From Rhizobium sp. 32-5/1 (GTDB taxonomy: Bacteria > Pseudomonadota > Alphaproteobacteria > Rhizobiales > Rhizobiaceae), in assembly GCF_029537235.1 (NCBI RefSeq), contig NZ_CP120638.1:930001-994000 (forward strand): a stretch of 64,000 nucleotides of DNA. The letters are read 5' to 3'. Under the pieces are notes generated by a model. That model did no database searches, was not told where the DNA came from, and saw only the letters and a program-made list of their open reading frames with translations. The translations under genes and the position numbers were made by a program. The first letter of the stretch is position 1; every line of letters starts with the position of its first letter. Positions 1 to 64,000 of the stretch are shown one piece after another.

Positions 1-372
1 AACCGGCCCTATTCCTACCAGGAGGTCAAGGATTGGGGTGCCGTCGGCTGGATCAATCCGGCCCGCGGATCGCCGATCATCTCGATCCTGATGCAGGGAC
101 AGGCCAGCACCGCCGCCTACCAGGCCAACAAGCTCCTCAACGAAAAGCCTCCGTCGATGAAAACCCTGTCGACGGCCGTCACCACGGACAATGCCGCCGG
201 CCTCAACTATTTCCGCATCGACGGGCCGCTCGATGACGGCAATGACAATCTCGACGATGCCAGCGCGAAAAACCTCGGCAAGCTGGAGGACATCGCCAAC
301 GGCTTCATCAAGGCCAACCGGTTGGCGCTCGATACCGTGGCCGCCCGCATCAAGGCGGCGAAGTTCGCTTAG
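1..372 (+). CDS. Patatin-like phospholipase, C-terminal part
   Basis: The reading frame is open from the window edge and ends at TAG 370-372, so only the last 123 residues are present. The fragment begins within a segment typical of bacterial patatins after the catalytic Asp region (GWINPARGSPIISILM, then GQASTAAYQANKLL), and ends in an alanine- and lysine-rich helix. Patatin-family enzymes are acyl hydrolases with a Ser-Asp dyad. The GxSxG and DG(A/G) motifs would lie upstream of the window and cannot be checked. Assignment rests on the C-terminal pattern only. Confidence 0.7.
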   Translation, partial: NRPYSYQEVKDWGAVGWINPARGSPIISILMQGQASTAAYQANKLLNEKPPSMKTLSTAVTTDNAAGLNYFRIDGPLDDGNDNLDDASAKNLGKLEDIANGFIKANRLALDTVAARIKAAKFA

Positions 373-468
373 GAACGGAGGTACCACGCGCTCGCCCAGA
401 CATTTTCCGCTTCCAAGCATCCTGCGCTGCCGCTAATTTACGGCACGAGGAATCAACGGGACGGACCC

Positions 469-1032
469 ATGGCATCGGCGGCGGCACTGGCTCAGGCGAC
501 AGAACTCTATGCAGCCGTGCTGGATGGCAATCCCATCCACCCCAATGGCTGGCCGATCCGGATCATCGTCACTTCGCAGACGGAGGCCCGGCACAACCGG
601 CAGGCATGGGCGCCGAGCCATCTGATCTCCATCCGCGCGCCGGGCACCAAGCTCCTGTCGATGATCGACATTGCCGCGGAAAACCACCTGGAACTGTTGT
701 TCGGCGATGTCACCGACCCTGACGAGCGGGAGGCGGCGCGGCCGGAGGCGATCGAGAAGACCTTCGCCTTCATCGACAGCCTGCCGGCGGACGCCAATCT
801 GCTGATCCACTGCCTGCGCGGCATCGGCCGCTCGACGGCGCTGACGCTCGGCATTCTCGCCCGCTACATGGACCCGGAAGAGGCCGCAGCGACGTTGCAT
901 GCCCTGCGCCCGGAAGCCAAGCCCAACCGCCACGTGGTCGGCCTTTGCGACACCGCACTTGGGCTGAAGGGCCGGCTGGCGAAACAGGCGCTGCGCTTTC
1001 CCGCCAAGGTCTGGAAGCCCGGAAAGGGCTGA
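469..1032 (+). CDS. Protein tyrosine phosphatase family protein
   Basis: A 187-residue soluble protein. It carries the phosphatase signature C(X)5R as HCLRGIGRS at residues 114-122, with Cys115 as nucleophile and Arg121 for phosphate binding; Asp83 or Asp85 in GDVTDPDE could be the general acid. The size and sequence fit the small alphaproteobacterial tyrosine-phosphatase-like group rather than low-molecular-weight PTPs, which carry the motif at the N-terminus. It stands alone after the patatin gene. The physiological substrate is not predictable. Confidence 0.8.
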   Translation: MASAAALAQATELYAAVLDGNPIHPNGWPIRIIVTSQTEARHNRQAWAPSHLISIRAPGTKLLSMIDIAAENHLELLFGDVTDPDEREAARPEAIEKTFAFIDSLPADANLLIHCLRGIGRSTALTLGILARYMDPEEAAATLHALRPEAKPNRHVVGLCDTALGLKGRLAKQALRFPAKVWKPGKG

Positions 1033-1063
1033 AACCTTCTCGCAAGAACGAAGGAGTTTAAAA

Positions 1064-1444
1064 CTGCGTCTCAACCAAGTGACCGTGACAATGCCGGACC
1101 TGGAGGCAGGATGGAAGTTTTACCGCACCCTTGGTCTCAAACCGGTGGTCGATGCAAGGCCGCGATATGCGCGTTTTGTCTGCCCGGATGGCAATAGCAG
1201 CTTTTCTTTGCATCAAGGTCAGGGCGGCGCTGGCGGAACCACTATGTATTTCGAATGTGACGATCTGGATGCGACAGTAGGCGTGCTGGTCAATGCGGGA
1301 ATTGTCTTCGCCTGCGGCCCCGAAGACAAGAGCTGGCTCTGGCGCGAGGCCGAGCTTTTCGACCCGGGCGGCAATCGCGTCATCCTGTATCATGCCGGAT
1401 CCAATCGCATCGACCCTCCCTGGAAGGTTCTTCCAATTGAATGA
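1064..1444 (+). CDS. VOC family (glyoxalase-fold) protein, probable CTG start
   Basis: A single vicinal-oxygen-chelate domain of about 126 residues (RLNQVTVTMPDLEAGWKFYR, later YARFVCPDGNSSFSLH and MYFECDDLD). Family members normally begin within two residues of this first strand. The only good ribosome site, AAGGAG at 1051-1056, lies 7 nt before an in-frame CTG at 1064. A GTG at 1079 would have its ribosome site too far away and would cut the first strand. I therefore prefer CTG 1064. The substrate is unknown. Glyoxalase, fosfomycin-resistance-like and dioxygenase functions are all possible within this fold. Confidence 0.75.
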   Translation: MRLNQVTVTMPDLEAGWKFYRTLGLKPVVDARPRYARFVCPDGNSSFSLHQGQGGAGGTTMYFECDDLDATVGVLVNAGIVFACGPEDKSWLWREAELFDPGGNRVILYHAGSNRIDPPWKVLPIE

Positions 1445-1617
1445 TCCACACATTTCTTGATTTTTGCACTACCCTTGAAGTCCCGTTCGCCGCCCTGGAG
1501 AAGGCTAGGGATGTGACTGCAAGCCAGGGAGAGACACACGATTGTGCAGCGCACAAAAATTTGACATGATGTGCCTCAACAACCGCGGGCAAGCGGTGGA
1601 ACGGTGGGAGGCTTTTT

Positions 1618-2268
1618 ATGTCGCATGCAGCCTATGTTTTCGATGCCTATGGCACGTTGTTCGACGTGCACGCGGCTGTGCGGAAGCACAGCGTGGCGCT
1701 CGGACCGCAGGCGCAGGCCTTTTCCGATCTGTGGCGGGCCAAGCAGCTGGAATATTCCTGGGTGCGCTCGCTGATGGGCGCCTATGCGGATTTCTGGGTG
1801 CTGACCGAGCAGGCGCTGGATTATTGCTTGGCGACATATCCAGAGATCGACCGGGCCTTGAAGCCGGCGCTTCTCGACGCCTACTGGACCCTCGACTGTT
1901 ATCCCGAAGTTCCCGCGGTGCTGAAGGGCCTGAAGGATGCCGGCGCGCGCATCGCCATTCTCTCCAATGGTTCGCCGGCCATGCTTGCCTCGGCGGTCAA
2001 GAATGCCGCCCTCGACATCATTATCGACGACGTCTTTTCGGTCGATACGGTCAAGGCGTTCAAAACGGCGCCTGAAGTCTACGATCTGGTAACGACGCAG
2101 TACCGGCTTTATCCGCAGGCCGTGTCCTTCCAGTCATCAAACCGCTGGGACATTGCCGGCGCCACCAAATTCGGCTTCCGCACCGTCTGGATCAACCGCG
2201 CCAACAAGCCTGACGAATACATGGATTTCGGGCCGTCGCTAATCCTGCCGACGTTGGATAGCCTTTGA
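1618..2268 (+). CDS. (S)-2-haloacid dehalogenase, HAD type II
   Basis: A 216-residue HAD-superfamily hydrolase. The N-terminal DAYGTLFD motif (residues 9-16) supplies the nucleophilic Asp. ILSNGSP gives motif II, and a lysine in VKAFKTAPEVY gives motif III. The C-terminal SSNRWDIAGA matches the SSN.WD.AGA signature of type II dehalogenases, with Arg where Gly is commoner. These enzymes hydrolyse L-2-haloalkanoic acids to D-2-hydroxy acids through an ester intermediate. Many rhizobial members have no known halogenated substrate. It is apparently monocistronic, followed by an AT-rich gap. Confidence 0.85.
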   Translation: MSHAAYVFDAYGTLFDVHAAVRKHSVALGPQAQAFSDLWRAKQLEYSWVRSLMGAYADFWVLTEQALDYCLATYPEIDRALKPALLDAYWTLDCYPEVPAVLKGLKDAGARIAILSNGSPAMLASAVKNAALDIIIDDVFSVDTVKAFKTAPEVYDLVTTQYRLYPQAVSFQSSNRWDIAGATKFGFRTVWINRANKPDEYMDFGPSLILPTLDSL

Positions 2269-2547
2269 GGCGCGAGCCTAAAAGAGCCCTCAATGATAGG
2301 TATTACCAGTCTCGCGGAGCATTTTACGGTCGACTTACTATGACGCGCCTAGACGACGGTATAAAAATGGATATATTCGCATAAAATGACAATACTATCA
2401 AAAATTGTCCGTGTTATATACTTAGTAATTTGGCTTTTTTATTTTATCTCGCCCACGCAACGGACTATAAATATGGAGTTTTATTCGTAGTCATGACTTT
2501 GATCATAAGCGTCATCATTGCGCGAAACAAGTAAGGGGAGCATCGCC

Positions 2548-3320
2548 TTGGCCTGGTCCGCAGCGCAATATCTGAAATTCGAGGATGAACGCACCCGCCC
2601 TGCCCGCGATCTGCTGGCGCAGGTGGCGGAACCGGCAGACGGCATGCTCTGCGATCTCGGCTGCGGGCCGGGCAATTCGACGCAACTGATCGCGGAGCGT
2701 TTTCCCGACCGCACCGTCGCCGGCATCGACAGCGATGACGACATGTTGCGGACGGCGAAAAGCGCCTGCCGGGATTAAGCTTTCACAAGGCCAATCTCGA
2801 ACAGTGGGAACCCGAGGCGCCTGCCGGGCTGCTCTTTGCCAATGCCGTCTTCCAGTGGGTGCCGGACCATCTCCACGTCCTCGATAGGCTTATGGATTGG
2901 CTCTCTCCCGGCGGCACACTCGCGGTGCAGATGCCTGATAATCTCGATGCCGACAGCCATGTGCTGATGGAAACGGTTGCCCGCTCACCACGCTGGCAGC
3001 GGGCCTTTGGAGGTTTCGCCGTTCCCCGCGCGCCCCTTCCCGCCCCGTCCGCCTATATCGAAACGCTGGGCCGGACGGCTGCCCGGGTCGATGTCTGGCA
3101 TACGACCTACTATCACCAGTTGGAAAACGCCGCGGCCATCGTCGACTGGGTGGAGGGTACCGGCCTTCGCCCTTATCTCGCGCACCTGCCGGATAGTAAC
3201 CGCGACGCCTACCGCGCCGATTATCTCGAAGCGATCCGCCAAGCCTTTCCGACTATCGCGGATGGTCGGGTTCTCCTTCCATTCAAGCGGCTCTTCGTCG
3301 TTGCGATAAAAGCCGGCTGA
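2548..3320 (+). CDS. tam: Trans-aconitate 2-methyltransferase-like SAM methyltransferase, frameshifted as read
   Basis: The gene is read in two frames. The first half, from TTG 2548 with AAGGGGAG at 2533-2540, gives [18 protein letters not shown] and the SAM-binding motif [14 protein letters not shown]. The second half continues with [23 protein letters not shown] and a C-terminus ending [10 protein letters not shown], all typical of Tam. Adding one A to the A4 run at 2758-2761 joins them ([18 protein letters not shown]) into 257 residues, the usual Tam length. Tam methylates trans-aconitate, an inhibitor of the citric acid cycle. A sequencing deletion is more likely than a real pseudogene. 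Confidence 0.8.
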
Positions 3321-3392
3321 CAAGCTCCACGCATCACGAACAAAACGCGCATTTGCGCGTTCTGGCTCCGAACATTCACGAAGGAGCCTCAG

Positions 3393-3818
3393 ATGAGCGA
3401 CATGACCCTTTCAGACCTGTCCGAGAAAATGCGCGATATCGATATCGCCATGCTTTCGACCCACACCGATGGCGGCGCCATTGCCGCCCGGCCGATGAGC
3501 AACAACCGCGAGGTCGACTACGACGGCTCCTCCCATTATTTCACCTGGGAAAAATCGCGCATGGTCGATGACATCCGCGAGGATCCCAAGGTATCGCTGA
3601 CATTCCAGGGCAAAAAAGCCTTTTCGATCGCCGTCGAAGGCAAGGCAAAACTCTCGACCGACAAGAAGGACTTCAAGCAGCACTGGACGCCCGACCTCGA
3701 CCAATGGTTCGAAGACGGCATCGACACCAAGGGCGTCGTGATGATCACCGTCAAGGCGACGCGCGTGCACTACTGGGACGGCGAGGACGATGGCGAGATC
3801 AAGCTGAAGACGTCGTGA
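3393..3818 (+). CDS. Pyridoxamine 5'-phosphate oxidase-fold general stress protein
   Basis: A 141-residue split-barrel protein of the Pyridox_ox_2 / general stress protein 26 type. It has IAMLSTHTDGGAIAARPMS near the N-terminus and later HYFTWEKSRMVDDI, DPKVSLTFQ and VEGKAKLS, in the order expected for this fold. Such proteins bind FMN or FAD and are induced by stress in several bacteria, but are usually not true PNPOx enzymes. The start has GGAGCC 6 nt upstream. A mosaic repeat follows directly. Confidence 0.8.
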   Translation: MSDMTLSDLSEKMRDIDIAMLSTHTDGGAIAARPMSNNREVDYDGSSHYFTWEKSRMVDDIREDPKVSLTFQGKKAFSIAVEGKAKLSTDKKDFKQHWTPDLDQWFEDGIDTKGVVMITVKATRVHYWDGEDDGEIKLKTS

Positions 3819-3841
3819 TCGAGGCGTTGGTGAGACGCTTT

Positions 3842-3964
3842 CTCTTCTCCCCACCGGGGAGAAGGTGGCGCGAAGCGCCGGATGAGGGGACGGCTGGCCC
3901 TGAAATCGACGCCCCTCATCGCCTCGCCTGCGCTCGGCACTTCTCCCCGATGGGGAGAAGAGAG
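3842..3964. repeat. RIME-like mosaic palindromic intergenic repeat, copy 1
   Basis: Two hairpin arms of the form CTTCTCCCC-N3-GGGGAGAAG lie at 3844-3864 and 3940-3960. Between them are the internal blocks GGATGAGGGG and CCCCTCATCGCCTCGC. The same blocks occur in reverse order at 43053-43182. The structure resembles the Rhizobium intergenic mosaic elements. It sits between convergent genes (3393-3818 and 3987-4694). Confidence 0.85.
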
Positions 3965-3986
3965 ACTGACAACCCTCAGCCCCACC

Positions 3987-4694
3987 TCACCCGCAAGCCC
4001 TCTCAGCCTCCTGCAGCGCCCTGATCTCGCCGGCCACCAGTTCCTGAAGCCTCCAGAGGTTGCGGTCGCGGATCCCGAGGTCTTCGAGGTGCGAGACGGT
4101 GTTGTAGAGATATTCAGCGCAGGAGCCCATATGGCCACAGGCGCGTGCCAAGACCTTGGCAACCTCGTCGAGCGGGCGGCCATTGGTGGTTCGCGGCGTG
4201 CTGCCGACCCAGAAGCCGAGGGCGGTGCGGCTTTCGAAATCGCCTTTGACCGGGAGCCAGCGGACGGAGCGCAGGCTTTCGCGATCGCTGATTTCCCGGC
4301 GCAGCATCCGCTCGATCTGGCCGATGCGATCGGCATCCGGCAGCCGGTAAATGACGCCGTCGCAGCGGCCGCCGCGGGCAAGCGCCATCATCAGGCCTGG
4401 CTGCGAGCGGGAGCCGCGCCAGCGGTTGATTTCCAGCGTGAACGAGCGGTGCCAGCCGAAGGCCGTGGCGCGGGCGGACTCGACATGCTCGAATTCCGGT
4501 TTCCAGATCAGCGAACCATAGGCAAAGACCCAGAGCGGATCGTCGCCGCTCTCAGCCGCCAGCCGCTCGGCGACAGTGCGATAATCCGCATCCGTCATCG
4601 CCGTCCAGCACCCGTCCGGCCCCGGATCCGCCTCGTCCCGGTGGCACAGCGCCACCAGATCGGGTGCCAGAGCCATCTGCCTGCTTCTCGACAT
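3987..4694 (-). CDS. Gamma-glutamylcyclotransferase, ChaC family
   Basis: A protein of 235 residues from ATG 4694, chosen because GAGAAGG precedes it closely; a longer version from 4721 lacks a ribosome site. The family hallmark VFAYGSLIWKP lies near residue 56, followed by the typical blocks GWHRSFTL, RGSRSQPGLMMAL and GFWVGSTPRTTNG. ChaC-type enzymes cleave glutathione to 5-oxoproline and Cys-Gly in the cytosol. The C-terminus (CAEYLYNTVSHLEDLGIRD) is characteristic of alphaproteobacterial members. It is convergent with the upstream stress protein across a mosaic repeat. Confidence 0.85.
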   Translation of the reverse strand: MSRSRQMALAPDLVALCHRDEADPGPDGCWTAMTDADYRTVAERLAAESGDDPLWVFAYGSLIWKPEFEHVESARATAFGWHRSFTLEINRWRGSRSQPGLMMALARGGRCDGVIYRLPDADRIGQIERMLRREISDRESLRSVRWLPVKGDFESRTALGFWVGSTPRTTNGRPLDEVAKVLARACGHMGSCAEYLYNTVSHLEDLGIRDRNLWRLQELVAGEIRALQEAERACG

Positions 4695-4819
4695 GAACCT
4701 TCTCAGACTTCGTCTATGCAACTATCCGGATTGCGCGGGAAGCGCATTCCATCCAGAGAGAGTGCCAGAGCGAGCAACGCTGTCAAGGTGAATTGTGCAA
4801 CGCAGCAGACGCTGCTGCC

Positions 4820-5725
4820 TCAAGACCGATCGATGCGGGCCACCAGAAAGTCGATGAAAGCGCGGATGCGGGTGGCGAGATGATCGTGGCCGGCAAAGAC
4901 GGCGTGGATCGTTTCGCGGTCCGCCGGGCGATGGGCCTGCAGGATCGGAACGAGGCGGCCGGCATCGACATCGGGCTGGACGTGGAAGGCGCCGATGCGG
5001 CCGATGCCGAGGCCATCGAGACAAAAGCGCCGCATGACGAAACCGGAATTGACGAGCAGCGCCGGTTCGAACGGGCGCTGGATGGTGGCGCCGCTCTCCG
5101 GGTCGAGAAACGGCCATTCGGTGCGCATGCCCGGAATGTTGAAGCCCATGCAGTGATGCCGGGTCAGATCGTCAGGCGTTTCCGGCGTGCCATGTTTTGC
5201 GAGATAGGCTGGCGAGGCCACCAGCAGGCGGTGGCTGTCGAGCAATTTGCGCGCCTTCAGCGACGAATCGCGCAGCGCGCCTGATGAGCGGATGGCGATG
5301 TCGGTGCGGTCCTCGACCAGATCGCTGACGCCATCGGTCAGGGAGATGTCGAGCAGCACATGCGGATAAAGCGCACGAAACTCGCCGACCAGCGGCAGTA
5401 TGTAGCGCTCGGAAAACGCCATCAGCGCGCTGACGCGCAGAAGACCCCGCGGCACCGTGCGCGCCCCGCCTGACACCAGCCGCTCCGTCTCGGCGATGTC
5501 CGACAGGATGATGCGTGCCCGCTCCAGATAGACCTCACCCTCCTGCGTCAGTTGCAGCGCCCGCGTGGTTCGCACCAGAAGCCGCGTGCCCAAGCGATCC
5601 TCAAGCCGCGTCACCAGCTTGCTGACAGCAGAAGGTGATAGTTTCAACTTGCGGCCGGCCGCCGAAAAACTCTGCAGCTCCGCCGCCGTCACGAAGACGT
5701 CCATCTCGCCCGCCCGGTTATCCAT
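4820..5725 (-). CDS. LysR family transcriptional regulator
   Basis: A 301-residue LysR protein. The N-terminal winged helix-turn-helix covers residues 8-65 (AELQSFSAAGRKLKLSPSAV, then RLEDRLGTRLLVRTTR). The effector domain of the CrgA-like type (LLRVSALMAFSERYILPLV ... DIAIRSSGAL) follows from about residue 90. It is transcribed away from the MFS transporter gene at 5876, with about 150 bp between them. By the usual LysR logic it probably controls that gene and itself. The effector is unknown. Confidence 0.9.
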   Translation of the reverse strand: MDNRAGEMDVFVTAAELQSFSAAGRKLKLSPSAVSKLVTRLEDRLGTRLLVRTTRALQLTQEGEVYLERARIILSDIAETERLVSGGARTVPRGLLRVSALMAFSERYILPLVGEFRALYPHVLLDISLTDGVSDLVEDRTDIAIRSSGALRDSSLKARKLLDSHRLLVASPAYLAKHGTPETPDDLTRHHCMGFNIPGMRTEWPFLDPESGATIQRPFEPALLVNSGFVMRRFCLDGLGIGRIGAFHVQPDVDAGRLVPILQAHRPADRETIHAVFAGHDHLATRIRAFIDFLVARIDRS

Positions 5726-5875
5726 TGCCGCCTCTTATGAATTCAGTTCACAGCTATTTATCCATTACATCGGATAGCGAGGCAAGTCTTCCTTCGCCAT
5801 ATTCCCGGCATCGAAACCACGACGGCTAATGCCGCCGCCCAACCGCCCGTCCTCCCCGGGCCAAAAGGTGTTTTC

Positions 5876-7057
5876 ATGCCCCTTGCTCTCCTTGCGCTGA
5901 CGATCGCGGCCTATGCGATCGGAACGACCGAATTCGTCATCGTCGGCCTTCTGCCGACCGTCGCCACCGATCTCGGCATCACCTTGCCGCTCGCCGGCCT
6001 CATTGTCTCCATCTACGCGCTCGGCGTCACCTTTGGTGCGCCTGTCATCACCGCGCTCACCGGCCGCATTGAGCGCAAGCCGCTGCTGATCGGCCTGATG
6101 GCGCTGTTCATCGGCGGCAATGTCCTGGCGGCACTCAGCCCGACCCATGAAATACTGCTCATTGCCCGCGTGCTCTCGGCCTTTGCCCATGGCGTTTTCT
6201 TCTCGGTTGGCGCAACGATTGCCGCCAGCCTGGTTCCGGAAAATCGTCGCGCCTCGGCGATCGCCCTGATGTTCATGGGGCTTACCGTCGCCATCGTTAC
6301 CGGCGTGCCGCTCGGCACCTTCATCGGCCAGACCTTCGGCTGGCGCGCCACCTTCTGGGCCGTTTCCGGCCTCGGCGTCGTCGCCCTTGCCGGTATCGCT
6401 GCCCTGCTCCCGAACACCATTGAAAAAGCGCCGCCGGCAAGCCTGATGGATCAGGTGCGCGTGCTGGGTTCCGGCCGCCTGCTGCTGGTCTTCGGCATGA
6501 CCGCACTCGGTTATGGCGGCACCTTCGTCACCTTCACATTCCTTGCCCCGATGCTGCAGGATATTACCGGCTTTGCGGCTTCCAGCGTCAGCTTCGTGCT
6601 GGTGCTCTATGGCCTGGCAATCGCGGTCGGCAACATCGCCGGCGGACGCATTGCCGACGGCAATCCGGCAAAGGCGCTCACCGGCCTGTTTGCCCTGCAG
6701 GCGCTGGTTCTGTTGATGTTCAGCTTCACCGCCTCTTCCCCGATCCCGGCACTGATCACGTTGGTGGCACTCGGTTTCCTCTCCTTCGCCACCGTGCCTG
6801 GGCTGCAACTCTATGTCGTGCAGCTTGCCAAGCAGCATCGCCCCGGCGCCGTCGATGTCGCCTCGGCGCTCAACATCGCCGCCTTCAATCTCGGTATTGC
6901 GGCCGGCGCCTGGATCGGCGGACTGGTCGTCGCCTCGCCACTGGGGCTTACCGCAACCCCTTGGGTCGGCGCAATTCTCGTCGCCGGCGCACTGGTGCTG
7001 ACGCTGGTCAGCGTTTCCCTCGATCGCAGCCCGGCACGTTCGCAAGCCACCGCCTGA
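5876..7057 (+). CDS. MFS transporter, AraJ/PbuE-type drug or sugar efflux permease
   Basis: A 393-residue inner-membrane protein with 12 predicted hydrophobic segments. The start AAYAIGTTEFVIVGLLP is the well-known signature of the DHA1 group containing AraJ, YdhP and PbuE; RIERKPLL follows in the loop after helix 2. AAAAGGTG lies just before ATG 5876. It is divergent from a LysR gene and is followed after about 30 bp by two aldo-keto reductase genes on the same strand. This suggests a LysR-controlled unit for export and reduction of a reactive or toxic compound. The substrate is not predictable. Confidence 0.88.
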   Translation: MPLALLALTIAAYAIGTTEFVIVGLLPTVATDLGITLPLAGLIVSIYALGVTFGAPVITALTGRIERKPLLIGLMALFIGGNVLAALSPTHEILLIARVLSAFAHGVFFSVGATIAASLVPENRRASAIALMFMGLTVAIVTGVPLGTFIGQTFGWRATFWAVSGLGVVALAGIAALLPNTIEKAPPASLMDQVRVLGSGRLLLVFGMTALGYGGTFVTFTFLAPMLQDITGFAASSVSFVLVLYGLAIAVGNIAGGRIADGNPAKALTGLFALQALVLLMFSFTASSPIPALITLVALGFLSFATVPGLQLYVVQLAKQHRPGAVDVASALNIAAFNLGIAAGAWIGGLVVASPLGLTATPWVGAILVAGALVLTLVSVSLDRSPARSQATA

Positions 7058-7089
7058 CCCCGGTATCACCCACCAAAAGGACGATGATC

Positions 7090-8127
7090 ATGGACTATCG
7101 CAATCTTGGAAAATCCGGGCTGAAGGTCCCTGTCCTGAGCTTCGGAGCCGGCACGTTCGGCGGCTCCGGGCCGCTGTTCGGGGCCTGGGGCAATACCGAT
7201 ATCGAGGAGGCCAAGCGCCTGGTGGATATCTGCCTCGACGCCGGCGTCACCCTGTTCGACACGGCGGACGTCTATTCGAACGGCGCATCCGAGGAGGTGC
7301 TGGGTGCGGCGATCAAAGGCCGTCGCGACACGGTCTTGATCTCCACCAAGGTCAGCCTTCCGACCGGCGACGGGCCGAACGACTGGGGCTCCTCGCGCCA
7401 TCGGCTGATCCGCTCGGTCGAGGCTGCGCTGAAGCGTCTCGACACGGACCATATCGACATTTTTCAACTGCACGCCTTCGATGCGAGCACGCCGGTCGAG
7501 GAGGTGCTCTCCACACTCGACGATCTCGTGCGCGCCGGAAAGCTGCGCTACATCGGCGTTTCGAATTTCTCCGGCTGGCAGATCATGAAATCGCTGGCCG
7601 TCTCGGAAAAACACGGCTGGTCGCGCTACGTCGCCAACCAGGTCTATTATTCACTGATCGGTCGCGACTACGAATGGGACCTGATGCCGCTCGGCAAGGA
7701 TCAGGGTCTCGGCGCGCTGGTCTGGAGTCCGCTCGGCTGGGGCCGTTTAACCGGCAAGATCAGCCGGGGCAAACCGCTGCCTGAGGGCAGCCGCCTGCAT
7801 GAAACGGCCGATTTCGGGCCGCCGGTCGAGCAGGAACACCTCTACCGCGTCGTCGACGCCCTGCAGCACATTGCGCAGGAGACGGAAAAGACCGTGCCGC
7901 AGGTCGCGCTCAACTGGCTGACCCAGCGCCCGACGGTGTCATCGGTCATCATCGGCGCCCGCAACGAGCAGCAATTGCGCCAGAATCTAGGGGCAATCGG
8001 CTGGTCGCTGACGGCGGAGCAGATCGCCACACTCGATGCGGCAAGCACGGTCACCACGCCCTATCCGCACTTTCCCTATCGCCGGCAGGAAGGTTTCGCC
8101 CGGCTTGATCCACCGCTTGCAGGCTAA
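7090..8127 (+). CDS. Aldo/keto reductase
   Basis: A 345-residue NADP(H)-dependent reductase of the AKR superfamily. It begins MDYRNLGKSGLKVPVLSFG, and has DTADVYSNGASEEVLG (catalytic Asp and Tyr), the Lys block VLISTKVSLPTG, IDIFQLHAFD (catalytic His) and RYIGVSNFSGWQ. Start 7090 is preferred over ATG 7084 because AAAAGGA at 7075-7081 lies 8 nt before it. It follows the MFS gene closely, so co-transcription is likely. The substrate is unknown. Confidence 0.9.
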   Translation: MDYRNLGKSGLKVPVLSFGAGTFGGSGPLFGAWGNTDIEEAKRLVDICLDAGVTLFDTADVYSNGASEEVLGAAIKGRRDTVLISTKVSLPTGDGPNDWGSSRHRLIRSVEAALKRLDTDHIDIFQLHAFDASTPVEEVLSTLDDLVRAGKLRYIGVSNFSGWQIMKSLAVSEKHGWSRYVANQVYYSLIGRDYEWDLMPLGKDQGLGALVWSPLGWGRLTGKISRGKPLPEGSRLHETADFGPPVEQEHLYRVVDALQHIAQETEKTVPQVALNWLTQRPTVSSVIIGARNEQQLRQNLGAIGWSLTAEQIATLDAASTVTTPYPHFPYRRQEGFARLDPPLAG

Positions 8128-8235
8128 CGGGCAGCCTCTGCAGGCTTGAACCCATGGCAAACCGCCACATCTATGAACGACATCATTCCGGCCCGGCGCG
8201 TCTCGCCGGGTCTTTCTGCCAAAAGGAACCTTCCC

Positions 8236-9069
8236 ATGCACACTGTCACCGCCAACGGCGCCAACATCCCTGCCATCGGCTTTGGAACCTTCCGCATGCC
8301 CGGCCCGGATGTGCTGCGCATCGTGCCGAAAGCCATAGAACTCGGCTTCCGCCATATCGACACCGCCCAGATTTATCGCAACGAAGCCGCGGTCGGCGAG
8401 GCAATCACGGCGTCCGGCATTGATCGCGGCGAGATTTTCCTGACCACCAAGGTCTGGGTCGATCACTACAAACACGCCGACTTTCTCGCCTCCGTCGATG
8501 AGAGCCTCAAGAAGCTGAAGACCGATTATGTCGACCTTCTTCTCCTGCATTGGCCATCAAGCGGCGTCCCGCTGGCCGAGCAGATCGGTGCTTTGAATGC
8601 GGTGAAGAAAGCCGGCAAGGTCCGTAATATCGGCGTGTCCAACTTCAACACCAAGCTGATGGCCGAAAGCGTTGCGCTGAGCGAGGGCCCGATCGCGACG
8701 AACCAGATCGAGTATCATCCCTATCTCGACCAGAGCATCGTGCTGGAGGCTGCGCGCGCCAGCGGCATGTCGATCACCGCCTATTACGCCATGGCCGACG
8801 GCAAGGTACCAAACGAGCCCCTCCTGAAAGACATCGGCGCGAAACACGGCAAGACGGCAGCCCAGGTCGTGCTGCGCTGGCTGGTCAGCCAGGACGGCGT
8901 GATTGCGTTGTCGAAGACTGCGACCGAAAGCCGGCTTTCGGAAAACTTCGACATTTTCGACTTCGATCTTTCGGACGAAGAGATGTCCGCGATCCACAAA
9001 CTCGCCCGACCAAACGGCCGCATCGTCAGCCCCGGCGGATTGGCACCGGACTGGGACCGGGCGGCGTAA
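8236..9069 (+). CDS. Aldo/keto reductase, 2,5-diketo-D-gluconate reductase-like
   Basis: A 277-residue AKR protein of the DkgB/YafB-like subgroup. It has IPAIGFGTFRMPG, the catalytic Asp/Tyr block GFRHIDTAQIYRNEAAVG, Lys in FLTTKVWVDHYK, and LLLLHWPSSG with His. ATG 8236 has AAAAGGAA 6 nt upstream. It is separated by 108 bp from the first aldo/keto reductase and probably belongs to the same LysR-linked group. Enzymes of this group reduce 2,5-diketogluconate and a range of small aldehydes such as methylglyoxal. The two reductases are from different subfamilies, so they are not a recent duplication. Confidence 0.88.
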   Translation: MHTVTANGANIPAIGFGTFRMPGPDVLRIVPKAIELGFRHIDTAQIYRNEAAVGEAITASGIDRGEIFLTTKVWVDHYKHADFLASVDESLKKLKTDYVDLLLLHWPSSGVPLAEQIGALNAVKKAGKVRNIGVSNFNTKLMAESVALSEGPIATNQIEYHPYLDQSIVLEAARASGMSITAYYAMADGKVPNEPLLKDIGAKHGKTAAQVVLRWLVSQDGVIALSKTATESRLSENFDIFDFDLSDEEMSAIHKLARPNGRIVSPGGLAPDWDRAA

Positions 9070-9188
9070 GACTTCATTTCGCCGAATCGCCCCTCATTCA
9101 CCCGGCCTTTGTCTTGGTGGAGAGGGATGGAAAACCACAAAACGGCGGCGTTCGTGGAGGTATACACCCCTCCGTCGGCGACGCCGAC

Positions 9189-9295
9189 ATCTCCCCGCAA
9201 GGGGGAGATCACGATCGGCTTCAGAGTGCATACGGGAAAAGAAACAATCTCCCCACCTGTGGGGGAGATGTCAGCGAAGCTGACAGAGGGGGCTG
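9189..9295. repeat. Palindromic intergenic repeat of a second type
   Basis: Two stem-loops with ATCTCCCC / GGGGAGAT arms lie at 9189-9209 and 9247-9269. A third short palindrome, GTCAGCGAAGCTGAC, is at 9270-9284 and leads into a G-rich tail. The arms differ from the CTTCTCCCC arms of the other mosaic repeats. It lies between the convergent genes at 8236-9069 and 9353-9748. Confidence 0.75.
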
Positions 9296-9352
9296 GCGGG
9301 GCACGATCGACATGATCCGCGCCGCTTCAGTCAGCTCCAAGCCCTCGATTCA

Positions 9353-9748
9353 TCAAACGAACTGGCTCAACCCTGGAACGGAAGCGACGACTTCGTCCAC
9401 CGTTTCTTCGCCGGCTTTTTCCTTGGCATAGCCAATGGTTTCCTTGGCAAGTGCCGTGATTTCGCCCATGCCGAGGCCCTGGCTCATCAGCTGCTGGCCG
9501 AGCGCCATGACGCCGCCGCCAGCACCGACTGCGCTGAGCAGTCCACCGAGCAGGCCGCCACCGCCTGTGCCTTCGCCATTGAACTTCGCGACCATTTCGG
9601 AAGCGCCGGGAATGGCTTCGATCATCTTGGCAACCGGGCCACCAGCCGCTTCGCGCTGCAGGAAGCCGAGCATCATGCCGATCGCCTTTTCGGCGGTTGC
9701 CGGATCGATGCCGACATTTTCGGCAACGCGGGTCACGAGTTCGTTCAT
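9353..9748 (-). CDS. Small conserved glycine-rich protein, DUF2267/DUF2780-like
   Basis: A 131-residue protein from ATG 9748, with GAGGAG 6 nt upstream. The N-terminal helix (residues 1-35, IDPATAEKAIGMMLGFLQ) resembles DUF2267/DUF2780 proteins. It is followed by a gly-rich hinge (GEGTGGGGLLGGLLSAVG) and a second helical half ending in DEVVASVPGLSQF. No signal peptide or enzyme motif is visible. The function is unknown. Proteins of this type are usually found as single genes. Confidence 0.7.
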   Translation of the reverse strand: MNELVTRVAENVGIDPATAEKAIGMMLGFLQREAAGGPVAKMIEAIPGASEMVAKFNGEGTGGGGLLGGLLSAVGAGGGVMALGQQLMSQGLGMGEITALAKETIGYAKEKAGEETVDEVVASVPGLSQFV

Positions 9749-10032
9749 GGGAATCTCCTCAATTTTTGACGTTGACGTCAAGGTAAATGATCTTTTCGGC
9801 AAACTCAAGCGAGAGCGACCGGCTTTCCGCGGCGCAGCGTGGCATGCTTCAACATCGTTTCATGCCTGCGAAGCGAATACAATGCGGCGGAAAGACCCGC
9901 GTGGTTGCATCGGGCTAATCGCGCCATTGCCGCCCCAGATGTCTCACCCTATAACGGAAAAAGCATCGCGATGATGCCGCCAGAACCTTAAACAGGTACA
10001 GCGGCCTCATCGGCACAATGGAGACAGGGCGC

Positions 10033-11598
10033 ATGCTGCAGGACGGGAAGCTCTATATCGGGACGAGCCGCAAGCCGGACGACACCATCAACAAAGGCGA
10101 ATATCTGGACCTGAAATACGGCAATCGCCATGGGCTTGTGACCGGCGCCACCGGCACCGGCAAGACGGTGACGCTGCAGATCCTCGCCGAGGGCTTTTCC
10201 AATGCCGGCGTGCCGGTGTTCTGTGCCGACGTCAAGGGCGATCTATCGGGCATCGGCGCCGTCGGCGAGCCGAAGGATTTCCTGCAGAAGCGCGCCACGG
10301 AAATCGGCCTCGACCCTTACGACTTCCAGGAATTCCCCGTGATTTTCTGGGATCTCTACGGTGAAAAGGGCCACCGGGTGCGGACCACCATGACGGAGAT
10401 GGGACCGCTTCTGCTCTCGCGCCTGATGAACGCCACCGACGCCCAGGAAGGTGTGCTGAACATCGCCTTCAAGATTGCCGACGAGGGCGGCCTGGCCCTG
10501 CTCGACCTGAAGGACCTGCAGGCGCTGCTCAACTATATGGGCGAAAACGCAACCGCACTCTCCAACAAATACGGCTTCATCTCGAAGTCCTCGGTCGGCT
10601 CGATCCAGCGCGAACTGCTGATCCTCGAGCAACAGGGCGCCGAGCATTTCTTCGGCGAACCGGCGCTGAAAATCACCGACATCATGCGCACGACGCGCGA
10701 CGGCCGCGGCGCGATTTCGGTGCTGGCCGCCGACAAGCTGATGATGAACCCGCGGCTCTACGGCACCTTCCTGCTCTGGTTGATGTCGGAACTGTTCGAG
10801 CAGCTGCCGGAAATCGGCGATCCGGAAAAGCCCAAGCTCGTCTTCTTCTTCGACGAGGCGCATCTTCTCTTCAACGACGCGCCGAAGGTGCTGGTCGAGC
10901 GCGTGGAGCAGGTCGTTCGGCTGATCCGCTCCAAGGGCGTCGGCGTCTATTTCGTGACGCAGAACCCGCTCGACGTTCCGGAAACGGTGCTCGCCCAGCT
11001 CGGCAACCGCGTCCAGCATGCGCTGCGCGCCTATACGCCACGCGAGCAGAAGGCGGTGAAGACCGCCGCCGACACCTTCCGCCCGAACCCCGATTTCGAC
11101 TGCGCCACGGTCATCACCAATCTCGGAACCGGTGAGGCGCTGGTCTCGACGCTGGAAGCCAAGGGCGCGCCGTCCATGGTCGAGCGCACGCTGATCCGCC
11201 CGCCGTCCTCGCGGCTCGGTCCGATCACCGAGGCCGAGCGCGCCGAGCTGATGAAGATCAGCCCGGTCGCCGGCCTCTACGACGAGGATTTCGACCGCGA
11301 ATCGGCCTACGAAATCCTTGCCGCCCGCGCCGCAAAATCGACCGAGCAGGCCGAGGCCGCCCGCAAAGCGGAAGAGGAGCCTGCCGAGCAGGAGGCCTCG
11401 ACCGGCGGCAGCCGCTGGACGCTGCCCGGTTTCGGCAATGACGAACCCGCAGCCCCCACCGGCGCCAAGCCAAAACCCCGCTCCGGCTACCAGCGCGAAA
11501 CCATCGCCGAAGCCGCCATGAAAACCGTCGCCCGCACGGTCGCCTCCTCGCTCGGAAGGGCGCTGGTCCGGGGGATACTGGGGAGTTTGAGGCGGTAG
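10033..11598 (+). CDS. HerA-like ATPase, DUF853 family
   Basis: A 521-residue cytosolic P-loop ATPase of the DUF853 group, related to HerA/FtsK. The Walker A motif GATGTGKT is at residues 38-45 and the Walker B motif is KLVFFFDEAHLLF. An arginine-rich sensor region (VGVYFVTQNPLDVPE) follows. The last 100 residues are Ala/Glu-rich and poorly conserved, ending in a hydrophobic-basic tail. Start 10033 is preferred over ATG 10018, since GGAG at 10020-10023 lies 9 nt before it. There is no NurA or Sir2 partner beside it, so this is the solitary housekeeping type, not a defence system. The exact role is unknown. Confidence 0.88.
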   Translation: MLQDGKLYIGTSRKPDDTINKGEYLDLKYGNRHGLVTGATGTGKTVTLQILAEGFSNAGVPVFCADVKGDLSGIGAVGEPKDFLQKRATEIGLDPYDFQEFPVIFWDLYGEKGHRVRTTMTEMGPLLLSRLMNATDAQEGVLNIAFKIADEGGLALLDLKDLQALLNYMGENATALSNKYGFISKSSVGSIQRELLILEQQGAEHFFGEPALKITDIMRTTRDGRGAISVLAADKLMMNPRLYGTFLLWLMSELFEQLPEIGDPEKPKLVFFFDEAHLLFNDAPKVLVERVEQVVRLIRSKGVGVYFVTQNPLDVPETVLAQLGNRVQHALRAYTPREQKAVKTAADTFRPNPDFDCATVITNLGTGEALVSTLEAKGAPSMVERTLIRPPSSRLGPITEAERAELMKISPVAGLYDEDFDRESAYEILAARAAKSTEQAEAARKAEEEPAEQEASTGGSRWTLPGFGNDEPAAPTGAKPKPRSGYQRETIAEAAMKTVARTVASSLGRALVRGILGSLRR

Positions 11599-11721
11599 GC
11601 TGGCGGGACTGATGATGCAAGCATAGCCCCTCCCAAACACGACCCGCCGCTTCGCGTTCCCGCATGGTCAAAGAATGGTCCCTGGCCTATTGCTGGGAAC
11701 GGGAAAAACGGGAATCGGGCG

Positions 11722-12615
11722 ATGACGCAAGGGGAGCAAGCGCAGTATCGGCTGGGGCTGGCGCTGGTGGCGTTTTGCGCTCTGGCCTGGTCGTCGTCGG
11801 GTTTTTTCATCCGGCTGATCGGCGCCGACCTGATGACCATGTTGTTCTGGCGCGGGCTCTTCACCGGCACGGCGGTGATGGCGCTGTTTTTCGTCCTCGA
11901 ACGCGGCCGCGCCTGGTCTATCCTGAAAACCATGCGGCTACCGTCGCTTCTCGTCATGATCTTTTCCGCATCGGGCATGATCACCGGCCTCGGGGCGATG
12001 CGCTACACCACGGTTGCCGATGCGATGGTGATCTATGCGACGGTGCCGTTCGTGACCGCCGGTATCGCCTTTCTGGTGATCGGCGAGAAACCCAGCCGCT
12101 CGACCCTGATTGCAAGCGGCGCAGCCCTTCTCGGCGTCATCGTCATGCTGGCCGATACGCGTGGCGGCAGCGGCACGCTGACCGGCAAGCTGCTCGCAAT
12201 CGGCATGACGCTGAGCATGGCGTGCCTTGCTACGACAATGCGCCGCCATCGCGGCGTGCCGCTTCTGCCGGCCATGGGCGCGTCCGCCTGGCTCTGTTCG
12301 GCGGTGACCTTCTGGTTCGCCCGGCCGCTCAGCATCACGCCCGTGGATTTGGGGCTCACCGCGCTGTTCGGCATCTTCCAGAATGCGCTCGGCCTCATCC
12401 TCTACACCTTCGGCTCGCGCCGTATCCCAGCCGCCGAGGCGACCCTGCTGGCGGCGCTTGAGGTGCCGCTTGCGCCCTTCTGGGTCTGGGTGGTTTTCGG
12501 CGAGACGCCGGGCCGCGCCACGCTGATCGGTGGCCTCATCGTGCTGACCGCCCTCTTCGGCCATATCGCGTCGGAAGTGCGCCGTACGCGGGTGATCATC
12601 CCGACCGTTGTCTGA
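11722..12615 (+). CDS. DMT superfamily permease (EamA domains)
   Basis: A 297-residue inner-membrane protein with about ten hydrophobic segments and two EamA repeats. The first begins LVAFCALAWSSSGFFIRLI. The second includes LLAALEVPLAPFWVWVVFGETP, a classical EamA end motif. Such permeases export amino acids, metabolites or drugs. It stands alone, ending just before a strong terminator. The substrate cannot be inferred. Confidence 0.88.
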   Translation: MTQGEQAQYRLGLALVAFCALAWSSSGFFIRLIGADLMTMLFWRGLFTGTAVMALFFVLERGRAWSILKTMRLPSLLVMIFSASGMITGLGAMRYTTVADAMVIYATVPFVTAGIAFLVIGEKPSRSTLIASGAALLGVIVMLADTRGGSGTLTGKLLAIGMTLSMACLATTMRRHRGVPLLPAMGASAWLCSAVTFWFARPLSITPVDLGLTALFGIFQNALGLILYTFGSRRIPAAEATLLAALEVPLAPFWVWVVFGETPGRATLIGGLIVLTALFGHIASEVRRTRVIIPTVV

Positions 12616-12632
12616 AAAGGGCCTGGAAGGAC

Positions 12633-12664
12633 AAAACCCGGCGGATCGCTCCACCGGGTTTTTC
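12633..12664. terminator. Bidirectional rho-independent terminator
   Basis: The stem AAACCCGG / CCGGGTTT is extended by an imperfect inner helix, with an A-run on the left and a T-run on the right. It serves both the DMT permease gene (+) and the convergent ohr gene (-). Confidence 0.85.
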
Positions 12665-12684
12665 TGTGACATCGAACGACTGTC

Positions 12685-13110
12685 TCAGGCGAGCGTGACT
12701 TCGACTTCGGTCGAGGTGCGCATGGCGTGGCTGTAGGGGCAGACGATGTGGGCGGCGGCTACCAGCTTTTCGGCGACGTCGCGCTCGATACCGGGCAGCG
12801 AGGCAACCAGCGACACTTCGATACCGAAGCCGGTGCCGTCGTCGCGCGGGCCGATGCCGACGGTCGCCGTAATCGTCGTGTCACCGGAGAGCTTTACCTT
12901 CTCCTTGCCGGCAACATAGTGCAGCGCGCCGAGGAAGCAGGCGGAATAGCCGGTAGCAAAAAGCTGCTCGGGGTTGGTGCCCGTGGCACCGTCGCCGCCG
13001 AGTTCCTTCGGAACCGTCAGCGTGACGTCGAGAACGCCATCGGCCGTGCTTGCGCGGCCCGAACGACCGCCACCGGTCGCGGTGGACTTCGTGGTGTAGA
13101 GAATAGGCAT
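12685..13110 (-). CDS. ohr: Organic hydroperoxide resistance protein Ohr
   Basis: A 141-residue OsmC/Ohr peroxidase. It has the ATGGGRSGRA start region, NPEQLFATGYSACFLGAL with the peroxidatic Cys58, and HIVCPYSHAMR with the resolving Cys124. Ohr reduces organic and fatty-acid hydroperoxides in the cytosol using lipoylated partners. It is divergent from the MarR-type regulator gene ohrR, with a palindromic operator between them. The length is standard for the family, and the ATG has GGAG upstream. Confidence 0.95.
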   Translation of the reverse strand: MPILYTTKSTATGGGRSGRASTADGVLDVTLTVPKELGGDGATGTNPEQLFATGYSACFLGALHYVAGKEKVKLSGDTTITATVGIGPRDDGTGFGIEVSLVASLPGIERDVAEKLVAAAHIVCPYSHAMRTSTEVEVTLA

Positions 13111-13155
13111 GTGCGTCTCCTTCTGGTGTTGAATTGTTGATGAACCTTAGATAGC

Positions 13156-13187
13156 GCAAAATTAAATTGTGCGCAAGTTAATTTTGC
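13156..13187. promoter_or_regulatory. Probable OhrR operator between ohr and ohrR
   Basis: A perfect inverted repeat GCAAAATTAA (13156-13165) / TTAATTTTGC (13178-13187) with a 12-nt centre. A further related AT-rich palindrome, GCAAATTGCAATTTTG, starts at 13186. Known OhrR boxes are AT-rich palindromes of this kind overlapping the divergent promoters. Confidence 0.7.
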
Positions 13188-13225
13188 AAATTGCAATTTT
13201 GGTGCTGATTTGCGATGATGCCGTC

Positions 13226-13726
13226 ATGAAAGACGCAACGAAAATACAGCCTGGCCCAGAGCAGCAGCCCCTGCCCGATGATGCGTTGGCGCTTGGCCAG
13301 CAGCTTTGTTTTGCGGTCTATTCCGTCGCCCATGCGTTCAACCGGACCTACAAGCCGCTGCTCGACCGCTTCGGCCTCACCTATCCGCAATATATCGTGC
13401 TGCTTGCCCTCTGGCAGAATGACGGCATCACCGTCAAAACGCTGGGCACGGAACTCGGCCTTGATTCAGGCACGCTGTCGCCGCTGCTGAAGCGGCTGGA
13501 AGCGGCAGGGTTTGTCGACAGGACGCGCGACAAAAGCGACGAACGTAAGGTGGTGGTGAGCCTGACGGACAAGGGGCGAGCGCTGAAAAGCGAGGCCTTT
13601 AACATCCTGATGGAGATCGGCAAGGCAACGGGGTGCAGCCAGCAGGAGGCCGGCGCCCTGCGCGACGCCCTGCATGATCTGACGCAGCATCTCGACACGC
13701 CGTTTCGCGACAATCAGTCTGCCTGA
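13226..13726 (+). CDS. ohrR: MarR family organic-peroxide sensor OhrR
   Basis: A 166-residue MarR-type winged-helix repressor. The sensing Cys28 is in LGQQLCFAVYSVAHAFNR. The recognition helix region is LGTELGLDSGTLSPLLKRLE, and the wing DKSDERKVVVSLTDKG is typical. A second cysteine at 137 suggests the two-cysteine mechanism, with an intersubunit disulfide on oxidation. ATG 13226 is chosen because the protein before Cys28 then has the usual length. It represses ohr and itself from the intergenic palindrome. Confidence 0.92.
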   Translation: MKDATKIQPGPEQQPLPDDALALGQQLCFAVYSVAHAFNRTYKPLLDRFGLTYPQYIVLLALWQNDGITVKTLGTELGLDSGTLSPLLKRLEAAGFVDRTRDKSDERKVVVSLTDKGRALKSEAFNILMEIGKATGCSQQEAGALRDALHDLTQHLDTPFRDNQSA

Positions 13727-13821
13727 ATGCGCATCTGGCGGGGTAGCCGATATATAGCTATCAATACACAACCAAGACGTTACTATGGCTGACTGCTTCG
13801 CGAGGACGGGAGGCCGGTTCG

Positions 13822-15756
13822 TTGCATTATGAGCGATTCGGGAAAGTTGCGGCACAGGCGATCAGCTGGATCTGCGTAGCAATCGCCTCTGCAGTCCTGG
13901 CTGCATGGCTGACGCGCTCGATAGCGCTCGTTCAGATCGTTCCCACCCTGTTTGCCATGCAATTCAACACCTCCCTCTGTTTCATAGCAACGGGTCTCGC
14001 CTTCCACCTTGCTGTTGCCAATACCCGCCGACCGACCCTGGCGATCGTCCTGTCGGCAGCAGCGGCATGTATTCCTCTGGCCAGCCTTATCCAGCAGATC
14101 TTCGTCGTGGATCTCGGCATTGATCGCCTGTTGTACGACCCCTTCGTCACTGTTGGCGTCGACCACGCAGGGCGCATGGTGCCGAATGCCGCGATCTGCT
14201 TTATTTTGGTCAGTGCCGCGATCATCATGACGGCAGTGCGCGGCCGAAATTCCCTTGCGCGCGTCCTCTGCGGCCTTATCGTCTTCGTCATCGCCAGCAG
14301 CGCTCTGCTCGGCTACGTCATCGGCGTCGAATCCTCCCACAACTGGCGACCGCTGGCGCAGATGTCGCCGCAAACGGCCTTCTGCTTTTCCCTGCTGGCC
14401 GGCGGCCTGGTCTTCATCGGCGCCAGGGAAAGGGAATATCCCCGCTCGACCATCGCTGCCATGCTCGCTGTCGTCACCTATCTGCTGCTCCTGTTGTTTG
14501 CCTATATGGAGATGCCTCATCAAAATGCACTTGCGGAAAACCTGCAGGACGACGGAAGCAATCCTCGCTCGACACTGCTTGGCATCGTGCTTCTCTCCGG
14601 CGCGCTCTATGCCGGGATGTTCGCCTTCAGTTTTCGCAGCTCGCAGCTGTACAGAGATGTCGCGGGGCGGTTGCAGGAAAGCGAAAAGCGGCTGGCGGCC
14701 ATTATCGAAACCGCGGTGGACGGCTTTATCACCATAGATGCCCGTGGCAAAGTTCTTGCGGTCAATCCGGCCTGCGAGAAGATCTTTGGCTATCGTGCCG
14801 ACGAAATCCTGCAGCAGAACGTCAGCATGCTGATGCCGACGCCCTACCATGAGGCTCACAATCAGTATCTGGAGAACTACAGGATCACGGGCCGCGCCAA
14901 AATCATCGGCATCGGCCGCGAGGTCGAGGGACGGCGCAAGGACGGCTCGACCTTTCCGCTCGATCTCTCCGTCGCCAAGGTCGAGCTCGACCATCAGGTG
15001 ATCTACAGCGGCATCGTGCGCGATATTTCCGAACGCAAGAAATATGAGAAGGACATTCTTGAAGCCAATGCCGAACTTGAGGAGTTCTCCTACCGGACAT
15101 CACATGACCTGCGCTCGCCCATTGCCTCGTCGCTGGGGCTGGTCGGCATCGCCCGAGACATGATCGACACCGGCGATACACAGGATCTGAAACAGGTGCT
15201 CGGCCGGATCGAAACCAGCTTCCGCAAGCTCGACCACCTGATCCAGAACATCATTTCGCTGACCCGAACGAAGGCCATGGAAGAGGCCGAAAGCCGGATA
15301 CCGATCGCCCAGACCGTGCGCGAGACCCTTGAACGTCTGCACTATATGGAAAACGCCGAACGCCTGCGCGTCGATATTGCCATCGACGACGAACTGACGA
15401 CCATGCGCAGGGCCAGCCGTTTCCAGATCATCATCGATAATCTCCTGTCAAACGCGATCAAGTATCAGGACCCGGTGCAGACGCGCCCGGAAATCCGCAT
15501 CGGGGCGACGGTGAACAGCGGCAATCTCGTTCTGACCGTCGCCGACAATGGCCTCGGGATCGAACCCGGTACGGAGCACCACCTGTTTCAGATGTTCAAG
15601 CGTCTGCATCCGCAACATTCGTTCGGCAGTGGTCTTGGCCTCTACATCCTCAAGAAGAGCGTGGAACAACTCGGGGGCACCGTCGCTTATAACCGTTTGC
15701 AGGCAGGCAGCCTCTTCACTGTCACGCTACCGGAGAAGAACCATCATGCGCATTAG
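13822..15756 (+). CDS. Membrane PAS-domain sensor histidine kinase
   Basis: A 644-residue kinase from TTG 13822, with GGGAGG 8 nt upstream. Residues about 10-270 contain eight hydrophobic segments forming a membrane input domain. A PAS domain (about 283-395) has IIETAVDGFITID and the PAC end IYSGIVRDISERK. The phosphoacceptor is His428 in SHDLRSP. The ATPase domain has DNLLSNAIKY (N box), DNGLGI (G1) and GSGLGLYI (G2). Its 3' end overlaps the start of the receiver gene by 11 nt, so the two form a translationally coupled pair. The signal is unknown. Confidence 0.92.
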   Translation: MHYERFGKVAAQAISWICVAIASAVLAAWLTRSIALVQIVPTLFAMQFNTSLCFIATGLAFHLAVANTRRPTLAIVLSAAAACIPLASLIQQIFVVDLGIDRLLYDPFVTVGVDHAGRMVPNAAICFILVSAAIIMTAVRGRNSLARVLCGLIVFVIASSALLGYVIGVESSHNWRPLAQMSPQTAFCFSLLAGGLVFIGAREREYPRSTIAAMLAVVTYLLLLLFAYMEMPHQNALAENLQDDGSNPRSTLLGIVLLSGALYAGMFAFSFRSSQLYRDVAGRLQESEKRLAAIIETAVDGFITIDARGKVLAVNPACEKIFGYRADEILQQNVSMLMPTPYHEAHNQYLENYRITGRAKIIGIGREVEGRRKDGSTFPLDLSVAKVELDHQVIYSGIVRDISERKKYEKDILEANAELEEFSYRTSHDLRSPIASSLGLVGIARDMIDTGDTQDLKQVLGRIETSFRKLDHLIQNIISLTRTKAMEEAESRIPIAQTVRETLERLHYMENAERLRVDIAIDDELTTMRRASRFQIIIDNLLSNAIKYQDPVQTRPEIRIGATVNSGNLVLTVADNGLGIEPGTEHHLFQMFKRLHPQHSFGSGLGLYILKKSVEQLGGTVAYNRLQAGSLFTVTLPEKNHHAH

Positions 15757-16150
15757 ATCCATTCTCACGGTCGATGACGATGAAAACGACCTGTTCATCT
15801 GCGCCTATACGATCCGCAAGTTCGATCCGGAGGTGAAGACACTGAAGGCCATGAACGGCCGTGAAGCACTGGTCGTTCTGAGAACGACGACCCCGGATGC
15901 GATCATCCTCGACATTAACATGCCTGTCATGAATGGGTTCGAATTTCTGGAGCAGTACGCCCGGGAATTTTCAGTGCATGCGCCGGTTGTCGCCATGTTG
16001 ACGAGTTCGCACCTCGGTTCCGATCGCGGAAAAGCTTTAAGCTATCATTTTGTCAAGAGTTACTTCGAAAAGCCTCTGACGCTTGCCAATCTTCGGCTTA
16101 TGTCGGAACTGCTTGACCTTTCTTCGGATCCGGTCAAACGACCAGGATAG
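15746..16150 (+). CDS. Single-domain response regulator
   Basis: A 134-residue receiver-only protein. The acidic pocket DDD is at residues 10-12, the phosphoacceptor is Asp56 (ILDINMP), there is a Thr/Ser switch in AMLTSSH, and the conserved Lys is in SYFEKP. There is no output domain, so it must act by protein contact or phosphotransfer. It belongs to the Rcp1-like receivers that pair with PAS kinases. It overlaps the kinase gene by 11 nt. Its last 17 nt overlap the convergent L,D-transpeptidase gene. Confidence 0.92.
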   Translation: MRIRSILTVDDDENDLFICAYTIRKFDPEVKTLKAMNGREALVVLRTTTPDAIILDINMPVMNGFEFLEQYAREFSVHAPVVAMLTSSHLGSDRGKALSYHFVKSYFEKPLTLANLRLMSELLDLSSDPVKRPG

Positions 16151-16922
16151 GCGCCTTGGCGCGGACGCGACCATAGAGATCAATCACATCCTGGTTGATC
16201 AGGCGCACGCAGCCGGAGGACGTTGCCTTGCCGATCGATTGCCATTCGGGAGTTCCGTGAAGGCGGTAGAGCGTGTCCTGCCCGTCCTTGAATATATAGA
16301 GCGCGCGGGCACCGAGCGGGTTCTTCAGTCCCGGCGCCATGCCTCCGTTTTCGATGGAATATTCGGCCAACTGCGGCTGGCGCGCCACCATCTCGTTCGG
16401 CGGTTTCCAGCGTGGCCATTCCTGCTTCCACTGGATGACGCCGCGGCCCGACCAGGCAAAGCCTTCACGGCCGATGCCGACACCATAGCGCATGGCCGAA
16501 CCGTTGCCCTGGATGAGATAAAGGAAGCGATCGGCCGTATCGACGATGATCGTGCCCGGACGCTCGCCGAAGGGATCGGCGACTTCCTGGCGATAATATT
16601 TCGGATCGATCTGCTGATAGGGAATGGCTGGCACGGAAAAGCCACCATCCTCAACCGGACCATAGATATCGGCGTAATACGCCGATTGCATCGGCAGGCC
16701 GCTCTCCATGGGGTCACCACTAACGGGGCCCTCCAGCGTCGACATCAGGCGCGGATCGCGATACTGGCCGTCCATATCGGGATTGCGGAAATAGGGAGCC
16801 GTTTCCTGGCGGAAACGGTCCGTGTTCATCGACGAAGTGCACCCTGCAAGGGCAGCGGAAGCGACGGCAAGACCGGACATGCCGAGAAATTGACGGCGGG
16901 ACGGAGACGAAGAAAAAGCCAT
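16134..16922 (-). CDS. L,D-transpeptidase (YkuD), exported lipoprotein
   Basis: A 262-residue protein. The N-terminus has a Tat-type RR motif (SPSRRQFLGM) and a lipobox ending AGC at about residue 27, so it is probably anchored in the envelope. The YkuD catalytic region in the second half has YRLHGTPEWQSIG and then SSGCVRL with the nucleophilic Cys. These enzymes form 3-3 peptidoglycan crosslinks or attach proteins to peptidoglycan, both abundant in Rhizobiales. It is convergent with, and slightly overlaps, the response regulator gene. Confidence 0.9.
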   Translation of the reverse strand: MAFSSSPSRRQFLGMSGLAVASAALAGCTSSMNTDRFRQETAPYFRNPDMDGQYRDPRLMSTLEGPVSGDPMESGLPMQSAYYADIYGPVEDGGFSVPAIPYQQIDPKYYRQEVADPFGERPGTIIVDTADRFLYLIQGNGSAMRYGVGIGREGFAWSGRGVIQWKQEWPRWKPPNEMVARQPQLAEYSIENGGMAPGLKNPLGARALYIFKDGQDTLYRLHGTPEWQSIGKATSSGCVRLINQDVIDLYGRVRAKAPILVV

Positions 16923-17188
16923 GGATTACATCAGTTCCGGTTTGCGCCATGCGCGACGACGCCGCAGAAACACGCGACATAAAGAATTGTTCCGGCGATG
17001 GCCGGGATTATTGTCGCATTTATGGCAAAGGCGGCTGGACCGGAGCTTGCGCAAGGCGATGGGTGGCGGAAGAACGTGGTCGATCAGCCGTCAGAATGAA
17101 CGACGACATATTGGGCGCCAGTTGCTCGCGTTCATTGGGCATTTATCGACAAGATGGCCAAGAAAAGCTCTTTTGAGATTGTCATTGC

Positions 17189-17864
17189 TTATCTCCTTAT
17201 AAAATCGCCGTGGGAAACTCGGCGGGAAAATGGTATATTTGTGGTACGACCGCTTGCCGGGCTTAGCTTGGGCTCGGGATCATCACTCAACCACCCCAGA
17301 ACCGCCTCCACCTTTCCCTCCGTCACCGGCTCGTCAGTGACGCTCACGGTTATGGAGTTAAGCCGATACCCGGGACCGAAAGAGGCTCCCAGATCGGCAG
17401 GATCAACTTTCTTCACGCTAGCCGGATCCTTAATATCGCCGAAGGTCACGAGCAGCGGGTAGTGTTTGCGGGGCAGTTCCAGTTGACGGGAATTGCTTGC
17501 ATCGGCTCGTTCCAAAAGCTCGCCAGCCTCTTTCGCAGGCATTTTTGGATAGAACAGCCAACCGGCGGAGGGTGTATCCTTCAAAAGAGCAAAGAGATAA
17601 CGACCGTTGGGAAGCGCCACCACGACGGCCTCACCCCGCAATGAAAAGCTCACGCCGATTGCTTCGGCAGGAACAAAAGCCCCCGCGTCTCCGTCATCCC
17701 TCCGCGCATGACGCTGGAGCCGGAGACAACACCATCCGGCGTTTGCACAGTCACCGTCAGCTTTTGATGCCAGCTCCAGCTATCGCTACACCCCTCAAGG
17801 CCAAATGCGGCGATCAAAAGCAGGAATAAAGCAGGCGCTTCCGCAGGCCGATCATGCCGGGCAT
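17189..17864 (-). CDS. Putative lipoprotein, first of two tandem paralogues, frameshifted as read
   Basis: Three reading-frame pieces make one protein. From ATG 17864 or 17855 comes a lipoprotein signal (MIGLRKRLLYSCF, then IAAFGLEGC). Next comes KLTVTVQTPDGVVSGSSVM, then LRGEAVVVALPNGRYLFALL and a C-terminus with GRTTNIPFSRRVSHGDF. Restoring one T to the T4 run (A4 at 17816-17819 on +) and one G to the G5 run (C5 at 17680-17684 on +) joins all three into about 225 residues. The family is an uncharacterised rhizobial envelope group. The next gene upstream is a divergent paralogue. The breaks fit sequencing deletions. Confidence 0.65.
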
Positions 17865-17913
17865 GCCCTTGCCGAAGTCGGACAATCGCTGCGAGCGGCA
17901 ATCAAGCCAGCCA

Positions 17914-18618
17914 TTATCGGCTCCCATTCCCAAAGAAGGATGATTGTGTGATTTTGTACTCAAGTGGCTTGTCCCACGAAGGTCGCACAGCCCCAGGCGG
18001 GTCCCGCTCGAAAAGCGCAGTTCTGCTCGGTAGCTTTAGCCAGGGCAGACGTTCGCGTAGAAGTTCCGTAACGGGGGCTTTGGCAAATTCGATATCCAGA
18101 CCGGCGAACGTCACCCCGGCAAAATTCTGCGACATATTCGAGGTGGTGACTTCGAAGATCGTCTTGGGGACCTGCTCATCGCGGAAGGAAACCATGGCCG
18201 GTCGACGGCCATGCCAGTTGAATGGCATTCGACCGGACGCCTCCGCCAGACGTTGCAGATCGGCGTCCTTTAGTCCTCCAACGCTGTTTTTGATGCCCAG
18301 TGTGGTCAAGAGGCCCGGTTCATAAATCTGCCAGAAGCGACCGTTGTTATTCAGCGAAGTGGGCAACACGTAAAAGGTGCCGCCGCCGGGCAGATCAAAG
18401 ATCAGCGCCTCGCCGTAAAGCGTCGTAGACCCGCCCATGCCGACTAAGCTATTTTTCAGGCGCGCGTAGCGGCATTCCATCACGGTCGAAGCCTCATGCT
18501 TCGACCCTTTGTAAAGCACTTTGGCGATCACCCGGAAACGGACAGTTGCACCTCCATCCTGGCAGCCGACCAAAGGCAGGCTGCAAAGCGAGGCGACAAA
18601 CGTGCGTCTGGTGATCAT
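17914..18618 (-). CDS. Putative lipoprotein, second of two tandem paralogues
   Basis: A protein of 234 residues from ATG 18618, chosen because MITRRTFVASLCSLPLVGC is then an ordinary lipoprotein signal with a lipobox Cys. The mature part shares the order of blocks with the downstream neighbour: a ...SGS/HEAST...-like strand, GEALIFDLPGGGTFYVLP (compare GEAVVVALPNGRYLFALL), a central GLKDADLQRLAEA stretch, and a final FFGN/HGDF-type end. The function is unknown. It lies about 50 nt upstream of the paralogue and is probably co-transcribed with it. Confidence 0.65.
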   Translation of the reverse strand: MITRRTFVASLCSLPLVGCQDGGATVRFRVIAKVLYKGSKHEASTVMECRYARLKNSLVGMGGSTTLYGEALIFDLPGGGTFYVLPTSLNNNGRFWQIYEPGLLTTLGIKNSVGGLKDADLQRLAEASGRMPFNWHGRRPAMVSFRDEQVPKTIFEVTTSNMSQNFAGVTFAGLDIEFAKAPVTELLRERLPWLKLPSRTALFERDPPGAVRPSWDKPLEYKITQSSFFGNGSR

Positions 18619-18714
18619 GCTACCGAAGTTTCGCGTCATTGTTTCCGGCTTGGCGAACTTGTTGGCATTGCCCCATGCAGCGATCTCCATCCTTGCGATG
18701 CGGCCGATCTTCCG

Positions 18715-21062
18715 TCAGGCTGCTTCGGAACCGGCAGTCGCGACCGACCCCGGCTCGGCCGCGAACATGCCTTCAAACGCTTCCGCCCGGAGCGGCTTGC
18801 TGAAGAAATAACCCTGTATCTCGTCGCAGCCGGAGATGCGCAGGAAATCCAGCTGGGCCTGTGTTTCGACACCCTCGGCAATGACCCGCATATGCAGCTT
18901 TTGCGCCAGCGAGATGATGGCGCCGGTGATCGCCATATCGTCTTCGTCTGCAGGAATATCCTGCACGAAGGACCGGTCGATCTTCAGGCGGCTGACGGGA
19001 AAGCTCTTCAGTGCGCTGAGGCTGGAATAACCTGTGCCGAAATCGTCGATCGCCAGTTGCACGCCGAGCGCTTCCAGCTCGTGCATCGTCGCAATTGCTG
19101 CCGGCACATCCTGCATGATCAGGCTCTCCGTCAGCTCCAGTTCAAGGTAGCGGGCTTCGAGACCGCTCTCGCGCAGGGCGGCCGAGACCCGGCAGACCCA
19201 ATCCTGTTCGCGAAACTGGCGGGCCGAAACGTTGACGCTGATGACGATCGGCGGCAGGCCGGCATCCTGCCAGGCCTTGTTCTGTCGGCAGGCCTCGTTC
19301 AAAACCCAATCGCCGATCGCGACGATCAAGCCCGTCTCTTCGGCCAGCGGGATGAATTCGCCGGGAGATACCATTCCGCGTTCTGGATGCTGCCAGCGCA
19401 CCAGCGATTCGGCGGCGAACATCCGGCCGGTCTCGAGATTCAGCTGCGGTTGGTAGTGCAGCACGAATTCCTGGCGGGCAACCGCATCACGCAGCTCCTC
19501 ATGACGCAAAAGCTTCTCGTGGGCCTTTGCGGCCATTTCGGCGCTGAACAGTTGGAGATTGTTGCGACCGATCTCCTTGGCCCTATACATGGCCGAATCC
19601 GCGTTGGCCAGCAGTTCGACCGCAGTCGCGCCATGCTCGGGATAGCAGACGACGCCCATGCTGCAGGTGATTTGCAGGCTATGCCCGGACAGCATCATGG
19701 GAGCGGCAATGGCGCTTCGAATTTTCTCAAAACGAGTCAACACGACCTCGCGCTCTGCCGGCAGGCCGGTGAGCATGATGATGAATTCATCTCCGCCGAC
19801 CCGGACGATCATGTCCGACCTTCGGACGCAGGTCCGCATGCGGTCAGCTACAATGCGCAGCAACTGGTCGCCGGAGTGATGGCCGAGGCTGTCGTTGATC
19901 AGCTTGAAATTATCGAGGTCGAGGAAAGCCAGCGCCACCCACTGGTCATTTTGCCGGGCCTCCTGGAGGGCCGATGCAACCCTTGCATCGAACAGCAGGC
20001 GATTGGGCAGGCCGGTCAGCGCATCGTGATGCGCCATGAACTGGATGCGCTCTTCCGACTGCCGTCGCTCGATGGCGATACCGGCCAGATGTGCGGCCAT
20101 CGAGATCAGTTCGTTGTGTTCCTCGCTCGGCAGTCCTTTCTGATAGGAGTAGAGCGCGAAGGTTCCAAGCACTTGCCCCTGATAGGAGCAGATCGGCGTT
20201 GACCAGCAGGATCGGTAGCCATATTGCGCGATAAGGGGGCATAGTCGACCCAGAGCGGATCGGTCAGCACGTCGGCAACGAAGACGGGCTTTCCGGTAAA
20301 GGCGGCAGTGCCGCAGGAGCCAACCTTCGGGCCGATGGCAACGCCATGGATGGCCGCGCAATAGACCGGGTCGAGATTGGGTGCAGCGCCTGTCAAAAGG
20401 TGGAGTTTGTCGGGAGACAGAAGCAGGATCGACCCCTTGATCCCCGGGAGTTGCGCCTCGATCAACAGGATCAGTTCGATAAAGAACTGTTCGATCGGCG
20501 CGCCGGCCGCAATCATCTCCAACAAGCTGGCCTGCCCGACCAGGAGCTGCTCCGCACGCTTGCGATCGCTGATATCGCGTGAAACGCCGACAATACCAAT
20601 GGTCGTGCCCTGCTTGTTGCGCAGCGGCAGTTTCGACGTCATCAGCCAGCGTTCGATCCCTTTCGTGACGACCGCCCGTTCCTCTATGCCGAAAATGGGT
20701 TCGCCCGTCTCGATGACCCGGCGCTCGGCTGCTGCGAATTTTGCGGCAGCCTCGACCGGGTGAAGATCAAAGTCGGTCTTGCCGAGAATTTCCTGCATGG
20801 TCTCGAAGCCGTTGTCCGTGACGGTCGCCTGATTGGCGACGAGAAACCGCCCCTCGAGATCCTTGGCATAGATGTAATCGGGGATGTGGTTCATCATCGT
20901 CTCTAGCCAGTAGTGGCGATCGGCGATGTTGGGTTCGGGCGCAAGCATGCGCGACACTTCGGCGGCGAGACGGTTGCTGGCATCGATCAGCCGGCGCGTA
21001 TCCTCGTTGCTGGCTGCCTTGGCTCCGATATCACCGCGGCTACGCGTCACGTTCTTTGTCAA
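18715..21062 (-). CDS. PAS-GAF-GGDEF-EAL cyclic-di-GMP protein, frameshifted as read
   Basis: A repaired length of 782 residues. A PAS domain (about 60-175: HIPDYIYAKDLEGRFLVANQ, ending GVSRDISDRKRAE) and a GAF domain (about 190-340) lie in the first frame up to WVDYAPL. Restoring one base in the G5 run at 20235-20239 joins it to IAQYGYRSCWSTPI. After the GAF domain come a GGDEF domain with intact RVGGDEF and an EAL domain with AESLVR and DDFGTGYSS. Both catalytic motifs look intact, so either synthesis or breakdown of c-di-GMP is possible. No transmembrane segment is seen. Confidence 0.88.
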
Positions 21063-21289
21063 GCACAGCCTCCACAGACGAAATCAGCGCCGATTTTCGT
21101 TTCCCGCTCCCTATCCATAACAGCCATAGGTTATTCCTTCCCTAAGGCGAGCCCTATGAATTAAGGGGGCAGCGGCGCTTCCTTTCCGCCCATCGGCCGT
21201 GTCCGGCAAACTCTACAACCGCAAATGTACCGTTTCGAAACGTTTTCCGTGGCATGTGTTGTGCATGCGCCTCGCCAAAGGAACACGCC

Positions 21290-22657
21290 ATGCTGACCCG
21301 CCGACTGTTTGCCGCGTCGTTGACCACCGCTCTTTTCGGAACGGTGGCACTGCCGCGGATGCCATTGGCGGCGGACCAGCCTGAAGGTTTGCGCGGATCA
21401 ATCGACCTGGCGCCCTATGACCTCATACCCGGAGTGGCCGTCAACCAGGGTGACGCCCTCAATCGGGTGCTGCGCGATGCTGCTTCAGCCGGAATGCCGG
21501 TGGTCCTACCGGCCGGCGATTATGTCGTTTCCGATATCGATTTGCCTGATGGGATCGATCTGCAGGGCTCCGCCGGTGCAACACGGCTGCTTCATGGCGG
21601 CGGGAACATGCTGATGTCGGCACGCGGGCTGAAAAGGCTACGGCTGTCGGGCCTTGTTATCGATGGTGCCGCGCAGCCGCTCGGCAGTGACATCGGCGGG
21701 CTGCTGCATCTCCAGGATATTACCGATCTGACGATCGACGACTGCGCGTTTGTCGGTTCGCCGGTACATGGAATTCAGGTCGAGGGCTGCGGCGGACGTA
21801 TTGCCAGGAACCGAATCACGGCGGCAGCAAAAGCCGGGCTCTACGCTATCGACAGCCGCGCATTGTCGATCACCGGAAATACTGTTTCCGATTGCGGCAA
21901 TGGTGGCATTCTCGTTCATCGCTGGGAGGCGGGAGCAGACGGAACGATGATTTCCGGCAATCGCATCAGCCGGATTGGGGCGACGGCAGGCGGCACCGGA
22001 GAAAACGGCAATGGCATCAATGTTTTTCGCGCGGCAAACGTGATGGTGTCAGGCAACCACGTCTCTGACTGCGCCTTTTCCGCCATCCGCGCCAATGCCG
22101 CCACCAATGTCCAGATCACGGATAATCAGTGCCTGCGGTCGGGCGAGACCGCGATCTATTCGGAATTCGGCTTCGAGGGCGCGATCGTCTCCGACAATCT
22201 AATCGATGGCGCGGCAAACGGCATCCTGATCGTCAACTTCAACGATGGCGGACGGCTGGCCGTGGTCAGCGGTAATCTGGTGCGCAACCTCAAAATCGAC
22301 GGTCCCTATATCCACGACGGCGCTGGATTCGGCTTCGGGATCGCGGTGGAAGCGGACACGGTGGTCTCCGGAAACGTTGTTGAGAACGCGCCGAAATACG
22401 GCCTGATGCTCGGCTGGGGGCCCTATCTGCGCAACATCGTCGCCACCGGCAATCTGGTGCGCGGGGCCGCCATCGGTTGCGCCGTCACCGTCGCGGAGGG
22501 AGCGGGAACGGCGCTGATTTCCGATAACCTGTTTCAGGACGTGCCCGGCGGCGGCATTGTCGGGTTCCGCTGGAACGAAAAAGCCACTGGCGACCTGATG
22601 ACGGCAGGTGCCGAAACCTTCCCGCACCTGACGCTGAACGGCAATCGCAGCGCCTGA
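21290..22657 (+). CDS. Tat-exported right-handed beta-helix repeat protein, TIGR03808 family
   Basis: A 455-residue protein from ATG 21290, with AAAGGA upstream. The signal starts MLTRRLFAASLTTALFG with a twin-arginine pair. The rest is a run of parallel beta-helix coils with recurring motifs such as ISGNRIS, VSGNHVSD, VSDNLIDG and VSGNVVEN, typical of pectate-lyase-like folds. It matches the rhizobial family of twin-arginine repeat proteins of unknown function. It may bind or cut an envelope polysaccharide, but no catalytic residues can be named. The 227 bp upstream is shared with the c-di-GMP gene promoter. Confidence 0.82.
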   Translation: MLTRRLFAASLTTALFGTVALPRMPLAADQPEGLRGSIDLAPYDLIPGVAVNQGDALNRVLRDAASAGMPVVLPAGDYVVSDIDLPDGIDLQGSAGATRLLHGGGNMLMSARGLKRLRLSGLVIDGAAQPLGSDIGGLLHLQDITDLTIDDCAFVGSPVHGIQVEGCGGRIARNRITAAAKAGLYAIDSRALSITGNTVSDCGNGGILVHRWEAGADGTMISGNRISRIGATAGGTGENGNGINVFRAANVMVSGNHVSDCAFSAIRANAATNVQITDNQCLRSGETAIYSEFGFEGAIVSDNLIDGAANGILIVNFNDGGRLAVVSGNLVRNLKIDGPYIHDGAGFGFGIAVEADTVVSGNVVENAPKYGLMLGWGPYLRNIVATGNLVRGAAIGCAVTVAEGAGTALISDNLFQDVPGGGIVGFRWNEKATGDLMTAGAETFPHLTLNGNRSA

Positions 22658-22773
22658 GACTTCTGTCAGGCGGAGAACGCCATCAAAACAATTCATGTAA
22701 TTCATCACCAGCGAACGCTTCCTCCGGCCAACATCGTTTCCTAAGGTAAGCCAGCCAAACCGGAGGAAACCAC

Positions 22774-23433
22774 ATGCTGACGATCTACGGTGTTTACCGC
22801 TCGCGCGCCTCGCGCAATTACTGGATGGCGCGGGAGCTCGATATTCCCTTCACCTCTGTCCCGGTCATCCAGGCACGGCGTCTCGCCGATCCGCTTTCGC
22901 CCGACGCTGCGCTCAACACGAAATCACCGGCTTTTCTCGCCATCAACCCGATGGGGCTCATCCCGTCGATCGAGGATGATGGCCTGATCCTGCACGAATC
23001 GCTGGCCATGAATCTCTATCTCGCCCGCAAGCATGGCGGTCCGCTGTCCGCGCAGACGATCGAGGAGGAAGGGCTCATCACCTGCTGGACGATGTGGGCG
23101 GCGACCGAGGTCGAGCCCCATGCCGTCAAGATCGTGCTCGCCTACGACCACGGCATCGAAAACACGGCTGAGGGCAAAACGATCATCGCACAATCCTCCG
23201 CGGCCTTGGAAAAGGCCTTCGCGGTGCTCGAAGCGCAGCTCTCGCAGTTCGGCTACGTCGCCGCCGACCGCTTCACGGTTGCCGATCTCAATCTCGCGGA
23301 GGTGTTCCGCTACGCGATGACGCAAGCTGCACTTTTCGACAAGGCGCCGCGCGTCAAGGCCTGGCTTGCTCTGTGCCAGTCGCGCCCGGCCTTCAAGGCG
23401 ATGATGGATGCGCGCCTTTCGGAGCCTGCATAG
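22774..23433 (+). CDS. Glutathione S-transferase family protein
   Basis: A 219-residue protein. The thioredoxin-like N domain has [25 protein letters not shown] and the cis-proline/glutathione block [28 protein letters not shown], here shown in part. The alpha-helical C domain ends [20 protein letters not shown], the N-capping box of GSTs. There is no CPxC cysteine, so the catalytic residue is likely the Ser in YRSRAS. It has GGAGGA 6 nt before ATG. It is convergent with, and nearly abuts, a LysR gene. Confidence 0.88.
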
Positions 23434-23436
23434 CCG

Positions 23437-24332
23437 TCACTGGAGCTGCCGCATGGTCTGGGCGATCTCGTCCCGTACCCAGGCCTTGAAGGCCGCGACG
23501 ACCTTGGTCTCGCGCCGCGCCGGCGACGTCACGAAATAATGGCCGAAGCCGGTTTTCGCCCAGTGGCGAAACGGCGCCTTCAGCCGACCATCGATCAGCG
23601 AATCCCCGGCCAGCGTCTGCCAGGCCAGCATGACCCCTTGGCCCGCAATCGCCGCGTCGATGCAGAGCGACGCCTCGTTGAAGACGTGGCGCACCTTCAT
23701 CTGCGCGCCGGACAGGCCGACCTCGCGCAACCAGGTCTCCCAGGAAAACATCGATCGACCATCGATGACCGCCGGGCACTGCAGAATATCTGCAGGCTCG
23801 CGCAGGGTTTCGGCGATCGCCGGGGCGCAGACGGGAAAACCTCCTGCGCCAGCAATGGCTCGGCGCGCACGCCCGGCCACTGGCCGAGGCCGACGCGGAT
23901 GCCGAGATCGACATCGGAGGTTTCGAGATTGGCAAGTCTTGTCGTCGCGTCGATGCGCAAGCTGATATCGGGATGGGCGAGCGCGAAACGATCCAGCCGC
24001 GACACCAGCCAACGGGCCGCAAACACCGGCGCCACCGAGATCGTCAGGACCGATTCGTCTCGACGCCGTGCAGAGGCCACCGCCTGATCGAGCATTTCGA
24101 AGCCACCGTTCAGCCGTGGCATCAGGCTTTCGCCGGCGGGCGTCAAAACGAGGCCGCGCGGACTGCGATCGAACAGAACCCGCCCGAGCTGCTGTTCCGT
24201 CTTGATGATCTGCTGGCTGACGGCGCCGATCGTCACGCCCAGCTCGTTGGCCGCCGCCTTCAGCGAGCCGAGACGACCGGTCGCCTCGACCGCGCGCAGA
24301 CCATTGAGATGGACGACATTCAGATCTTTCAT
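23437..24332 (-). CDS. LysR family regulator (GcvA-type), frameshifted as read
   Basis: The first 160 residues, from ATG 24332, hold the HTH (LNGLRAVEATGRLGSLKAAA, LGVTIGAVSQQI) and the start of a GcvA-like effector domain (SDVDLGIRVGLGQWPGV). The remainder (PVCAPAIAETLREPADIL ... DAAIAGQGVMLAW) continues in another frame. One added T in the T4 run (A4 at 23836-23839 on +) restores a 298-residue protein, the standard LysR length. It diverges from the small gene at 24421 and has a GST gene downstream. GcvA-like regulators often act on adjacent genes. Confidence 0.85.
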
Positions 24333-24420
24333 ATAGCTTTCCTATAGCACCATGCCAGCAATCTCAATTGCGAAATCGACAGGCAACCGCGATGATGGGC
24401 TTCACGGAAGGATGATTGTC

Positions 24421-24675
24421 ATGGCGACTGTAGTCTCGATGCTCCGGAATCTTGTAACCAAAATGACGCAAACCAGCGACGATGCCGGCTGGATCAGCGA
24501 TCCTCTGCGCCATCCGGACCTTGCGCGGATGGACCAGCGCGCACTCGGCGACCTGCCGATGCCGGGCTTTGCCCGACCGCGGCCGGTTGCAACGACCAGC
24601 AGTGCGACGGTTTTGCCAATGCAGCCGCAGGCAAAGACGCCGCCGACCGGCGAACGGCTGCTCACCGCCTGCTGA
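24421..24675 (+). CDS. Small hypothetical protein, DUF1127-like
   Basis: An 84-residue protein from ATG 24421, with GGAAGG at 24406-24411; ATG 24412 is also in frame. The middle part (DPLRHPDLARMDQRALGDLPM) resembles the C-terminal part of small DUF1127-type proteins of rhizobia (LSDxxLRDIGL-like). The ends are low in complexity (TTSSATVLPMQPQAKTPP). It starts about 90 bp from the LysR gene on the opposite strand and may be its target. The function is unknown. Confidence 0.55.
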   Translation: MATVVSMLRNLVTKMTQTSDDAGWISDPLRHPDLARMDQRALGDLPMPGFARPRPVATTSSATVLPMQPQAKTPPTGERLLTAC

Positions 24676-24690
24676 GGTGGGACGCGGCGG

Positions 24691-25311
24691 TCAGGCCTTC
24701 AGCACGGCCAGCACGGCTTTGACAGCCGGGCGCTCCGCCATGCGATTGCGGTGATCCAGCACCTTCGGAAACCGGGAGGGATCGACACCATCGGCCTCAA
24801 GCCATGTGGCGATCGTGTAGAGATAGGCGTCGCAGATCGTATAGGCGTCGCCCATGACCCAAGGGCCGGCAAACATCGACGTTTCGATGAGTTCGAAGCA
24901 GGCGGCCATGGTCTGCGGTACCTTCGCCCTCATCGTCTCGATGGCGGCAGCATCATCCGACCAGCGGCTGCCGCGACGTCCATGGGCATGGGCCACATGC
25001 ACGGTGGAGCAGAGATAGCTGTTGAAGGCCTGCAGGCGGGCGAATTCGAACGGGTCGTCAAGCGGCGCGAGGCCAGCTGCCGGGAAACTTTGGGCCAGGA
25101 AGGCAAGGATCGCCGGTGTTTCGCTGATAACGCCGCGATCCGTCGCAAGCGCCGGCACCCTGCCCTTCGGGTTCAACGCCAGGAACTCCGGGGAAGTCTG
25201 CTGCTGCACGGAAAAATCGACCCGCCGCGCCTCATAGGTGGCTCCGACCTCTTCGAGCACGATGTGGGACGCCAGCGAACATGTTCCAGGCGCATAGAAA
25301 AAGGTCAGCAT
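24691..25311 (-). CDS. Glutathione S-transferase family protein
   Basis: A 206-residue protein from ATG 25311, chosen because LTFFYAPGTCSLASHIVLEE is the usual beta-class GST start with Cys10. The glutathione-binding block is NPKGRVPALATDRGVISETP. The C domain has the N-cap GPWVMGDAYTICDAYLY. It is convergent with the small gene at 24421-24675. Beta-class enzymes act in stress resistance and detoxification. The substrate is unknown. Confidence 0.88.
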   Translation of the reverse strand: MLTFFYAPGTCSLASHIVLEEVGATYEARRVDFSVQQQTSPEFLALNPKGRVPALATDRGVISETPAILAFLAQSFPAAGLAPLDDPFEFARLQAFNSYLCSTVHVAHAHGRRGSRWSDDAAAIETMRAKVPQTMAACFELIETSMFAGPWVMGDAYTICDAYLYTIATWLEADGVDPSRFPKVLDHRNRMAERPAVKAVLAVLKA

Positions 25312-25416
25312 GGCAAATCTCCCAACATAGCGTCTCTCAACATCGCGACGACCGGCGGCAACTTTGGACAAAAGGTATCACCGCCCCCTGTCGAAGGCCA
25401 GTCGATGATCGTGCCG

Positions 25417-25788
25417 TCACGCAAGCTTGACCGGCGCGCAACCGGGCACGTCTTCCAGCCGATAATAGACCGGAATGCCCCGTTCCGTGGCAATCTTCAC
25501 GTCGTTGTCCGCCCCTTTCGAGGCTCCCGGCAGCCGCAGGACCGCATCGCAAAGCGCCAGCAAGCGGCCGGCGACCGGATGGAAGATCTCCTCGTAGAGC
25601 GCATCTCCGACATGGCGGCCGCCGGCCGCCTGCCAGATCGGCAAGGCAACCCATTCGCCGATCATCGGGACATGGCCCGCCTGAAACAGCGCATGTGATG
25701 GCGCCTCCAAGACCTTGAGATTGGCCGCCATTCTGGCGGGATCATCATTGGTGCCGGAGCGATAGGGGCCGGCGATCAGGATCAACAT
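25417..25788 (-). CDS. DUF4406-like protein, nucleoside 2-deoxyribosyltransferase fold
   Basis: A 123-residue protein starting MLILIAGPYRSGTNDDPARM, the Rossmann-like nucleotide-handling start of DUF4406/NRDT-fold proteins. A central GEWVALPIWQAAGG and a C-terminal LCDAVLRLPGASKGADNDV complete the family pattern, including the conserved PGxSxGAD segment. The role is probably on a nucleotide or sugar-linked metabolite but is unproven. It diverges from the DeoR-type regulator gene at 25886, about 100 bp apart, and may be controlled by it. Confidence 0.7.
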   Translation of the reverse strand: MLILIAGPYRSGTNDDPARMAANLKVLEAPSHALFQAGHVPMIGEWVALPIWQAAGGRHVGDALYEEIFHPVAGRLLALCDAVLRLPGASKGADNDVKIATERGIPVYYRLEDVPGCAPVKLA

Positions 25789-25885
25789 CGGATTTCCTTT
25801 TCGAGTTTTGCATGAAAATTCCAGATATTTCTGGATATATAATCAGAAACATGCAAAATATCGCAGAGTCAAGAGGGCGAGGCAG

Positions 25886-26637
25886 ATGCTGACATCACAG
25901 CGAAGGGCACTGATTACGGCGCGGCTGGCGCGGGACGGACAACTGGTGGCCAAGGCGCTAGCGGACGAACTCGGCGTGTCCGAGGACACGATCCGCCGCG
26001 ACCTGCGCGACATGGCGGCGGACGGACTGCTGCAACGGGTCCATGGCGGTGCACTGCCGCTTCAGCCGTCGCTGCCGGATTTTGCAGCGCGTCAGGAGAT
26101 CGGCGATGATGCGAAACGCGATCTCGGGAAAAAGGCTGCCGGTCTGATCAAGGCGGGGCAGTTGATCTTTCTCGACGGTGGCACGACAAATGCGCAGATC
26201 GCCCGGGCACTTCCCCGCAATCTTGCCGTGACCATCGCCACCCACAGCCCAACGATCGCCGCGGACCTCGTACACCACGCGGCCGAAGTGATTCTGATCG
26301 GCGGCAGGCTCTACAAACATTCCATGGTGGCGACGGGATCGGCAGCGCTGGCCGCGATCGGGGCCATGCGGCCCGACATCTTCTTTCTCGGCGTCACAGC
26401 GCTGCATCCCGTATACGGGCTCTCCACCGGCGATTTCGAGGAAGCTGCGATCAAGCGGGCGATTGCCGCGCAATCGGCGGAAACTTATGTTGCCGCCACC
26501 AACGAAAAATTCGGCACCACCTCCCCCACCGGATCCTGCCTGTGGAACGATTGGCCGGACTGATCGTGCAGGCGGACGCAAACGAGGAGACGCTGGCACG
26601 GTATCGGGAGATGGGAATGTCGATCCTCGAGGCATGA
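25886..26637 (+). CDS. DeoR/GlpR family transcriptional regulator, frameshifted as read
   Basis: A repaired length of 250 residues. The HTH has QRRALITARLARDGQLVAKA, LGVSEDTIRRDLRDM and LLQRVHGGALP, the DeoR signature. The sensor domain has IFLDGGTTNAQIARALP and LIGGRLYKHSMVATG. As read the frame stops soon after KFGTTSP. Adding one C to the C5 run at 26523-26527 restores HRILPVERLAGLIVQAD and a normal end at TGA 26635-26637. Such regulators sense sugar phosphates. It is divergent from the DUF4406 gene. Confidence 0.88.
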
Positions 26638-26671
26638 TGCGACGCGCCCCAATGTAACATCTGCCCGAATA

Positions 26672-27160
26672 TCAGGAAGGGGCGATGCGCTTGCTCATAT
26701 TGATCCCGGTGATGCGGAAACCCGATGTCTCGTAAACATGCTTGGCACGGGCATTATCCGAGGCGACGCGGAGGCGGATTTCCGTGATCCCTTCCGAGGC
26801 GAGACGGGCTTCCAGGAGATCGAGCGCCCGCTTGCCGTACCCCTGCCCCTGATGGGCGGCAAGGATGTGGAAATCGCTGATGAAGGCGGATCGCGCAGCT
26901 ATATCTGGCCGATACCAGATATAGCCGACCGGCATGTCCTGCCCGTTGACGAGGCAGAGCAGGACCTCGCCAACGGTCCTTGGCCCATCCGGAAGATCTT
27001 CGGCGACCTCGCGGCTGGCGCGGGCAAATGCTTCTCCGTCCGGGATGCCGTAATTTCCAGCTATTTCCGCGGCATAGTCAGGCACGAAATAAGCGAGGTA
27101 GGTGGCAAATTCCGCCTCACCCATCGGCCGCAGGACAAGCGTGGCTGCGGTGTCGTCCAT
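26672..27160 (-). CDS. GNAT family N-acetyltransferase
   Basis: A 162-residue protein starting MDDTAATLVLRPMGEAEFAT. The acetyl-CoA loop is DFHILAAHQGQGYGKRALDLLE (motif A, Q/RxxGxG/A), followed by LRVASDNARAKHVYETSGF, the motif B end of GNATs. The ATG overlaps the stop of the upstream asparaginase gene in a TGATG arrangement, so translation is coupled. The acceptor substrate is unknown, but coupling to asparaginase suggests an amino-acid-related target. Confidence 0.9.
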   Translation of the reverse strand: MDDTAATLVLRPMGEAEFATYLAYFVPDYAAEIAGNYGIPDGEAFARASREVAEDLPDGPRTVGEVLLCLVNGQDMPVGYIWYRPDIAARSAFISDFHILAAHQGQGYGKRALDLLEARLASEGITEIRLRVASDNARAKHVYETSGFRITGINMSKRIAPS

Positions 27161-28167
27161 CAGTTCGCAAACGCGTCCGTCACGCGCACGTCGCCGACGG
27201 CGATACCGTTCCAGTTCTTCATGGTGTGGTTGGCCTGCGCCATCAGGCTTGCATGGATATCCGGCTCGTCCTTGAAAAAGCGGGCGAGCGTGGCGGCGAC
27301 CATGGCTTCGGCGGCACGCGTCGTGCCGTCCTCGCATTTCAGTGCAATGGCGATGCCCTTGTCGGGAATGGCGGCGCAGAAAACGCCTTCCGCACCGGTC
27401 TTGGCAAAGATGCGGCCGGGCGCCGTGTTCATCAGCCGGGTGCAGGCGCGGCCGGTGCCGGCAACGTAGAAGGGTTCGGCCATGCAGGCATCGAACAGCC
27501 GCTTCGATGCGGCCGCGCGGATCGGCTCTAGGCCGGTTCCGGTCGCCATCTTGGCAAAGCCATGGGCCAGCCGGTTCAGCGGCACGGCATAGGTCGGGAT
27601 CGAGCAGCCGTCGACGCCGCAATTGTCCTGCGCCAACGCCGCCCCGGTCAGCGCCTCCATGACGCCGCGGATCTCCTGCTGGACGGGATGATCATAGGCG
27701 ACGTAGCCCTTCGTGTCGGTTCCGGTGTGGCAGGCGGCGCAGATGAAGCCTGCATGTTTTCCCGAGCAATTGTTGTGCAGCGCCGTTGGCTGCGTGAGCG
27801 AGCGAGCCTGCTCGATCAGCGGCTTCTCGACGAAGGACCAGTGCGCGCCGCATTCCAGCACCGAGGCATCGCGACCGGCAGCGGCCAGCATACTGGCGGC
27901 CATTGCGACATGCTCCGGCTCGCCGCTGTGGGAGGCGCAAGCCAGAGCTAAGGCCTTGTTGGACAGCGAGTAGGCATCGGCCGCGCCGCTCTCGATCAGC
28001 GGCAGCGCCTGCATGGCCTTGCAGGCCGAGCGCGGGAAGACGCCAGCCTCGATATCGCCGAGCGAGAACACGGTCTTGCCATCGCCATCGACGGCGATCA
28101 CCATGCCGCGATGGCGGCTTTCGACGAGATTGCCGCGCGTGACTTCCACCAGTACCGGGTTCGACAT
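27160..28167 (-). CDS. L-asparaginase, class 3 (Rhizobium ReAV type)
   Basis: A 335-residue enzyme of the Asparaginase_II family (PF06089), unrelated to the E. coli enzymes. It aligns with the Rhizobium etli inducible enzyme with an offset of one residue: Ser47 and Lys50 (FPRSACK) correspond to its catalytic Ser48/Lys51, and Cys134, Lys137 (NNCSGKHAGF) and Cys188 (NCGVDGCSIP) to its zinc ligands. It hydrolyses L-asparagine to aspartate and ammonia in the cytosol. It is translationally coupled to the downstream GNAT gene. Confidence 0.92.
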   Translation of the reverse strand: MSNPVLVEVTRGNLVESRHRGMVIAVDGDGKTVFSLGDIEAGVFPRSACKAMQALPLIESGAADAYSLSNKALALACASHSGEPEHVAMAASMLAAAGRDASVLECGAHWSFVEKPLIEQARSLTQPTALHNNCSGKHAGFICAACHTGTDTKGYVAYDHPVQQEIRGVMEALTGAALAQDNCGVDGCSIPTYAVPLNRLAHGFAKMATGTGLEPIRAAASKRLFDACMAEPFYVAGTGRACTRLMNTAPGRIFAKTGAEGVFCAAIPDKGIAIALKCEDGTTRAAEAMVAATLARFFKDEPDIHASLMAQANHTMKNWNGIAVGDVRVTDAFAN

Positions 28168-28247
28168 GATCCTGCCCTCAAATTTCCAAGTTCGAATGCG
28201 CTCTTAGCGGAAGTCTTGACGAAACTCACGCAAAACCGGTCCTCTTC

Positions 28248-28985
28248 ATGAGATTTATCCGCAGAATGCTGCTTGCCCTGCTCATCGTCTATCTCCTGCC
28301 GGCGCTTGCCTCCGCCGGCCTTTGGTACGTCAAGGAGCGGCCGCAAAGCTGGCGCGAGGCGGATTGGACCTCGGCCAAGCTCCTGCCCGCCGCCGGTGAT
28401 AGTCCGCAGGCTGCGCTCTACGTGTTTTCCGCCCAAACCGGTGGAATGAAGGGCGCCTTTGCCAGCCATTCCTGGATCGTCACCAAACGGGCCGGCGACG
28501 ATACGTACAATCGTTATGACAAAGTCGGCTGGGGATCGCCGATCCGGCGCAATGGCTATCCGGCGGATGCACGGTGGTATTCCAACCCGCCGCATCTGGT
28601 GACAACGGTAACTGGGGCGGAAGCCGAGCGGTTGATACCCAAGGTCGAGCAGGCAATCCAGGACTATCCCTACGCCAAGCCCGGCGGCTATCGTATCTGG
28701 CCGGGGCCGAACTCCAACACCTTTGTTGCCTATGTGCTGCGCTCCGTGCCGGAACTTGGCGCCGTGCTTCCGCCGGATGCCGTCGGCCGCGATTACCTGC
28801 CCGAGGGGAAGCTGTTCCAGATCGATACAGACGGGCGTGATATGCACGCGACGCTCTACGGCCTCATCGGCTTTTCCGCCGGCCTGCGAAGCGGGCTCGA
28901 AGTGCATGTGATGGGCCTTGTCGCCGGCTTCGACATCCAGCGACCCGGCCTGAAGATCCCTGCACTCGGTCGTTTCGGCCTCTGA
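28248..28985 (+). CDS. DUF3750 family membrane-anchored protein
   Basis: A 245-residue protein with one N-terminal membrane segment (residues 7-25, LLALLIVYLLPALASAGLW), then a soluble domain. Conserved DUF3750 features are ALYVFSAQTGGMKGAFASHSW, NRYDKVGWG and GYRIWPGPNSNTFVAYVLR, the last containing an Asn-Ser-Asn-Thr-Phe block suggestive of an NlpC/P60-like or lipid-related papain fold. It is divergent from the asparaginase gene and ends in a terminator. The function is unknown. Confidence 0.8.
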   Translation: MRFIRRMLLALLIVYLLPALASAGLWYVKERPQSWREADWTSAKLLPAAGDSPQAALYVFSAQTGGMKGAFASHSWIVTKRAGDDTYNRYDKVGWGSPIRRNGYPADARWYSNPPHLVTTVTGAEAERLIPKVEQAIQDYPYAKPGGYRIWPGPNSNTFVAYVLRSVPELGAVLPPDAVGRDYLPEGKLFQIDTDGRDMHATLYGLIGFSAGLRSGLEVHVMGLVAGFDIQRPGLKIPALGRFGL

Positions 28986-29038
28986 TAGCGATCCTGATTG
29001 ATCCAGGCCTTCGGGATATTTCGCTATCAGCCTTTTTT
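28983..29038 (+). terminator. Probable terminator after the DUF3750 gene
   Basis: The arms TGATAGCGA (28983-28991) and TCGCTATCA (29021-29029) pair perfectly and are followed by a T6 run at 29033-29038. The first arm overlaps the stop codon. The loop is long (29 nt), so efficiency is uncertain. Confidence 0.6.
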
Positions 29039-29122
29039 AACGCCGAAGCGTTACGCTCTTGCCAATCGACGCTTTAACGGCCATGGCCGAGCAGTCCGGA
29101 TCACGCGAAAGACGGCGCCATC

Positions 29123-30097
29123 TTGAACACAAGGCAGAAACGACATCCGGGTGGATTTCGCCGGGACATTGCTGGACGGGCGATCCGAACGGACGTTGCC
29201 GGTTCGGACAGCAAGCTCGTCGAGTTGATCGCCACCGGCTTTGAGGCGAGCGCCACAGCCGTTGTCCTGTTCGCGCCCGACGATACAATCGCCTTCGCAT
29301 CCAATGCCTTTGCCGAACTCTACGACGTGCAACCGGATGCGCGGACCTTTGCCGATGTCATGCGTCACTGTTTCCACGCAGGGAAAGGCCCGAAATTTTC
29401 CACTGATATCGAAACCTGGCTTTTGCGGGCCTCCACGAAACGACGCACGGCACCGCATCGTGCCTTTGAAATCGACATGGCGGACGGGCGGTGGTTCTGG
29501 GCGAGCGAGACGAGTTATGCCGGTGGGTGGATGCTGCTGGTTGTCACCGAAATCACCGTGCTCAAATCCAACGAACGCATGCTGCAAATGGCCCGCGATG
29601 CCGCCGAAATCGCGGCCGGCACCGATAGCCTGACAGGCCTGCCCAACCGACGCCACGCTATGGCGGTTTTTGCGGATGCCATTCAACGCGCCGAGGCGAC
29701 GGCCTCGCCACTCTCGCTGGTGCTGATCGACCTTGATCATTTCAAGACCATCAACGACCGTTTCGGCCACAAGGCCGGCGACGATGTTCTCTGCCACTTC
29801 GCCGAAACCGGGCGAAAAATGCTGCGCAGGAGCGATCTTCTGGCGCGGATCGGGGGCGAGGAATTCATGCTGCTGATGCCGCATGCGGCGCGGCAGGAGG
29901 CCCTGCGGGCAACGGAACGCCTGCGACAGCAACTGGCGATTTCACCGCAGATCGCGGGGCTCGACCTTGCCTATACAATGTCGGCCGGGATCGCCGACTA
30001 TCAGGGAGAGACGCCGGAAACCCTTTTCCAGAAGGCGGATCGGGCGCTTTACAGCGCAAAGAACCGCGGCCGCGACTGCATCGACGTTGCCGACTGA
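29123..30097 (+). CDS. PAS-GGDEF diguanylate cyclase
   Basis: A 324-residue soluble protein; the start is uncertain (TTG 29123 is the first possible, without a good ribosome site). A PAS-like domain (about 35-150) has FEASATAVVLFAPDDTIAFA. The GGDEF domain starts at TDSLTGLPNRRHAM, with IDLDHFKTINDRFGHKAGD and the active-site motif GGEEF, which is active in many cyclases. No inhibitory RxxD site is visible. It is likely to make c-di-GMP in response to an unknown PAS signal. Confidence 0.88.
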   Translation: MNTRQKRHPGGFRRDIAGRAIRTDVAGSDSKLVELIATGFEASATAVVLFAPDDTIAFASNAFAELYDVQPDARTFADVMRHCFHAGKGPKFSTDIETWLLRASTKRRTAPHRAFEIDMADGRWFWASETSYAGGWMLLVVTEITVLKSNERMLQMARDAAEIAAGTDSLTGLPNRRHAMAVFADAIQRAEATASPLSLVLIDLDHFKTINDRFGHKAGDDVLCHFAETGRKMLRRSDLLARIGGEEFMLLMPHAARQEALRATERLRQQLAISPQIAGLDLAYTMSAGIADYQGETPETLFQKADRALYSAKNRGRDCIDVAD

Positions 30098-30126
30098 GAC
30101 TGCTTTTTCAACACATTGAAAATAAC

Positions 30127-30153
30127 AAAAAAGGGCCGCGCGAGGCGGCCCTT
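30127..30153 (-). terminator. Rho-independent terminator, minus strand
   Basis: A perfect 9-bp stem AAGGGCCGC (30131-30139) / GCGGCCCTT (30145-30153) with a GCGAG loop. On the minus strand it runs into six T. It ends transcripts coming from 30302 (small ORF) or the oxidoreductase gene. Confidence 0.85.
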
Positions 30154-30227
30154 CCATGAGTTTTGGCCAGATGAGAGGCCCGGACCGCATGCCCAACTAT
30201 GGCAAGCGACCCGCAGGAAGGCGGGGA

Positions 30228-30302
30228 TCAGATCGAGGGCTGCCTCGAGAGTTCCACCACAATTCCCATGCCAGTCACGAGGCTCGAAATCTCATTAGAC
30301 AT
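30228..30302 (-). CDS. Candidate 24-residue small protein
   Basis: An ORF starting at ATG 30302 and ending in TGA 30228-30230. It encodes MSNEISSLVTGMGIVVELSR followed by QPSI. It is preceded by the very strong ribosome site AAGGAAGGTGAT, 3 nt from the ATG, and followed after about 75 nt by a clean terminator. It has an amphipathic to hydrophobic middle (LVTGMGIVVEL). I do not recognise it. It could be a genuine small protein, or the transcript could act as RNA. Confidence 0.4.
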   Translation of the reverse strand: MSNEISSLVTGMGIVVELSRQPSI

Positions 30303-30389
30303 TGGATCACCTTCCTTTCGTTGCGTTAATCGTATCCTGAAGGTAGTCCGATTTGCGACGATTGCAAGAGCCTTGGTTCCGGCTTGACG

Positions 30390-31387
30390 TCAGAAGGTCA
30401 TGACGATCTTGCCGATATGATCGCCCTTTTCCATCAGCCGGTGCGCTTCGACCACCTGCGCAAACGGCACGACGGCGTGCATGACAGGCGCAATCTCTCC
30501 GTTTTCGAGCAGCGGCCAGACATTGTCTTCGAGATCGTCGCGGATCGCTTCCTTCTCCGAGGCTGTGCGCGGCCGCATGGCGGAGCCCATGACATGCAGG
30601 CGTTTGCCGAGTATCGGTGCGATGTTTGCGGCCTCGACCTTTGCGCCGCCGAGGAAGGCGATGATCGACAGGCGTCCGTCCTTGGCGAGCGAGGCGATGT
30701 TGCGCTCGAAATAGGGCGCGCCGACCATATCGAGAATGACGTCGGCACCGCGACCGCTGGTTTCTTCCAGAATGACCGCCTTGAAATCCTCGGTCTTGTA
30801 GTTGATCGCCCGCTTGGCCCCGAGTGCTGCGCAGGCATCGGCCTTGTCCTTACTGCCGACGGTGACGAAGACTTCCGCCCCGAAAGCCTTGGCAAGCTGG
30901 ATCGCCGTGGTTCCGATGCCGCTTGAGCCGCCGTGAATCAGGATCGTCTCGCCTTCGACCAGATCGGCCATCTGGAAGACATTGGCCCAGACCGTGAAGA
31001 AGGTTTCCGGCAGGGCCGCGGCACGGGCCGCATCATAGCCCTTCGGCCAGGGCATGGCCTGCGTTGCCGGCAGGCTGCAAAATTCGGCATAGGCGCCGCC
31101 ATTGGCAAGCGCGCAGACCTTGTCGCCGACGATGAAGCCCTCTGCCCCCTCGCCGAGCGCCACCACTTCGCCCGCGACTTCGAGCCCGAGAACGGGGCTG
31201 GCGCCCGGCGGCGGCGGATAGTTGCCGAGCCGCTGCAGCACGTCCGGCCGGTTGATGCCGGCCGCCTCGACACGGATCAGGATATCGCCGGGATTGACCA
31301 CCGGCAGCGGCCCCTGGCGAAGACCATGTTTTCCGCAGGTCCGGGTTTGGGCAGATCGACATAGGTCATTTCGGTGGGCAGGGTCAC
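30390..31387 (-). CDS. NAD(P)H:quinone oxidoreductase (zinc-less MDR), frameshifted as read
   Basis: A repaired length of 332 residues from GTG 31387 ([21 protein letters not shown]); ATG 31369 is also possible. The frame breaks at the G4 run (C4 at 31311-31314 on +). One added G gives [20 protein letters not shown]. It has [20 protein letters not shown] and the NADPH-binding [19 protein letters not shown]. It lacks the zinc-ligand cysteines of alcohol dehydrogenases, as expected for the QOR/PIG3 group. It lies 74 nt downstream of the hydrolase-choX operon and may be part of it. Confidence 0.9.
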
Positions 31388-31461
31388 AGGCGCGTCCTCG
31401 TCATGATTGTTGCTGCCTATCTAGCGTGGCAGCGCCAAAGGACCAAGGCCGCTCTCCGATT

Positions 31462-32285
31462 TCACGCAACGATGATCGTTGCTTCAAGGAAATCTTCGAC
31501 AAGAAGCGCAACCTGTACCGGGTCTTCCCAATGGGGATTGTGTCCGAACCCCTTCAGGAGAACCGTCCTTGCATCGGGCAAAGCGCTTGTTAGTGCGACG
31601 CGATGGGCCGCATCGAAAAGCATGTCCTCGCTGCCGGCAATGCAGAAGACCGGTTGCGAAATCCGGCCTGCAATTTCCGTCAGGTCAAGCCGGGAAAATC
31701 CCCCGAGTATGCCTTTCCAGATGCTGGATGGAATTGCCGCAGCCTCGCGGCTCAGGGGATCGAGAAACGATCGATCGACGGGATGCGGACCGGCATGCCA
31801 GACGTCGAAGAAGGGATCGGCGGGATCGATCGGATCGCTCAGCCCCAGGATGGCTTGCGTGATCGGATCGCCCTCCGGGAAGGCTGGCCGCAGGGTCGCC
31901 GAGATCAGAACCAGGGCCTCGACCACGCCCGGCAGCCGCTCGGCAAGCACCATGCCGACCATTGCCCCCATGGAATGCCCGATGACGACGCAATGGTCGA
32001 TGCCGAGGGTGACCAGCAAGGCGGCAATGTCATCGGCGCAATCGCCGACCGTCAGACCATCACCAGCGACGGATGCGCCATGGCCCGGCAGGTCGGGAAT
32101 AATAAGGCGGTGCCCCCAAGGCACGGTTCCAGCAGTGAGAAGCTGCGGCTGGAGTCCGAATAGCCGTGCAGCAGCAGAAGCACCGGCCCCTGCCCGCCGC
32201 TATCGATAAAAGCCATCGGCCGGCCGTCTGGCAAACGCAGAGAACGTTTGCGCCCCGCCCAGCCTTGCTGGTTGGTCGGCGTCAC
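31462..32285 (-). CDS. Alpha/beta hydrolase, frameshifted as read
   Basis: A repaired length of 274 residues from GTG 32285. The first part holds the oxyanion region VLLLLHGYSDSSRSF. One base restored in the G5 run (C5 at 32113-32117 on +) joins LEPCLGG to HRLIIPDLPGHGAS. The nucleophile elbow is VIGHSMGAMVG, the acid is probably in IAGSEDMLF, and the His in KGFGHNPHWEDP. It has no signal peptide. It overlaps the choX stop codon by four bases (GTGA), so it is coupled to a choline-binding protein. Cleavage of a choline ester is a reasonable but unproven idea. Confidence 0.85.
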
Positions 32286-33220
32286 AGGAAAAGCTTCGCC
32301 TTCACCATGTCACGGCCGCTCTTGCCGTCGAAACTGGTGACGCCATCAAGCCATGCGTCGAGCCGCTGCGGCTCGTCCACCAGTGCCTTCATCGCCGCCT
32401 CCTCCGGTGAAAGACCGTCCGTCATCAGGTAGGCCATGCCCTTGTTTTCGAAGTCGATGTCGAAGGTGAGATTGGTCAGGAGTTTGGCGACGTTCGGGCA
32501 TTCCTGGAGGTAACCCTTGCGCACTTGGGTGGAGACCGTGGCGGCGCCGAAATCAGGGCCGTAGAACTTGTCGCCACCAGTCAGATAGCGGATGTCGAGC
32601 GCCGTGTTCATCGGATGCGGCGCCCAGCCCTGGAAAACGATAAATTCCTTGTCGTTGGCGTGGCGTTGGACTTCGGCCAGCATGCCCTGTTCGCTCGATT
32701 CCACCACTTCCCAGCCATCAAGGCCGAAGGCCGGATCTTTGGTCGCGTCGATCATCAACTGGTTCGAGCCGGGCTCGATGCCGTAGAGTTTCTTTTCAAA
32801 CTGGTCGGGGAATTTCTGCAGATCGGCGAAATCCTTGACGCCCGCCTCCCAGACGTAAGTCGGTACGGCAAAGGTGTATTTCGCGCCCTTGAGATTGGTC
32901 ACGACATCCTCGACCGATCCGTCTTCCTTATAGGGCTTGTAGTAGGTCACCATCGCCGGATCCCAATAGCCGAGGAAGACGTCGAGATCCTTGTTCTTGA
33001 GGCTGAGATAGATCACGTCGATGCCAAGAAGAGAACTTTGCGGCTCGTAGCCCAGCGCCTTCAGGAGTGTGAGCGCAATGCCGGTGGTGAAGGCCAGGTC
33101 GTTCCAGCCCGGCTCTGCCATCCGCACGACCTTGCAGGCTTCGGGGTCGGCGGCAAGCGCCGGCAGGGCGACCGTGCCGAGAAGTATGGAAAGCATGCCC
33201 GTCTTTAGATGCTGCATCAT
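32282..33220 (-). CDS. choX: Choline ABC transporter substrate-binding protein ChoX
   Basis: A 312-residue periplasmic protein of the OpuAC/glycine betaine-binding family from ATG 33220, with GGAGAAG upstream. It has a Sec signal ending PALAA. Aromatic-box residues expected for quaternary ammonium binding are visible in AEPGWNDLAF, FLGYWDPAM and FQGWAPHPMN. The sequence matches rhizobial ChoX. However, no permease (ChoW) or ATPase (ChoV) gene follows; the next gene is a hydrolase. It is divergent from a BetI-like repressor gene with palindromes between. Confidence 0.88.
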   Translation of the reverse strand: MMQHLKTGMLSILLGTVALPALAADPEACKVVRMAEPGWNDLAFTTGIALTLLKALGYEPQSSLLGIDVIYLSLKNKDLDVFLGYWDPAMVTYYKPYKEDGSVEDVVTNLKGAKYTFAVPTYVWEAGVKDFADLQKFPDQFEKKLYGIEPGSNQLMIDATKDPAFGLDGWEVVESSEQGMLAEVQRHANDKEFIVFQGWAPHPMNTALDIRYLTGGDKFYGPDFGAATVSTQVRKGYLQECPNVAKLLTNLTFDIDFENKGMAYLMTDGLSPEEAAMKALVDEPQRLDAWLDGVTSFDGKSGRDMVKAKLFL

Positions 33221-33257
33221 CGCACTTCTCCTGCTTTTTGACCATAAAGTCATTTAA

Positions 33258-33273
33258 TTGACCATTGGGTCAA
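33258..33273. promoter_or_regulatory. Candidate operator between choX and the TetR gene
   Basis: The inverted repeat TTGACC-ATTG-GGTCAA, flanked by AAT and CAATT, lies in the 103-bp divergent region. A second weaker palindrome, TGAC-CATAAA-GTCA, is at 33238-33251. This fits binding by a TetR/BetI-type dimer. Confidence 0.6.
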
Positions 33274-33323
33274 CAATTGATCTTTGCGGAAGAATTGTCA
33301 ATGGTGGGGCAAAAGAAACGGAC

Positions 33324-33911
33324 ATGGGCATGAAACTCACGAAAATCAGCGCAATCCGCCGCAAGGAACTGCGGCAGGCGGCCTTCGAGGTTCTGCAGCG
33401 GGAGGGCATGGCGGGCGCGACGCTGGAGAAGGTCGCCAGTCACGCAGGCGCCTCGAAAGGCATCGTACTCCACTACTTCCGCAACAAGCAGGAGCTTTTC
33501 GAGCATGCCATGCGCGAGGCCAATGTCGCGCTCAGCCAAGCCGTCGTCGCCCGGCTGAAACGGGCAACGACAGCCTATGAACGGCTGGAGGCGATCATCG
33601 AAGGCAATTTCGAGGAGCGCTTCTTCCAGCCATCGATCTGCCATGCCTGGCTTTCGCTCTGCGCCGAGGTCCCCCGCGAGCCGAAACTGGCGCGCATCCA
33701 GACGGTGATCCATGCCCGCATGCGCTCCAACCTGATGTCAGCGCTTGTGCATCTCCTGCCACGCAGCGAATGCGAGGCGGTGGCCCTGACCATTACATCG
33801 CTGATCGACGGGCTTTGGCTGCGCGCCGGACTGCAATCGGAAGGCCTTACCCGCGAAACGGCCCTGGCGCAGATGCAGGATTACCTTGATCATCGTATTC
33901 CCAGGCAATGA
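33324..33911 (+). CDS. BetI-like TetR family regulator
   Basis: A 195-residue protein from ATG 33324 (ATG 33330 also in frame). The HTH has IRRKELRQAAFEVLQREG, and SHAGASKGIVLHYFRNKQEL is very close to the BetI recognition region. The C-terminal part (SICHAWLSLCAEVPREPKLA ... LIDGLWLRAGLQSEGLT) is also BetI-like. It is divergent from choX and likely represses it in response to choline or its aldehyde. It is a paralogue of BetI at 39434, not a copy. Confidence 0.88.
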   Translation: MGMKLTKISAIRRKELRQAAFEVLQREGMAGATLEKVASHAGASKGIVLHYFRNKQELFEHAMREANVALSQAVVARLKRATTAYERLEAIIEGNFEERFFQPSICHAWLSLCAEVPREPKLARIQTVIHARMRSNLMSALVHLLPRSECEAVALTITSLIDGLWLRAGLQSEGLTRETALAQMQDYLDHRIPRQ

Positions 33912-34153
33912 TGCCCGTTAAGGGCTGCGGCGAAAAGAGAGCGAATCCGGCTGACGCTGCGCTGCAAGATGGCGGAATTTCGCCAGGTCGAAGTGTTGGA
34001 AAATTAAGTTTCTTTAATTTGAAACGGGTCGGGACTGCGCCTAGCTTCCTCCTCGAAACCGGGAAACGCCGGCGGCCGGAGCGGCCGCGACGCGACGAGT
34101 TCCGGACGGTTTCATCGTTCAGCCCCTGTTCGGGCCAAACCAGGACGACGCCC

Positions 34154-34410
34154 ATGCGTGCTCTTCTGACATCACTGACTGTCATTGCCGCGATCTCCTT
34201 TCCTCGGCAGCATTCGCCGCCCAAAGCACCGTAGGCACGATCAAGTCCTACAACGCCAAGGCGATGATGCTGACCCTGCGCAACGGCACCGCCTACCAGC
34301 TTCCGCCCAACTTCAAGGATCCGGGGCTGAAGGCCGGTGAAAAGGTCAAGATCGCCTATGACACCGTGAACAAGAAACATGAAGCAACAGCGGTCACGCT
34401 GGTGCAATAG
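34154..34410 (+). CDS. DUF1344 secreted small protein, frameshifted as read
   Basis: An 85-residue protein after restoring one T in the T3 run at 34199-34201. The signal peptide (MRALLTSLTVIAAISFSSAA, then FAA) is then followed directly by the DUF1344 domain: QSTVGTIKSYNAKAMMLTLR, GTAYQLPPNF, LKAGEKVKIAYD. The fold is a small beta-barrel. The function is unknown, and the protein is probably periplasmic. AT-rich inverted repeats at 34001-34025 lie in its upstream region. A strong terminator follows at 34471. Confidence 0.8.
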
Positions 34411-34470
34411 CCGCATTTCGTCGGGCATGAGCGTACCCGACCGCGGTTAGACGCTTCGGGATCATGCGGA

Positions 34471-34512
34471 AACGGGCCGGCATCCATGATGGATTCCGGC
34501 CCGTTGTCTTTT
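34471..34512 (+). terminator. Rho-independent terminator after the DUF1344 gene
   Basis: A perfect 10-bp stem AACGGGCCGG (34471-34480) / CCGGCCCGTT (34496-34505), capped by an inner ATCCA/TGGAT helix and followed by GTCTTTTC. It separates the DUF1344 unit from the ABC-F leader region. Confidence 0.85.
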
Positions 34513-34632
34513 CGGAGGATGGTCGGGGCAGGCAGGCACCTCGCCGTCGATACCCGATCAGGTCCCTCTTGATCCCATGCGTCCCCGATGGTATTTCCAC
34601 GCTTGCAATCACTCGTGAAAGGAGGGCTGCGC

Positions 34633-34704
34633 ATGACTGTTTACTTCCGGCACCATCGCCAGCGTGGCCCCGTCAATGCCCTGCAAATGCGTTTGCAGGG
34701 CTGA
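34633..34704 (+). CDS. Candidate leader peptide upstream of the ABC-F gene
   Basis: A 23-residue ORF encoding MTVYFRHHRQRGPVNALQMR, then LQG, ending in TGA 34702-34704. It has a perfect AGGAGG ribosome site at 34620-34625, 7 nt before the ATG. Its last codons form one perfect hairpin. It lies 165 nt before the start of an ABC-F ATPase gene. Antibiotic-resistance ABC-F genes are often controlled by translated leader ORFs, so an attenuation role is plausible. The arginine/histidine-rich stretch RHHRQR could be a stalling segment. All of this is inference. Confidence 0.5.
   Translation: MTVYFRHHRQRGPVNALQMRLQG
34678..34701 (+). promoter_or_regulatory. Perfect hairpin inside the leader ORF
   Basis: GCCCTGCAAA (34678-34687) pairs with TTTGCAGGGC (34692-34701) across a TGCG loop, a perfect 10-bp stem ending one base before the leader stop codon. 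No T-run follows, so it is not a simple terminator. It is placed where a translating ribosome would melt it. Confidence 0.6.
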
Positions 34705-34869
34705 CCAGAGGCTGTTTCTCAACATCCTTCTTCCTGGTCTGCCCTTCGTGGCACTGCCGGCTGCTGTTTTGGCTGGCGCTATCTAAAAACTGCCGTGACC
34801 TGATCCGATCGTCCGCCGATGGCTGCATGCCCCGGGCCATCTGATCGCCGGCAAGACCAGAGAACGATC

Positions 34870-36400
34870 ATGAGCCTTGTCACCCTTCGCAATCTCGGCG
34901 TCACGCTGAGCACCCGTCTTTTTCCGGCCTGACCCTCACCGTCAATGTCGGCGACCGCATCGGCCTTGTTGCCGCCAATGGCCGCGGCAAATCCACCCTT
35001 CTGCGCTGCATCTCCGGTGAGAGCGAGCCGACCGACGGCGAGATCACCAAGGCCCGCGGCCTGACGATCGGAACCGTCGAGCAGAACGTACCGCCCGCAT
35101 TGTTTGACAGCACGTTCTATGCGGCCGTGCTCGCCGCCCTGCCCGCCGAGCAGCAATTGAGCGAAAGCTGGCGGGTGGATATCGTCCTGGAATCACTGGA
35201 GGTGCCGGAGGCCATGCGTCAGTGCGCACTCAAGCACTTAAGCGGCGGCTGGCAGCGGCTGGCCATGCTTGCCCGCGTCTCCGTCACCGAGCCCGACATG
35301 CTCCTGCTGGACGAGCCGACCAACCATCTCGATCTTTCCCGGATCGGCCAGCTTGAAAACTGGCTGAATGCGCTGCCGCGCGACCTGCCTGTCATCATCT
35401 CCAGCCACGACCGGGCCTTTCTCGATGCGACGACCAACCGCACGCTGTTTCTGCGGCCGGAACGATCGTCCTGTTTTCCCCTGCCCTATAGCCGCGCCCG
35501 GATCGCGCTCAACGAGGCGGACGCTTCCGAGGAACGGCTCTATCAGCGCGACATCAAGGCGGCGCAGCAACTGCGTCAGCAGGCGGCCAAGCTCAACAAT
35601 ATCGGCATCAATTCCGGCAGTGACCTTCTTGTCGTCAAGACCAAGCAGCTGAAGCAACGCGCCGACAGGCTGGAAAATGCCGCCAAACCCGCGCATCTGG
35701 AGCGTTCCGCCGGCGCGATCCGGCTCGCCAATCGCGGCACCCATGCCAAGGTTCTGGTGACACTGGAGGATGCGGCCGTCACGACGCCGGACGGCACGTC
35801 TTTGTTTCGCACCGGCAAGCAGTTCATCTGCCAGGGCGACCGCATCGTGCTTCTCGGCGCAAACGGCGCCGGCAAGACCCGGCTCGTCGCTATGCTGCGC
35901 AAGGCGATCGCCAATCCGGAGGCGAGCCATAGCGGCATCAAGGCCACGCCATCGCTGGTGCTTGGCTATGGCGACCAGGCGCTGGCTGATCTTGCCGACA
36001 GGAAACGCCAATGCACAGCCTCGTGCACCGCTTCGATGTCGGCGACCAGCGGGCACGGTCGCTGCTGGCGGGCGCCGGGCTATCGATGGAGATGCAGGCG
36101 CGGCCGATCGGACAATTGTCCGGCGGCCAGAAGGCACGCCTCGGCATGCTGTTCCTGCGGCTCAAGGAGCCGAATTTCTACCTGCTGGACGAGCCGACCA
36201 ACCATCTCGACATCGATGGTCAGGAAGCACTGGAAGGCGAGCTTCTGGACAAGCAGGCCAGTTGCCTGATCGTTTCGCACGACCGCTCCTTTGTCCGCAA
36301 TGTCGGCAACCGCTTCTGGCTGATCGACAGGAAAAAGCTGGTTGAGCTGGAAGGGCCGGAAGCGTTTTTTGCCTCGATCAAGGGGGCGGTTGACGGTTGA
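34870..36400 (+). CDS. ABC-F family ATPase, frameshifted twice as read
   Basis: A repaired length of 510 residues. The start is MSLVTLRNLGVTLSTRLF. One T restored in the T5 run at 34919-34923 leads to SGLTLTVNVGDRIGL and Walker A ANGRGKST, then LSGGW and DEPTNHLD. A linker rich in Arg/Lys/Gln follows (KNIGINSG-like LNNIGINSGSDLL). The second ATPase has GANGAGKT. One G restored at 36001-36002 gives LADRETPMHSLVHRF and then LSGGQ and DEPTNHLD. It has no membrane domain. ABC-F proteins act on ribosomes and may give antibiotic resistance or rescue stalled ribosomes. Confidence 0.88.
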
Positions 36401-36451
36401 TGATGCAACGGGCCGGCCCTGCGAACAGGATCGGCCCGTCGTATCAGTCGT

Positions 36452-38266
36452 TTAATCCCGCCTGCCGAAGGTTTCGAAGACCAGGCCGCTATCGCTGTCC
36501 TTGGCGCGACTCTTGATTTCGGCGATGCGGGCGCTGACGGCCTGTGTGTCGGAAAACATCAGGCCCTCCGGCAGGCCGACGACGCCGACCGAACAGCGCA
36601 TCAGCGGAAACACCGTTTGGCCGCCGCTGCGGCCATGGCCCATCATGTAGCCGGCGGCCTGATGGTCTGCCGAATAGAGCTGGCGCACCTCGGCTTTGAA
36701 ATCGGCCAGCAACGTCGTCAGCACGGCATGCAATTCTTCCTGCGTGCTGCCCGAGACGCCGATGAAAAAATCGTCGCCGCCGACATGGCCGAGAAACTTG
36801 TCCTCGCCGACGAAATGCCGGCGCATCAGGGCCGCAAACAGCGAGATCGCCAGATCGCCCTTCTGGAAGCCGTAGTGATCGTTGAAAGGCTTGAAGCTGT
36901 CGAAATCGCAATAGCAGAAATAGCGCGCCCGATCGCCATCGAGCACGGCATCCTGCACGTGATCGCGGATCGCGCGGTTGCCGGGAAGCCCGGTCAGCGG
37001 GTTCTGCTCCTGCGCGGTCTTCAGCTGTTTTTCGTTGATGATCTTCAAAAGCGAGGAGGCAGAGAGCACGCCGGCATAACGCATGTTTTCGGTAAGAATG
37101 ACGCAATCGCTGCCGTCCATGCCGGCAAAGATCTTCAGCATCTCTTCGGCCGGCGTCTCCAGATCGGCAATCGGCGCCGGGCTGACAAAATGCGAGATGT
37201 GGCGCTGGAAAAGATGGTTCTTCAAAAGATCGCGTCCGAAGGGATGATAGATCATCTCCTTCACATGATATTCGTGGAGCACGCCGCGCGGCTCGCCATT
37301 GGCGTTGAGAACCGGGAAGAAACTGCGCTGCGGCGACTTGCGAAACAGCTCGAACACGGAATCAAGGCCGTCATTCTCGCGCAGCGCCGGCAGTTGCTCG
37401 ATCTGCTTGCGAATGAGGATGCTGTCGAGCGAGGCCGGCTGGCGACGGGCATGGCTGCTCTGTTCCAGATGCGGATAGGCCGGCTGCAGATCGGCCAGGT
37501 GCACTGTCGGACGGGCGACGAAATAGCCCTGCACCAGATCGCAGCCGAGATCGCGGCAGGTGAGGAATTCCGCCTCGGTCTCGACGCCCTCCGCGATTAC
37601 CCTGGTGCCGAGCACATGGGCTGTGTTGACCGTGTGCTTGACGAGATGACGCTTGCGCGGGTTGGTGTCGATGCCGGAGATGAAATGCCGGTCGATCTTG
37701 ACGTAATCGACCGGCTGGTCGCACAGGAGTTTCAGCCCGTTGAAGCCGACGCCGAAATCGTCGATCGCCAGCTTGAAGCCGGCGAGCCGCAGGCGCTTTA
37801 CCAGACCGGCAAAATCCGGCATGCGGCCGCTGTCAAAACGCTCGGACAGCTCGAAGCAGATCGAGGACGGCGGAATATTGGCGCGCTTCAAATGGCTGCC
37901 CATGCGCTCGACCATGTCGCCCTCGGTGCCGATCAGCCGGCTGTCGAAATTGACGAAGAGCGTGCGCGTCGCGAATTCCGGCAGGCTGGCAAAACCGGCA
38001 AAGGCGCGGCTGTTGATCATATGCTCCAGCGCCAGCAACTGGCCGGTCTCCTCCGCTTTGTCGAGCAATTCTAGCGGCGAGGCAAAGCCCAACCGCTCAA
38101 AGCCGCGCATCAGCGTCTCATAGCCGAAGACAGCCCCGGTCGCGACTTCCGCAATCGGCTGGAAGGCATTTTCGATGGCGAGCTTGGCGAGGGTGACGAT
38201 CTGATCGCTGCCGAAACGGCGAAGCGAGAGCATTTCGGCGGAAGCGACAACAGGGGCGGCGGACAT
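36452..38266 (-). CDS. EAL-CBS-GGDEF cyclic-di-GMP protein
   Basis: A 604-residue protein from ATG 38266. The N-terminal EAL domain (about 20-260) has the variant FGYETLMRG, with LAIDDFGVGFNGLKLL and VDYVKIDRHFI. A central pair of CBS-like segments (about 285-415) has RSFFPVLNANGEPRGVLHEY and DCVILTENMRYAGVLSA. The C-terminal GGDEF domain has NPLTGLPGN and the altered active-site motif GGDDF. The EAL part may be active; the GGDDF motif could be weakened. It is probably a nucleotide-sensing c-di-GMP phosphodiesterase. It is convergent with the ABC-F gene. Confidence 0.85.
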   Translation of the reverse strand: MSAAPVVASAEMLSLRRFGSDQIVTLAKLAIENAFQPIAEVATGAVFGYETLMRGFERLGFASPLELLDKAEETGQLLALEHMINSRAFAGFASLPEFATRTLFVNFDSRLIGTEGDMVERMGSHLKRANIPPSSICFELSERFDSGRMPDFAGLVKRLRLAGFKLAIDDFGVGFNGLKLLCDQPVDYVKIDRHFISGIDTNPRKRHLVKHTVNTAHVLGTRVIAEGVETEAEFLTCRDLGCDLVQGYFVARPTVHLADLQPAYPHLEQSSHARRQPASLDSILIRKQIEQLPALRENDGLDSVFELFRKSPQRSFFPVLNANGEPRGVLHEYHVKEMIYHPFGRDLLKNHLFQRHISHFVSPAPIADLETPAEEMLKIFAGMDGSDCVILTENMRYAGVLSASSLLKIINEKQLKTAQEQNPLTGLPGNRAIRDHVQDAVLDGDRARYFCYCDFDSFKPFNDHYGFQKGDLAISLFAALMRRHFVGEDKFLGHVGGDDFFIGVSGSTQEELHAVLTTLLADFKAEVRQLYSADHQAAGYMMGHGRSGGQTVFPLMRCSVGVVGLPEGLMFSDTQAVSARIAEIKSRAKDSDSGLVFETFGRRD

Positions 38267-38717
38267 GCAGGAACTCCGGAAGGCGAGCATAAGATTGCGC
38301 GCAGAATCGTCCCCAAGACCTGAATATTCCGTTGCCGCAGCATGACAGTTTGATGAAACTTCAATGACTGCAGGGTGTTAGGATATGTTTTGCTACAAAG
38401 GCTGCCGACAGCAGCGCCCAGGCAGCCACGAGAGAAGGAGTGAATTCAAAAAGGCGTCTCAATGTATCGACCAGTCTATTAGATACCATACCATGCGGCG
38501 GGCTTTTAATGGGGAAGCGACAGGTAGCACCATTTCTCATGCAGGACTTTCCTCTCAGCCTCAACGGCGCAATCTTTTGATTGGATCAATGACTTTTGAT
38601 CAAAGCCAGAGCGAAATCTGGATCCCCACCTCGGCTTGAACAAGAAAAATTAATCGACTTATATAGATCGCGACACCGTGGAATGTACCATGATGGATAT
38701 GCGGAGCTGAGTCATCA
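38267..38717. other. Intergenic region, AT-richer than its surroundings
   Basis: About 450 bp between the EAL-CBS-GGDEF gene and the YcxB-like gene. I find no convincing ORF, RNA or repeat here. The sequence is noticeably AT-richer than the surrounding genes and presumably holds the promoter regions for the two divergent genes. Confidence 0.5.
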
Positions 38718-39248
38718 ATGAACACACCCGAAGCGAAAATCGTAATCATCGGAACCACGACCCTCACCCAAGGCGACAACGTGAGCTTCACGATGCGCCC
38801 GATGGTAATAACTCTCGTCCTTTTGTTTTTACTGTTGGTCGGACTGAAGCTTTATTATTATTCCGCGAGTGGAATTGCGTCGATTTGGACCGATCCGATG
38901 CAAGCGATTTTTCTGATAGTCGTTGACGATTGGCAGCAGAGTCTGCAAATTTTTTCCGGATTCCTGGCGTTTATGTTACTAATGAGCGCTGTGCAATGGA
39001 TCAGGCTTCCATCGCAAAACAAAATCGTTTCCTACTTGGCGGATGAGACCGGTCTTACGACGACTGACGCGGCAGGTGCGTCGCTTCAAATACCGTGGTC
39101 AATGGTAAAGCGGGCCAGCAAAACCCAAAAGCATTTGATCATGAAGATGAAGGCTGGCAACCGGCGCTTCGCTCCGTGGAGAGCTTTTTCACCGGTAGAT
39201 GCGGACAAATTGTGGAGCCTCGTCCAATTAAAAACACGGACAGATTAA
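38718..39248 (+). CDS. YcxB-like membrane protein
   Basis: A 176-residue protein with two membrane segments, at about 28-47 (MVITLVLLFLLLVGLKLYYY) and 70-92 (QSLQIFSGFLAFMLLMSAVQ). The C-terminal cytosolic domain has LADETGLTTTDAAGASLQIP, WSMVKRASKTQKHLIMK and NRRFAPWRAFSPVDADKL, the pattern of the YcxB-like domain (PF14317). Base composition is more AT-rich than most neighbours, and it may have been acquired separately. The function is unknown. Confidence 0.6.
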   Translation: MNTPEAKIVIIGTTTLTQGDNVSFTMRPMVITLVLLFLLLVGLKLYYYSASGIASIWTDPMQAIFLIVVDDWQQSLQIFSGFLAFMLLMSAVQWIRLPSQNKIVSYLADETGLTTTDAAGASLQIPWSMVKRASKTQKHLIMKMKAGNRRFAPWRAFSPVDADKLWSLVQLKTRTD

Positions 39249-39382
39249 TGTCCACAAGGCATCCTTAACTGGAAGATCTGCAACTCCAGATGTTTTCCAA
39301 GCTCCGATAGTTGCCCGACAAACCGGCCGTCAGCCGTCGAAAACGCCTCGCCGAAAATTCCCCAACTATACCAAAATTTTTA

Positions 39383-39402
39383 TTGATTGATGGATCAATC
39401 AA
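39383..39402. promoter_or_regulatory. Candidate BetI operator upstream of betI
   Basis: A perfect palindrome TTGATTGATGGATCAATCAA (9-bp arms, 2-bp centre) 31 bp before the betI start. It is AT-rich and dyad-symmetric, like the E. coli bet operator. It is the best candidate for autoregulation of betICBA by choline-responsive BetI. Confidence 0.75.
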
Positions 39403-39433
39403 AAATAAACTGACCTGAATAAGGGAATTTTCA

Positions 39434-40039
39434 ATGCCGAAAATCGGGATGGAACCGGTGCGTCGCAAGGCGCTGGTGGATGCGACGTTGCGGGCCGTAG
39501 GCGACCACGGTTCGCTGACCGTGACCATGTCGGAAATCGCCCGCCATGCCGGTGTTTCGGCAGCGCTTGCCCATCACTATTTCGGCTCCAAGGAACAGCT
39601 GGTCATCGAGACGATCCGAAGCCTTTTGCGGCAGTTGCGGATTGATACCGTTGCAGCGCTGAGCCAGGCGACGACGCCACGGGAAAGACTATCGGCCGTC
39701 ATCCGGGTGAATTTCCAGGCGCACCAGTTTGCGCCGGAGACGGTTGCGGCCTGGCTTGCCTTCTATTCCGAAGCCCAGCGCTCCGAGGAAACCCGCCGGC
39801 TGCTGGTCGTCTATGCTCGCCGGCTGCGGTCGAATTTTCTTTCCAGCCTCAAGGTTCTTTGCCCGCATGAGGACGCCGCCCGGATTGCCGAGGGCGCATC
39901 GGCAATGATCGACGGGCTCTATCTGCGGCAGGGTCTGAAATCTGCGCCTGTCACCATCGATGCCTCGATCGCGCTGGTCGAGGATTATGTGACCGCGCAT
40001 CTGCGCCATGTTTCGAAAACCGAAGGACCGAGCCTGTGA
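39434..40039 (+). CDS. betI: Transcriptional repressor BetI
   Basis: A 201-residue TetR-family repressor. It has PVRRKALVDATL-like MEPVRRKALVDATLRAVGDH, the HTH SEIARHAGVSAALAHHYFGS and EQLVIETIRSLLRQLR. The C-domain block VAAWLAFYSEAQRSEETRRL is diagnostic of BetI. It binds choline and controls choline-to-betaine genes. It is first in betICBA, overlapping betC by four bases (GTGA). Confidence 0.95.
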   Translation: MPKIGMEPVRRKALVDATLRAVGDHGSLTVTMSEIARHAGVSAALAHHYFGSKEQLVIETIRSLLRQLRIDTVAALSQATTPRERLSAVIRVNFQAHQFAPETVAAWLAFYSEAQRSEETRRLLVVYARRLRSNFLSSLKVLCPHEDAARIAEGASAMIDGLYLRQGLKSAPVTIDASIALVEDYVTAHLRHVSKTEGPSL

Positions 40040-41574
40040 CTGCGCAGAAGCCCAATATCCTCATCATCATGGTCGATCAGCTCAACGGAAAATTCTTTCC
40101 CGACGGCCCGGCGGATTTTCTGCATGCGCCGCATATGATGGCGCTGGCCGCCCGCTCGGCCCGGTTCCGCAACAACTACACATCCTCGCCGCTCTGCGCC
40201 CCTGCCCGCGCCTCGTTCATGGCCGGGCAATTGCCGAGCCGGACGCAGGTCTACGACAACGCCGCCGAATACATTTCCTCGATCCCGACTTTCGCGCATC
40301 ACCTGCGCCGCGCCGGCTATTACACGGCACTGTCGGGCAAGATGCACTTCGTCGGGCCAGACCAGTTGCACGGCTTCGAGGAACGGCTGACGACCGATAT
40401 CTATCCCGCCGATTTCGGCTGGACGCCTGACTATCGCAAGCCCGGCGAGCGCATCGACTGGTGGTACCACAATCTCGGCTCCGTCACCTGTGCCGGCGTC
40501 GCCGAAATCACCAACCAGATGGAATATGACGACGAGGTGGCGTTTCTCGCCAACCAGAAGCTCTATCAGCTGTCGCGCGACAACGACGATCAGGGGCGTC
40601 GTCCGTGGTGCGTGACGGCGTCCTTCACCCATCCGCACGACCCTTATGTGGCGCGCCGCAAGTTCTGGGATCTCTATGAGGGCTGCGACCAACTCGAGCC
40701 GGAGGTCGGCACGCTGCCGATCGAAGAGCAGTGCCCGCATTCGCTGCGCATCATCCATTCCTGCGATTACGTCGCTTTCGACGTGACGCGGGAAAACGTG
40801 CGGCGCTCGCGCCAGGCCTATTTCGCCAATATCTCCTATCTCGACGAAAAGGTCGGCGAACTCATCGACACGCTGACCCGGACCAGAATGCTCGACAACA
40901 CGATCATCCTGTTCTGCTCCGACCATGGCGACATGCTCGGCGAGCGTGGGTTGTGGTTCAAGATGAACTTCTTCGAGGGCTCAGCGCGCGTGCCGCTGAT
41001 GGTGGCCGGCCCGGGCGTCACGCCCGGCCTGCACCTGGCGCCCGTCTCCAATCTCGACGTGACGCCGACGCTCTGCGATCTCGCCGGCATTTCCATGGAC
41101 GAGATCATGCCCTGGACGGATGGCGAAAGCCTCGTGCCTGTCATCAACGGTGAGGAGCGTATTTCGCCGGTGCTGATGGAATATGCCGCGGAAGGCTCCT
41201 ATGCGCCGATGGTCTGCATTCGCGAGGGCAAGTGGAAATACATCCACTGCGCGCTCGATCCGGACCAGCTGTTCAACCTCGAAGCCGATCCGCTGGAGCT
41301 GACCAATCTGGCCAAGGGCCCGACGGATCCCGTCCTCATCGCCACGTTGAAGGCTTTTACCGATATGCGGGAAGTGCGCTGGGATATGGCGCAATTCGAC
41401 GCGGCGGTGCGCGAAAGCCAGGCGCGGCGCTGGGTGGTCTACGAGGCGCTGCGCAACGGCGCCTATTATCCCTGGGATCACCAGCCGCTGCAAAAGGCAT
41501 CCGAACGCTACATGCGCAACCACATGAACCTCGATAATCTCGAGGATTCCAAACGTTACCCGAGGGGTGAATGA
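40036..41574 (+). CDS. betC: Choline-sulfatase BetC
   Basis: A 512-residue sulfatase from GTG 40036. The formylglycine motif [14 protein letters not shown] places Cys54 as the residue to be converted. Metal-site blocks [11 protein letters not shown] and [17 protein letters not shown] are present. The C-terminal part ([17 protein letters not shown]) is typical of BetC. It hydrolyses choline-O-sulfate to choline and sulfate, feeding betaine synthesis and sulfur supply in the cytosol. It overlaps betI upstream; its TGA overlaps an ATG 6 nt before the preferred betB start. Confidence 0.95.
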
Positions 41575-41576
41575 CC

Positions 41577-43041
41577 ATGAAAGCCCAACCCAAAGCCTCG
41601 CACTTCATCGACGGCGAATATGTCGAGGATACCGCAGGCGCACCCTTCGATAGCCTTTATCCGGCCACCGGCGAAGTGATCGCCCGGCTGCATGCGGCGA
41701 CGCCCGCCATCGTTGAAAAGGCGATTGCCGCCGCCAAGCGCGCCCAGCCCGAATGGGCAGCATTAAGCCCGACGGCGCGCGGCCGTATCCTGAAGCGCGC
41801 CGCCGATATCATGCGGGAGCGTAACCGCGAGCTATCCGAACTCGAGACGCTCGACACCGGCAAGCCGATCCAGGAAACTATCGTTGCCGATCCGACATCA
41901 GGCGCTGACGCCTTCGAATTCTTCGGCGGCATCGCCGCATCGGCGCTGAACGGCGACTATATCCCGCTGGGCGGCGATTTTGCCTTCACCAAGCGCGTGC
42001 CGCTCGGCGTCTGCGTCGGCATCGGCGCGTGGAACTATCCGCAGCAGATCGCCTGCTGGAAGGGCGCACCGGCACTGATCTGCGGCAATGCCATGGTCTT
42101 CAAGCCATCGGAAAACACCCCGCTCGGCGCGCTTGTCATCGCCGAGATCCTGATCGAGGCCGGCCTGCCGAAGGGGCTCTACAACGTTATCCAGGGGGAT
42201 CGGACGACAGGCCCGCTGCTCGTCAACCACAAGGATGTGGCCAAGGTTTCGCTGACCGGCTCTGTCGAGACCGGCAAGAAGGTGGCCGGTGCGGCGGCCT
42301 CGAACCTCAAGCATGTGACGATGGAGCTCGGCGGCAAGTCGCCGCTGATCGTGTTCGATGACGCCGATCTCGAAAGCGCCATTGGCGGTGCCATGCTCGG
42401 CAATTTCTACTCGACCGGACAGGTCTGCTCCAACGGCACACGCGTCTTCGTCCAGAAGGGCATCAAGGACAAGTTCCTCAAGCGCCTCAAGGAGCGCACC
42501 GAAAAAATCGTCATCGGCGACCCGATGGACGAGGCGACGCAGTTCGGCCCGATGGTCTCGAAGGCGCAGCTCGACAAGGTGTTTTCCTACATCGAGAAGG
42601 GCAAGGCCGAGGGCGCGACGCTGCTGACCGGCGGCGGCATTCCCAATTCCGTCTCGTCGGCCGGCAACTACATCCAGCCGACCGTCTTTGCCGACGTCAC
42701 GGACGCCACGACGATCGCGCGCGAAGAGATCTTCGGGCCTGTCATGTGCGTGCTCGATTTCGACAGCGAAGATGAAGTGGTCGCCCGCGCCAACGCCACC
42801 GAATTCGGTCTTTCGGCCGGCGTGTTCACGCAGGACATCACCCGCGCACATCGCGTGGTGGATGCGCTGGAGGCCGGCACGCTGTGGATCAACGCCTACA
42901 ATCTGGCGCCGGTCGAGGTGCCGTTTGGCGGTTCCAAGCAATCCGGCTTCGGTCGTGAGAACTCCATCGCAGCGCTGAACCACTACAGTGAGCTGAAGAG
43001 CGTCTATGTGGCGATGGGCAAGGTCGATCTCGCCGTATTGA
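41577..43041 (+). CDS. betB: Betaine aldehyde dehydrogenase BetB, 3' end disturbed as read
   Basis: An NAD-dependent aldehyde dehydrogenase of about 487 residues. It has [21 protein letters not shown] loop [11 protein letters not shown], general base in MELGGKSPL and the catalytic Cys in [12 protein letters not shown]. Start 41577 has GAGGGG 9 nt upstream. BetB proteins end soon after [10 protein letters not shown]. Here the frame runs on into the repeat to 43430, but a shift near 43026-43034 (two bases missing, or one extra) ends at TGA 43039-43041 with APY or SPY, as in relatives. It oxidises betaine aldehyde to glycine betaine. Confidence 0.9.
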
Positions 43042-43052
43042 GATTTTACTGC

Positions 43053-43182
43053 CTCTTCTCCCCGACGGGGAGAAGTGCCGAGCGCATGCGAGGCGATGAG
43101 GGGGCGATACGGCAAAACTTCAACTTTGGGGCTCCCCTCATCCGGCCCTGCGGGCCACCTTCTCCCCGGTGGGGAGAAGAGG
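43053..43182. repeat. RIME-like mosaic palindromic intergenic repeat, copy 2
   Basis: Hairpin arms CTTCTCCCC-N3-GGGGAGAAG lie at 43055-43075 and 43159-43179. Internal blocks GCGAGGCGATGAGGGG and CCCCTCATCCGG appear in the reverse order to the copy at 3842-3964, so the two copies are inverted relative to each other. It lies inside the bet operon, between betB and betA. Confidence 0.85.
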
Positions 43183-43251
43183 CAGCCAGACCCTATAACT
43201 CGACACCAGAAGCCACCAACGGCGGATGCTGGGATAAGAAAGATCACCGCC

Positions 43252-44902
43252 ATGCACCAGGCAGACTACATCATCATCGGTTCCGGCTCCGCGGGCTCGG
43301 CGCTTGCCTATCGTCTTTCCGAGGATGGAAAGAATACCGTGCTGGTGCTGGAATATGGCGGCAGCGATTTCGGGCCGTTCATCCAGATGCCGGCAGCGCT
43401 CGCCTGGCCGATGAGCATGAGCCGCTATAACTGGGGTTATCTCTCCGAGCCCGAGCCGAACCTCAACAACCGGCGCATCACCGCGCCGCGCGGCAAGGTC
43501 ATTGGCGGGTCGTCATCGATCAACGGCATGGTCTATGTGCGCGGCTCGATGGAGGACTATAACGAGTGGGAAGAGCTCGGCGCGCGCGGCTGGGGTTACG
43601 CCGATGTGCTGCCTTACTTCAAGCGCATGGAAAACTCGCTGGGCGGCGAAGAGGGTGGCGCGGCACGGACGGCCCCCTGCATGTGCGGCGCGGCTCCTTC
43701 AAGAACCCGCTGTTCAAGGCCTTCGTCGATGCCGGCCAGCAGGCCGGTTTCGAGTTGACCGACGACTACAACGGCTCCAAGCAGGAAGGCTTCGGCCTGA
43801 TGGAGCAGACGGTGCACAATGGCCGGCGCTGGTCGACCGCATCCGCCTATCTGCGCCCGGCGCTCAAGCGGCCGAACGTCAAACTGCTGCGTTGTTATGC
43901 CCGCAAGATCGTCATCGAGAACGGCCGCGCCGTCGGCGTCGAAATCGAGCGTGGTGGAAAAATCGAGGTGGTGAAGGCCAACCGCGAAGTCGTCGTCTCT
44001 GCCTCTTCCTTCAATTCGCCGAAGCTCCTGATGCTGTCGGGCATCGGGCCGGGCGCGCATCTGCAGGAGATGGGCATCGAGGTCAAGGCCGACCGGCCGG
44101 GCGTCGGCGCCAACCTGCAGGACCATATGGAATTCTACTTCCAGCAGGTTTCGACCAAGCCTGTCTCGCTCTATTCCTGGCTGCCCTGGTTCTGGCAGGG
44201 GTTGCCGGCGCACAGTGGCTGTTCCTCAAGCAGGGCCTCGGTATCTCCAACCAGTTCGAGGCCTGCGCCTTCCTGCGCTCGGCTCCCGGCATAAAGCAGC
44301 CGGATATCCAGTATCACTTCCTGCCGGTGGCGATTTCCTATGACGGCAAGGCGGCGGCGCGGAGCCACGGCTTCCAGGTGCATGTCGGCTACAACCACTC
44401 GAAATCGCGTGGCAACGTGACGCTGCGCTCGCCCGACGTGAAGGCCGATCCTGTCATCAAGTTCAACTATATGAGCCATCCGGAGGACTGGGAGAAGTTC
44501 CGCCACTGCGTCCGCCTCACCCGCGAAATCTTCGGCCAGAAGGCCTTCGATCCATATCGCGGTCCGGAAATCCAGCCGGGCGAAGCTGTGACCACCGACG
44601 ACCAGATCGATGACTTCCTGCGCGAGCATCTGGAAAGCGCCTATCACCCCTGCGGCACCTGCAGGATGGGCGACGCGAACGACCCGATGGCGGTGGTCGA
44701 TCCGGAAACCCGCGTCATCGGCGTCGATGGCCTGCGGGTCGCGGATAGCTCAATCTTCCCGCATGTGACCTACGGCAACCTCAACGGCCCGTCGATCATG
44801 ACCGGCGAAAAGGCCGCCGACCATATCCTCGGCAAGCAGATGCTGCCACGCTCCAACCAGGAACCGTGGATCAATCCGCGCTGGGAGACCAGCGACCGGT
44901 AG
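43252..44902 (+). CDS. betA: Choline dehydrogenase BetA, frameshifted twice as read
   Basis: A GMC-family flavoenzyme, 550 residues after repair. It has the FAD motif [20 protein letters not shown], the GMC signature 1 ([20 protein letters not shown]) and signature 2 ([19 protein letters not shown]), and a C-terminal His-Asn region ([19 protein letters not shown]). Two one-base deletions break it: G3 at 43653-43655 (repair gives [16 protein letters not shown]) and G4 at 44198-44201 (repair gives [15 protein letters not shown]). It oxidises choline to betaine aldehyde at the membrane. It is last in betICBA, after a mosaic repeat. Confidence 0.93.
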
Positions 44903-44935
44903 CATCGATCGGCGATCATCGGCCGTCTGATGGTT

Positions 44936-45424
44936 TCAGAGAAAGCCGATCCAGCGTCCGGCGAGAACGGCGCCCGGCCAGAGGATAAGCGAAAGAGCAG
45001 CGGCAATCCGGACGCTGGCGGGCGGGCGCTCACCCTGTGCAAGTGCCTGTTGCCAGCCCCGACCGAGGTGGAGCATCAGCGCGTTGAGGATGGCTGACAG
45101 CACAAGCCCGAGCTTGATCAGAAACGCCGGATTCGCCGCATATTCGGTGGCGTGCACGGTAAACAGCAGCGCGCCAGTGACGACGGCGCAAACCACGCCG
45201 ACCTGCGCAACGCGCGACAGAAGCGGAGCGATGGCATCGAGCGGCGTTTGCCGGAAGAAGCCGAGCAGACGCAGATCGAGCGGCAGTATGGCGCCGACGA
45301 TCAGGCCGATCGCCAGGATATGGGCGGCGCTGATGACGATATACAGCATAGGCCAGGATGTCATTGCCGCAGCGATGCCCGAATGCTCCAGCCAGAGGAG
45401 GCCGTTCATGACGGGGCCATCCAT
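44936..45424 (-). CDS. Small integral membrane protein, DUF6644-like
   Basis: A 162-residue protein with about four hydrophobic helices (LYIVISAAHILAIGLIVGAI, VAQVGVVCAVVTGALLF, FLIKLGLVLSAILNALM, AAALSLILWPGAVLAGRW). It lies 8 nt downstream of the DUF6152 gene, and these two families commonly occur together. A conserved His in the first helix and another in LMLHLGRGW suggest a heme or metal role, but this is a guess. It is convergent with betA. Confidence 0.65.
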   Translation of the reverse strand: MDGPVMNGLLWLEHSGIAAAMTSWPMLYIVISAAHILAIGLIVGAILPLDLRLLGFFRQTPLDAIAPLLSRVAQVGVVCAVVTGALLFTVHATEYAANPAFLIKLGLVLSAILNALMLHLGRGWQQALAQGERPPASVRIAAALSLILWPGAVLAGRWIGFL

Positions 45425-45432
45425 GACGGCGG

Positions 45433-45816
45433 TCAGTTCGTCTTGATCCGATCCGGATACATATCGAAGGCCTTGCCGTTGACGGTAATGCGCACGGCCT
45501 TCATCAGCTTTTCATTTTCGTCCAGTGATCGGTTGCCAAGAACGGTAATGGCATCGCCGACATTGGCAGAGCCCGGTGCAAAACCGGAGCGCTCGGTCTG
45601 GCGGGGATTGCTCAGATCGATCTGCCAATCGGTTCCATCCGCTGCCGTTACTTCAAGAGACGGATGCGGCGGGGCAAAGGAGATAGCCTTGATCGTTCCG
45701 GTCAATTCGGTCTGCTCGCCCTCAGCCCACGACCAGCCATGATGCGCCGAGGCGGTTGTAACCGCCAATATCGAAAAAGCAAAAGCGGCAAAGAGACTTG
45801 AACGCGTGATGGTCAT
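45433..45816 (-). CDS. DUF6152 family periplasmic protein
   Basis: A 127-residue exported protein from ATG 45816, with a Sec signal (TRSSLFAAFAFSILAVTTASA) and then the conserved HHGWSWAEGEQTELTGTIKA, which places two histidines right at the mature N-terminus. The rest is a small OB-like beta domain (ITVLGNRSLDENEKLMKAVR). The function is unknown. The mature His-His start suggests copper or other metal binding. It is the first gene of a pair with the membrane protein at 44936. Confidence 0.75.
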   Translation of the reverse strand: MTITRSSLFAAFAFSILAVTTASAHHGWSWAEGEQTELTGTIKAISFAPPHPSLEVTAADGTDWQIDLSNPRQTERSGFAPGSANVGDAITVLGNRSLDENEKLMKAVRITVNGKAFDMYPDRIKTN

Positions 45817-45920
45817 GTCGGGCTCCCTTTGTTTGCGGTATGATAGGACATGGGCCCCTGCCTTGCGACTGACAGGGTGGTCACGGATTCTTGAACGCAT
45901 GCGGACGAAGGAGACGCGGC

Positions 45921-46309
45921 ATGAGATTTTCAGGCGGTTGTCTCTGCGGCGATGTCCGACTTGTGGCATCCGGCACCCCTTACCGGGTCGGCATTTGCCA
46001 CTGCCTCGACTGCCGCAAGCATCACGGCGCGCTTTTCCATGCCTCCGCGATCTTCCCTCTAGAGGCGGTCACTGTCACCGGCGAACCGCAAGACTATGCC
46101 GGGCGGTTCTTCTGTTCGCGATGCGGTTCCTCCGTTTTTCGCGCAGCGCGGACGAAATCGAGGTCAACCTCGGATCGCTGGATGCGCCTGACCAACTGAC
46201 GCCGACCTACGAACTCTGGACGACCCGTCGCGAGGCCTGGCTGCCGCCGTTTCCGCTGGCGAAACGATATGACCGCGATAGGGATGCCGAGGGACGCTTT
46301 GAGGACTAG
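45921..46309 (+). CDS. GFA family glutathione-dependent aldehyde-activating protein, frameshifted as read
   Basis: A 129-residue protein after adding one T to the T5 run at 46135-46139. The start MRFSGGCLCGDVRLVASG and CHCLDCRKHHGALF, with a later FFCSRCGSSVF, give the two zinc-binding cysteine sets of the GFA fold (Pfam PF04828). The repaired continuation SRSADEIEVNLGSLDAPDQL and ELWTTRREAWLPPF is typical. AAGGAG is 7 nt before the ATG. The family name comes from formaldehyde-glutathione adduct chemistry, but most members lack a proven reaction. Confidence 0.88.
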
Positions 46310-46442
46310 GTCGAACGAGGGCCCCGATCGCTGGTTTACGAATAAGTTTCGCGCCCACATCGTTTCCCGAGTGACGTGGAATTACCGTTGATGCAGCGGC
46401 AGGCCCACTCTACCCTGTCGTCCGTATCGGGAGGATGTCGAC

Positions 46443-47381
46443 ATGCGCCTGATTGCAGTCCTGACAAGTGCCTTAATGATGCTCCTCACCGTCACTGTCC
46501 AAGCTGGCGAGGCGGTCCCCGTGCCGGGTACCAGCTGGAGCATCGAGCCGCCGCCGGGGTTCACCCTGACCCGCGACCCTCTGACCATGTTCATCCACCC
46601 CTCCAAGGCTGTGGTGATGGTGATGCAGACGCCGCAGGCCGCCTTGAAACTTTCGGATCTCGGCGAAGTCGGCAGCGTCCAGGGCGAAGGAAACAACATT
46701 ACCCGGATGGACGAAATGCGCGAGGTCACCATCGGCGGTCGGCATGCCCTGTTTTTCAAGGGCCACATGCTGGCGCGCAACTCCGATATGATGGCAGCGA
46801 TCATCGAAGGGCAAGGCAGCAATGCCATGGTGATAGCGGCCATTCCGGCCAATGCCGCGGCAGCGGTCGACAAAGCGGCGATGGAAGCCTCGCTGCTGAC
46901 GGCAATCGAGGTCACGCAGACCATGGATCAGAGGGCAGCGGCCCTGCCTTACCGCTTCGACGATCTTGCCGGCATGCGCATCGCCGATGTCATCGTCGGC
47001 AGCGTTGCGATCGTCACGGATGGCCCCTCCAACGACATGGCGAGTACACCGGACCAGCCCTTCGCCATGGTCTTCGTCGCCGATGCGCAGGGGCAAAGCG
47101 TCCTCTCCGCCGAAGGCGACGGCCCCACGGTTCGTGCCCGCATCACCCAGGAATATCCGGACGCCGCATTCCTCGGCACGATCATGCGCGACATGAAACA
47201 GGGCCGGGTTCTCGAAGTCACCTACACGCGCAAGGACAAGGAGACTCAAAAGGCATTGGCCGGCATCGCCTGGTTCCGGATCGACGGCAGCAAGGCCGTG
47301 ATGATGATCGCCCAGCACCCCATGAGTGGTTTCCACTATGATCGCCTGTTGAAAGTCTGGGATGGCTTGATCGTGAAGTAA
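46443..47381 (+). CDS. Exported protein of unknown function
   Basis: A 312-residue protein with a Sec signal (MRLIAVLTSALMMLLTVTVQ, then AGEA). Two similar halves may be present. The first has WSIEPPPGFTLTRDPLTMF and IGGRHALFFKGHM; the second has FDDLAGMRIADVIVGSVAIV and GIAWFRIDGSKAVMMIAQ. Both mix beta strands with a short helix, like lipoprotein-localisation or stress proteins of the PsbP/Mog1 fold. I do not recognise a family. It is a single gene ending in a small terminator. Confidence 0.7.
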   Translation: MRLIAVLTSALMMLLTVTVQAGEAVPVPGTSWSIEPPPGFTLTRDPLTMFIHPSKAVVMVMQTPQAALKLSDLGEVGSVQGEGNNITRMDEMREVTIGGRHALFFKGHMLARNSDMMAAIIEGQGSNAMVIAAIPANAAAAVDKAAMEASLLTAIEVTQTMDQRAAALPYRFDDLAGMRIADVIVGSVAIVTDGPSNDMASTPDQPFAMVFVADAQGQSVLSAEGDGPTVRARITQEYPDAAFLGTIMRDMKQGRVLEVTYTRKDKETQKALAGIAWFRIDGSKAVMMIAQHPMSGFHYDRLLKVWDGLIVK

Positions 47382-47394
47382 TGCAGTCCTGTAA

Positions 47395-47417
47395 GCGGGT
47401 AAAACCCGCCGCCTTTT
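47395..47417 (+). terminator. Short rho-independent terminator
   Basis: GCGGGT-AAA-ACCCGC followed by CGCCTTTT, just downstream of the exported-protein gene. Confidence 0.6.
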
Positions 47418-47510
47418 CCCGCTTTGTGACTGTATCGTGCCGCTTCGGCCATCAAAACAAGCGCTGGCTCAATGATAGTCATCCTCCCGCTGGTATGAAG
47501 AAACGCCCAC

Positions 47511-47627
47511 TTGTCACACAGAGTAATCTACTAAATTACTAGTTTTTCCGATATTTTTGATGAAGTTAGAGACATTTGCTCCCATCCAGCAGCATTTGAA
47601 ATCCGTTTTTCTGTCTTTTGTCACACA
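47511..47627. promoter_or_regulatory. Paired direct repeats upstream of cysH
   Basis: The decamer TTGTCACACA occurs at 47511-47520 and again at 47618-47627, in the 285-bp region before cysH. The stretch between is AT-rich and likely includes the promoter. The repeats could be binding sites for a sulfur regulator; the second lies 40 bp before the start codon. Confidence 0.4.
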
Positions 47628-47666
47628 AGACTGCGATATTCCGTGACAACAAGACAGGATACCGCA

Positions 47667-48467
47667 ATGACGTCCATTTCCCTTGAGAGCGCCGCCAAGG
47701 CTCTTGATCAGCAGCTTGCAGGCCTTGACCTTGCCGGCCGGCTAGCGCTTGTCGCCGGTCTTGACGGCAAGGCAGTGTTCACCACCAGCCTCGGTATCGA
47801 GGACCAGGTGATCACGGCAGCGATCGGTACCGGACAGTTCGGCATCGATGTCTCGACGCTCGAGACCGGTCGTCTGTTCAACGAAACCGTGGCGTTGATC
47901 GACAAGACCGAGGAAACCTACAACATCCTCATCAAGCGTTTCTATCCCGAACAGAGCGACATCGACGCCTATGCGGAAAAATACGGCTTGAACGGCTTTT
48001 ACGACAGTGTCGAGGCGCGGCATGCCTGTTGCGGCTTTCGCAAGCTGAAGCCGCTTGCGAAAGCACTCGAAGGCGCCACCTATTGGATCACCGGCCTGCG
48101 CCGCGGCCAGTCGGGCGCTCGTGCAGAGACGCCGTTTGCCGAGTTCGATGCCGAGCGTAACCTCGTGAAGATCAATCCGCTGGCGGACTGGAGCATCGAG
48201 AAGATTCACGCGCATGTCGCGGCGGAAGCGATCCCGGTCAATCCGCTGCACCTGCGCGGCTATCCCTCGATCGGCTGCGAGCCTTGCACCCGCGCCATCA
48301 AGCCCGGCGAGCCGGAACGCGCCGGCCGCTGGTGGTGGGAGAACGACGAAAAGCGCGAATGCGGCCTGCATGTCCCAGAGGCTGCATCCTCCACCCTCCC
48401 GCAATCACCTGCCCTTTCATCGGCAGCCCCCTCATCGAGTGTCCTGGCAAGCAGCATCGCGCGATAA
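47667..48467 (+). CDS. cysH: Phosphoadenylyl/adenylyl-sulfate reductase CysH (APS reductase type)
   Basis: A protein of 266 residues from ATG 47667. The PP-loop region is FTTSLGIEDQVITAAI. Cysteine pairs in ARHACCGFRKLKPL and YPSIGCEPCTR are the ligands of a [4Fe-4S] cluster, which marks the APS-using assimilatory reductase of rhizobia. The redox Cys is in ECGLH. The last 20 residues or so (STLPQSPALSSAAPSSSVLA) are low in complexity and less conserved. It reduces activated sulfate to sulfite and is the first gene of cysHDN. Confidence 0.93.
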   Translation: MTSISLESAAKALDQQLAGLDLAGRLALVAGLDGKAVFTTSLGIEDQVITAAIGTGQFGIDVSTLETGRLFNETVALIDKTEETYNILIKRFYPEQSDIDAYAEKYGLNGFYDSVEARHACCGFRKLKPLAKALEGATYWITGLRRGQSGARAETPFAEFDAERNLVKINPLADWSIEKIHAHVAAEAIPVNPLHLRGYPSIGCEPCTRAIKPGEPERAGRWWWENDEKRECGLHVPEAASSTLPQSPALSSAAPSSSVLASSIAR

Positions 48468-48515
48468 ACGCGCATCTGCCGGCCACCGCACCAGACTTCT
48501 TCCCGGAGATTTGAA

Positions 48516-49468
48516 ATGTCCCCCATCCATCCGGAAACGGAATTGCACAACCCGCAGAGCGCGAAGATCCCGCTCGACCCGCATCTGAAGGCGCTGGAAA
48601 ACGAAGCGATCCACATTTTCCGCGAAGTGGCCGCCGAATTCGACAATCCGGTCATGCTCTATTCGATCGGCAAGGATTCGTCCGTCCTCCTGCACCTCGC
48701 GCGCAAAGCCTTCTATCCCGGCCGCGTGCCCTTCCCGCTTCTGCACGTCAACACGGGCTGGAAGTTCCCGGAGATGATCGGCTTTCGCGATGCGCTGATG
48801 AAGGAATACGATCTCGACCTGATCGAGCACATCAACCTGCGCGGCGCGGCCGAAACCATCACGCCGTTTTCGCATGGTTCGGCGCTCTACACCGACATCA
48901 TGAAGACGGAAGCCCTGCGTCAGGCGCTCGATGCCGGTGGCTACGACGCGGCCTTTGGCGGCGCTCGCCGCGACGAGGAAGCAAGCCGTGCCAAGGAACG
49001 CATCTATTCCTTCCGCACGCCTGACCACAAATGGGACCCGCGCAACCAGCGCCCGGAACTCTGGAACGTCTATAACGGCATGATCCGCAAGGGCGAAAGC
49101 GTACGCGCCTTCCCGCTGTCGAACTGGACCGAAGTCGATATCTGGCGCTACATCCAGGCGGAAGACATCCCGCTCGTGCCGCTCTATTACGCCAAGCCGC
49201 GCAAGTTCGTGGATCGCGACGGCATGCTCGTCTGGGCCGAAGACCCGCGCTTCGAGCCCCTGCCCGGCGAACAGGTCCAGGAAGGCATGTTGCGGTTCCG
49301 CACCCTCGGTTGCTGGCCGCTGACCGGTGGCATCCGCTCCCATGCCACGACGCTCGACGAGGTGATCGCCGAGCTTGAAATCGCCACCGTCTCCGAACGT
49401 CAGGGCCGCGCCATCGACCGCGACCAGTCCGGATCGATGGAAAAGAAAAACGCGAAGGATATTTCTGA
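48516..49468 (+). CDS. cysD: Sulfate adenylyltransferase subunit 2 CysD, frameshifted as read
   Basis: A protein of 317 residues after repair. It has the PP-loop [40 protein letters not shown] and QDIFLP-like ending [14 protein letters not shown]. As read the frame slips at the A5 run 49446-49450. One added A gives KKKREGYF and a TGA at 49466-49468 that overlaps the cysN ATG, exactly as in other rhizobia. With CysN it converts sulfate and ATP to APS. Sulfate assimilation is a poor candidate for decay. Confidence 0.93.
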
Positions 49469-50955
49469 TGACCGTTTCCGCAGTCGCCGCCGCGCCCGCC
49501 ACCATTTCCGCCCTGCCGCATCACGAGCCTGCTCATGCCGTGCGCGACACGCGTCCGCTCCGCCTGATCACCTGCGGTAGCGTCGATGACGGCAAGTCGA
49601 CCCTGATCGGCCGACTTCTCTGGGACACCAAGGCCGTCAAGGAAGACCAGGCCGCTACGCTCCACCGTGACAGTGGCAAGCAGAACGATCTCGGCCTGCC
49701 CGATTTCGCGCTATTGCTCGACGGTCTGCAGGCCGAGCGCGAACAGGGCATTACCATCGACGTGGCCTATCGCTACTTCGCCACCGACAAGCGCTCCTTC
49801 ATCGTCGCCGATACCCCCGGCCACGAGCAATATACGCGCAACATGGCCACCGGCGCCTCCACTGCCGATCTCGCCATCCTGCTCGTCGATGCCCGCGTCG
49901 GCATGCTGGAACAGACCCGCCGCCACGCCACCATCGCCTCGCTGATGGGCATCAAGCAGTTTGTGCTCGCCGTCAACAAGATCGACCTGACCGGCTATGA
50001 CCGCGCCCGCTTCGACCAGATCAGCCATGAATTCCGCGAACTGGCCCTGTCGCTCGGCGTGCGCCAGATCACCGCCATCCCGGTGTCGGCGCTGAAGGGC
50101 GAAAACGTCGTTTATGACGGCCGCGCCTCCATGCCCTGGTATGAGGGTCCGACGCTGGTCGAAGTGCTGGAACTGGCAACCGTCCGCTCCGCCCAGACCG
50201 TCGGCTTCCGCCTGCCGGTGCAGCGCGTCTCGCGTCCCGGCGAAAGCTTTCGCGGTTATCAGGGCACGGTTGCCGGCGGCTCGGTGAAGCCAGGCGATTC
50301 GGTCATCATCCTGCCATCCGGCATGGTGGCCAATGTCACCAAGATCGTCACTTTCGACCTCGTGCGCAACGCTGCCGTTGCCGGCGACGCGATCACGCTG
50401 GTGCTTGACCGCCAGGTCGACGTCTCGCGCGGCGACATGATCGTCTCGATCGACAGCCAGCCGCAGACGGGTCTTGCCTTCGATGCGCAGCTCGTTGCGC
50501 TCCAGTCCGATGGTATCCAGCCGGGCAAGCGCTATTGGCTGAAGAGCGGCTCGCGCCGCCAGCGCGTCACCATCGAGCCGGCAAGCCAGCTGGACCTGAA
50601 GAGCGGTAAGTGGAACCCGGCGCAGTCTCTGCCGATGAATGCCATCGGCAAGGTGCATCTATCCTTCGACGAACAGGCGATCTTCGATAGTTATGAACAG
50701 AACCGCACGACCGGCGCCTTCATCCTGATCGACCCCGACACCAACAACACGGTGGCCGGGGGCATGATCACCGGACGGCGCTCGTCGCTGTCGGGCATCC
50801 ATACCGAAGACAGCCGCGTCATCCTCTCGCTGCCCGCCGATCTCGCCGACCAGATTCTGGCCAGCGAACTCTTCGCCAGCCGCCGCGAGGAAATCGAACT
50901 GCGCCGCGTCAACGCCGGCCGCGCCGCCGAAATCTTCGACGGCATTGACGGCTGA
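49468..50955 (+). CDS. cysN: Sulfate adenylyltransferase subunit 1 CysN
   Basis: A 495-residue GTPase from ATG 49468 ([20 protein letters not shown]). The GTP-binding motifs are [26 protein letters not shown] and [13 protein letters not shown]. Domain 2 follows ([19 protein letters not shown]). There is no C-terminal APS kinase domain, so it is CysN and not the fused NodQ type. GTP hydrolysis drives APS formation by CysD. It overlaps cysD by one base and is followed by a strong terminator. Confidence 0.95.
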
Positions 50956-51018
50956 TTGACCTGACAAAGCATGACGGGAGGGTCGCTGCGCGCGACACTT
51001 TACCAGCTCACAAGATCC

Positions 51019-51053
51019 GCCCGCGGGATTCCAGATCTCGCGGGCGTTTTTTT
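51019..51053 (+). terminator. Terminator of cysHDN
   Basis: The stem GCCCGCG (51019-51025) / CGCGGGC (51039-51045) is followed by G and seven T. Confidence 0.9.
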
Positions 51054-51108
51054 GTGACATTATTTCACTCGCGGTCCGGCCGTTTTCAGGGGCCTCGCCT
51101 CGAACCGG

Positions 51109-51579
51109 TTATTGAAGAACAACGACTGCTTCCACCTCGAAGAGCATGGGGTCGATGGCGAGCTTGGGAACGGGAACCAGAGTCTGTGCCGGCAGCGTGG
51201 CGCCGAACATGTCCTTGACTGCCTGGGTCAGCACCCCAAGCTTGGACATATCGTGATCGACCACGAAAACCGTGAGCTTGGCAACCTGATCCGGCTTGGC
51301 ACCGAGCGCATCAAGAGCAATCCGCAGATTCGCGTAGGCGTGCTTCACCTGGACAGCGAAGTCGGGCGCGAGGGCTCCCGTGCTGTCCTGACCGCCCTGT
51401 CCGGAAATATAGGCAAGTTTGGCTCCGGCGGGCACGATGACCGCCGTGCTATAGCCATTCGGCGTCGGATCGCCGAGGTTCGGTGGGTTGAGGATGGTCA
51501 AATCCTTCGCGGTCGCCTCGGTAGACAGTCCCATGATGATCAATCCTCCAATGAGCAGCTGCTTGATTGCCTGTGCCAT
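51109..51579 (-). CDS. RidA/YjgF family protein with an N-terminal signal sequence
   Basis: A 156-residue protein. The first 25 residues (AQAIKQLLIGGLIIMGLSTE, then ATA) form a hydrophobic export signal. The RidA domain follows: YSTAVIVPAGAKLAYISGQG, QVKHAYANLRIALDALGAKP, LPAQTLVPVPKLA. Cytosolic RidA deaminates reactive enamines/imines. The catalytic Arg common in that group (near xxRxxV) is not obvious here, so this may be another member of the superfamily. It is divergent from the WYL regulator at 51705. Confidence 0.85.
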   Translation of the reverse strand: MAQAIKQLLIGGLIIMGLSTEATAKDLTILNPPNLGDPTPNGYSTAVIVPAGAKLAYISGQGGQDSTGALAPDFAVQVKHAYANLRIALDALGAKPDQVAKLTVFVVDHDMSKLGVLTQAVKDMFGATLPAQTLVPVPKLAIDPMLFEVEAVVVLQ

Positions 51580-51666
51580 AAATTTTTTCCTAAAGTCTGA
51601 GATGGGTCGGATAGAGCCTTGACGTGGTGTCTGCTCCTGGCCGACGGAGACATTTTAAGCGCCCAT

Positions 51667-51687
51667 ACCTGTCAATTCATGTCAGGT
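51667..51687. promoter_or_regulatory. Candidate operator between the RidA and WYL genes
   Basis: The dyad ACCTG (51667-51671) / CAGGT (51683-51687) contains two direct TGTCA copies (51670-51674 and 51680-51684) inside the divergent region, 18 bp before the WYL regulator start. This is typical placement for autorepression. Confidence 0.4.
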
Positions 51688-51704
51688 TGGATTAGGCTTT
51701 TTAG

Positions 51705-52676
51705 ATGCGTGCAAGCCGGCTTCTCTCCATCCTGACGACCCTGCAAGCGAAGGGGCATGTCACCGCCCAGGCGCTTGCGTCCGAGTGCGAGGTTTCGCTT
51801 CGGACAATCTATCGGGATGTGGATGCGCTGAGCGCCGCGGGCATCCCGATCTACAGCCTCCAGGGCAGCAGCGGCGGCTATCGACTGCTAGACGGCTACC
51901 GGGTCCGCCTGAACGGCCTGTCCTCGAGCGAGGCCGAGGCGCTGTTCCTGGCCGGGCTCACGCGCCAGGCGGCTGATCTGGGAATGGGCGCAAGTGCGGC
52001 GAGCGCCCGCACGAAGCTCCTGGCCGCCTTGCCGGAAGCCATGCGATCCGGCGCGGCGCGGGCGCGTTTCCACTTTGACGCGCCAGCCTGGTTCGCTGCG
52101 CCAGAAACCCTGGACAACCTGCCTGCTATTGCCGATGCAGTGTGGAACCAGCACCCTATCCGCATGCGCTATCAAAGCCGGAAAGCCGACAAGGAGCGGC
52201 GCGTCGAGCCTCTTGGGATCGTCCTGAAAGGTGGCGCCTGGTATCTGGTCGCCCAAATTGACAACGAAGCCCGCACCTTCCGCATCTCCAGAATTGGCGA
52301 AATGGCGGTTCTGGATGAACAGTTCGACTATCCAAAAGCTTTCGACCTCGAAGCCTATTGGACCGAGAGCATCAGGCTCTACGAGATCGACCTTCATCCG
52401 AACCGAGCTGAAATTCGTCTCTCGCCTTGGGGCATGGAGATGATGGAAGAGCTTCTACCTGCCTATGTCCGCACCGGGGCGGTGATTTCCGAGCAAGCGG
52501 ACGCACGGGGCTGGCGGCAGGTCACCGTATCGGTCGGTTCCATCGCTCCCGCCGCGACGGAGCTTCTGCGCTTCGGTGCAGAGGTCGAGGTGATCGGGCC
52601 GCCCGAACTTCGGGCCAAAATGGCCGAAATCGTCGACACTTTGGCAAAGCTTTATGCTGGCGATGGCCCGAGATAG
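51705..52676 (+). CDS. YafY/WYL-domain transcriptional regulator
   Basis: A 323-residue protein. The N-terminal HTH_11 domain is MRASRLLSILTTLQAKGHVT, CEVSLRTIYRDVDALSAAGI and SSGGYRLLDGYR. The WYL domain has HPIRMRYQSRKADKERRVEP and PLGIVLKGGAWYLVAQ, with a C-terminal extension (ELLRFGAEVEVIGPPELRAK). WYL proteins sense ligands, often nucleic acid or small molecules. It is divergent from the RidA-like gene and most likely controls it; no defence genes are nearby. Confidence 0.9.
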   Translation: MRASRLLSILTTLQAKGHVTAQALASECEVSLRTIYRDVDALSAAGIPIYSLQGSSGGYRLLDGYRVRLNGLSSSEAEALFLAGLTRQAADLGMGASAASARTKLLAALPEAMRSGAARARFHFDAPAWFAAPETLDNLPAIADAVWNQHPIRMRYQSRKADKERRVEPLGIVLKGGAWYLVAQIDNEARTFRISRIGEMAVLDEQFDYPKAFDLEAYWTESIRLYEIDLHPNRAEIRLSPWGMEMMEELLPAYVRTGAVISEQADARGWRQVTVSVGSIAPAATELLRFGAEVEVIGPPELRAKMAEIVDTLAKLYAGDGPR

Positions 52677-52740
52677 AGGCACATTAGGCAAAGATCTGCT
52701 TCCGGTCTGGACTATCGAAACTGGCCTGCTTCACCCCTTT

Positions 52741-53006
52741 TCATGGACGACGTTTTGCGGCCTGTGCTTCGCCCGCCTCGGCGATGGCCTTCAACGACGC
52801 AAGGTCGCGCGCCTTGAGTTCCTCGGCGTCAAGGTCGTGCTTGCCGCGAAACCAGTCCATGGCAGCGGACAGAGCCTCGGCAAAGGGCGGTGGATAACCG
52901 CCGAGCCCCAGCACCCATTCGCGCACCGTCTCACGCTCCATCCGGCCGGCGGAATAGCGGCCGTGGATGCTTTGCACCGAGGAAATCAGGTCATCGATTT
53001 TTTCAT
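52741..53006 (-). CDS. Small hypothetical protein next to DUF982, frameshifted as read
   Basis: From ATG 53006, with GGGGA upstream, the frame stops after a few codons. Adding one A to the A6 run (T6 at 52998-53003 on +) gives an 88-residue protein starting MKKIDDLISSVQSIHGRYSA, then RMERETVREWVLGLGGYPPP and a charged helix ending AQAAKRRP. It lies 24 nt downstream of the DUF982 gene and is probably co-transcribed. I do not recognise a family. Confidence 0.5.
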
Positions 53007-53030
53007 GTGGTTTCCCCGTGGCGCAAGGGC

Positions 53031-53276
53031 CTATTCCTGAACATGGATTTCGGCCTCGGCGACTGCGGCAAGGAAAGCCTTGCGGGCGTCTTCGGGCTGC
53101 TTTTTCCCTTCAGCCACCGCCGCGCAGATATCCAGCGCCCGGGTCAGGAGTGGCGCATCGTCCAGCGGCCAATCCTCGATCATGGCCCAGGAGGCTTCCA
53201 CGGTGTTGGTGATCGTCGTGTACTTGCCCGGCCCCTCCAGGGCGAGCGTGACGCTCTTGCTCCAGGGTTTATCCAT
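53031..53276 (-). CDS. DUF982 family protein
   Basis: An 81-residue protein from ATG 53276. It matches the rhizobial DUF982 pattern: SVTLALEGPGKYTTITNTVE, AWxxLEDWP-like ASWAMIEDWPLDD, ALDICAAVAEGKKQPEDARK and AFLAAVAEAEI. These small proteins are numerous in Rhizobiaceae; their function is unknown. It is the first gene of a small pair with the 88-residue ORF. Confidence 0.85.
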   Translation of the reverse strand: MDKPWSKSVTLALEGPGKYTTITNTVEASWAMIEDWPLDDAPLLTRALDICAAVAEGKKQPEDARKAFLAAVAEAEIHVQE

Positions 53277-53506
53277 GGTCGGCCTCAATCCCGTTTGACA
53301 TCACACCACCGCAGGACGCGAGCGGACACTGCCGCAGTCTTAACCGGAAACGACCCGACAAGGCCAGCGGCAAGCGAGGCTTGCCTGCCGTTTTCGGCGT
53401 ACATGCAAGGATTTAAAAGCACTTCGCCACAGCGTCATCAACAGCACGGACTGGCGAAAGTCATGGAATTTTCAAGGGTAAACCGCCTCGGGAAAGCGCC
53501 TAGAGC

Positions 53507-53583
53507 TGGTCGGAGTGAGAGGATTCGAACCTCCGACCCCGTCGTCCCGAACGACGTGCGCTACCAGGCTGCGCTACACTCCG
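53507..53583 (-). tRNA. tRNA-Pro (anticodon CGG)
   Basis: A 77-nt cloverleaf on the minus strand. The acceptor stem is CGGAGTG/CACTCCG with discriminator A and a genomically encoded CCA. The D arm has GCGCAGCCTGGTAGCGC, the anticodon stem CGTCG/CGACG encloses loop TTCGGGA (anticodon CGG), and the T arm is GGAGGTTCGAATCCTCT. All canonical pairs are present. No integrase or duplicated 3' end is seen next to it. Confidence 0.97.
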
Positions 53584-54014
53584 TGACCAGCGGCGCTTCT
53601 ATAGATCAGCATTTTCGTTTTCACAAGGCGCAAACCACAAAAACAAGACAGTCATTGCAAAAACTTGACGGCAAAAACATCACCGCAGACGAAATAACTG
53701 ATTTCACTGGCGAACTCCCGGAACCGTGGAAGTAAACCTGCCTTTTCAATGTCGATTGTGCAGGTGTCGCCAAGGGCCGAACGGTCGCATTTCAAGGTGG
53801 AAAAGGGCAATCGCTGCCGTGCCGCGTGCAGTGCTCATTGGGACCTGCATGGGCCTTTCGGCAACGCTTATTAAATTATCGTAATTTTCGTGGTGCAGCC
53901 GATTTTCTTTCGCAGCATTTAGCGCTAGAGGCAGGACTGAAGCCTTGGGAACGCGGGTGTTGCGCGTTTCTACACAAGCGTAATTTTAGAACGAAAACCC
54001 ATGGGGACGATAAC
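53584..54014. other. Intergenic region with no recognised feature
   Basis: About 430 bp between tRNA-Pro and the small lipoprotein gene. I see no convincing ORF, repeat or structured RNA. It must contain the promoter of the tRNA (minus strand) and of the lipoprotein (plus strand). Confidence 0.5.
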
Positions 54015-54410
54015 ATGAATTTCCGCCTGATGACCGTGGCCGGCCTTGCGCTGGCGCTTGCCGGATGCACCACCGTGGGGCCGGCGAAGAATGCCGTCGA
54101 AGCCCGCTGGAACGGCCAGCCGGCCGGCATCTTCTTTGCCAAGTTCGGCCCGCCGACTTCGGATGTCGAAAGCGGCAGTTCGACGGTCTATTCCTGGAAG
54201 GGCGGTTACAAGACCCGCCGCACGCCGGCCGAATATGCCAAGACCACGGACGGCAAGCGCGGCAAAAAGATCGCCAACGCGAAAACGGAATATCTGAGCT
54301 GCTCGGTGCAACTCACGGTGACCTCCGACTACGTCATCCGCTCCATCCGCGTTGCTGGCGGCAGCACAGACTGGTGCACCGAATTCCTGACTGCCGACAA
54401 GGCGAAGTAA
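54015..54410 (+). CDS. Small lipoprotein of unknown function
   Basis: A 131-residue protein from ATG 54015. The signal MNFRLMTVAGLALALAGCTT has a clear lipobox (LAGC). The mature part holds an SmpA/BamE-like stretch (WNGQPAGIFFAKFGPPTSD, then STVYSWKGGYKTRR) and a C-terminal Cys pair (LSCSVQLTV, DWCTEF) that may form a disulfide. It is probably anchored in the outer membrane. The function is unknown. It is a single gene with a terminator. Confidence 0.78.
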   Translation: MNFRLMTVAGLALALAGCTTVGPAKNAVEARWNGQPAGIFFAKFGPPTSDVESGSSTVYSWKGGYKTRRTPAEYAKTTDGKRGKKIANAKTEYLSCSVQLTVTSDYVIRSIRVAGGSTDWCTEFLTADKAK

Positions 54411-54436
54411 GAGCCGATACGCAGTATGTGAAACCA

Positions 54437-54466
54437 GGGCCTGCCGGCATTCGGCGGGCCCTTTTT
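54437..54466 (+). terminator. Terminator of the small lipoprotein gene
   Basis: The stem GGGCCTGCCG (54437-54446) / CGGCGGGCCC (54452-54461), with one wobble pair, is followed by T5. Confidence 0.88.
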
Positions 54467-54632
54467 GTTGCCGGGTTCCCTGAAATCGGGGAGCACTGAC
54501 CCAGCACACCAAAACCAGATTCGTTTGACCGGCAAACCTGCGGGCGCGATGTGGGTCATCGTTTCAGCGAAAATCACTTCAGTTCGACGGAAAGCTGTAT
54601 TATAGCTTTTGCAAAGCTGGAGGGATTTTTGC

Positions 54633-55346
54633 GTGATACAACTTGGCAAACCGCCTGTCTTGGGCGATTTCGTGACCGGTGCGATTGCATCGATCACGCG
54701 GTTGATCCGTGAAAAGGAATTGAAGCCCGGCGACTATCTGCCGGCCGAAGCGGTTCTTTCGGAGCAATTTCAGGTTTCGCGGACGGTTATCCGCGAGGCG
54801 TTGCGTTCGCTGGCCGCGCTTCATCTTGTCGATCTCGGCACCGGCAAGAGACCGACCATTGCGCATCTCGACGATGCCTCCATGGCGATGACGATCGAGC
54901 ATGGCGTTGTTACCGACCAGATCGACATCCTGCAGATCTATGATGTCCGCCGCACGATTGAGGGGCGCACGGCCACGCTTGCCGCTCTCAGGCGCTCGGA
55001 GGCAGAAGCGCAGCGGATCCTCGGCCATGCCCGGGCGATGAGGGACGCTTCCAGCGATCCGGAGGCGATCATGGAACATGACATTGCCTTCCATATCGCG
55101 ATTGCCCGCGCCTCCCGAAACCCGGTTTTCGCCCTGATCATCGGTGCGTTTCAGGGCGTGACGCGCCAGACATGGCCGATCGGCTGGAAAAGCCGCGCCG
55201 ATGATGGCGAACGCCACGCGATGAATGCGCTGCATGAGGAACTCGCGCTGGCAATCGTCGACGGCAATCCCCAGGCCGCATCGACGCTGATGAACCGGCA
55301 TTTCGATCAAAGCATCAAGGCGCTGCTGACCGCAGGCCTCATCTGA
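54633..55346 (+). CDS. GntR family regulator, FadR/FCD subfamily
   Basis: A 237-residue protein from GTG 54633, with GGAGGG 8 nt upstream. The winged HTH has GDYLPAEAVLSEQFQVSRTV and IREALRSLAALHLVDL. The FCD ligand domain has IYDVRRTIEGRTATLAALRR, EHDIAFHIAIARASRNPVF and LHEELALAIVDGNPQAASTL, with the metal-binding Asp/His set. It is the first gene of an operon with an enolase-superfamily enzyme and a DMT permease and is likely its local regulator, responding to an organic acid. Confidence 0.9.
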   Translation: MIQLGKPPVLGDFVTGAIASITRLIREKELKPGDYLPAEAVLSEQFQVSRTVIREALRSLAALHLVDLGTGKRPTIAHLDDASMAMTIEHGVVTDQIDILQIYDVRRTIEGRTATLAALRRSEAEAQRILGHARAMRDASSDPEAIMEHDIAFHIAIARASRNPVFALIIGAFQGVTRQTWPIGWKSRADDGERHAMNALHEELALAIVDGNPQAASTLMNRHFDQSIKALLTAGLI

Positions 55347-55365
55347 TACGCCAGGAGAGCCTCCC

Positions 55366-56567
55366 ATGAAAATCACCGGCCTTGAAACCGTGCGCGTCGC
55401 GGAGCGCGCCAATCTTCTCTGGCTGCTCGTCCATACCGACGAAGGCATTACCGGGCTCGGGGAAACCTTTTTGGAGCCCAGACGGTCGAAGCCTATGTGC
55501 ACGAATACATCGCGCCACGGGTGATCGGTCGCGATCCGCTGCAGATCGATCTTCTGGCCGCGGACCTCGTCGGCTATCTCGGGTTTCGCTCGTCGGGCGC
55601 CGAAGTGCGGGGCAATTCGGCCTTCGACATCGCGCTCTGGGATATCTTCGGGAAAGCGACCGGCATGCCGATCGCGCAATTGCTCGGCGGCTTCACCCGC
55701 CGCGAAATCCGCACCTACAACACCTGCGCCGGCACGGAATACATCAAGAAGGCGACCGGTCAGACGACGGCCAATTACGGACTGTCGGAAGGTAAGGACT
55801 ATGACGACCTCAACGGTTTCCTGAACAATGCCGACGAGCTTGCCCATTCGCTGCTCGAGGAAGGCATCACGGCGATGAAGATCTGGCCGTTCGATGCTGC
55901 GGCGGAGAAAACCCGCGGTCAGTATATCTCGATGCCCGATCTCGACCAGGCCTTGCAGCCGTTCGAGAAGATCCGCGCGGCTGTGGGCAACAGGATGGAT
56001 ATCATGGTCGAGTTCCATTCCATGTGGCAGCTTTTGCCGGCCATGCAGATCGCCAAGGCGCTGACGCCCTACAAGACGTTCTGGCATGAAGACCCGATCA
56101 AGATGGACAGCCTGTCGAGTCTCGCCCGTTACGCAGCCGTTTCGCCGGCACCGATTTCGGCATCGGAAACGCTGGGATCACGCTGGGCATTCCGCGATCT
56201 CCTGGAAACCGGTGCGGCAGGCGTCATGATGCTCGACATATCCTGGTGCGGCGGCCTTTCGGAAGCGCGCAAGATCGCTTCCATGGCCGAGGCCTGGCAT
56301 CTGCCGGTGGCGCCGCACGATTGCACCGGGCCGGTGGTGCTCTGCGCTTCCACCCACCTGTCGCTCAATGCGCCGAATGCGCTCGTCCAGGAAAGCGTGC
56401 GGGCCTTTTATCGCACCTGGTACCGGGATCTGGTGACAGCCCTGCCGGAGGTGAAAAACGGGATGATCACCGTTCCGCCGGGTCCGGGCCTTGGCATGGA
56501 GCTCAACCCGGACCTGGACCGGGCCTTTACAGTCAGCCGCCGCCTTTCGGATGCGGCCAGCCTGTAG
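55366..56567 (+). CDS. Mandelate racemase/muconate lactonizing enzyme family protein, frameshifted as read
   Basis: A protein of 400 residues after adding one T to the T5 run at 55468-55472 (joining LGETF to FGAQTVEAYVHEYIAPRV). The start at ATG 55366 has GGAGAG upstream. The catalytic barrel has ITAMKIWPFD (Lys), metal-ligand strands IMVEFHSMW, FWHEDPI and PISASETLG, and the His in VAPHDCTGPV. This is the acid-sugar dehydratase type of active site (mannonate/galactonate relatives). The exact substrate is unknown. It is between GntR and DMT genes. Confidence 0.85.
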
Positions 56568-56599
56568 CACAAACAGAAAGACATATTGGGAGGCTTACC

Positions 56600-57520
56600 G
56601 TGACGAATATTGATACCCGCAGCGCCGGTTGGGGAGCATCAGTGATGGCGGGCCCCATGATCATGCTGCTCGGCATGCTGATGTTTGCGCTGAACGACGC
56701 CATGGGCAAATGGCTGGTGGCGAGCTACGGCCTTGGACAGGTGATCCTGATCCGCAGCCTGGCAGCCCTCGTCATTCTGGCGCCGCTCCTCTGGCAGGCG
56801 GGCCTGAAGTCGATCACCTCGGCCGAGCAGCCCTGGATGCAGTTTGCCCGCGTCGTGTTTTCCACCCTGGAGGTCTTCTGCTTCTACTATGCGGTCATGT
56901 ATCTGCCGCTGGCCGATGTCATGACCTACTGGTTGGCGGCACCGATCTATGTTGCGGCCGCCTCTCCTTTTCTGCTCGGGGAAAAAGTCGGCTGGCGGCG
57001 CTGGTGCGCCATCGCTGCCGGTTTCGTGGGCGTCATCATCACGCTGGAGCCGTCGACGGCAATGTTCACCATGCCGGCCCTTATCTCGATCGTCGGCAGC
57101 GGCGCCTTTGCCTTCATGCTCCTCTCGGGCCGAGGCCTGCGCAACACGCCGGACAAGACGCTGGTGTTCTTCCAGGTCGCAGGCGCAGGCCTTGCGGGTC
57201 TTGCCTTTGCGCCCTTCGACTGGTCGCCGATTTCATCCGGTCTGGATTTGGCATTGCTCGGGCTGCTCGGCATTGTCGCCATGGCTGCCCATATGCTGGT
57301 CAATCGCGCGTTGAAGATTTCAGACGCGGCGACGGTCGCACCCCTGCAATACACGCTTCTGCTTTGGGCTGTGGTGTTCGGGTGGATGTTCTTCGGCGAT
57401 GTGCCACGGCTTGGCATGATGGCCGGAGCGGCCCTGATCGTTGCCTCCGGTTTGTTCATCTTCTTTCGTGAGCGGCAACTGAAGAAGCGCGAAACGGTCC
57501 TGCCTGCGGTTCCGGAGTAA
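56600..57520 (+). CDS. DMT superfamily permease (EamA domains)
   Basis: A 306-residue protein from GTG 56600, with GGGAGG 6 nt upstream. There are ten hydrophobic segments in two EamA repeats: ILLGMLMFALNDAMGKWLVA-like MIMLLGMLMFALNDAMGKWL and later TVAPLQYTLLLWAVVFGWMF. It lies 32 nt after the enolase-superfamily gene and is probably in the same GntR-controlled operon, so it may move the sugar acid or its product. The direction of transport is unknown. Confidence 0.88.
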   Translation: MTNIDTRSAGWGASVMAGPMIMLLGMLMFALNDAMGKWLVASYGLGQVILIRSLAALVILAPLLWQAGLKSITSAEQPWMQFARVVFSTLEVFCFYYAVMYLPLADVMTYWLAAPIYVAAASPFLLGEKVGWRRWCAIAAGFVGVIITLEPSTAMFTMPALISIVGSGAFAFMLLSGRGLRNTPDKTLVFFQVAGAGLAGLAFAPFDWSPISSGLDLALLGLLGIVAMAAHMLVNRALKISDAATVAPLQYTLLLWAVVFGWMFFGDVPRLGMMAGAALIVASGLFIFFRERQLKKRETVLPAVPE

Positions 57521-57552
57521 TATTCACTCCGGAAGGCGATAGGCCAGGCGTG

Positions 57553-57584
57553 AAAAAAGGGGCCGGATATTTCTACCCGGCCCC
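57553..57584 (-). terminator. Terminator of the TRAP operon, minus strand
   Basis: GGGGCCGG (57559-57566) pairs with CCGGCCCC (57577-57584). On the minus strand the stem runs into six T. It sits between the two convergent catabolic operons. Confidence 0.85.
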
Positions 57585-57609
57585 CTGTTATGTCTAGGCA
57601 AGCCGAAGT

Positions 57610-58614
57610 TTACTTACGGATCGCTGCAAGCTCGGCAATGATGGCATCAACCACCTCGGCGCCGATTTCGGCCTTGTGCTTTTCATAGACGACCATCGAC
57701 TTTTCGCGAATGCGGGCCTGCTCTTCGGCGGACAGAACATTCACTTCCAGGCCGGCTGCCTTGATCTTTTCAAGCGACGTCTTGTTGAGTTCCTGGATGA
57801 CCTTGCGTTCCTCGTCACGGCCAACAACCGCGCATTCGCGCAGAGCTGCCTGTTCTTCCGGCGTATAGGTATCGAAGATCGCCTTCGAGAAGAGCAAAAG
57901 GAACGGCGTATAGGCGTGGTTCGTCTCGGTGATGTACTTCTGCACCTCGAAGAACTTCGACGTGTCGATCGTCACATAGGGATTTTCCTGCGCGTCGATC
58001 GCATTGGTTTCCAGAGCCGAGAAGACTTCACCGAAGGCCATTGGCGTTGCATTTGCGCCAAGGTTCTGGAAGGTGTCGAGGAAGATGTTGTTCTGCATGA
58101 CGCGAACCTTCATGCCCTCGAAGTCTTCCCACTTGGTGACCGGCCGAACCGAGTTCGACAGGTTGCGGAAACCGTTCTCCCAATAGGCGAGATTGACGAG
58201 GCCGGCCGCTTCCAGCTTCTCGTTCATCATGTCGCCGAACTTGCCGTCCAGCACCTGATAGGCTTCCTGTGGCGTGGCGAACAGGAACGGCAGGTCGAAG
58301 ACGCCGAGTGCCGGGATGATGCCGACCAGCGGCGATGACGAGGTTACGACGCCTTCCTGGACGCCCGAGCGCAGGGCCTGGGTTGCCTGAAGGTCGCCGC
58401 CGAGTGCGCCGCCCCAGAAGGCGGTGATCTTCAGCTTGCCGCCGGACTTTTCATCGAGGCAGGTCTGCATGGCCTTGATGCCATTGCCGACCGGATGGTC
58501 GGCATTGATGCCGTTTGAAATACGGATGTTGCGATCATTGAATTCGGCAAAAGCCGGGATCGCCGACGAGAGGGCGAAGGCAATCGCGGTGGTGGCTAGA
58601 AGCAGTTTTCTCAT
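57610..58614 (-). CDS. TRAP transporter substrate-binding protein, DctP family
   Basis: A 334-residue periplasmic protein from ATG 58614. It has a Sec signal (RKLLLATTAIAFALSSAIPA, then FA), then IRISNGINADHPVGNGIKAM and the DctP family region GMKVRVMQNNIFLDTFQNLG with the conserved Arg that binds the carboxylate. MAFGEVFSALETNAIDAQEN is also diagnostic. It captures an organic acid for the DctQM membrane subunits encoded upstream. It is last in the operon. Confidence 0.92.
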   Translation of the reverse strand: MRKLLLATTAIAFALSSAIPAFAEFNDRNIRISNGINADHPVGNGIKAMQTCLDEKSGGKLKITAFWGGALGGDLQATQALRSGVQEGVVTSSSPLVGIIPALGVFDLPFLFATPQEAYQVLDGKFGDMMNEKLEAAGLVNLAYWENGFRNLSNSVRPVTKWEDFEGMKVRVMQNNIFLDTFQNLGANATPMAFGEVFSALETNAIDAQENPYVTIDTSKFFEVQKYITETNHAYTPFLLLFSKAIFDTYTPEEQAALRECAVVGRDEERKVIQELNKTSLEKIKAAGLEVNVLSAEEQARIREKSMVVYEKHKAEIGAEVVDAIIAELAAIRK

Positions 58615-58661
58615 AATATCCTCCCTGGATGGTTGAGTGAGACTGTTTGGCTCGCCGGCAG

Positions 58662-59938
58662 TTAACGCAGCCATTGAGCAGGCACGATGACGATGTCCGG
58701 AAACAACACCAGCATGAAAAGGACAAAAACCTGTGCGGCGAGGAACGGCAACACGCCGATCGTGACCTTGCCAAGCGGGACGCGGCCCACGCCGCTGACG
58801 ACGTTGAGAACAACGCCGACGGGTGGTGTCAGAAGGCCGATGCAGCAGTTCATAATGAACATCACACCGAAATAGACAGGGTCAATGCCGGCCTGCTTGA
58901 TAATCGGCATCAGGACCGGCGTCAGGATCAGGATGGTCGGCGTCAGGTCAAGCGCGGTGCCCACGATGAGGACGAGGATCATGATGGCGAACATCAGCAG
59001 GATCGGACGGTCGATCAGCGGCTCGATATAGCCGGTGATTTCAGCCGGAATATTCGCGGCGGTAATCAACCAAGCGGACACGAGTGCGGCGCAGACCAGG
59101 AACATCACCACGGAGGTGGTCTTTGCCGCCTGAAGGATGACGCGCGGCAGATCCCGCAGGTTCAATTCCCGGTAGATGAACACGCCGACGAACAGCGCAT
59201 AGGCGGCGGCGACCACGGCGGCTTCCGTCGGCGTGACGACGCCGGCCTTGATGCCGCCCAGAATGATGACAGGCATGCCGAGCGCCCAAAGGGCCCGAGC
59301 CGTAACCCGCATGCGTTCCTTCATCGGCGTCTTCGGCAGCGCCTGAACATTGTCCTTTCGAACGACGATCAGCCACGTCACGATCAAGGCCACGCCCATC
59401 AGAAGGCCGGGCACGATGCCAGCCATGAAAAGCTGCGTGATCGACACATTGGCGGCCACGCCGAAGACGATGAACGCCATCGACGGCGGAATGACGGGCG
59501 CGATAATGCCGCCGGCTGCAATCAGACCGGCCGATCGCGGCACGTTGTAGCCGGCCGTGGCCATCATCGGGATCAAGATGGCGGCGAGTGCGGCCGTATC
59601 GGCAGCGGCCGATCCGGAAATGCTCGCCATGATGATGGCGGCCATGATGGCAACAATGCCAAGACCGCCGCGAATATGGCCGACGCAGGCAATGGCGAAT
59701 TCGATGATGCGGCGCGACAGGCCACCGGCATTCATCAGTTCGCCAGCGAGAATGAAGAAGGAATCGCCAGAAGCGTGAAGGTATCGGCGCCCCCGATCAT
59801 GTTCTGCGCGATGATCTGCGTGTTGAACATGCCCATGAACCACATGAGCACGACGCCGCAGAACATCAGCGAGAAGGCGACCGGAACGCCAATGGCCATG
59901 GCGCCGACAAGGGAGCCGATGAAAACAAGCAAGGTCAT
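58662..59938 (-). CDS. TRAP transporter large permease, DctM family, frameshifted as read
   Basis: A protein of 425 residues after adding one T next to 59759-59760 (joining FTLLAIPF to FILAGELMNAGG). The first part is MTLLVFIGSLVGAMAIGVPV. About 12 hydrophobic segments follow, including GGIIAPVIPPSMAFIVFGVA and LNLRDLPRVILQAAK. The ATG overlaps the DctQ stop codon by four bases (ATGA). It forms the sodium-coupled channel with DctQ. Confidence 0.9.
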
Positions 59939-60471
59939 TGGCTGCGCTCCGCCATCTGCTCGGCAGTCAGGTTTTCGCCGGCAAAGGCTGCGATTTCATC
60001 TTCGGTCACCCTGCCCGTCAGCAATCGGAACAAGCGTTCAAGGGCAATAACGACAATGCCCGCACCGGTGAAGAAGCCGACGCCATAGACCCAGATCATC
60101 GAGATCTTGGTGACCGGCGCGTCCATGCTGGCGTTGATCGGGTACTGCTTCCAGGTTCCCCAGAAGAAGATTGCGGAAACGCCGATGATGATGATGTTCG
60201 ACAGGATCATGCAGAGGATTCGCCCTTTGCGCCCGAAGAGGGCAACAAGCGTTTCCACCCCGACATGCGCATGCTCGCGAAATGCAACGACAGCGCCGAT
60301 GAACGTCACCCAGACAAAAAAGTAGCGCGACAGCTCGTCCGAAATATTGAGGCCGGAATTGAAGGCGTAACGCATGACGACATTGACGAACACCATGATT
60401 GCCATGCCGGACAACAGCACAATGAGCAGGAATTCAAGAAAACGGAAAAAGAGATCTGTCACCTTCTGCAT
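59935..60471 (-). CDS. TRAP transporter small permease, DctQ family
   Basis: A 178-residue protein with four membrane segments (LLIVLLSGMAIMVFVNVVMR, YFFVWVTFIGAVVAF, LCMILSNIIIIGVSAIFFW, VYGVGFFTGAGIVVIAL). DELSRYFFVWVTFIGA is the DctQ signature. The C-terminal tail is charged (DEIAAFAGENLTAEQMAER). It is encoded between the FAH-family gene (4-nt gap) and DctM (4-nt overlap), so all belong to one operon. Confidence 0.92.
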   Translation of the reverse strand: MQKVTDLFFRFLEFLLIVLLSGMAIMVFVNVVMRYAFNSGLNISDELSRYFFVWVTFIGAVVAFREHAHVGVETLVALFGRKGRILCMILSNIIIIGVSAIFFWGTWKQYPINASMDAPVTKISMIWVYGVGFFTGAGIVVIALERLFRLLTGRVTEDEIAAFAGENLTAEQMAERSQ

Positions 60472-60474
60472 GAC

Positions 60475-61644
60475 TTACGCCTTCTCCAAAAGGCCGCGGC
60501 CGGCCAGATTGCGGATAAGAGCGCCTGTGCCGAAGGTCCATTCCGGGCAAACATCGCTGCGCTCTACCCAGTTAACTAGGCGGCCGAGCCTGCTTGTCGA
60601 GATTTCAACGCGGTCGCCGATTTCGTGCGTAAAGCCCTGACCCGCCCCACGCCGATCCTTGACCGGAGCAAACATCGTGCCGAGGAAAAGAACGGCGCCA
60701 TCGGGATATTGATGATTGCGGTTGCGAAGCTGCGAGGCCAGGTTTTCCGGTGAACGGCTGATGGCCTCCATCGGGCTTTCGCCCGACATTTCAAAACCGT
60801 CTTCGCCATGAACCGTCAGCGCAACACGGACGCGGCTCAAATCTTCCATAGTGAATGTGGCGTCGAAAAGCCGGATGAACGGGCCGATCGAGCAGGAGGC
60901 GTTGTTGTCCTTGGCCTTGCCGAGCAGCAGCGCCGAGCGTCCCTCGACGTCACGCAGATTGACGTCATTGCCAAGACTGGCGCCGACGATCGTCCCATCG
61001 GAGCGCAGCACAAGCACAACTTCCGGCTCCGGGTTGTTCCACTGGGAAATCGGATGGATGCCGACCAGCGCACCGCAGCCGACCGAGGACATGGGCTGGG
61101 ACTTGGTGAAAATTTCAGCGTCGGGGCCGATACCGACTTCCAGATATTGCGACCAGAGGCCCATATCCTGCAGCAGCGCCTTGACCTTGGCGGCCTGTTC
61201 CGAACCGGCGACGAGGCCGCGAAGACTGTCACCAAGGACCGGAGCGAGTTTGCCACGAATGGCCTGGGCCCGGAGCGGATCGCCCTTGGCCTGTTCTTCG
61301 ATGACACGTTCCAGCATGCTGTCGGCAAAGGTCACGCCGGCCGCCTTGACTGCCTGCAGATCGATCGGGGCAAGGACCGTACCGTTTTCACCGGAGAGGA
61401 AGCTGTCGAGGGAGCCAATATCCGGCAGGCCGGAGGCGTTGCGCAGCACAGCGACAAGATTTTCCGTTTCGAGGAGGCCTGACATGGTGGCGCGAATGCC
61501 TGTCAGGTCCAGAACGCGACCGCCTGTGATCATCACGGGGCACGGGCCGGCATTTGCCTTTGACCAGACTCGTCCGACCAGAAGAGCATCGGCGGCATCA
61601 TCCGGCAAGATGGATTCGGCATGCAGCATACGTTCAGGAATCAA
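60475..61644 (-). CDS. Fumarylacetoacetate hydrolase family protein
   Basis: A protein of 389 residues from TTG 61644, preferred because GGAGG at 61652-61656 lies 7 nt upstream; a TTG at 61713 overlaps a regulatory palindrome, and ATG 61629 is also possible. The FAH domain in the second half has VGIGPDAEIFTKSQPMSSVG, QWNNPEPEVVLVLRSDG, ASLGNDVNLRDVEGRSALLL and LFLGTMFAP, with the expected metal-binding Glu/Asp residues. FAH enzymes hydrolyse C-C bonds of diketo acids or act as dehydratases of keto-deoxy sugar acids. The substrate should be the acid carried by the adjacent TRAP system. Confidence 0.88.
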   Translation of the reverse strand: MIPERMLHAESILPDDAADALLVGRVWSKANAGPCPVMITGGRVLDLTGIRATMSGLLETENLVAVLRNASGLPDIGSLDSFLSGENGTVLAPIDLQAVKAAGVTFADSMLERVIEEQAKGDPLRAQAIRGKLAPVLGDSLRGLVAGSEQAAKVKALLQDMGLWSQYLEVGIGPDAEIFTKSQPMSSVGCGALVGIHPISQWNNPEPEVVLVLRSDGTIVGASLGNDVNLRDVEGRSALLLGKAKDNNASCSIGPFIRLFDATFTMEDLSRVRVALTVHGEDGFEMSGESPMEAISRSPENLASQLRNRNHQYPDGAVLFLGTMFAPVKDRRGAGQGFTHEIGDRVEISTSRLGRLVNWVERSDVCPEWTFGTGALIRNLAGRGLLEKA

Positions 61645-61694
61645 ATCTCGTCCTCCCAGTCCGACAAACCTGCCCTCCAGCACAGCTTGCCCTA

Positions 61695-61713
61695 TTGTCA
61701 GGATGTCTGACAA
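61695..61713. promoter_or_regulatory. Candidate GntR (FCD) operator upstream of the FAH-family gene
   Basis: A palindrome TTGTCAG-N5-CTGACAA (61695-61713) lies between the GntR gene and the FAH-TRAP genes, about 50 bp before the preferred FAH start. It resembles FadR/LldR-type operators (TnGTnnnACnA core). A possible -10 element (TACTAG) lies just upstream on the minus strand. Confidence 0.65.
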
Positions 61714-61812
61714 CGCTCCGCGTGTCTTTCTAGTATGACTTTTCCCACCTGTCCAGAGCAGAAGATCCGCAGCCCGCTAAAACCTGCAGGCGAATTCCTC
61801 TGCGCCAGCCCC

Positions 61813-62529
61813 TCAGGATATTTCGAGCGTCAGGTCCAGTCGCGCGGCCGCTCCAATGAGGTGGCTGCGCATGGCGGCGCGGGCCTTCATCGGGTCCCGC
61901 GTTACCACGGCGTCGCGGATGGCGACGTGTTCTGCGATCGTGGTTTCGACGATTTCCTCAAGCACGGCAGCAGCGCGTGCCGCGTTAATGGCAAGACTGA
62001 TGCGCTCGGCGATAAAGCCGACGAACAGCGGAAAATACTCGTTGCGGGTGGCTATCGCCAAAGCCCGGTGAAAAGCGAGATCGGCAACGATTCCCTGGTC
62101 CGTCCATTTCTCGGCGCCGGTCATCCGCGCAAGCGCGTCGTCCAGTTTTTTCAGATCGTCATCGTTGTGATGAACGGCAGCAAGGCCAGCGGCTTCGATT
62201 TCCAGCGGCATGCGCAACTGGAAGAGGCTGCGGAAGGTCTCGCGATCACTCAGTGCGGTCTGCTCGATACGAATAGCGCCTCGGCCCTGAGCCTCCAGAA
62301 CGAAGGCGCCGACACCCTGGCGTGTCTCCACCAGTCCCTCGTTGCGCAACTGGGCGATGGCTTCGCGCACCACGGACCTGCTGACGCCGAAGGTCTTGGC
62401 AAGAAGATGCTCGGTCGGCAGCCTTTCGCCAGGCGCGATGCGGCCTTCCGTGATTTCCTTGCCGATATGGCCGGCAATGCGCGCCGGGAGATGCTCGTTC
62501 CGTCTGATCTGGCTGAAGTCCGCCGTCAT
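61813..62529 (-). CDS. GntR family regulator, FadR/FCD subfamily
   Basis: A 238-residue protein. The winged HTH has GKEITEGRIAPGERLPTEHL, KTFGVSRSVVREAIAQLRNE and GVGAFVLEAQG. The FCD domain has ELRLALE-like FQLRMPLEIEAAGLAAVH and DLAFHRALAIATRNEYF with the metal His/Asp residues. It is encoded between the FAD-linked oxidase gene (33-nt gap) and the FAH-TRAP genes. It is the likely repressor acting at the palindrome 61695-61713. Confidence 0.92.
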   Translation of the reverse strand: MTADFSQIRRNEHLPARIAGHIGKEITEGRIAPGERLPTEHLLAKTFGVSRSVVREAIAQLRNEGLVETRQGVGAFVLEAQGRGAIRIEQTALSDRETFRSLFQLRMPLEIEAAGLAAVHHNDDDLKKLDDALARMTGAEKWTDQGIVADLAFHRALAIATRNEYFPLFVGFIAERISLAINAARAAAVLEEIVETTIAEHVAIRDAVVTRDPMKARAAMRSHLIGAAARLDLTLEIS

Positions 62530-62562
62530 GCCATTGTCCGTTCCTGATGATGCCAGACTATT

Positions 62563-64000
62563 CTACGATATGGCGGGGAAATTCAATTGGCAGCCGGGGT
62601 TCATGACCATGGATGGATCGATGGCCTGCTTCAGGGCCGTGAGCAAGGTGCGCCGGGTAGGATCAAGCCGCTGTTCGAAATCGGCGCGCTTGAGGCGACC
62701 GATGCCGTGCTCGGCGCTGATGCTGCCATCGTACCTGTCCAGAACCTGGTTCACGACCGTCTTTGCCTTGTAGATCCGGCTGGCTGCGTCCTCCGGTGAA
62801 CAGCCTGCCGGTGGCAGGACATTGAGATGCACATTGCCGTCGCCCACATGGCCGTAGGACACGCTGATGCAGTCGGGAAGCGCATCCGTGACAGCCTGTT
62901 CGGCGTCGCGCACGAAATCGGCAAGACGGGAGAGCGGCACGGAAATGTCCGTTCGCATATGGGGGCCGCGCTTGGCCTGTCCCTCGTTCATGCCTTCGCG
63001 GAAAAGCCAGAGATTGCGGGCCTGCGCCTGCGAGGCGGCGATGACACCATCAACGACAAGACCGTCCTCCATGACGCCCGTGAGGAAACGCTCCATCAGA
63101 TCGGCGATATCGACAAGACCGGAGCCGGAAATCTCCATAAGCACATAGGCCGGATAGTCTCCGGCAATCGGCATGGGCAAGTCGGGGATTGCTTCCCGCG
63201 CAAGGACGAAGGTGAGCGGCGGCATGAATTCGAAGGCCGACATCAGGTCGCAGCAATCGCGCCGGGCGCGGCGGTAGAGCTTGATCGCATCATCGAGCGA
63301 GGCAAGCCCCAGCAAGGCGGTCGCCACCTGATCGGGGAACGGCGTCAGCTTGATTGACACGGCGGTGATGATGCCGAGCGTGCCCTCGGCACCGATGAAA
63401 AGCTGCTTCAGGTCGATGCCGCGATTGTCCTTGCGCAGGGTCGATAGGCCATTGAAAATCGAACCATCGGGCAGCACCACCTCCAGGCCGAGGACCAGTT
63501 CGCGCGTCATGCCGTAGCGCAATACGTTGATGCCGCCCGCATTGGTGGAGACATTGCCGCCGATGCGGCAGGAGCCCTGGGCACCAAGCGCCAGGGGAAA
63601 TACATATCCTTTTCGGCAACGGCATCCTTCACATCTGACAGGATGCAACCGGCTTCGACCACGGCCGAAAAGTCATCCGCATCGATATTGCGAATGGTGG
63701 TCATGCGCTCGAGGCTCAAAACCACCTGGTTGGCCGGCTGATCGGGAATACCGCCCAGCACCAGTCCGGTATTTCCACCCTGAGGCACGATCGAAAGTCC
63801 AAGGTCGAGGCAAGTGCGAACCGCGGCGGCAACGCCTTCGGTCGAGCGCGGCCGCAGCACCGCTATGGCGCTGCTGGTCACGTCCCCGTGCCAATCCCGG
63901 CAAAAGCGCTGCATGTCCTTCGGGTCTGTCAACACCATGTCGCTGGACAACGCGGTCCACAGGGCTTCCTGCAAACCCGCAACCGCGCCTGTGACATCCA
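62563..64000 (-). CDS. FAD-linked oxidase, D-2-hydroxyacid dehydrogenase type, 5' end beyond window, frameshifted as read
   Basis: At least 479 residues after repair; the frame is open to the window edge and the start lies outside. The first part holds the PP-loop of the FAD_binding_4 domain (VPQGGNTGLVLGGIPDQPAN). One C restored in the C4 run (G4 at 63594-63597 on +) joins DMYFP to LALGAQGSCRIGGNVSTNAG, the FAD-binding core. The C-terminal FAD-oxidase_C domain has SYGHVGDGNVHLNVLPP and SAEHGIGRLKR (metal-binding His/Glu). It is related to D-lactate, glycolate and D-2-hydroxyglutarate dehydrogenases and is probably the first enzyme of this catabolic operon. Confidence 0.9.

Follow-up and report, generated by a model that had tools for sequence, protein, structure and literature searches.

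The analyzed window, i.e., the whole stretch of 64,000 nucleotides from the soil bacterium Rhizobium sp. 32-5/1 (contig NZ_CP120638.1, positions 930,001 to 994,000), raises the question of whether its many frameshifted genes are broken in the organism or in the text of the assembly. A sequence-only reading of this window had listed 19 frameshifts in 16 genes, each described as one missing base, and attributed them to under-calling of homopolymers. Judging by comparison with related genomes, the frameshifts in the window are almost certainly sequencing errors present in the assembly text.

Proteins of intact relatives were compared with the window by a custom-written aligner that allows frameshifts, and the DNA was then inspected. 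All the runs named for the listed sites are present in the assembly sequence, and intact relatives or homologues have one additional base at all 18 assessable sites; the listed site at 17816 lies outside this set. In total, 14 of the 19 sites passed an automatic filter that required support from at least two genomes and from at least 70% of the genomes spanning the site. Each of these 14 sites is a one-base loss in every supporting relative. A fifteenth cluster passing the filter, at 48484, was rejected for its mixed sign.

The sites that passed the filter belong to genes of various functions. The gene for trans-aconitate 2-methyltransferase (tam, 2548..3311, plus strand), assigned through the NCBIfam family of its G013 homologue, lacks one base near 2758 (4 of 5 spanning genomes). 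Genes assigned by domain search encode a PAS-GAF-GGDEF-EAL protein (18718..21062, minus strand; loss near 20235, 7 of 7 genomes), a LysR-family regulator (23455..24332, minus strand; near 23836, 7 of 7), a DeoR-family regulator (25886..26634, plus strand; near 26523, 6 of 6), an alpha/beta hydrolase (31486..32285, minus strand; near 32113, 2 of 2, with protein identities of 55-57%), a mandelate racemase/muconate lactonizing family enzyme (55366..56564, plus strand; near 55468, 8 of 8), and an FAD-binding oxidase with FAD_binding_4 and FAD-oxidase_C domains (62566..63998, minus strand; near 63594, 8 of 8), the last gene extending to the window edge. A DUF1344 protein (34023..34407, plus strand), also assigned by domain search, has a loss near 34199, found in 2 of 2 genomes when clusters in the first 25 codons are filtered out and in 6 (plus strand) when they are not. 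The true start of this gene is probably downstream of 34023, and the cluster at 34114-34119, being upstream of the likely start, was set aside. Family matches were found for choline dehydrogenase (betA, 43258..44899, plus strand), with losses near 43653 and near 44198 (7 of 7 genomes each), for sulfate adenylyltransferase subunit CysD (48531..49465, plus strand), broken near 49446 and seven codons from the gene end (7 of 7), and for the TRAP transporter large permease DctM (58665..59938, minus strand; near 59759, 7 of 7). An ABC-F family ATPase (34831..36394, plus strand), whose top NCBIfam match is under its cut-off, has two losses, near 34919 (3 of 4 genomes) and near 36001 (5 of 5).

Four further sites were assessed outside the automatic filter. 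The PIG3-family NAD(P)H quinone oxidoreductase (30393..31387, minus strand; family match) has a loss near 31311 in 8 of 8 relatives; with the first-25-codon filter it was seen in 2 of 8 spanning relatives and dropped, because the break is at codon 24. The GFA-domain protein (45924..46303, plus strand; domain search) has a loss near 46135 in the one relative aligned. A small open reading frame beside a DUF982 gene (52744..53109, minus strand), for which no Pfam family was found, has its loss near 52998, close to the likely start; all 7 aligned relatives have one more base there, five of these alignments stopping 7 bases beyond the gap and two continuing through. A small protein with a lipoprotein-like start, recognized by reading (17192..17901, minus strand), gave no Pfam match for either piece, and none of 25 congeners has a DNA match around 17680. 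With the frameshift penalty at its strictest, all 4 plasmid homologues compared place its loss at 17676-17709; with two laxer penalties, one of the four gives a gain of one base and a loss of two instead. The second break listed for this gene, at 17816, is neither backed nor contradicted by any of the homologue alignments.

The rule that every frameshift in the window is one missing base stood for 18 sites and failed for the window as a whole, since a twentieth site has the opposite sign. The gene for betaine-aldehyde dehydrogenase (betB, 41571..43041, plus strand; family match) contains an extra base at 43026-43031, near its end, where GATCTC is written in place of the GATTC of R. herbae. One base fewer was found in 7 of 7 relatives listed, and a DNA gap pile-up showed the same gap in 5 of 7. 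The extra base removes the betB stop, resulting in a false open reading frame of 619 aa (41571-43430). The plain pile-up caught few of the known sites, because the aligner scatters gaps at 75-85% identity, yet it picked up betB at 43028. Four other places with one-base pile-up differences were inspected. The difference at 30152 was rejected as natural, G013 and G023 having the same one, and those at 5132 and 5282 were rejected as ordinary divergence. At 53939-53940 the window lacks a base that all 5 relatives compared have; this place was assigned to no gene and is thus not among the 20 sites of the window, but it is included in the loss counts below.

Two other claims of the sequence-only reading concerned the lengths of the repaired genes and the exact place of each loss. 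Repaired lengths were said to be family lengths, and the relatives' proteins agree (Tam 257, BetA 550-551, CysD 317, DctM 425). The lost letter was also assigned to a particular run at each site; at several sites (2758, 23836, 31311, 34199, 36001, 43653, 55468, and 59759, by reading of the DNA) this was too precise, and the letter may come from the edge of a neighboring run.

The frameshift pattern extends outside the window. The sequence covered amounts to 349 kb, and the count over it is 71 losses and 22 gains of one base and 5 losses of two bases; three places are counted twice, once per strand, so that the distinct places number 69 losses and 21 gains. At least two relatives are behind 41 of the 71 losses, and a single relative is behind many of the events. 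Excluded from the counts were clusters that lay within the first 25 codons of a reference, had poor flanks, were of mixed sign (e.g., 48484), or came from references shorter than 110 aa; the loss at 31311 is therefore outside the 71 through the codon filter, and the loss in secE (66 aa) through the short-reference cut. Extrapolation of the 98 events in 349 kb to 5.62 Mb, with 87% coding sequence assumed and regions of contig 1 alone as its basis, gives approximately 1,400 coding indels in the assembly.

As a chance control, the same aligner and filter were applied to the same region with six relatives as targets. For sites of a single sign with at least three supporting genomes, 12 were found in 51.1 kb of the window and 6 in 379.9 kb of the controls, a 15-fold difference (sites counted by hand; P 7e-8). 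A looser filter in three regions gave 45 sites in 193.8 kb versus 56 in 730.6 kb of controls, which is only a 3-fold difference because shadow open reading frames add noise in GC-rich DNA. Over a region of 200 kb, one control genome, G003, has 7 clusters of one-base loss and 1 of two-base loss, each of them supported by both relatives compared. Judging by these alignments, G003 may contain some errors of its own, which would make the control conservative. The completeness of the analyzed assembly is 87.47%, compared with 99-100% for 24 of 25 congeners. The congener G014 looks worse, with 6 contigs, 78% completeness, and rpoB in 7 pieces.

The losses and the gains have different sequence contexts. 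A run of at least four identical letters was found near 48 of the 71 losses, against a random-place background of 12.5%, and near none of the 22 gains. Homopolymers account for only part of the losses, 23 of the 71 having no such run within 9 nt. Long runs are nevertheless depleted: in 554 kb, C/G runs of at least six letters number 2, compared with 63.1 expected from pooled relatives, and A/T runs of at least seven number 13, compared with 37.0 expected. The three copies of the rRNA operon differ by one substitution and at four indel places, each in a single-letter run, and one of these places lies within a tRNA. Elsewhere in the assembly, housekeeping genes are frameshifted as well, namely adk (3 of 3 relatives), secE (5 relatives), and gatB (2 of 2); frameshifts in eno, kdsA, nuoG, and the gene for dihydrolipoyl dehydrogenase are supported by one relative each. 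Together with the 18 of 18 assessable sites, the enrichment of losses at runs, the near absence of long C/G runs, the rRNA copies, and the housekeeping genes bear out the attribution to homopolymer under-calling.

The insertions, represented by betB in the window and by more cases outside it, were missed in the sequence-only reading; they go with GANTC and not with homopolymers. GANTC is the methylation word of CcrM, by which it is adenine-methylated in Alphaproteobacteria. A distorted, GANTC-derived word was found at 15 of the 22 gains (background 2.8%), the second word pair, GATTCTG/CAGAATC, having been added after the events had been seen. With the words fixed beforehand, 5 of 8 gains in two later held-out regions match (background 2.5%), one of the five (E2 5592) being doubtful. 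The spelling of the gains repeats: GAATC is written GAGATC, and GATTCG is written GATTCTG. GANTC words show no overall depletion in the assembly, and at GAATC/GATTC places shared with G016 an added base was found in 5 of 274 cases here and 3 of 190 cases in G003, proportions that do not clearly differ. GANTC is slightly overrepresented at the losses as well (7 of 71, P 0.005), which has no place within the explanation given below. The RAMA domain, a CcrM-type domain, has one match above the cut-off in the assembly (G000:C1:1025766, open frame of 390 aa); among 14 control genomes, Caulobacter alone matches.

With high probability, then, this is a long-read assembly, most likely from Oxford Nanopore reads with older basecalling and inadequate polishing, that contains two systematic consensus errors, the genes being intact in the organism. 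The first error would drop one base in or beside homopolymers, and the second would add one base at some GANTC words. CcrM probably methylates adenine at GANTC in this strain, and misreading of the altered signal would result in the added base. Accurate reads would be expected to contain the intact sequences. Another platform, such as early PacBio, 454, or Ion Torrent, is an improbable source of the artefact. Homopolymer losses are typical of pyrosequencing and Ion Torrent too; however, 5.6 Mb in three contigs points to long reads, and the gains at GANTC fit the signal-based reading of native, methylated DNA.

Even less probable are real, recent frameshifts in a mutator or decaying lineage with contracting homopolymers and genes being lost. 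Mismatch-repair mutants do mutate by homopolymer contraction, and the observed losses are close to runs, as such contraction would give. Mutators, however, lengthen runs too, yet the gains lie at GANTC rather than at runs. The affected genes include adk, secE, and gatB, on which at least two relatives agree, and the run lengths differ between copies of the rRNA operon, even within a tRNA. Real pseudogenes should show further decay and spare essential genes, and neither was found. In agreement with the earlier claim of no other decay, in-frame stops are absent against the best relative in all 15 genes compared (14 listed genes and betB, the genes of 17680 and 52998 being left out), with identities of 0.54-1.0 in the pieces flanking the breaks; other, mostly longer reference frames gave single stops in cysD (3 of 7) and the racemase gene (1 of 8). 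Programmed frameshifting or slippage that restores the proteins from a correct assembly text has a negligible probability: A6 or T6 runs can be slippery, but the same genes have one open frame in relatives, the places and runs vary among genes, and rRNA and tRNA copies are affected as well.

Consensus error in a long-read assembly, the preferred explanation, is an ordinary data artefact, and both error classes are already known. Homopolymer-length errors are named as the commonest residual error in the abstract of the Polypolish paper (PMC8812927), and Kastor (PMC12007338) and Homopolish (PMC8011154) are directed at this fault as well. The one-base losses in or beside runs, broken open reading frames, and lowered completeness observed here are those of long-read-only bacterial assemblies; there is no difference in kind, and with C/G runs of at least six almost completely missing, this is a strong case. 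For GANTC, nanopore assembly errors at this word and at short palindromes in agrobacteria (PMC12710330) and two errors linked to it in Brucella (PMC12392509) are described in the excerpts used. The excerpt on agrobacteria concerns SNP errors at such motifs, whereas added bases with a repeated spelling were found here. The spellings GAGATC and GATTCTG do not occur in these two excerpts, and we make no claim that they are unpublished.

Gains that turn a conserved GANTC into words like GAGATC/GATCTC or GATTCTG/CAGAATC might be marks of CcrM methylation, a methylome trace in the finished text; we hold this tentatively, as a little less probable than its contrary. If this is true, the motifs modified by the methyltransferases of an organism could be sought in its unpolished public assembly, with no need for reads.

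Taken at face value, the assembly would have intact betA, betB, and cysD in the window, and adk, secE, and gatB outside it, scored as lost. Studies of gene loss, pseudogenes, or pangenomes should exclude this assembly or correct it beforehand. Additionally, the word ATGCAT is rare in the assembly (5 versus 38 expected in 324 kb). In a check for misreading, 25 of the 64 places with ATGCAT in a relative are ATGCAC or GTGCAT here, and 19 of these 25 changes are in the codon phase where they are synonymous; avoidance by selection and misreading appear equally likely as the cause of this scarcity.

The frameshifts in this stretch are almost certainly a property of the assembly text, not of the bacterium. 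The sequence-only reading had proposed 19 of them in 16 genes, each as one missing base, and the losses were recovered when intact relatives were used as references in a frameshift-allowing protein-to-DNA aligner. Fourteen of the 19 sites passed the automatic filter (at least two genomes and at least 70% of those spanning) as one-base losses. Four more were found otherwise: 31311 (−1 in 8/8 relatives without the filter that drops clusters in the first 25 reference codons), 52998 (one base more in 7/7 relatives at the DNA level, 5 of the 7 alignments stopping just past the gap), 46135 (−1 in 1/1 relative), and 17680 (−1 in 4/4 plasmid homologues at the strictest penalty). At 17816, which lies close to the start of the small gene that also contains 17680, we read the proposed break as compatible with a lipoprotein-like start. 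When relatives served as targets in a control, the window excess came to 15-fold if strict support was required and to 3-fold under a loose, noisy filter. Position 53940, in a stretch that could not be linked to a gene, downstream (in window order) of the tRNA-Pro gene (53507–53583), is one base short against 5/5 relatives and is perhaps one further lost base.

Missing bases do not account for all the faults: betB has an extra base that was overlooked in the sequence-only reading. The betB ORF as written has 619 codons, against 487–489 in relatives. Close to its stop, the window has GTCGATCTCGCC and Rhizobium herbae DSM 26427 has GTCGATTCGCC, with one base fewer in 7/7 relatives shown. Deprived of its stop, the ORF continues across the spacer, past the betA start. 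With betB added, the count is 20 sites in 17 genes, the proposed 17816 included. No second GANTC-derived insertion site was found among the 58 such words scanned in the window. Between betB and betA lies an intergenic repeat of ~135 bp (43050–43190) with dozens of matches of 81–90% identity in genomes of the genus, resembling a small interspersed (RIME-like) element.

The assembly, from a rhizobium of the Pararhizobium group with R. herbae DSM 26427 among its congeners, comprises 5.62 Mb in 3 contigs, the window being 930001–994000 of contig 1. Its completeness estimate is 87.47%. Of 25 congeners, 24 reach 99–100%; the exception is G014 (78%). The sampling took in five stretches of contig 1 (the 64-kb window, the 60-kb rpoB/ribosomal cluster, and others of 200, 100, and 100 kb), and one or more relatives spanned 349 kb of them. 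The events accepted there were 71 of −1, 5 of −2, and 22 of +1. Because three places were counted on both strands, the distinct places number 69 for −1 and 21 for +1. Many events were supported by a single relative, and at least two relatives stood behind 41 of the 71 one-base losses. The genes for adenylate kinase (3/3 relatives), SecE (5 relatives), and GatB (2/2) are frameshifted, as are, against single relatives, those for enolase, KDO-8-P synthase, a dihydrolipoyl dehydrogenase, and NuoG. Their joint loss in a viable cell is most unlikely. The rpoB gene is intact, an outcome expected for some genes at a rate of ~0.28 events per kb.

Homopolymer under-calling, as originally proposed, is supported for the losses. 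A run of at least 4 lies within 9 nt of 48/71 losses (12.5% of random places) and a run of at least 5 near 24/71 (2.5%), against 0/22 gains near homopolymers. Two internal controls, both independent of reading frame, agree. C/G runs of at least 6 number 2 in 554 kb, with 63.1 predicted from pooled relatives (window, 0 vs 7.3), and A/T runs of at least 7 number 13 vs 37.0 (window, 1 vs 4.3, alone not significant). Three copies of a 23S-5S-tRNA stretch in this genome (3.2–3.5 kb) differ by one substitution and at four single-base indel places, all in single-letter runs. At one of these places the indel falls in a tRNA, leaving it a base shorter than its counterparts in the two remaining copies.

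The gains are associated with GANTC: at 15/22, a word from either of two GANTC-derived pairs lies no more than 14 nt away, as it does at 2.8% of random places. GAGATC was noted from the ribosomal and 200-kb regions before the last two regions were fetched, and in these hold-out regions GAGATC/GATCTC alone accompanied 5/8 gains (background 2.5%, P = 5e-7), one match (5592 in region E2, outside the window) being a weak, single-relative event. The GATTCTG/CAGAATC pair was added after the hold-out regions were viewed and is not independent. A gene with a RAMA domain, as in CcrM, was found in the assembly; the CcrM word in Alphaproteobacteria is GANTC (PMC12710330). GANTC shows no overall depletion, and aligned GAATC/GATTC words of genome G016 have an added base in 5/274 cases here vs 3/190 in genome G003. 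Both results count against a strong effect; the affected GANTC words are thus a minority.

Weakly polished nanopore-type reads would produce both error classes, whereas other platforms would account mainly for the losses. Errors of this kind have precedent: the abstract of PMC8812927 names homopolymer-length errors as the most frequent residual error in long-read-only assemblies, and PMC12710330 describes GANTC-linked errors in agrobacteria. The finding is ordinary in kind and serves as a warning, its addition being the insertion class.

G014, whose rpoB is split into 7 pieces and whose 6 contigs also hold a TRAP permease gene broken in two, is probably another long-read assembly full of errors. 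Compared with two relatives, the control genome G003 (contig C1, 2254001–2454000) was short by one base at seven places and by two bases at one; it may carry some long-read errors too. The 6-mer ATGCAT is nearly missing from the five sampled regions, window included (5 vs 38 expected, 324 kb), which may reflect either restriction avoidance or a methylation-linked miscall; codon phase does not discriminate between them.
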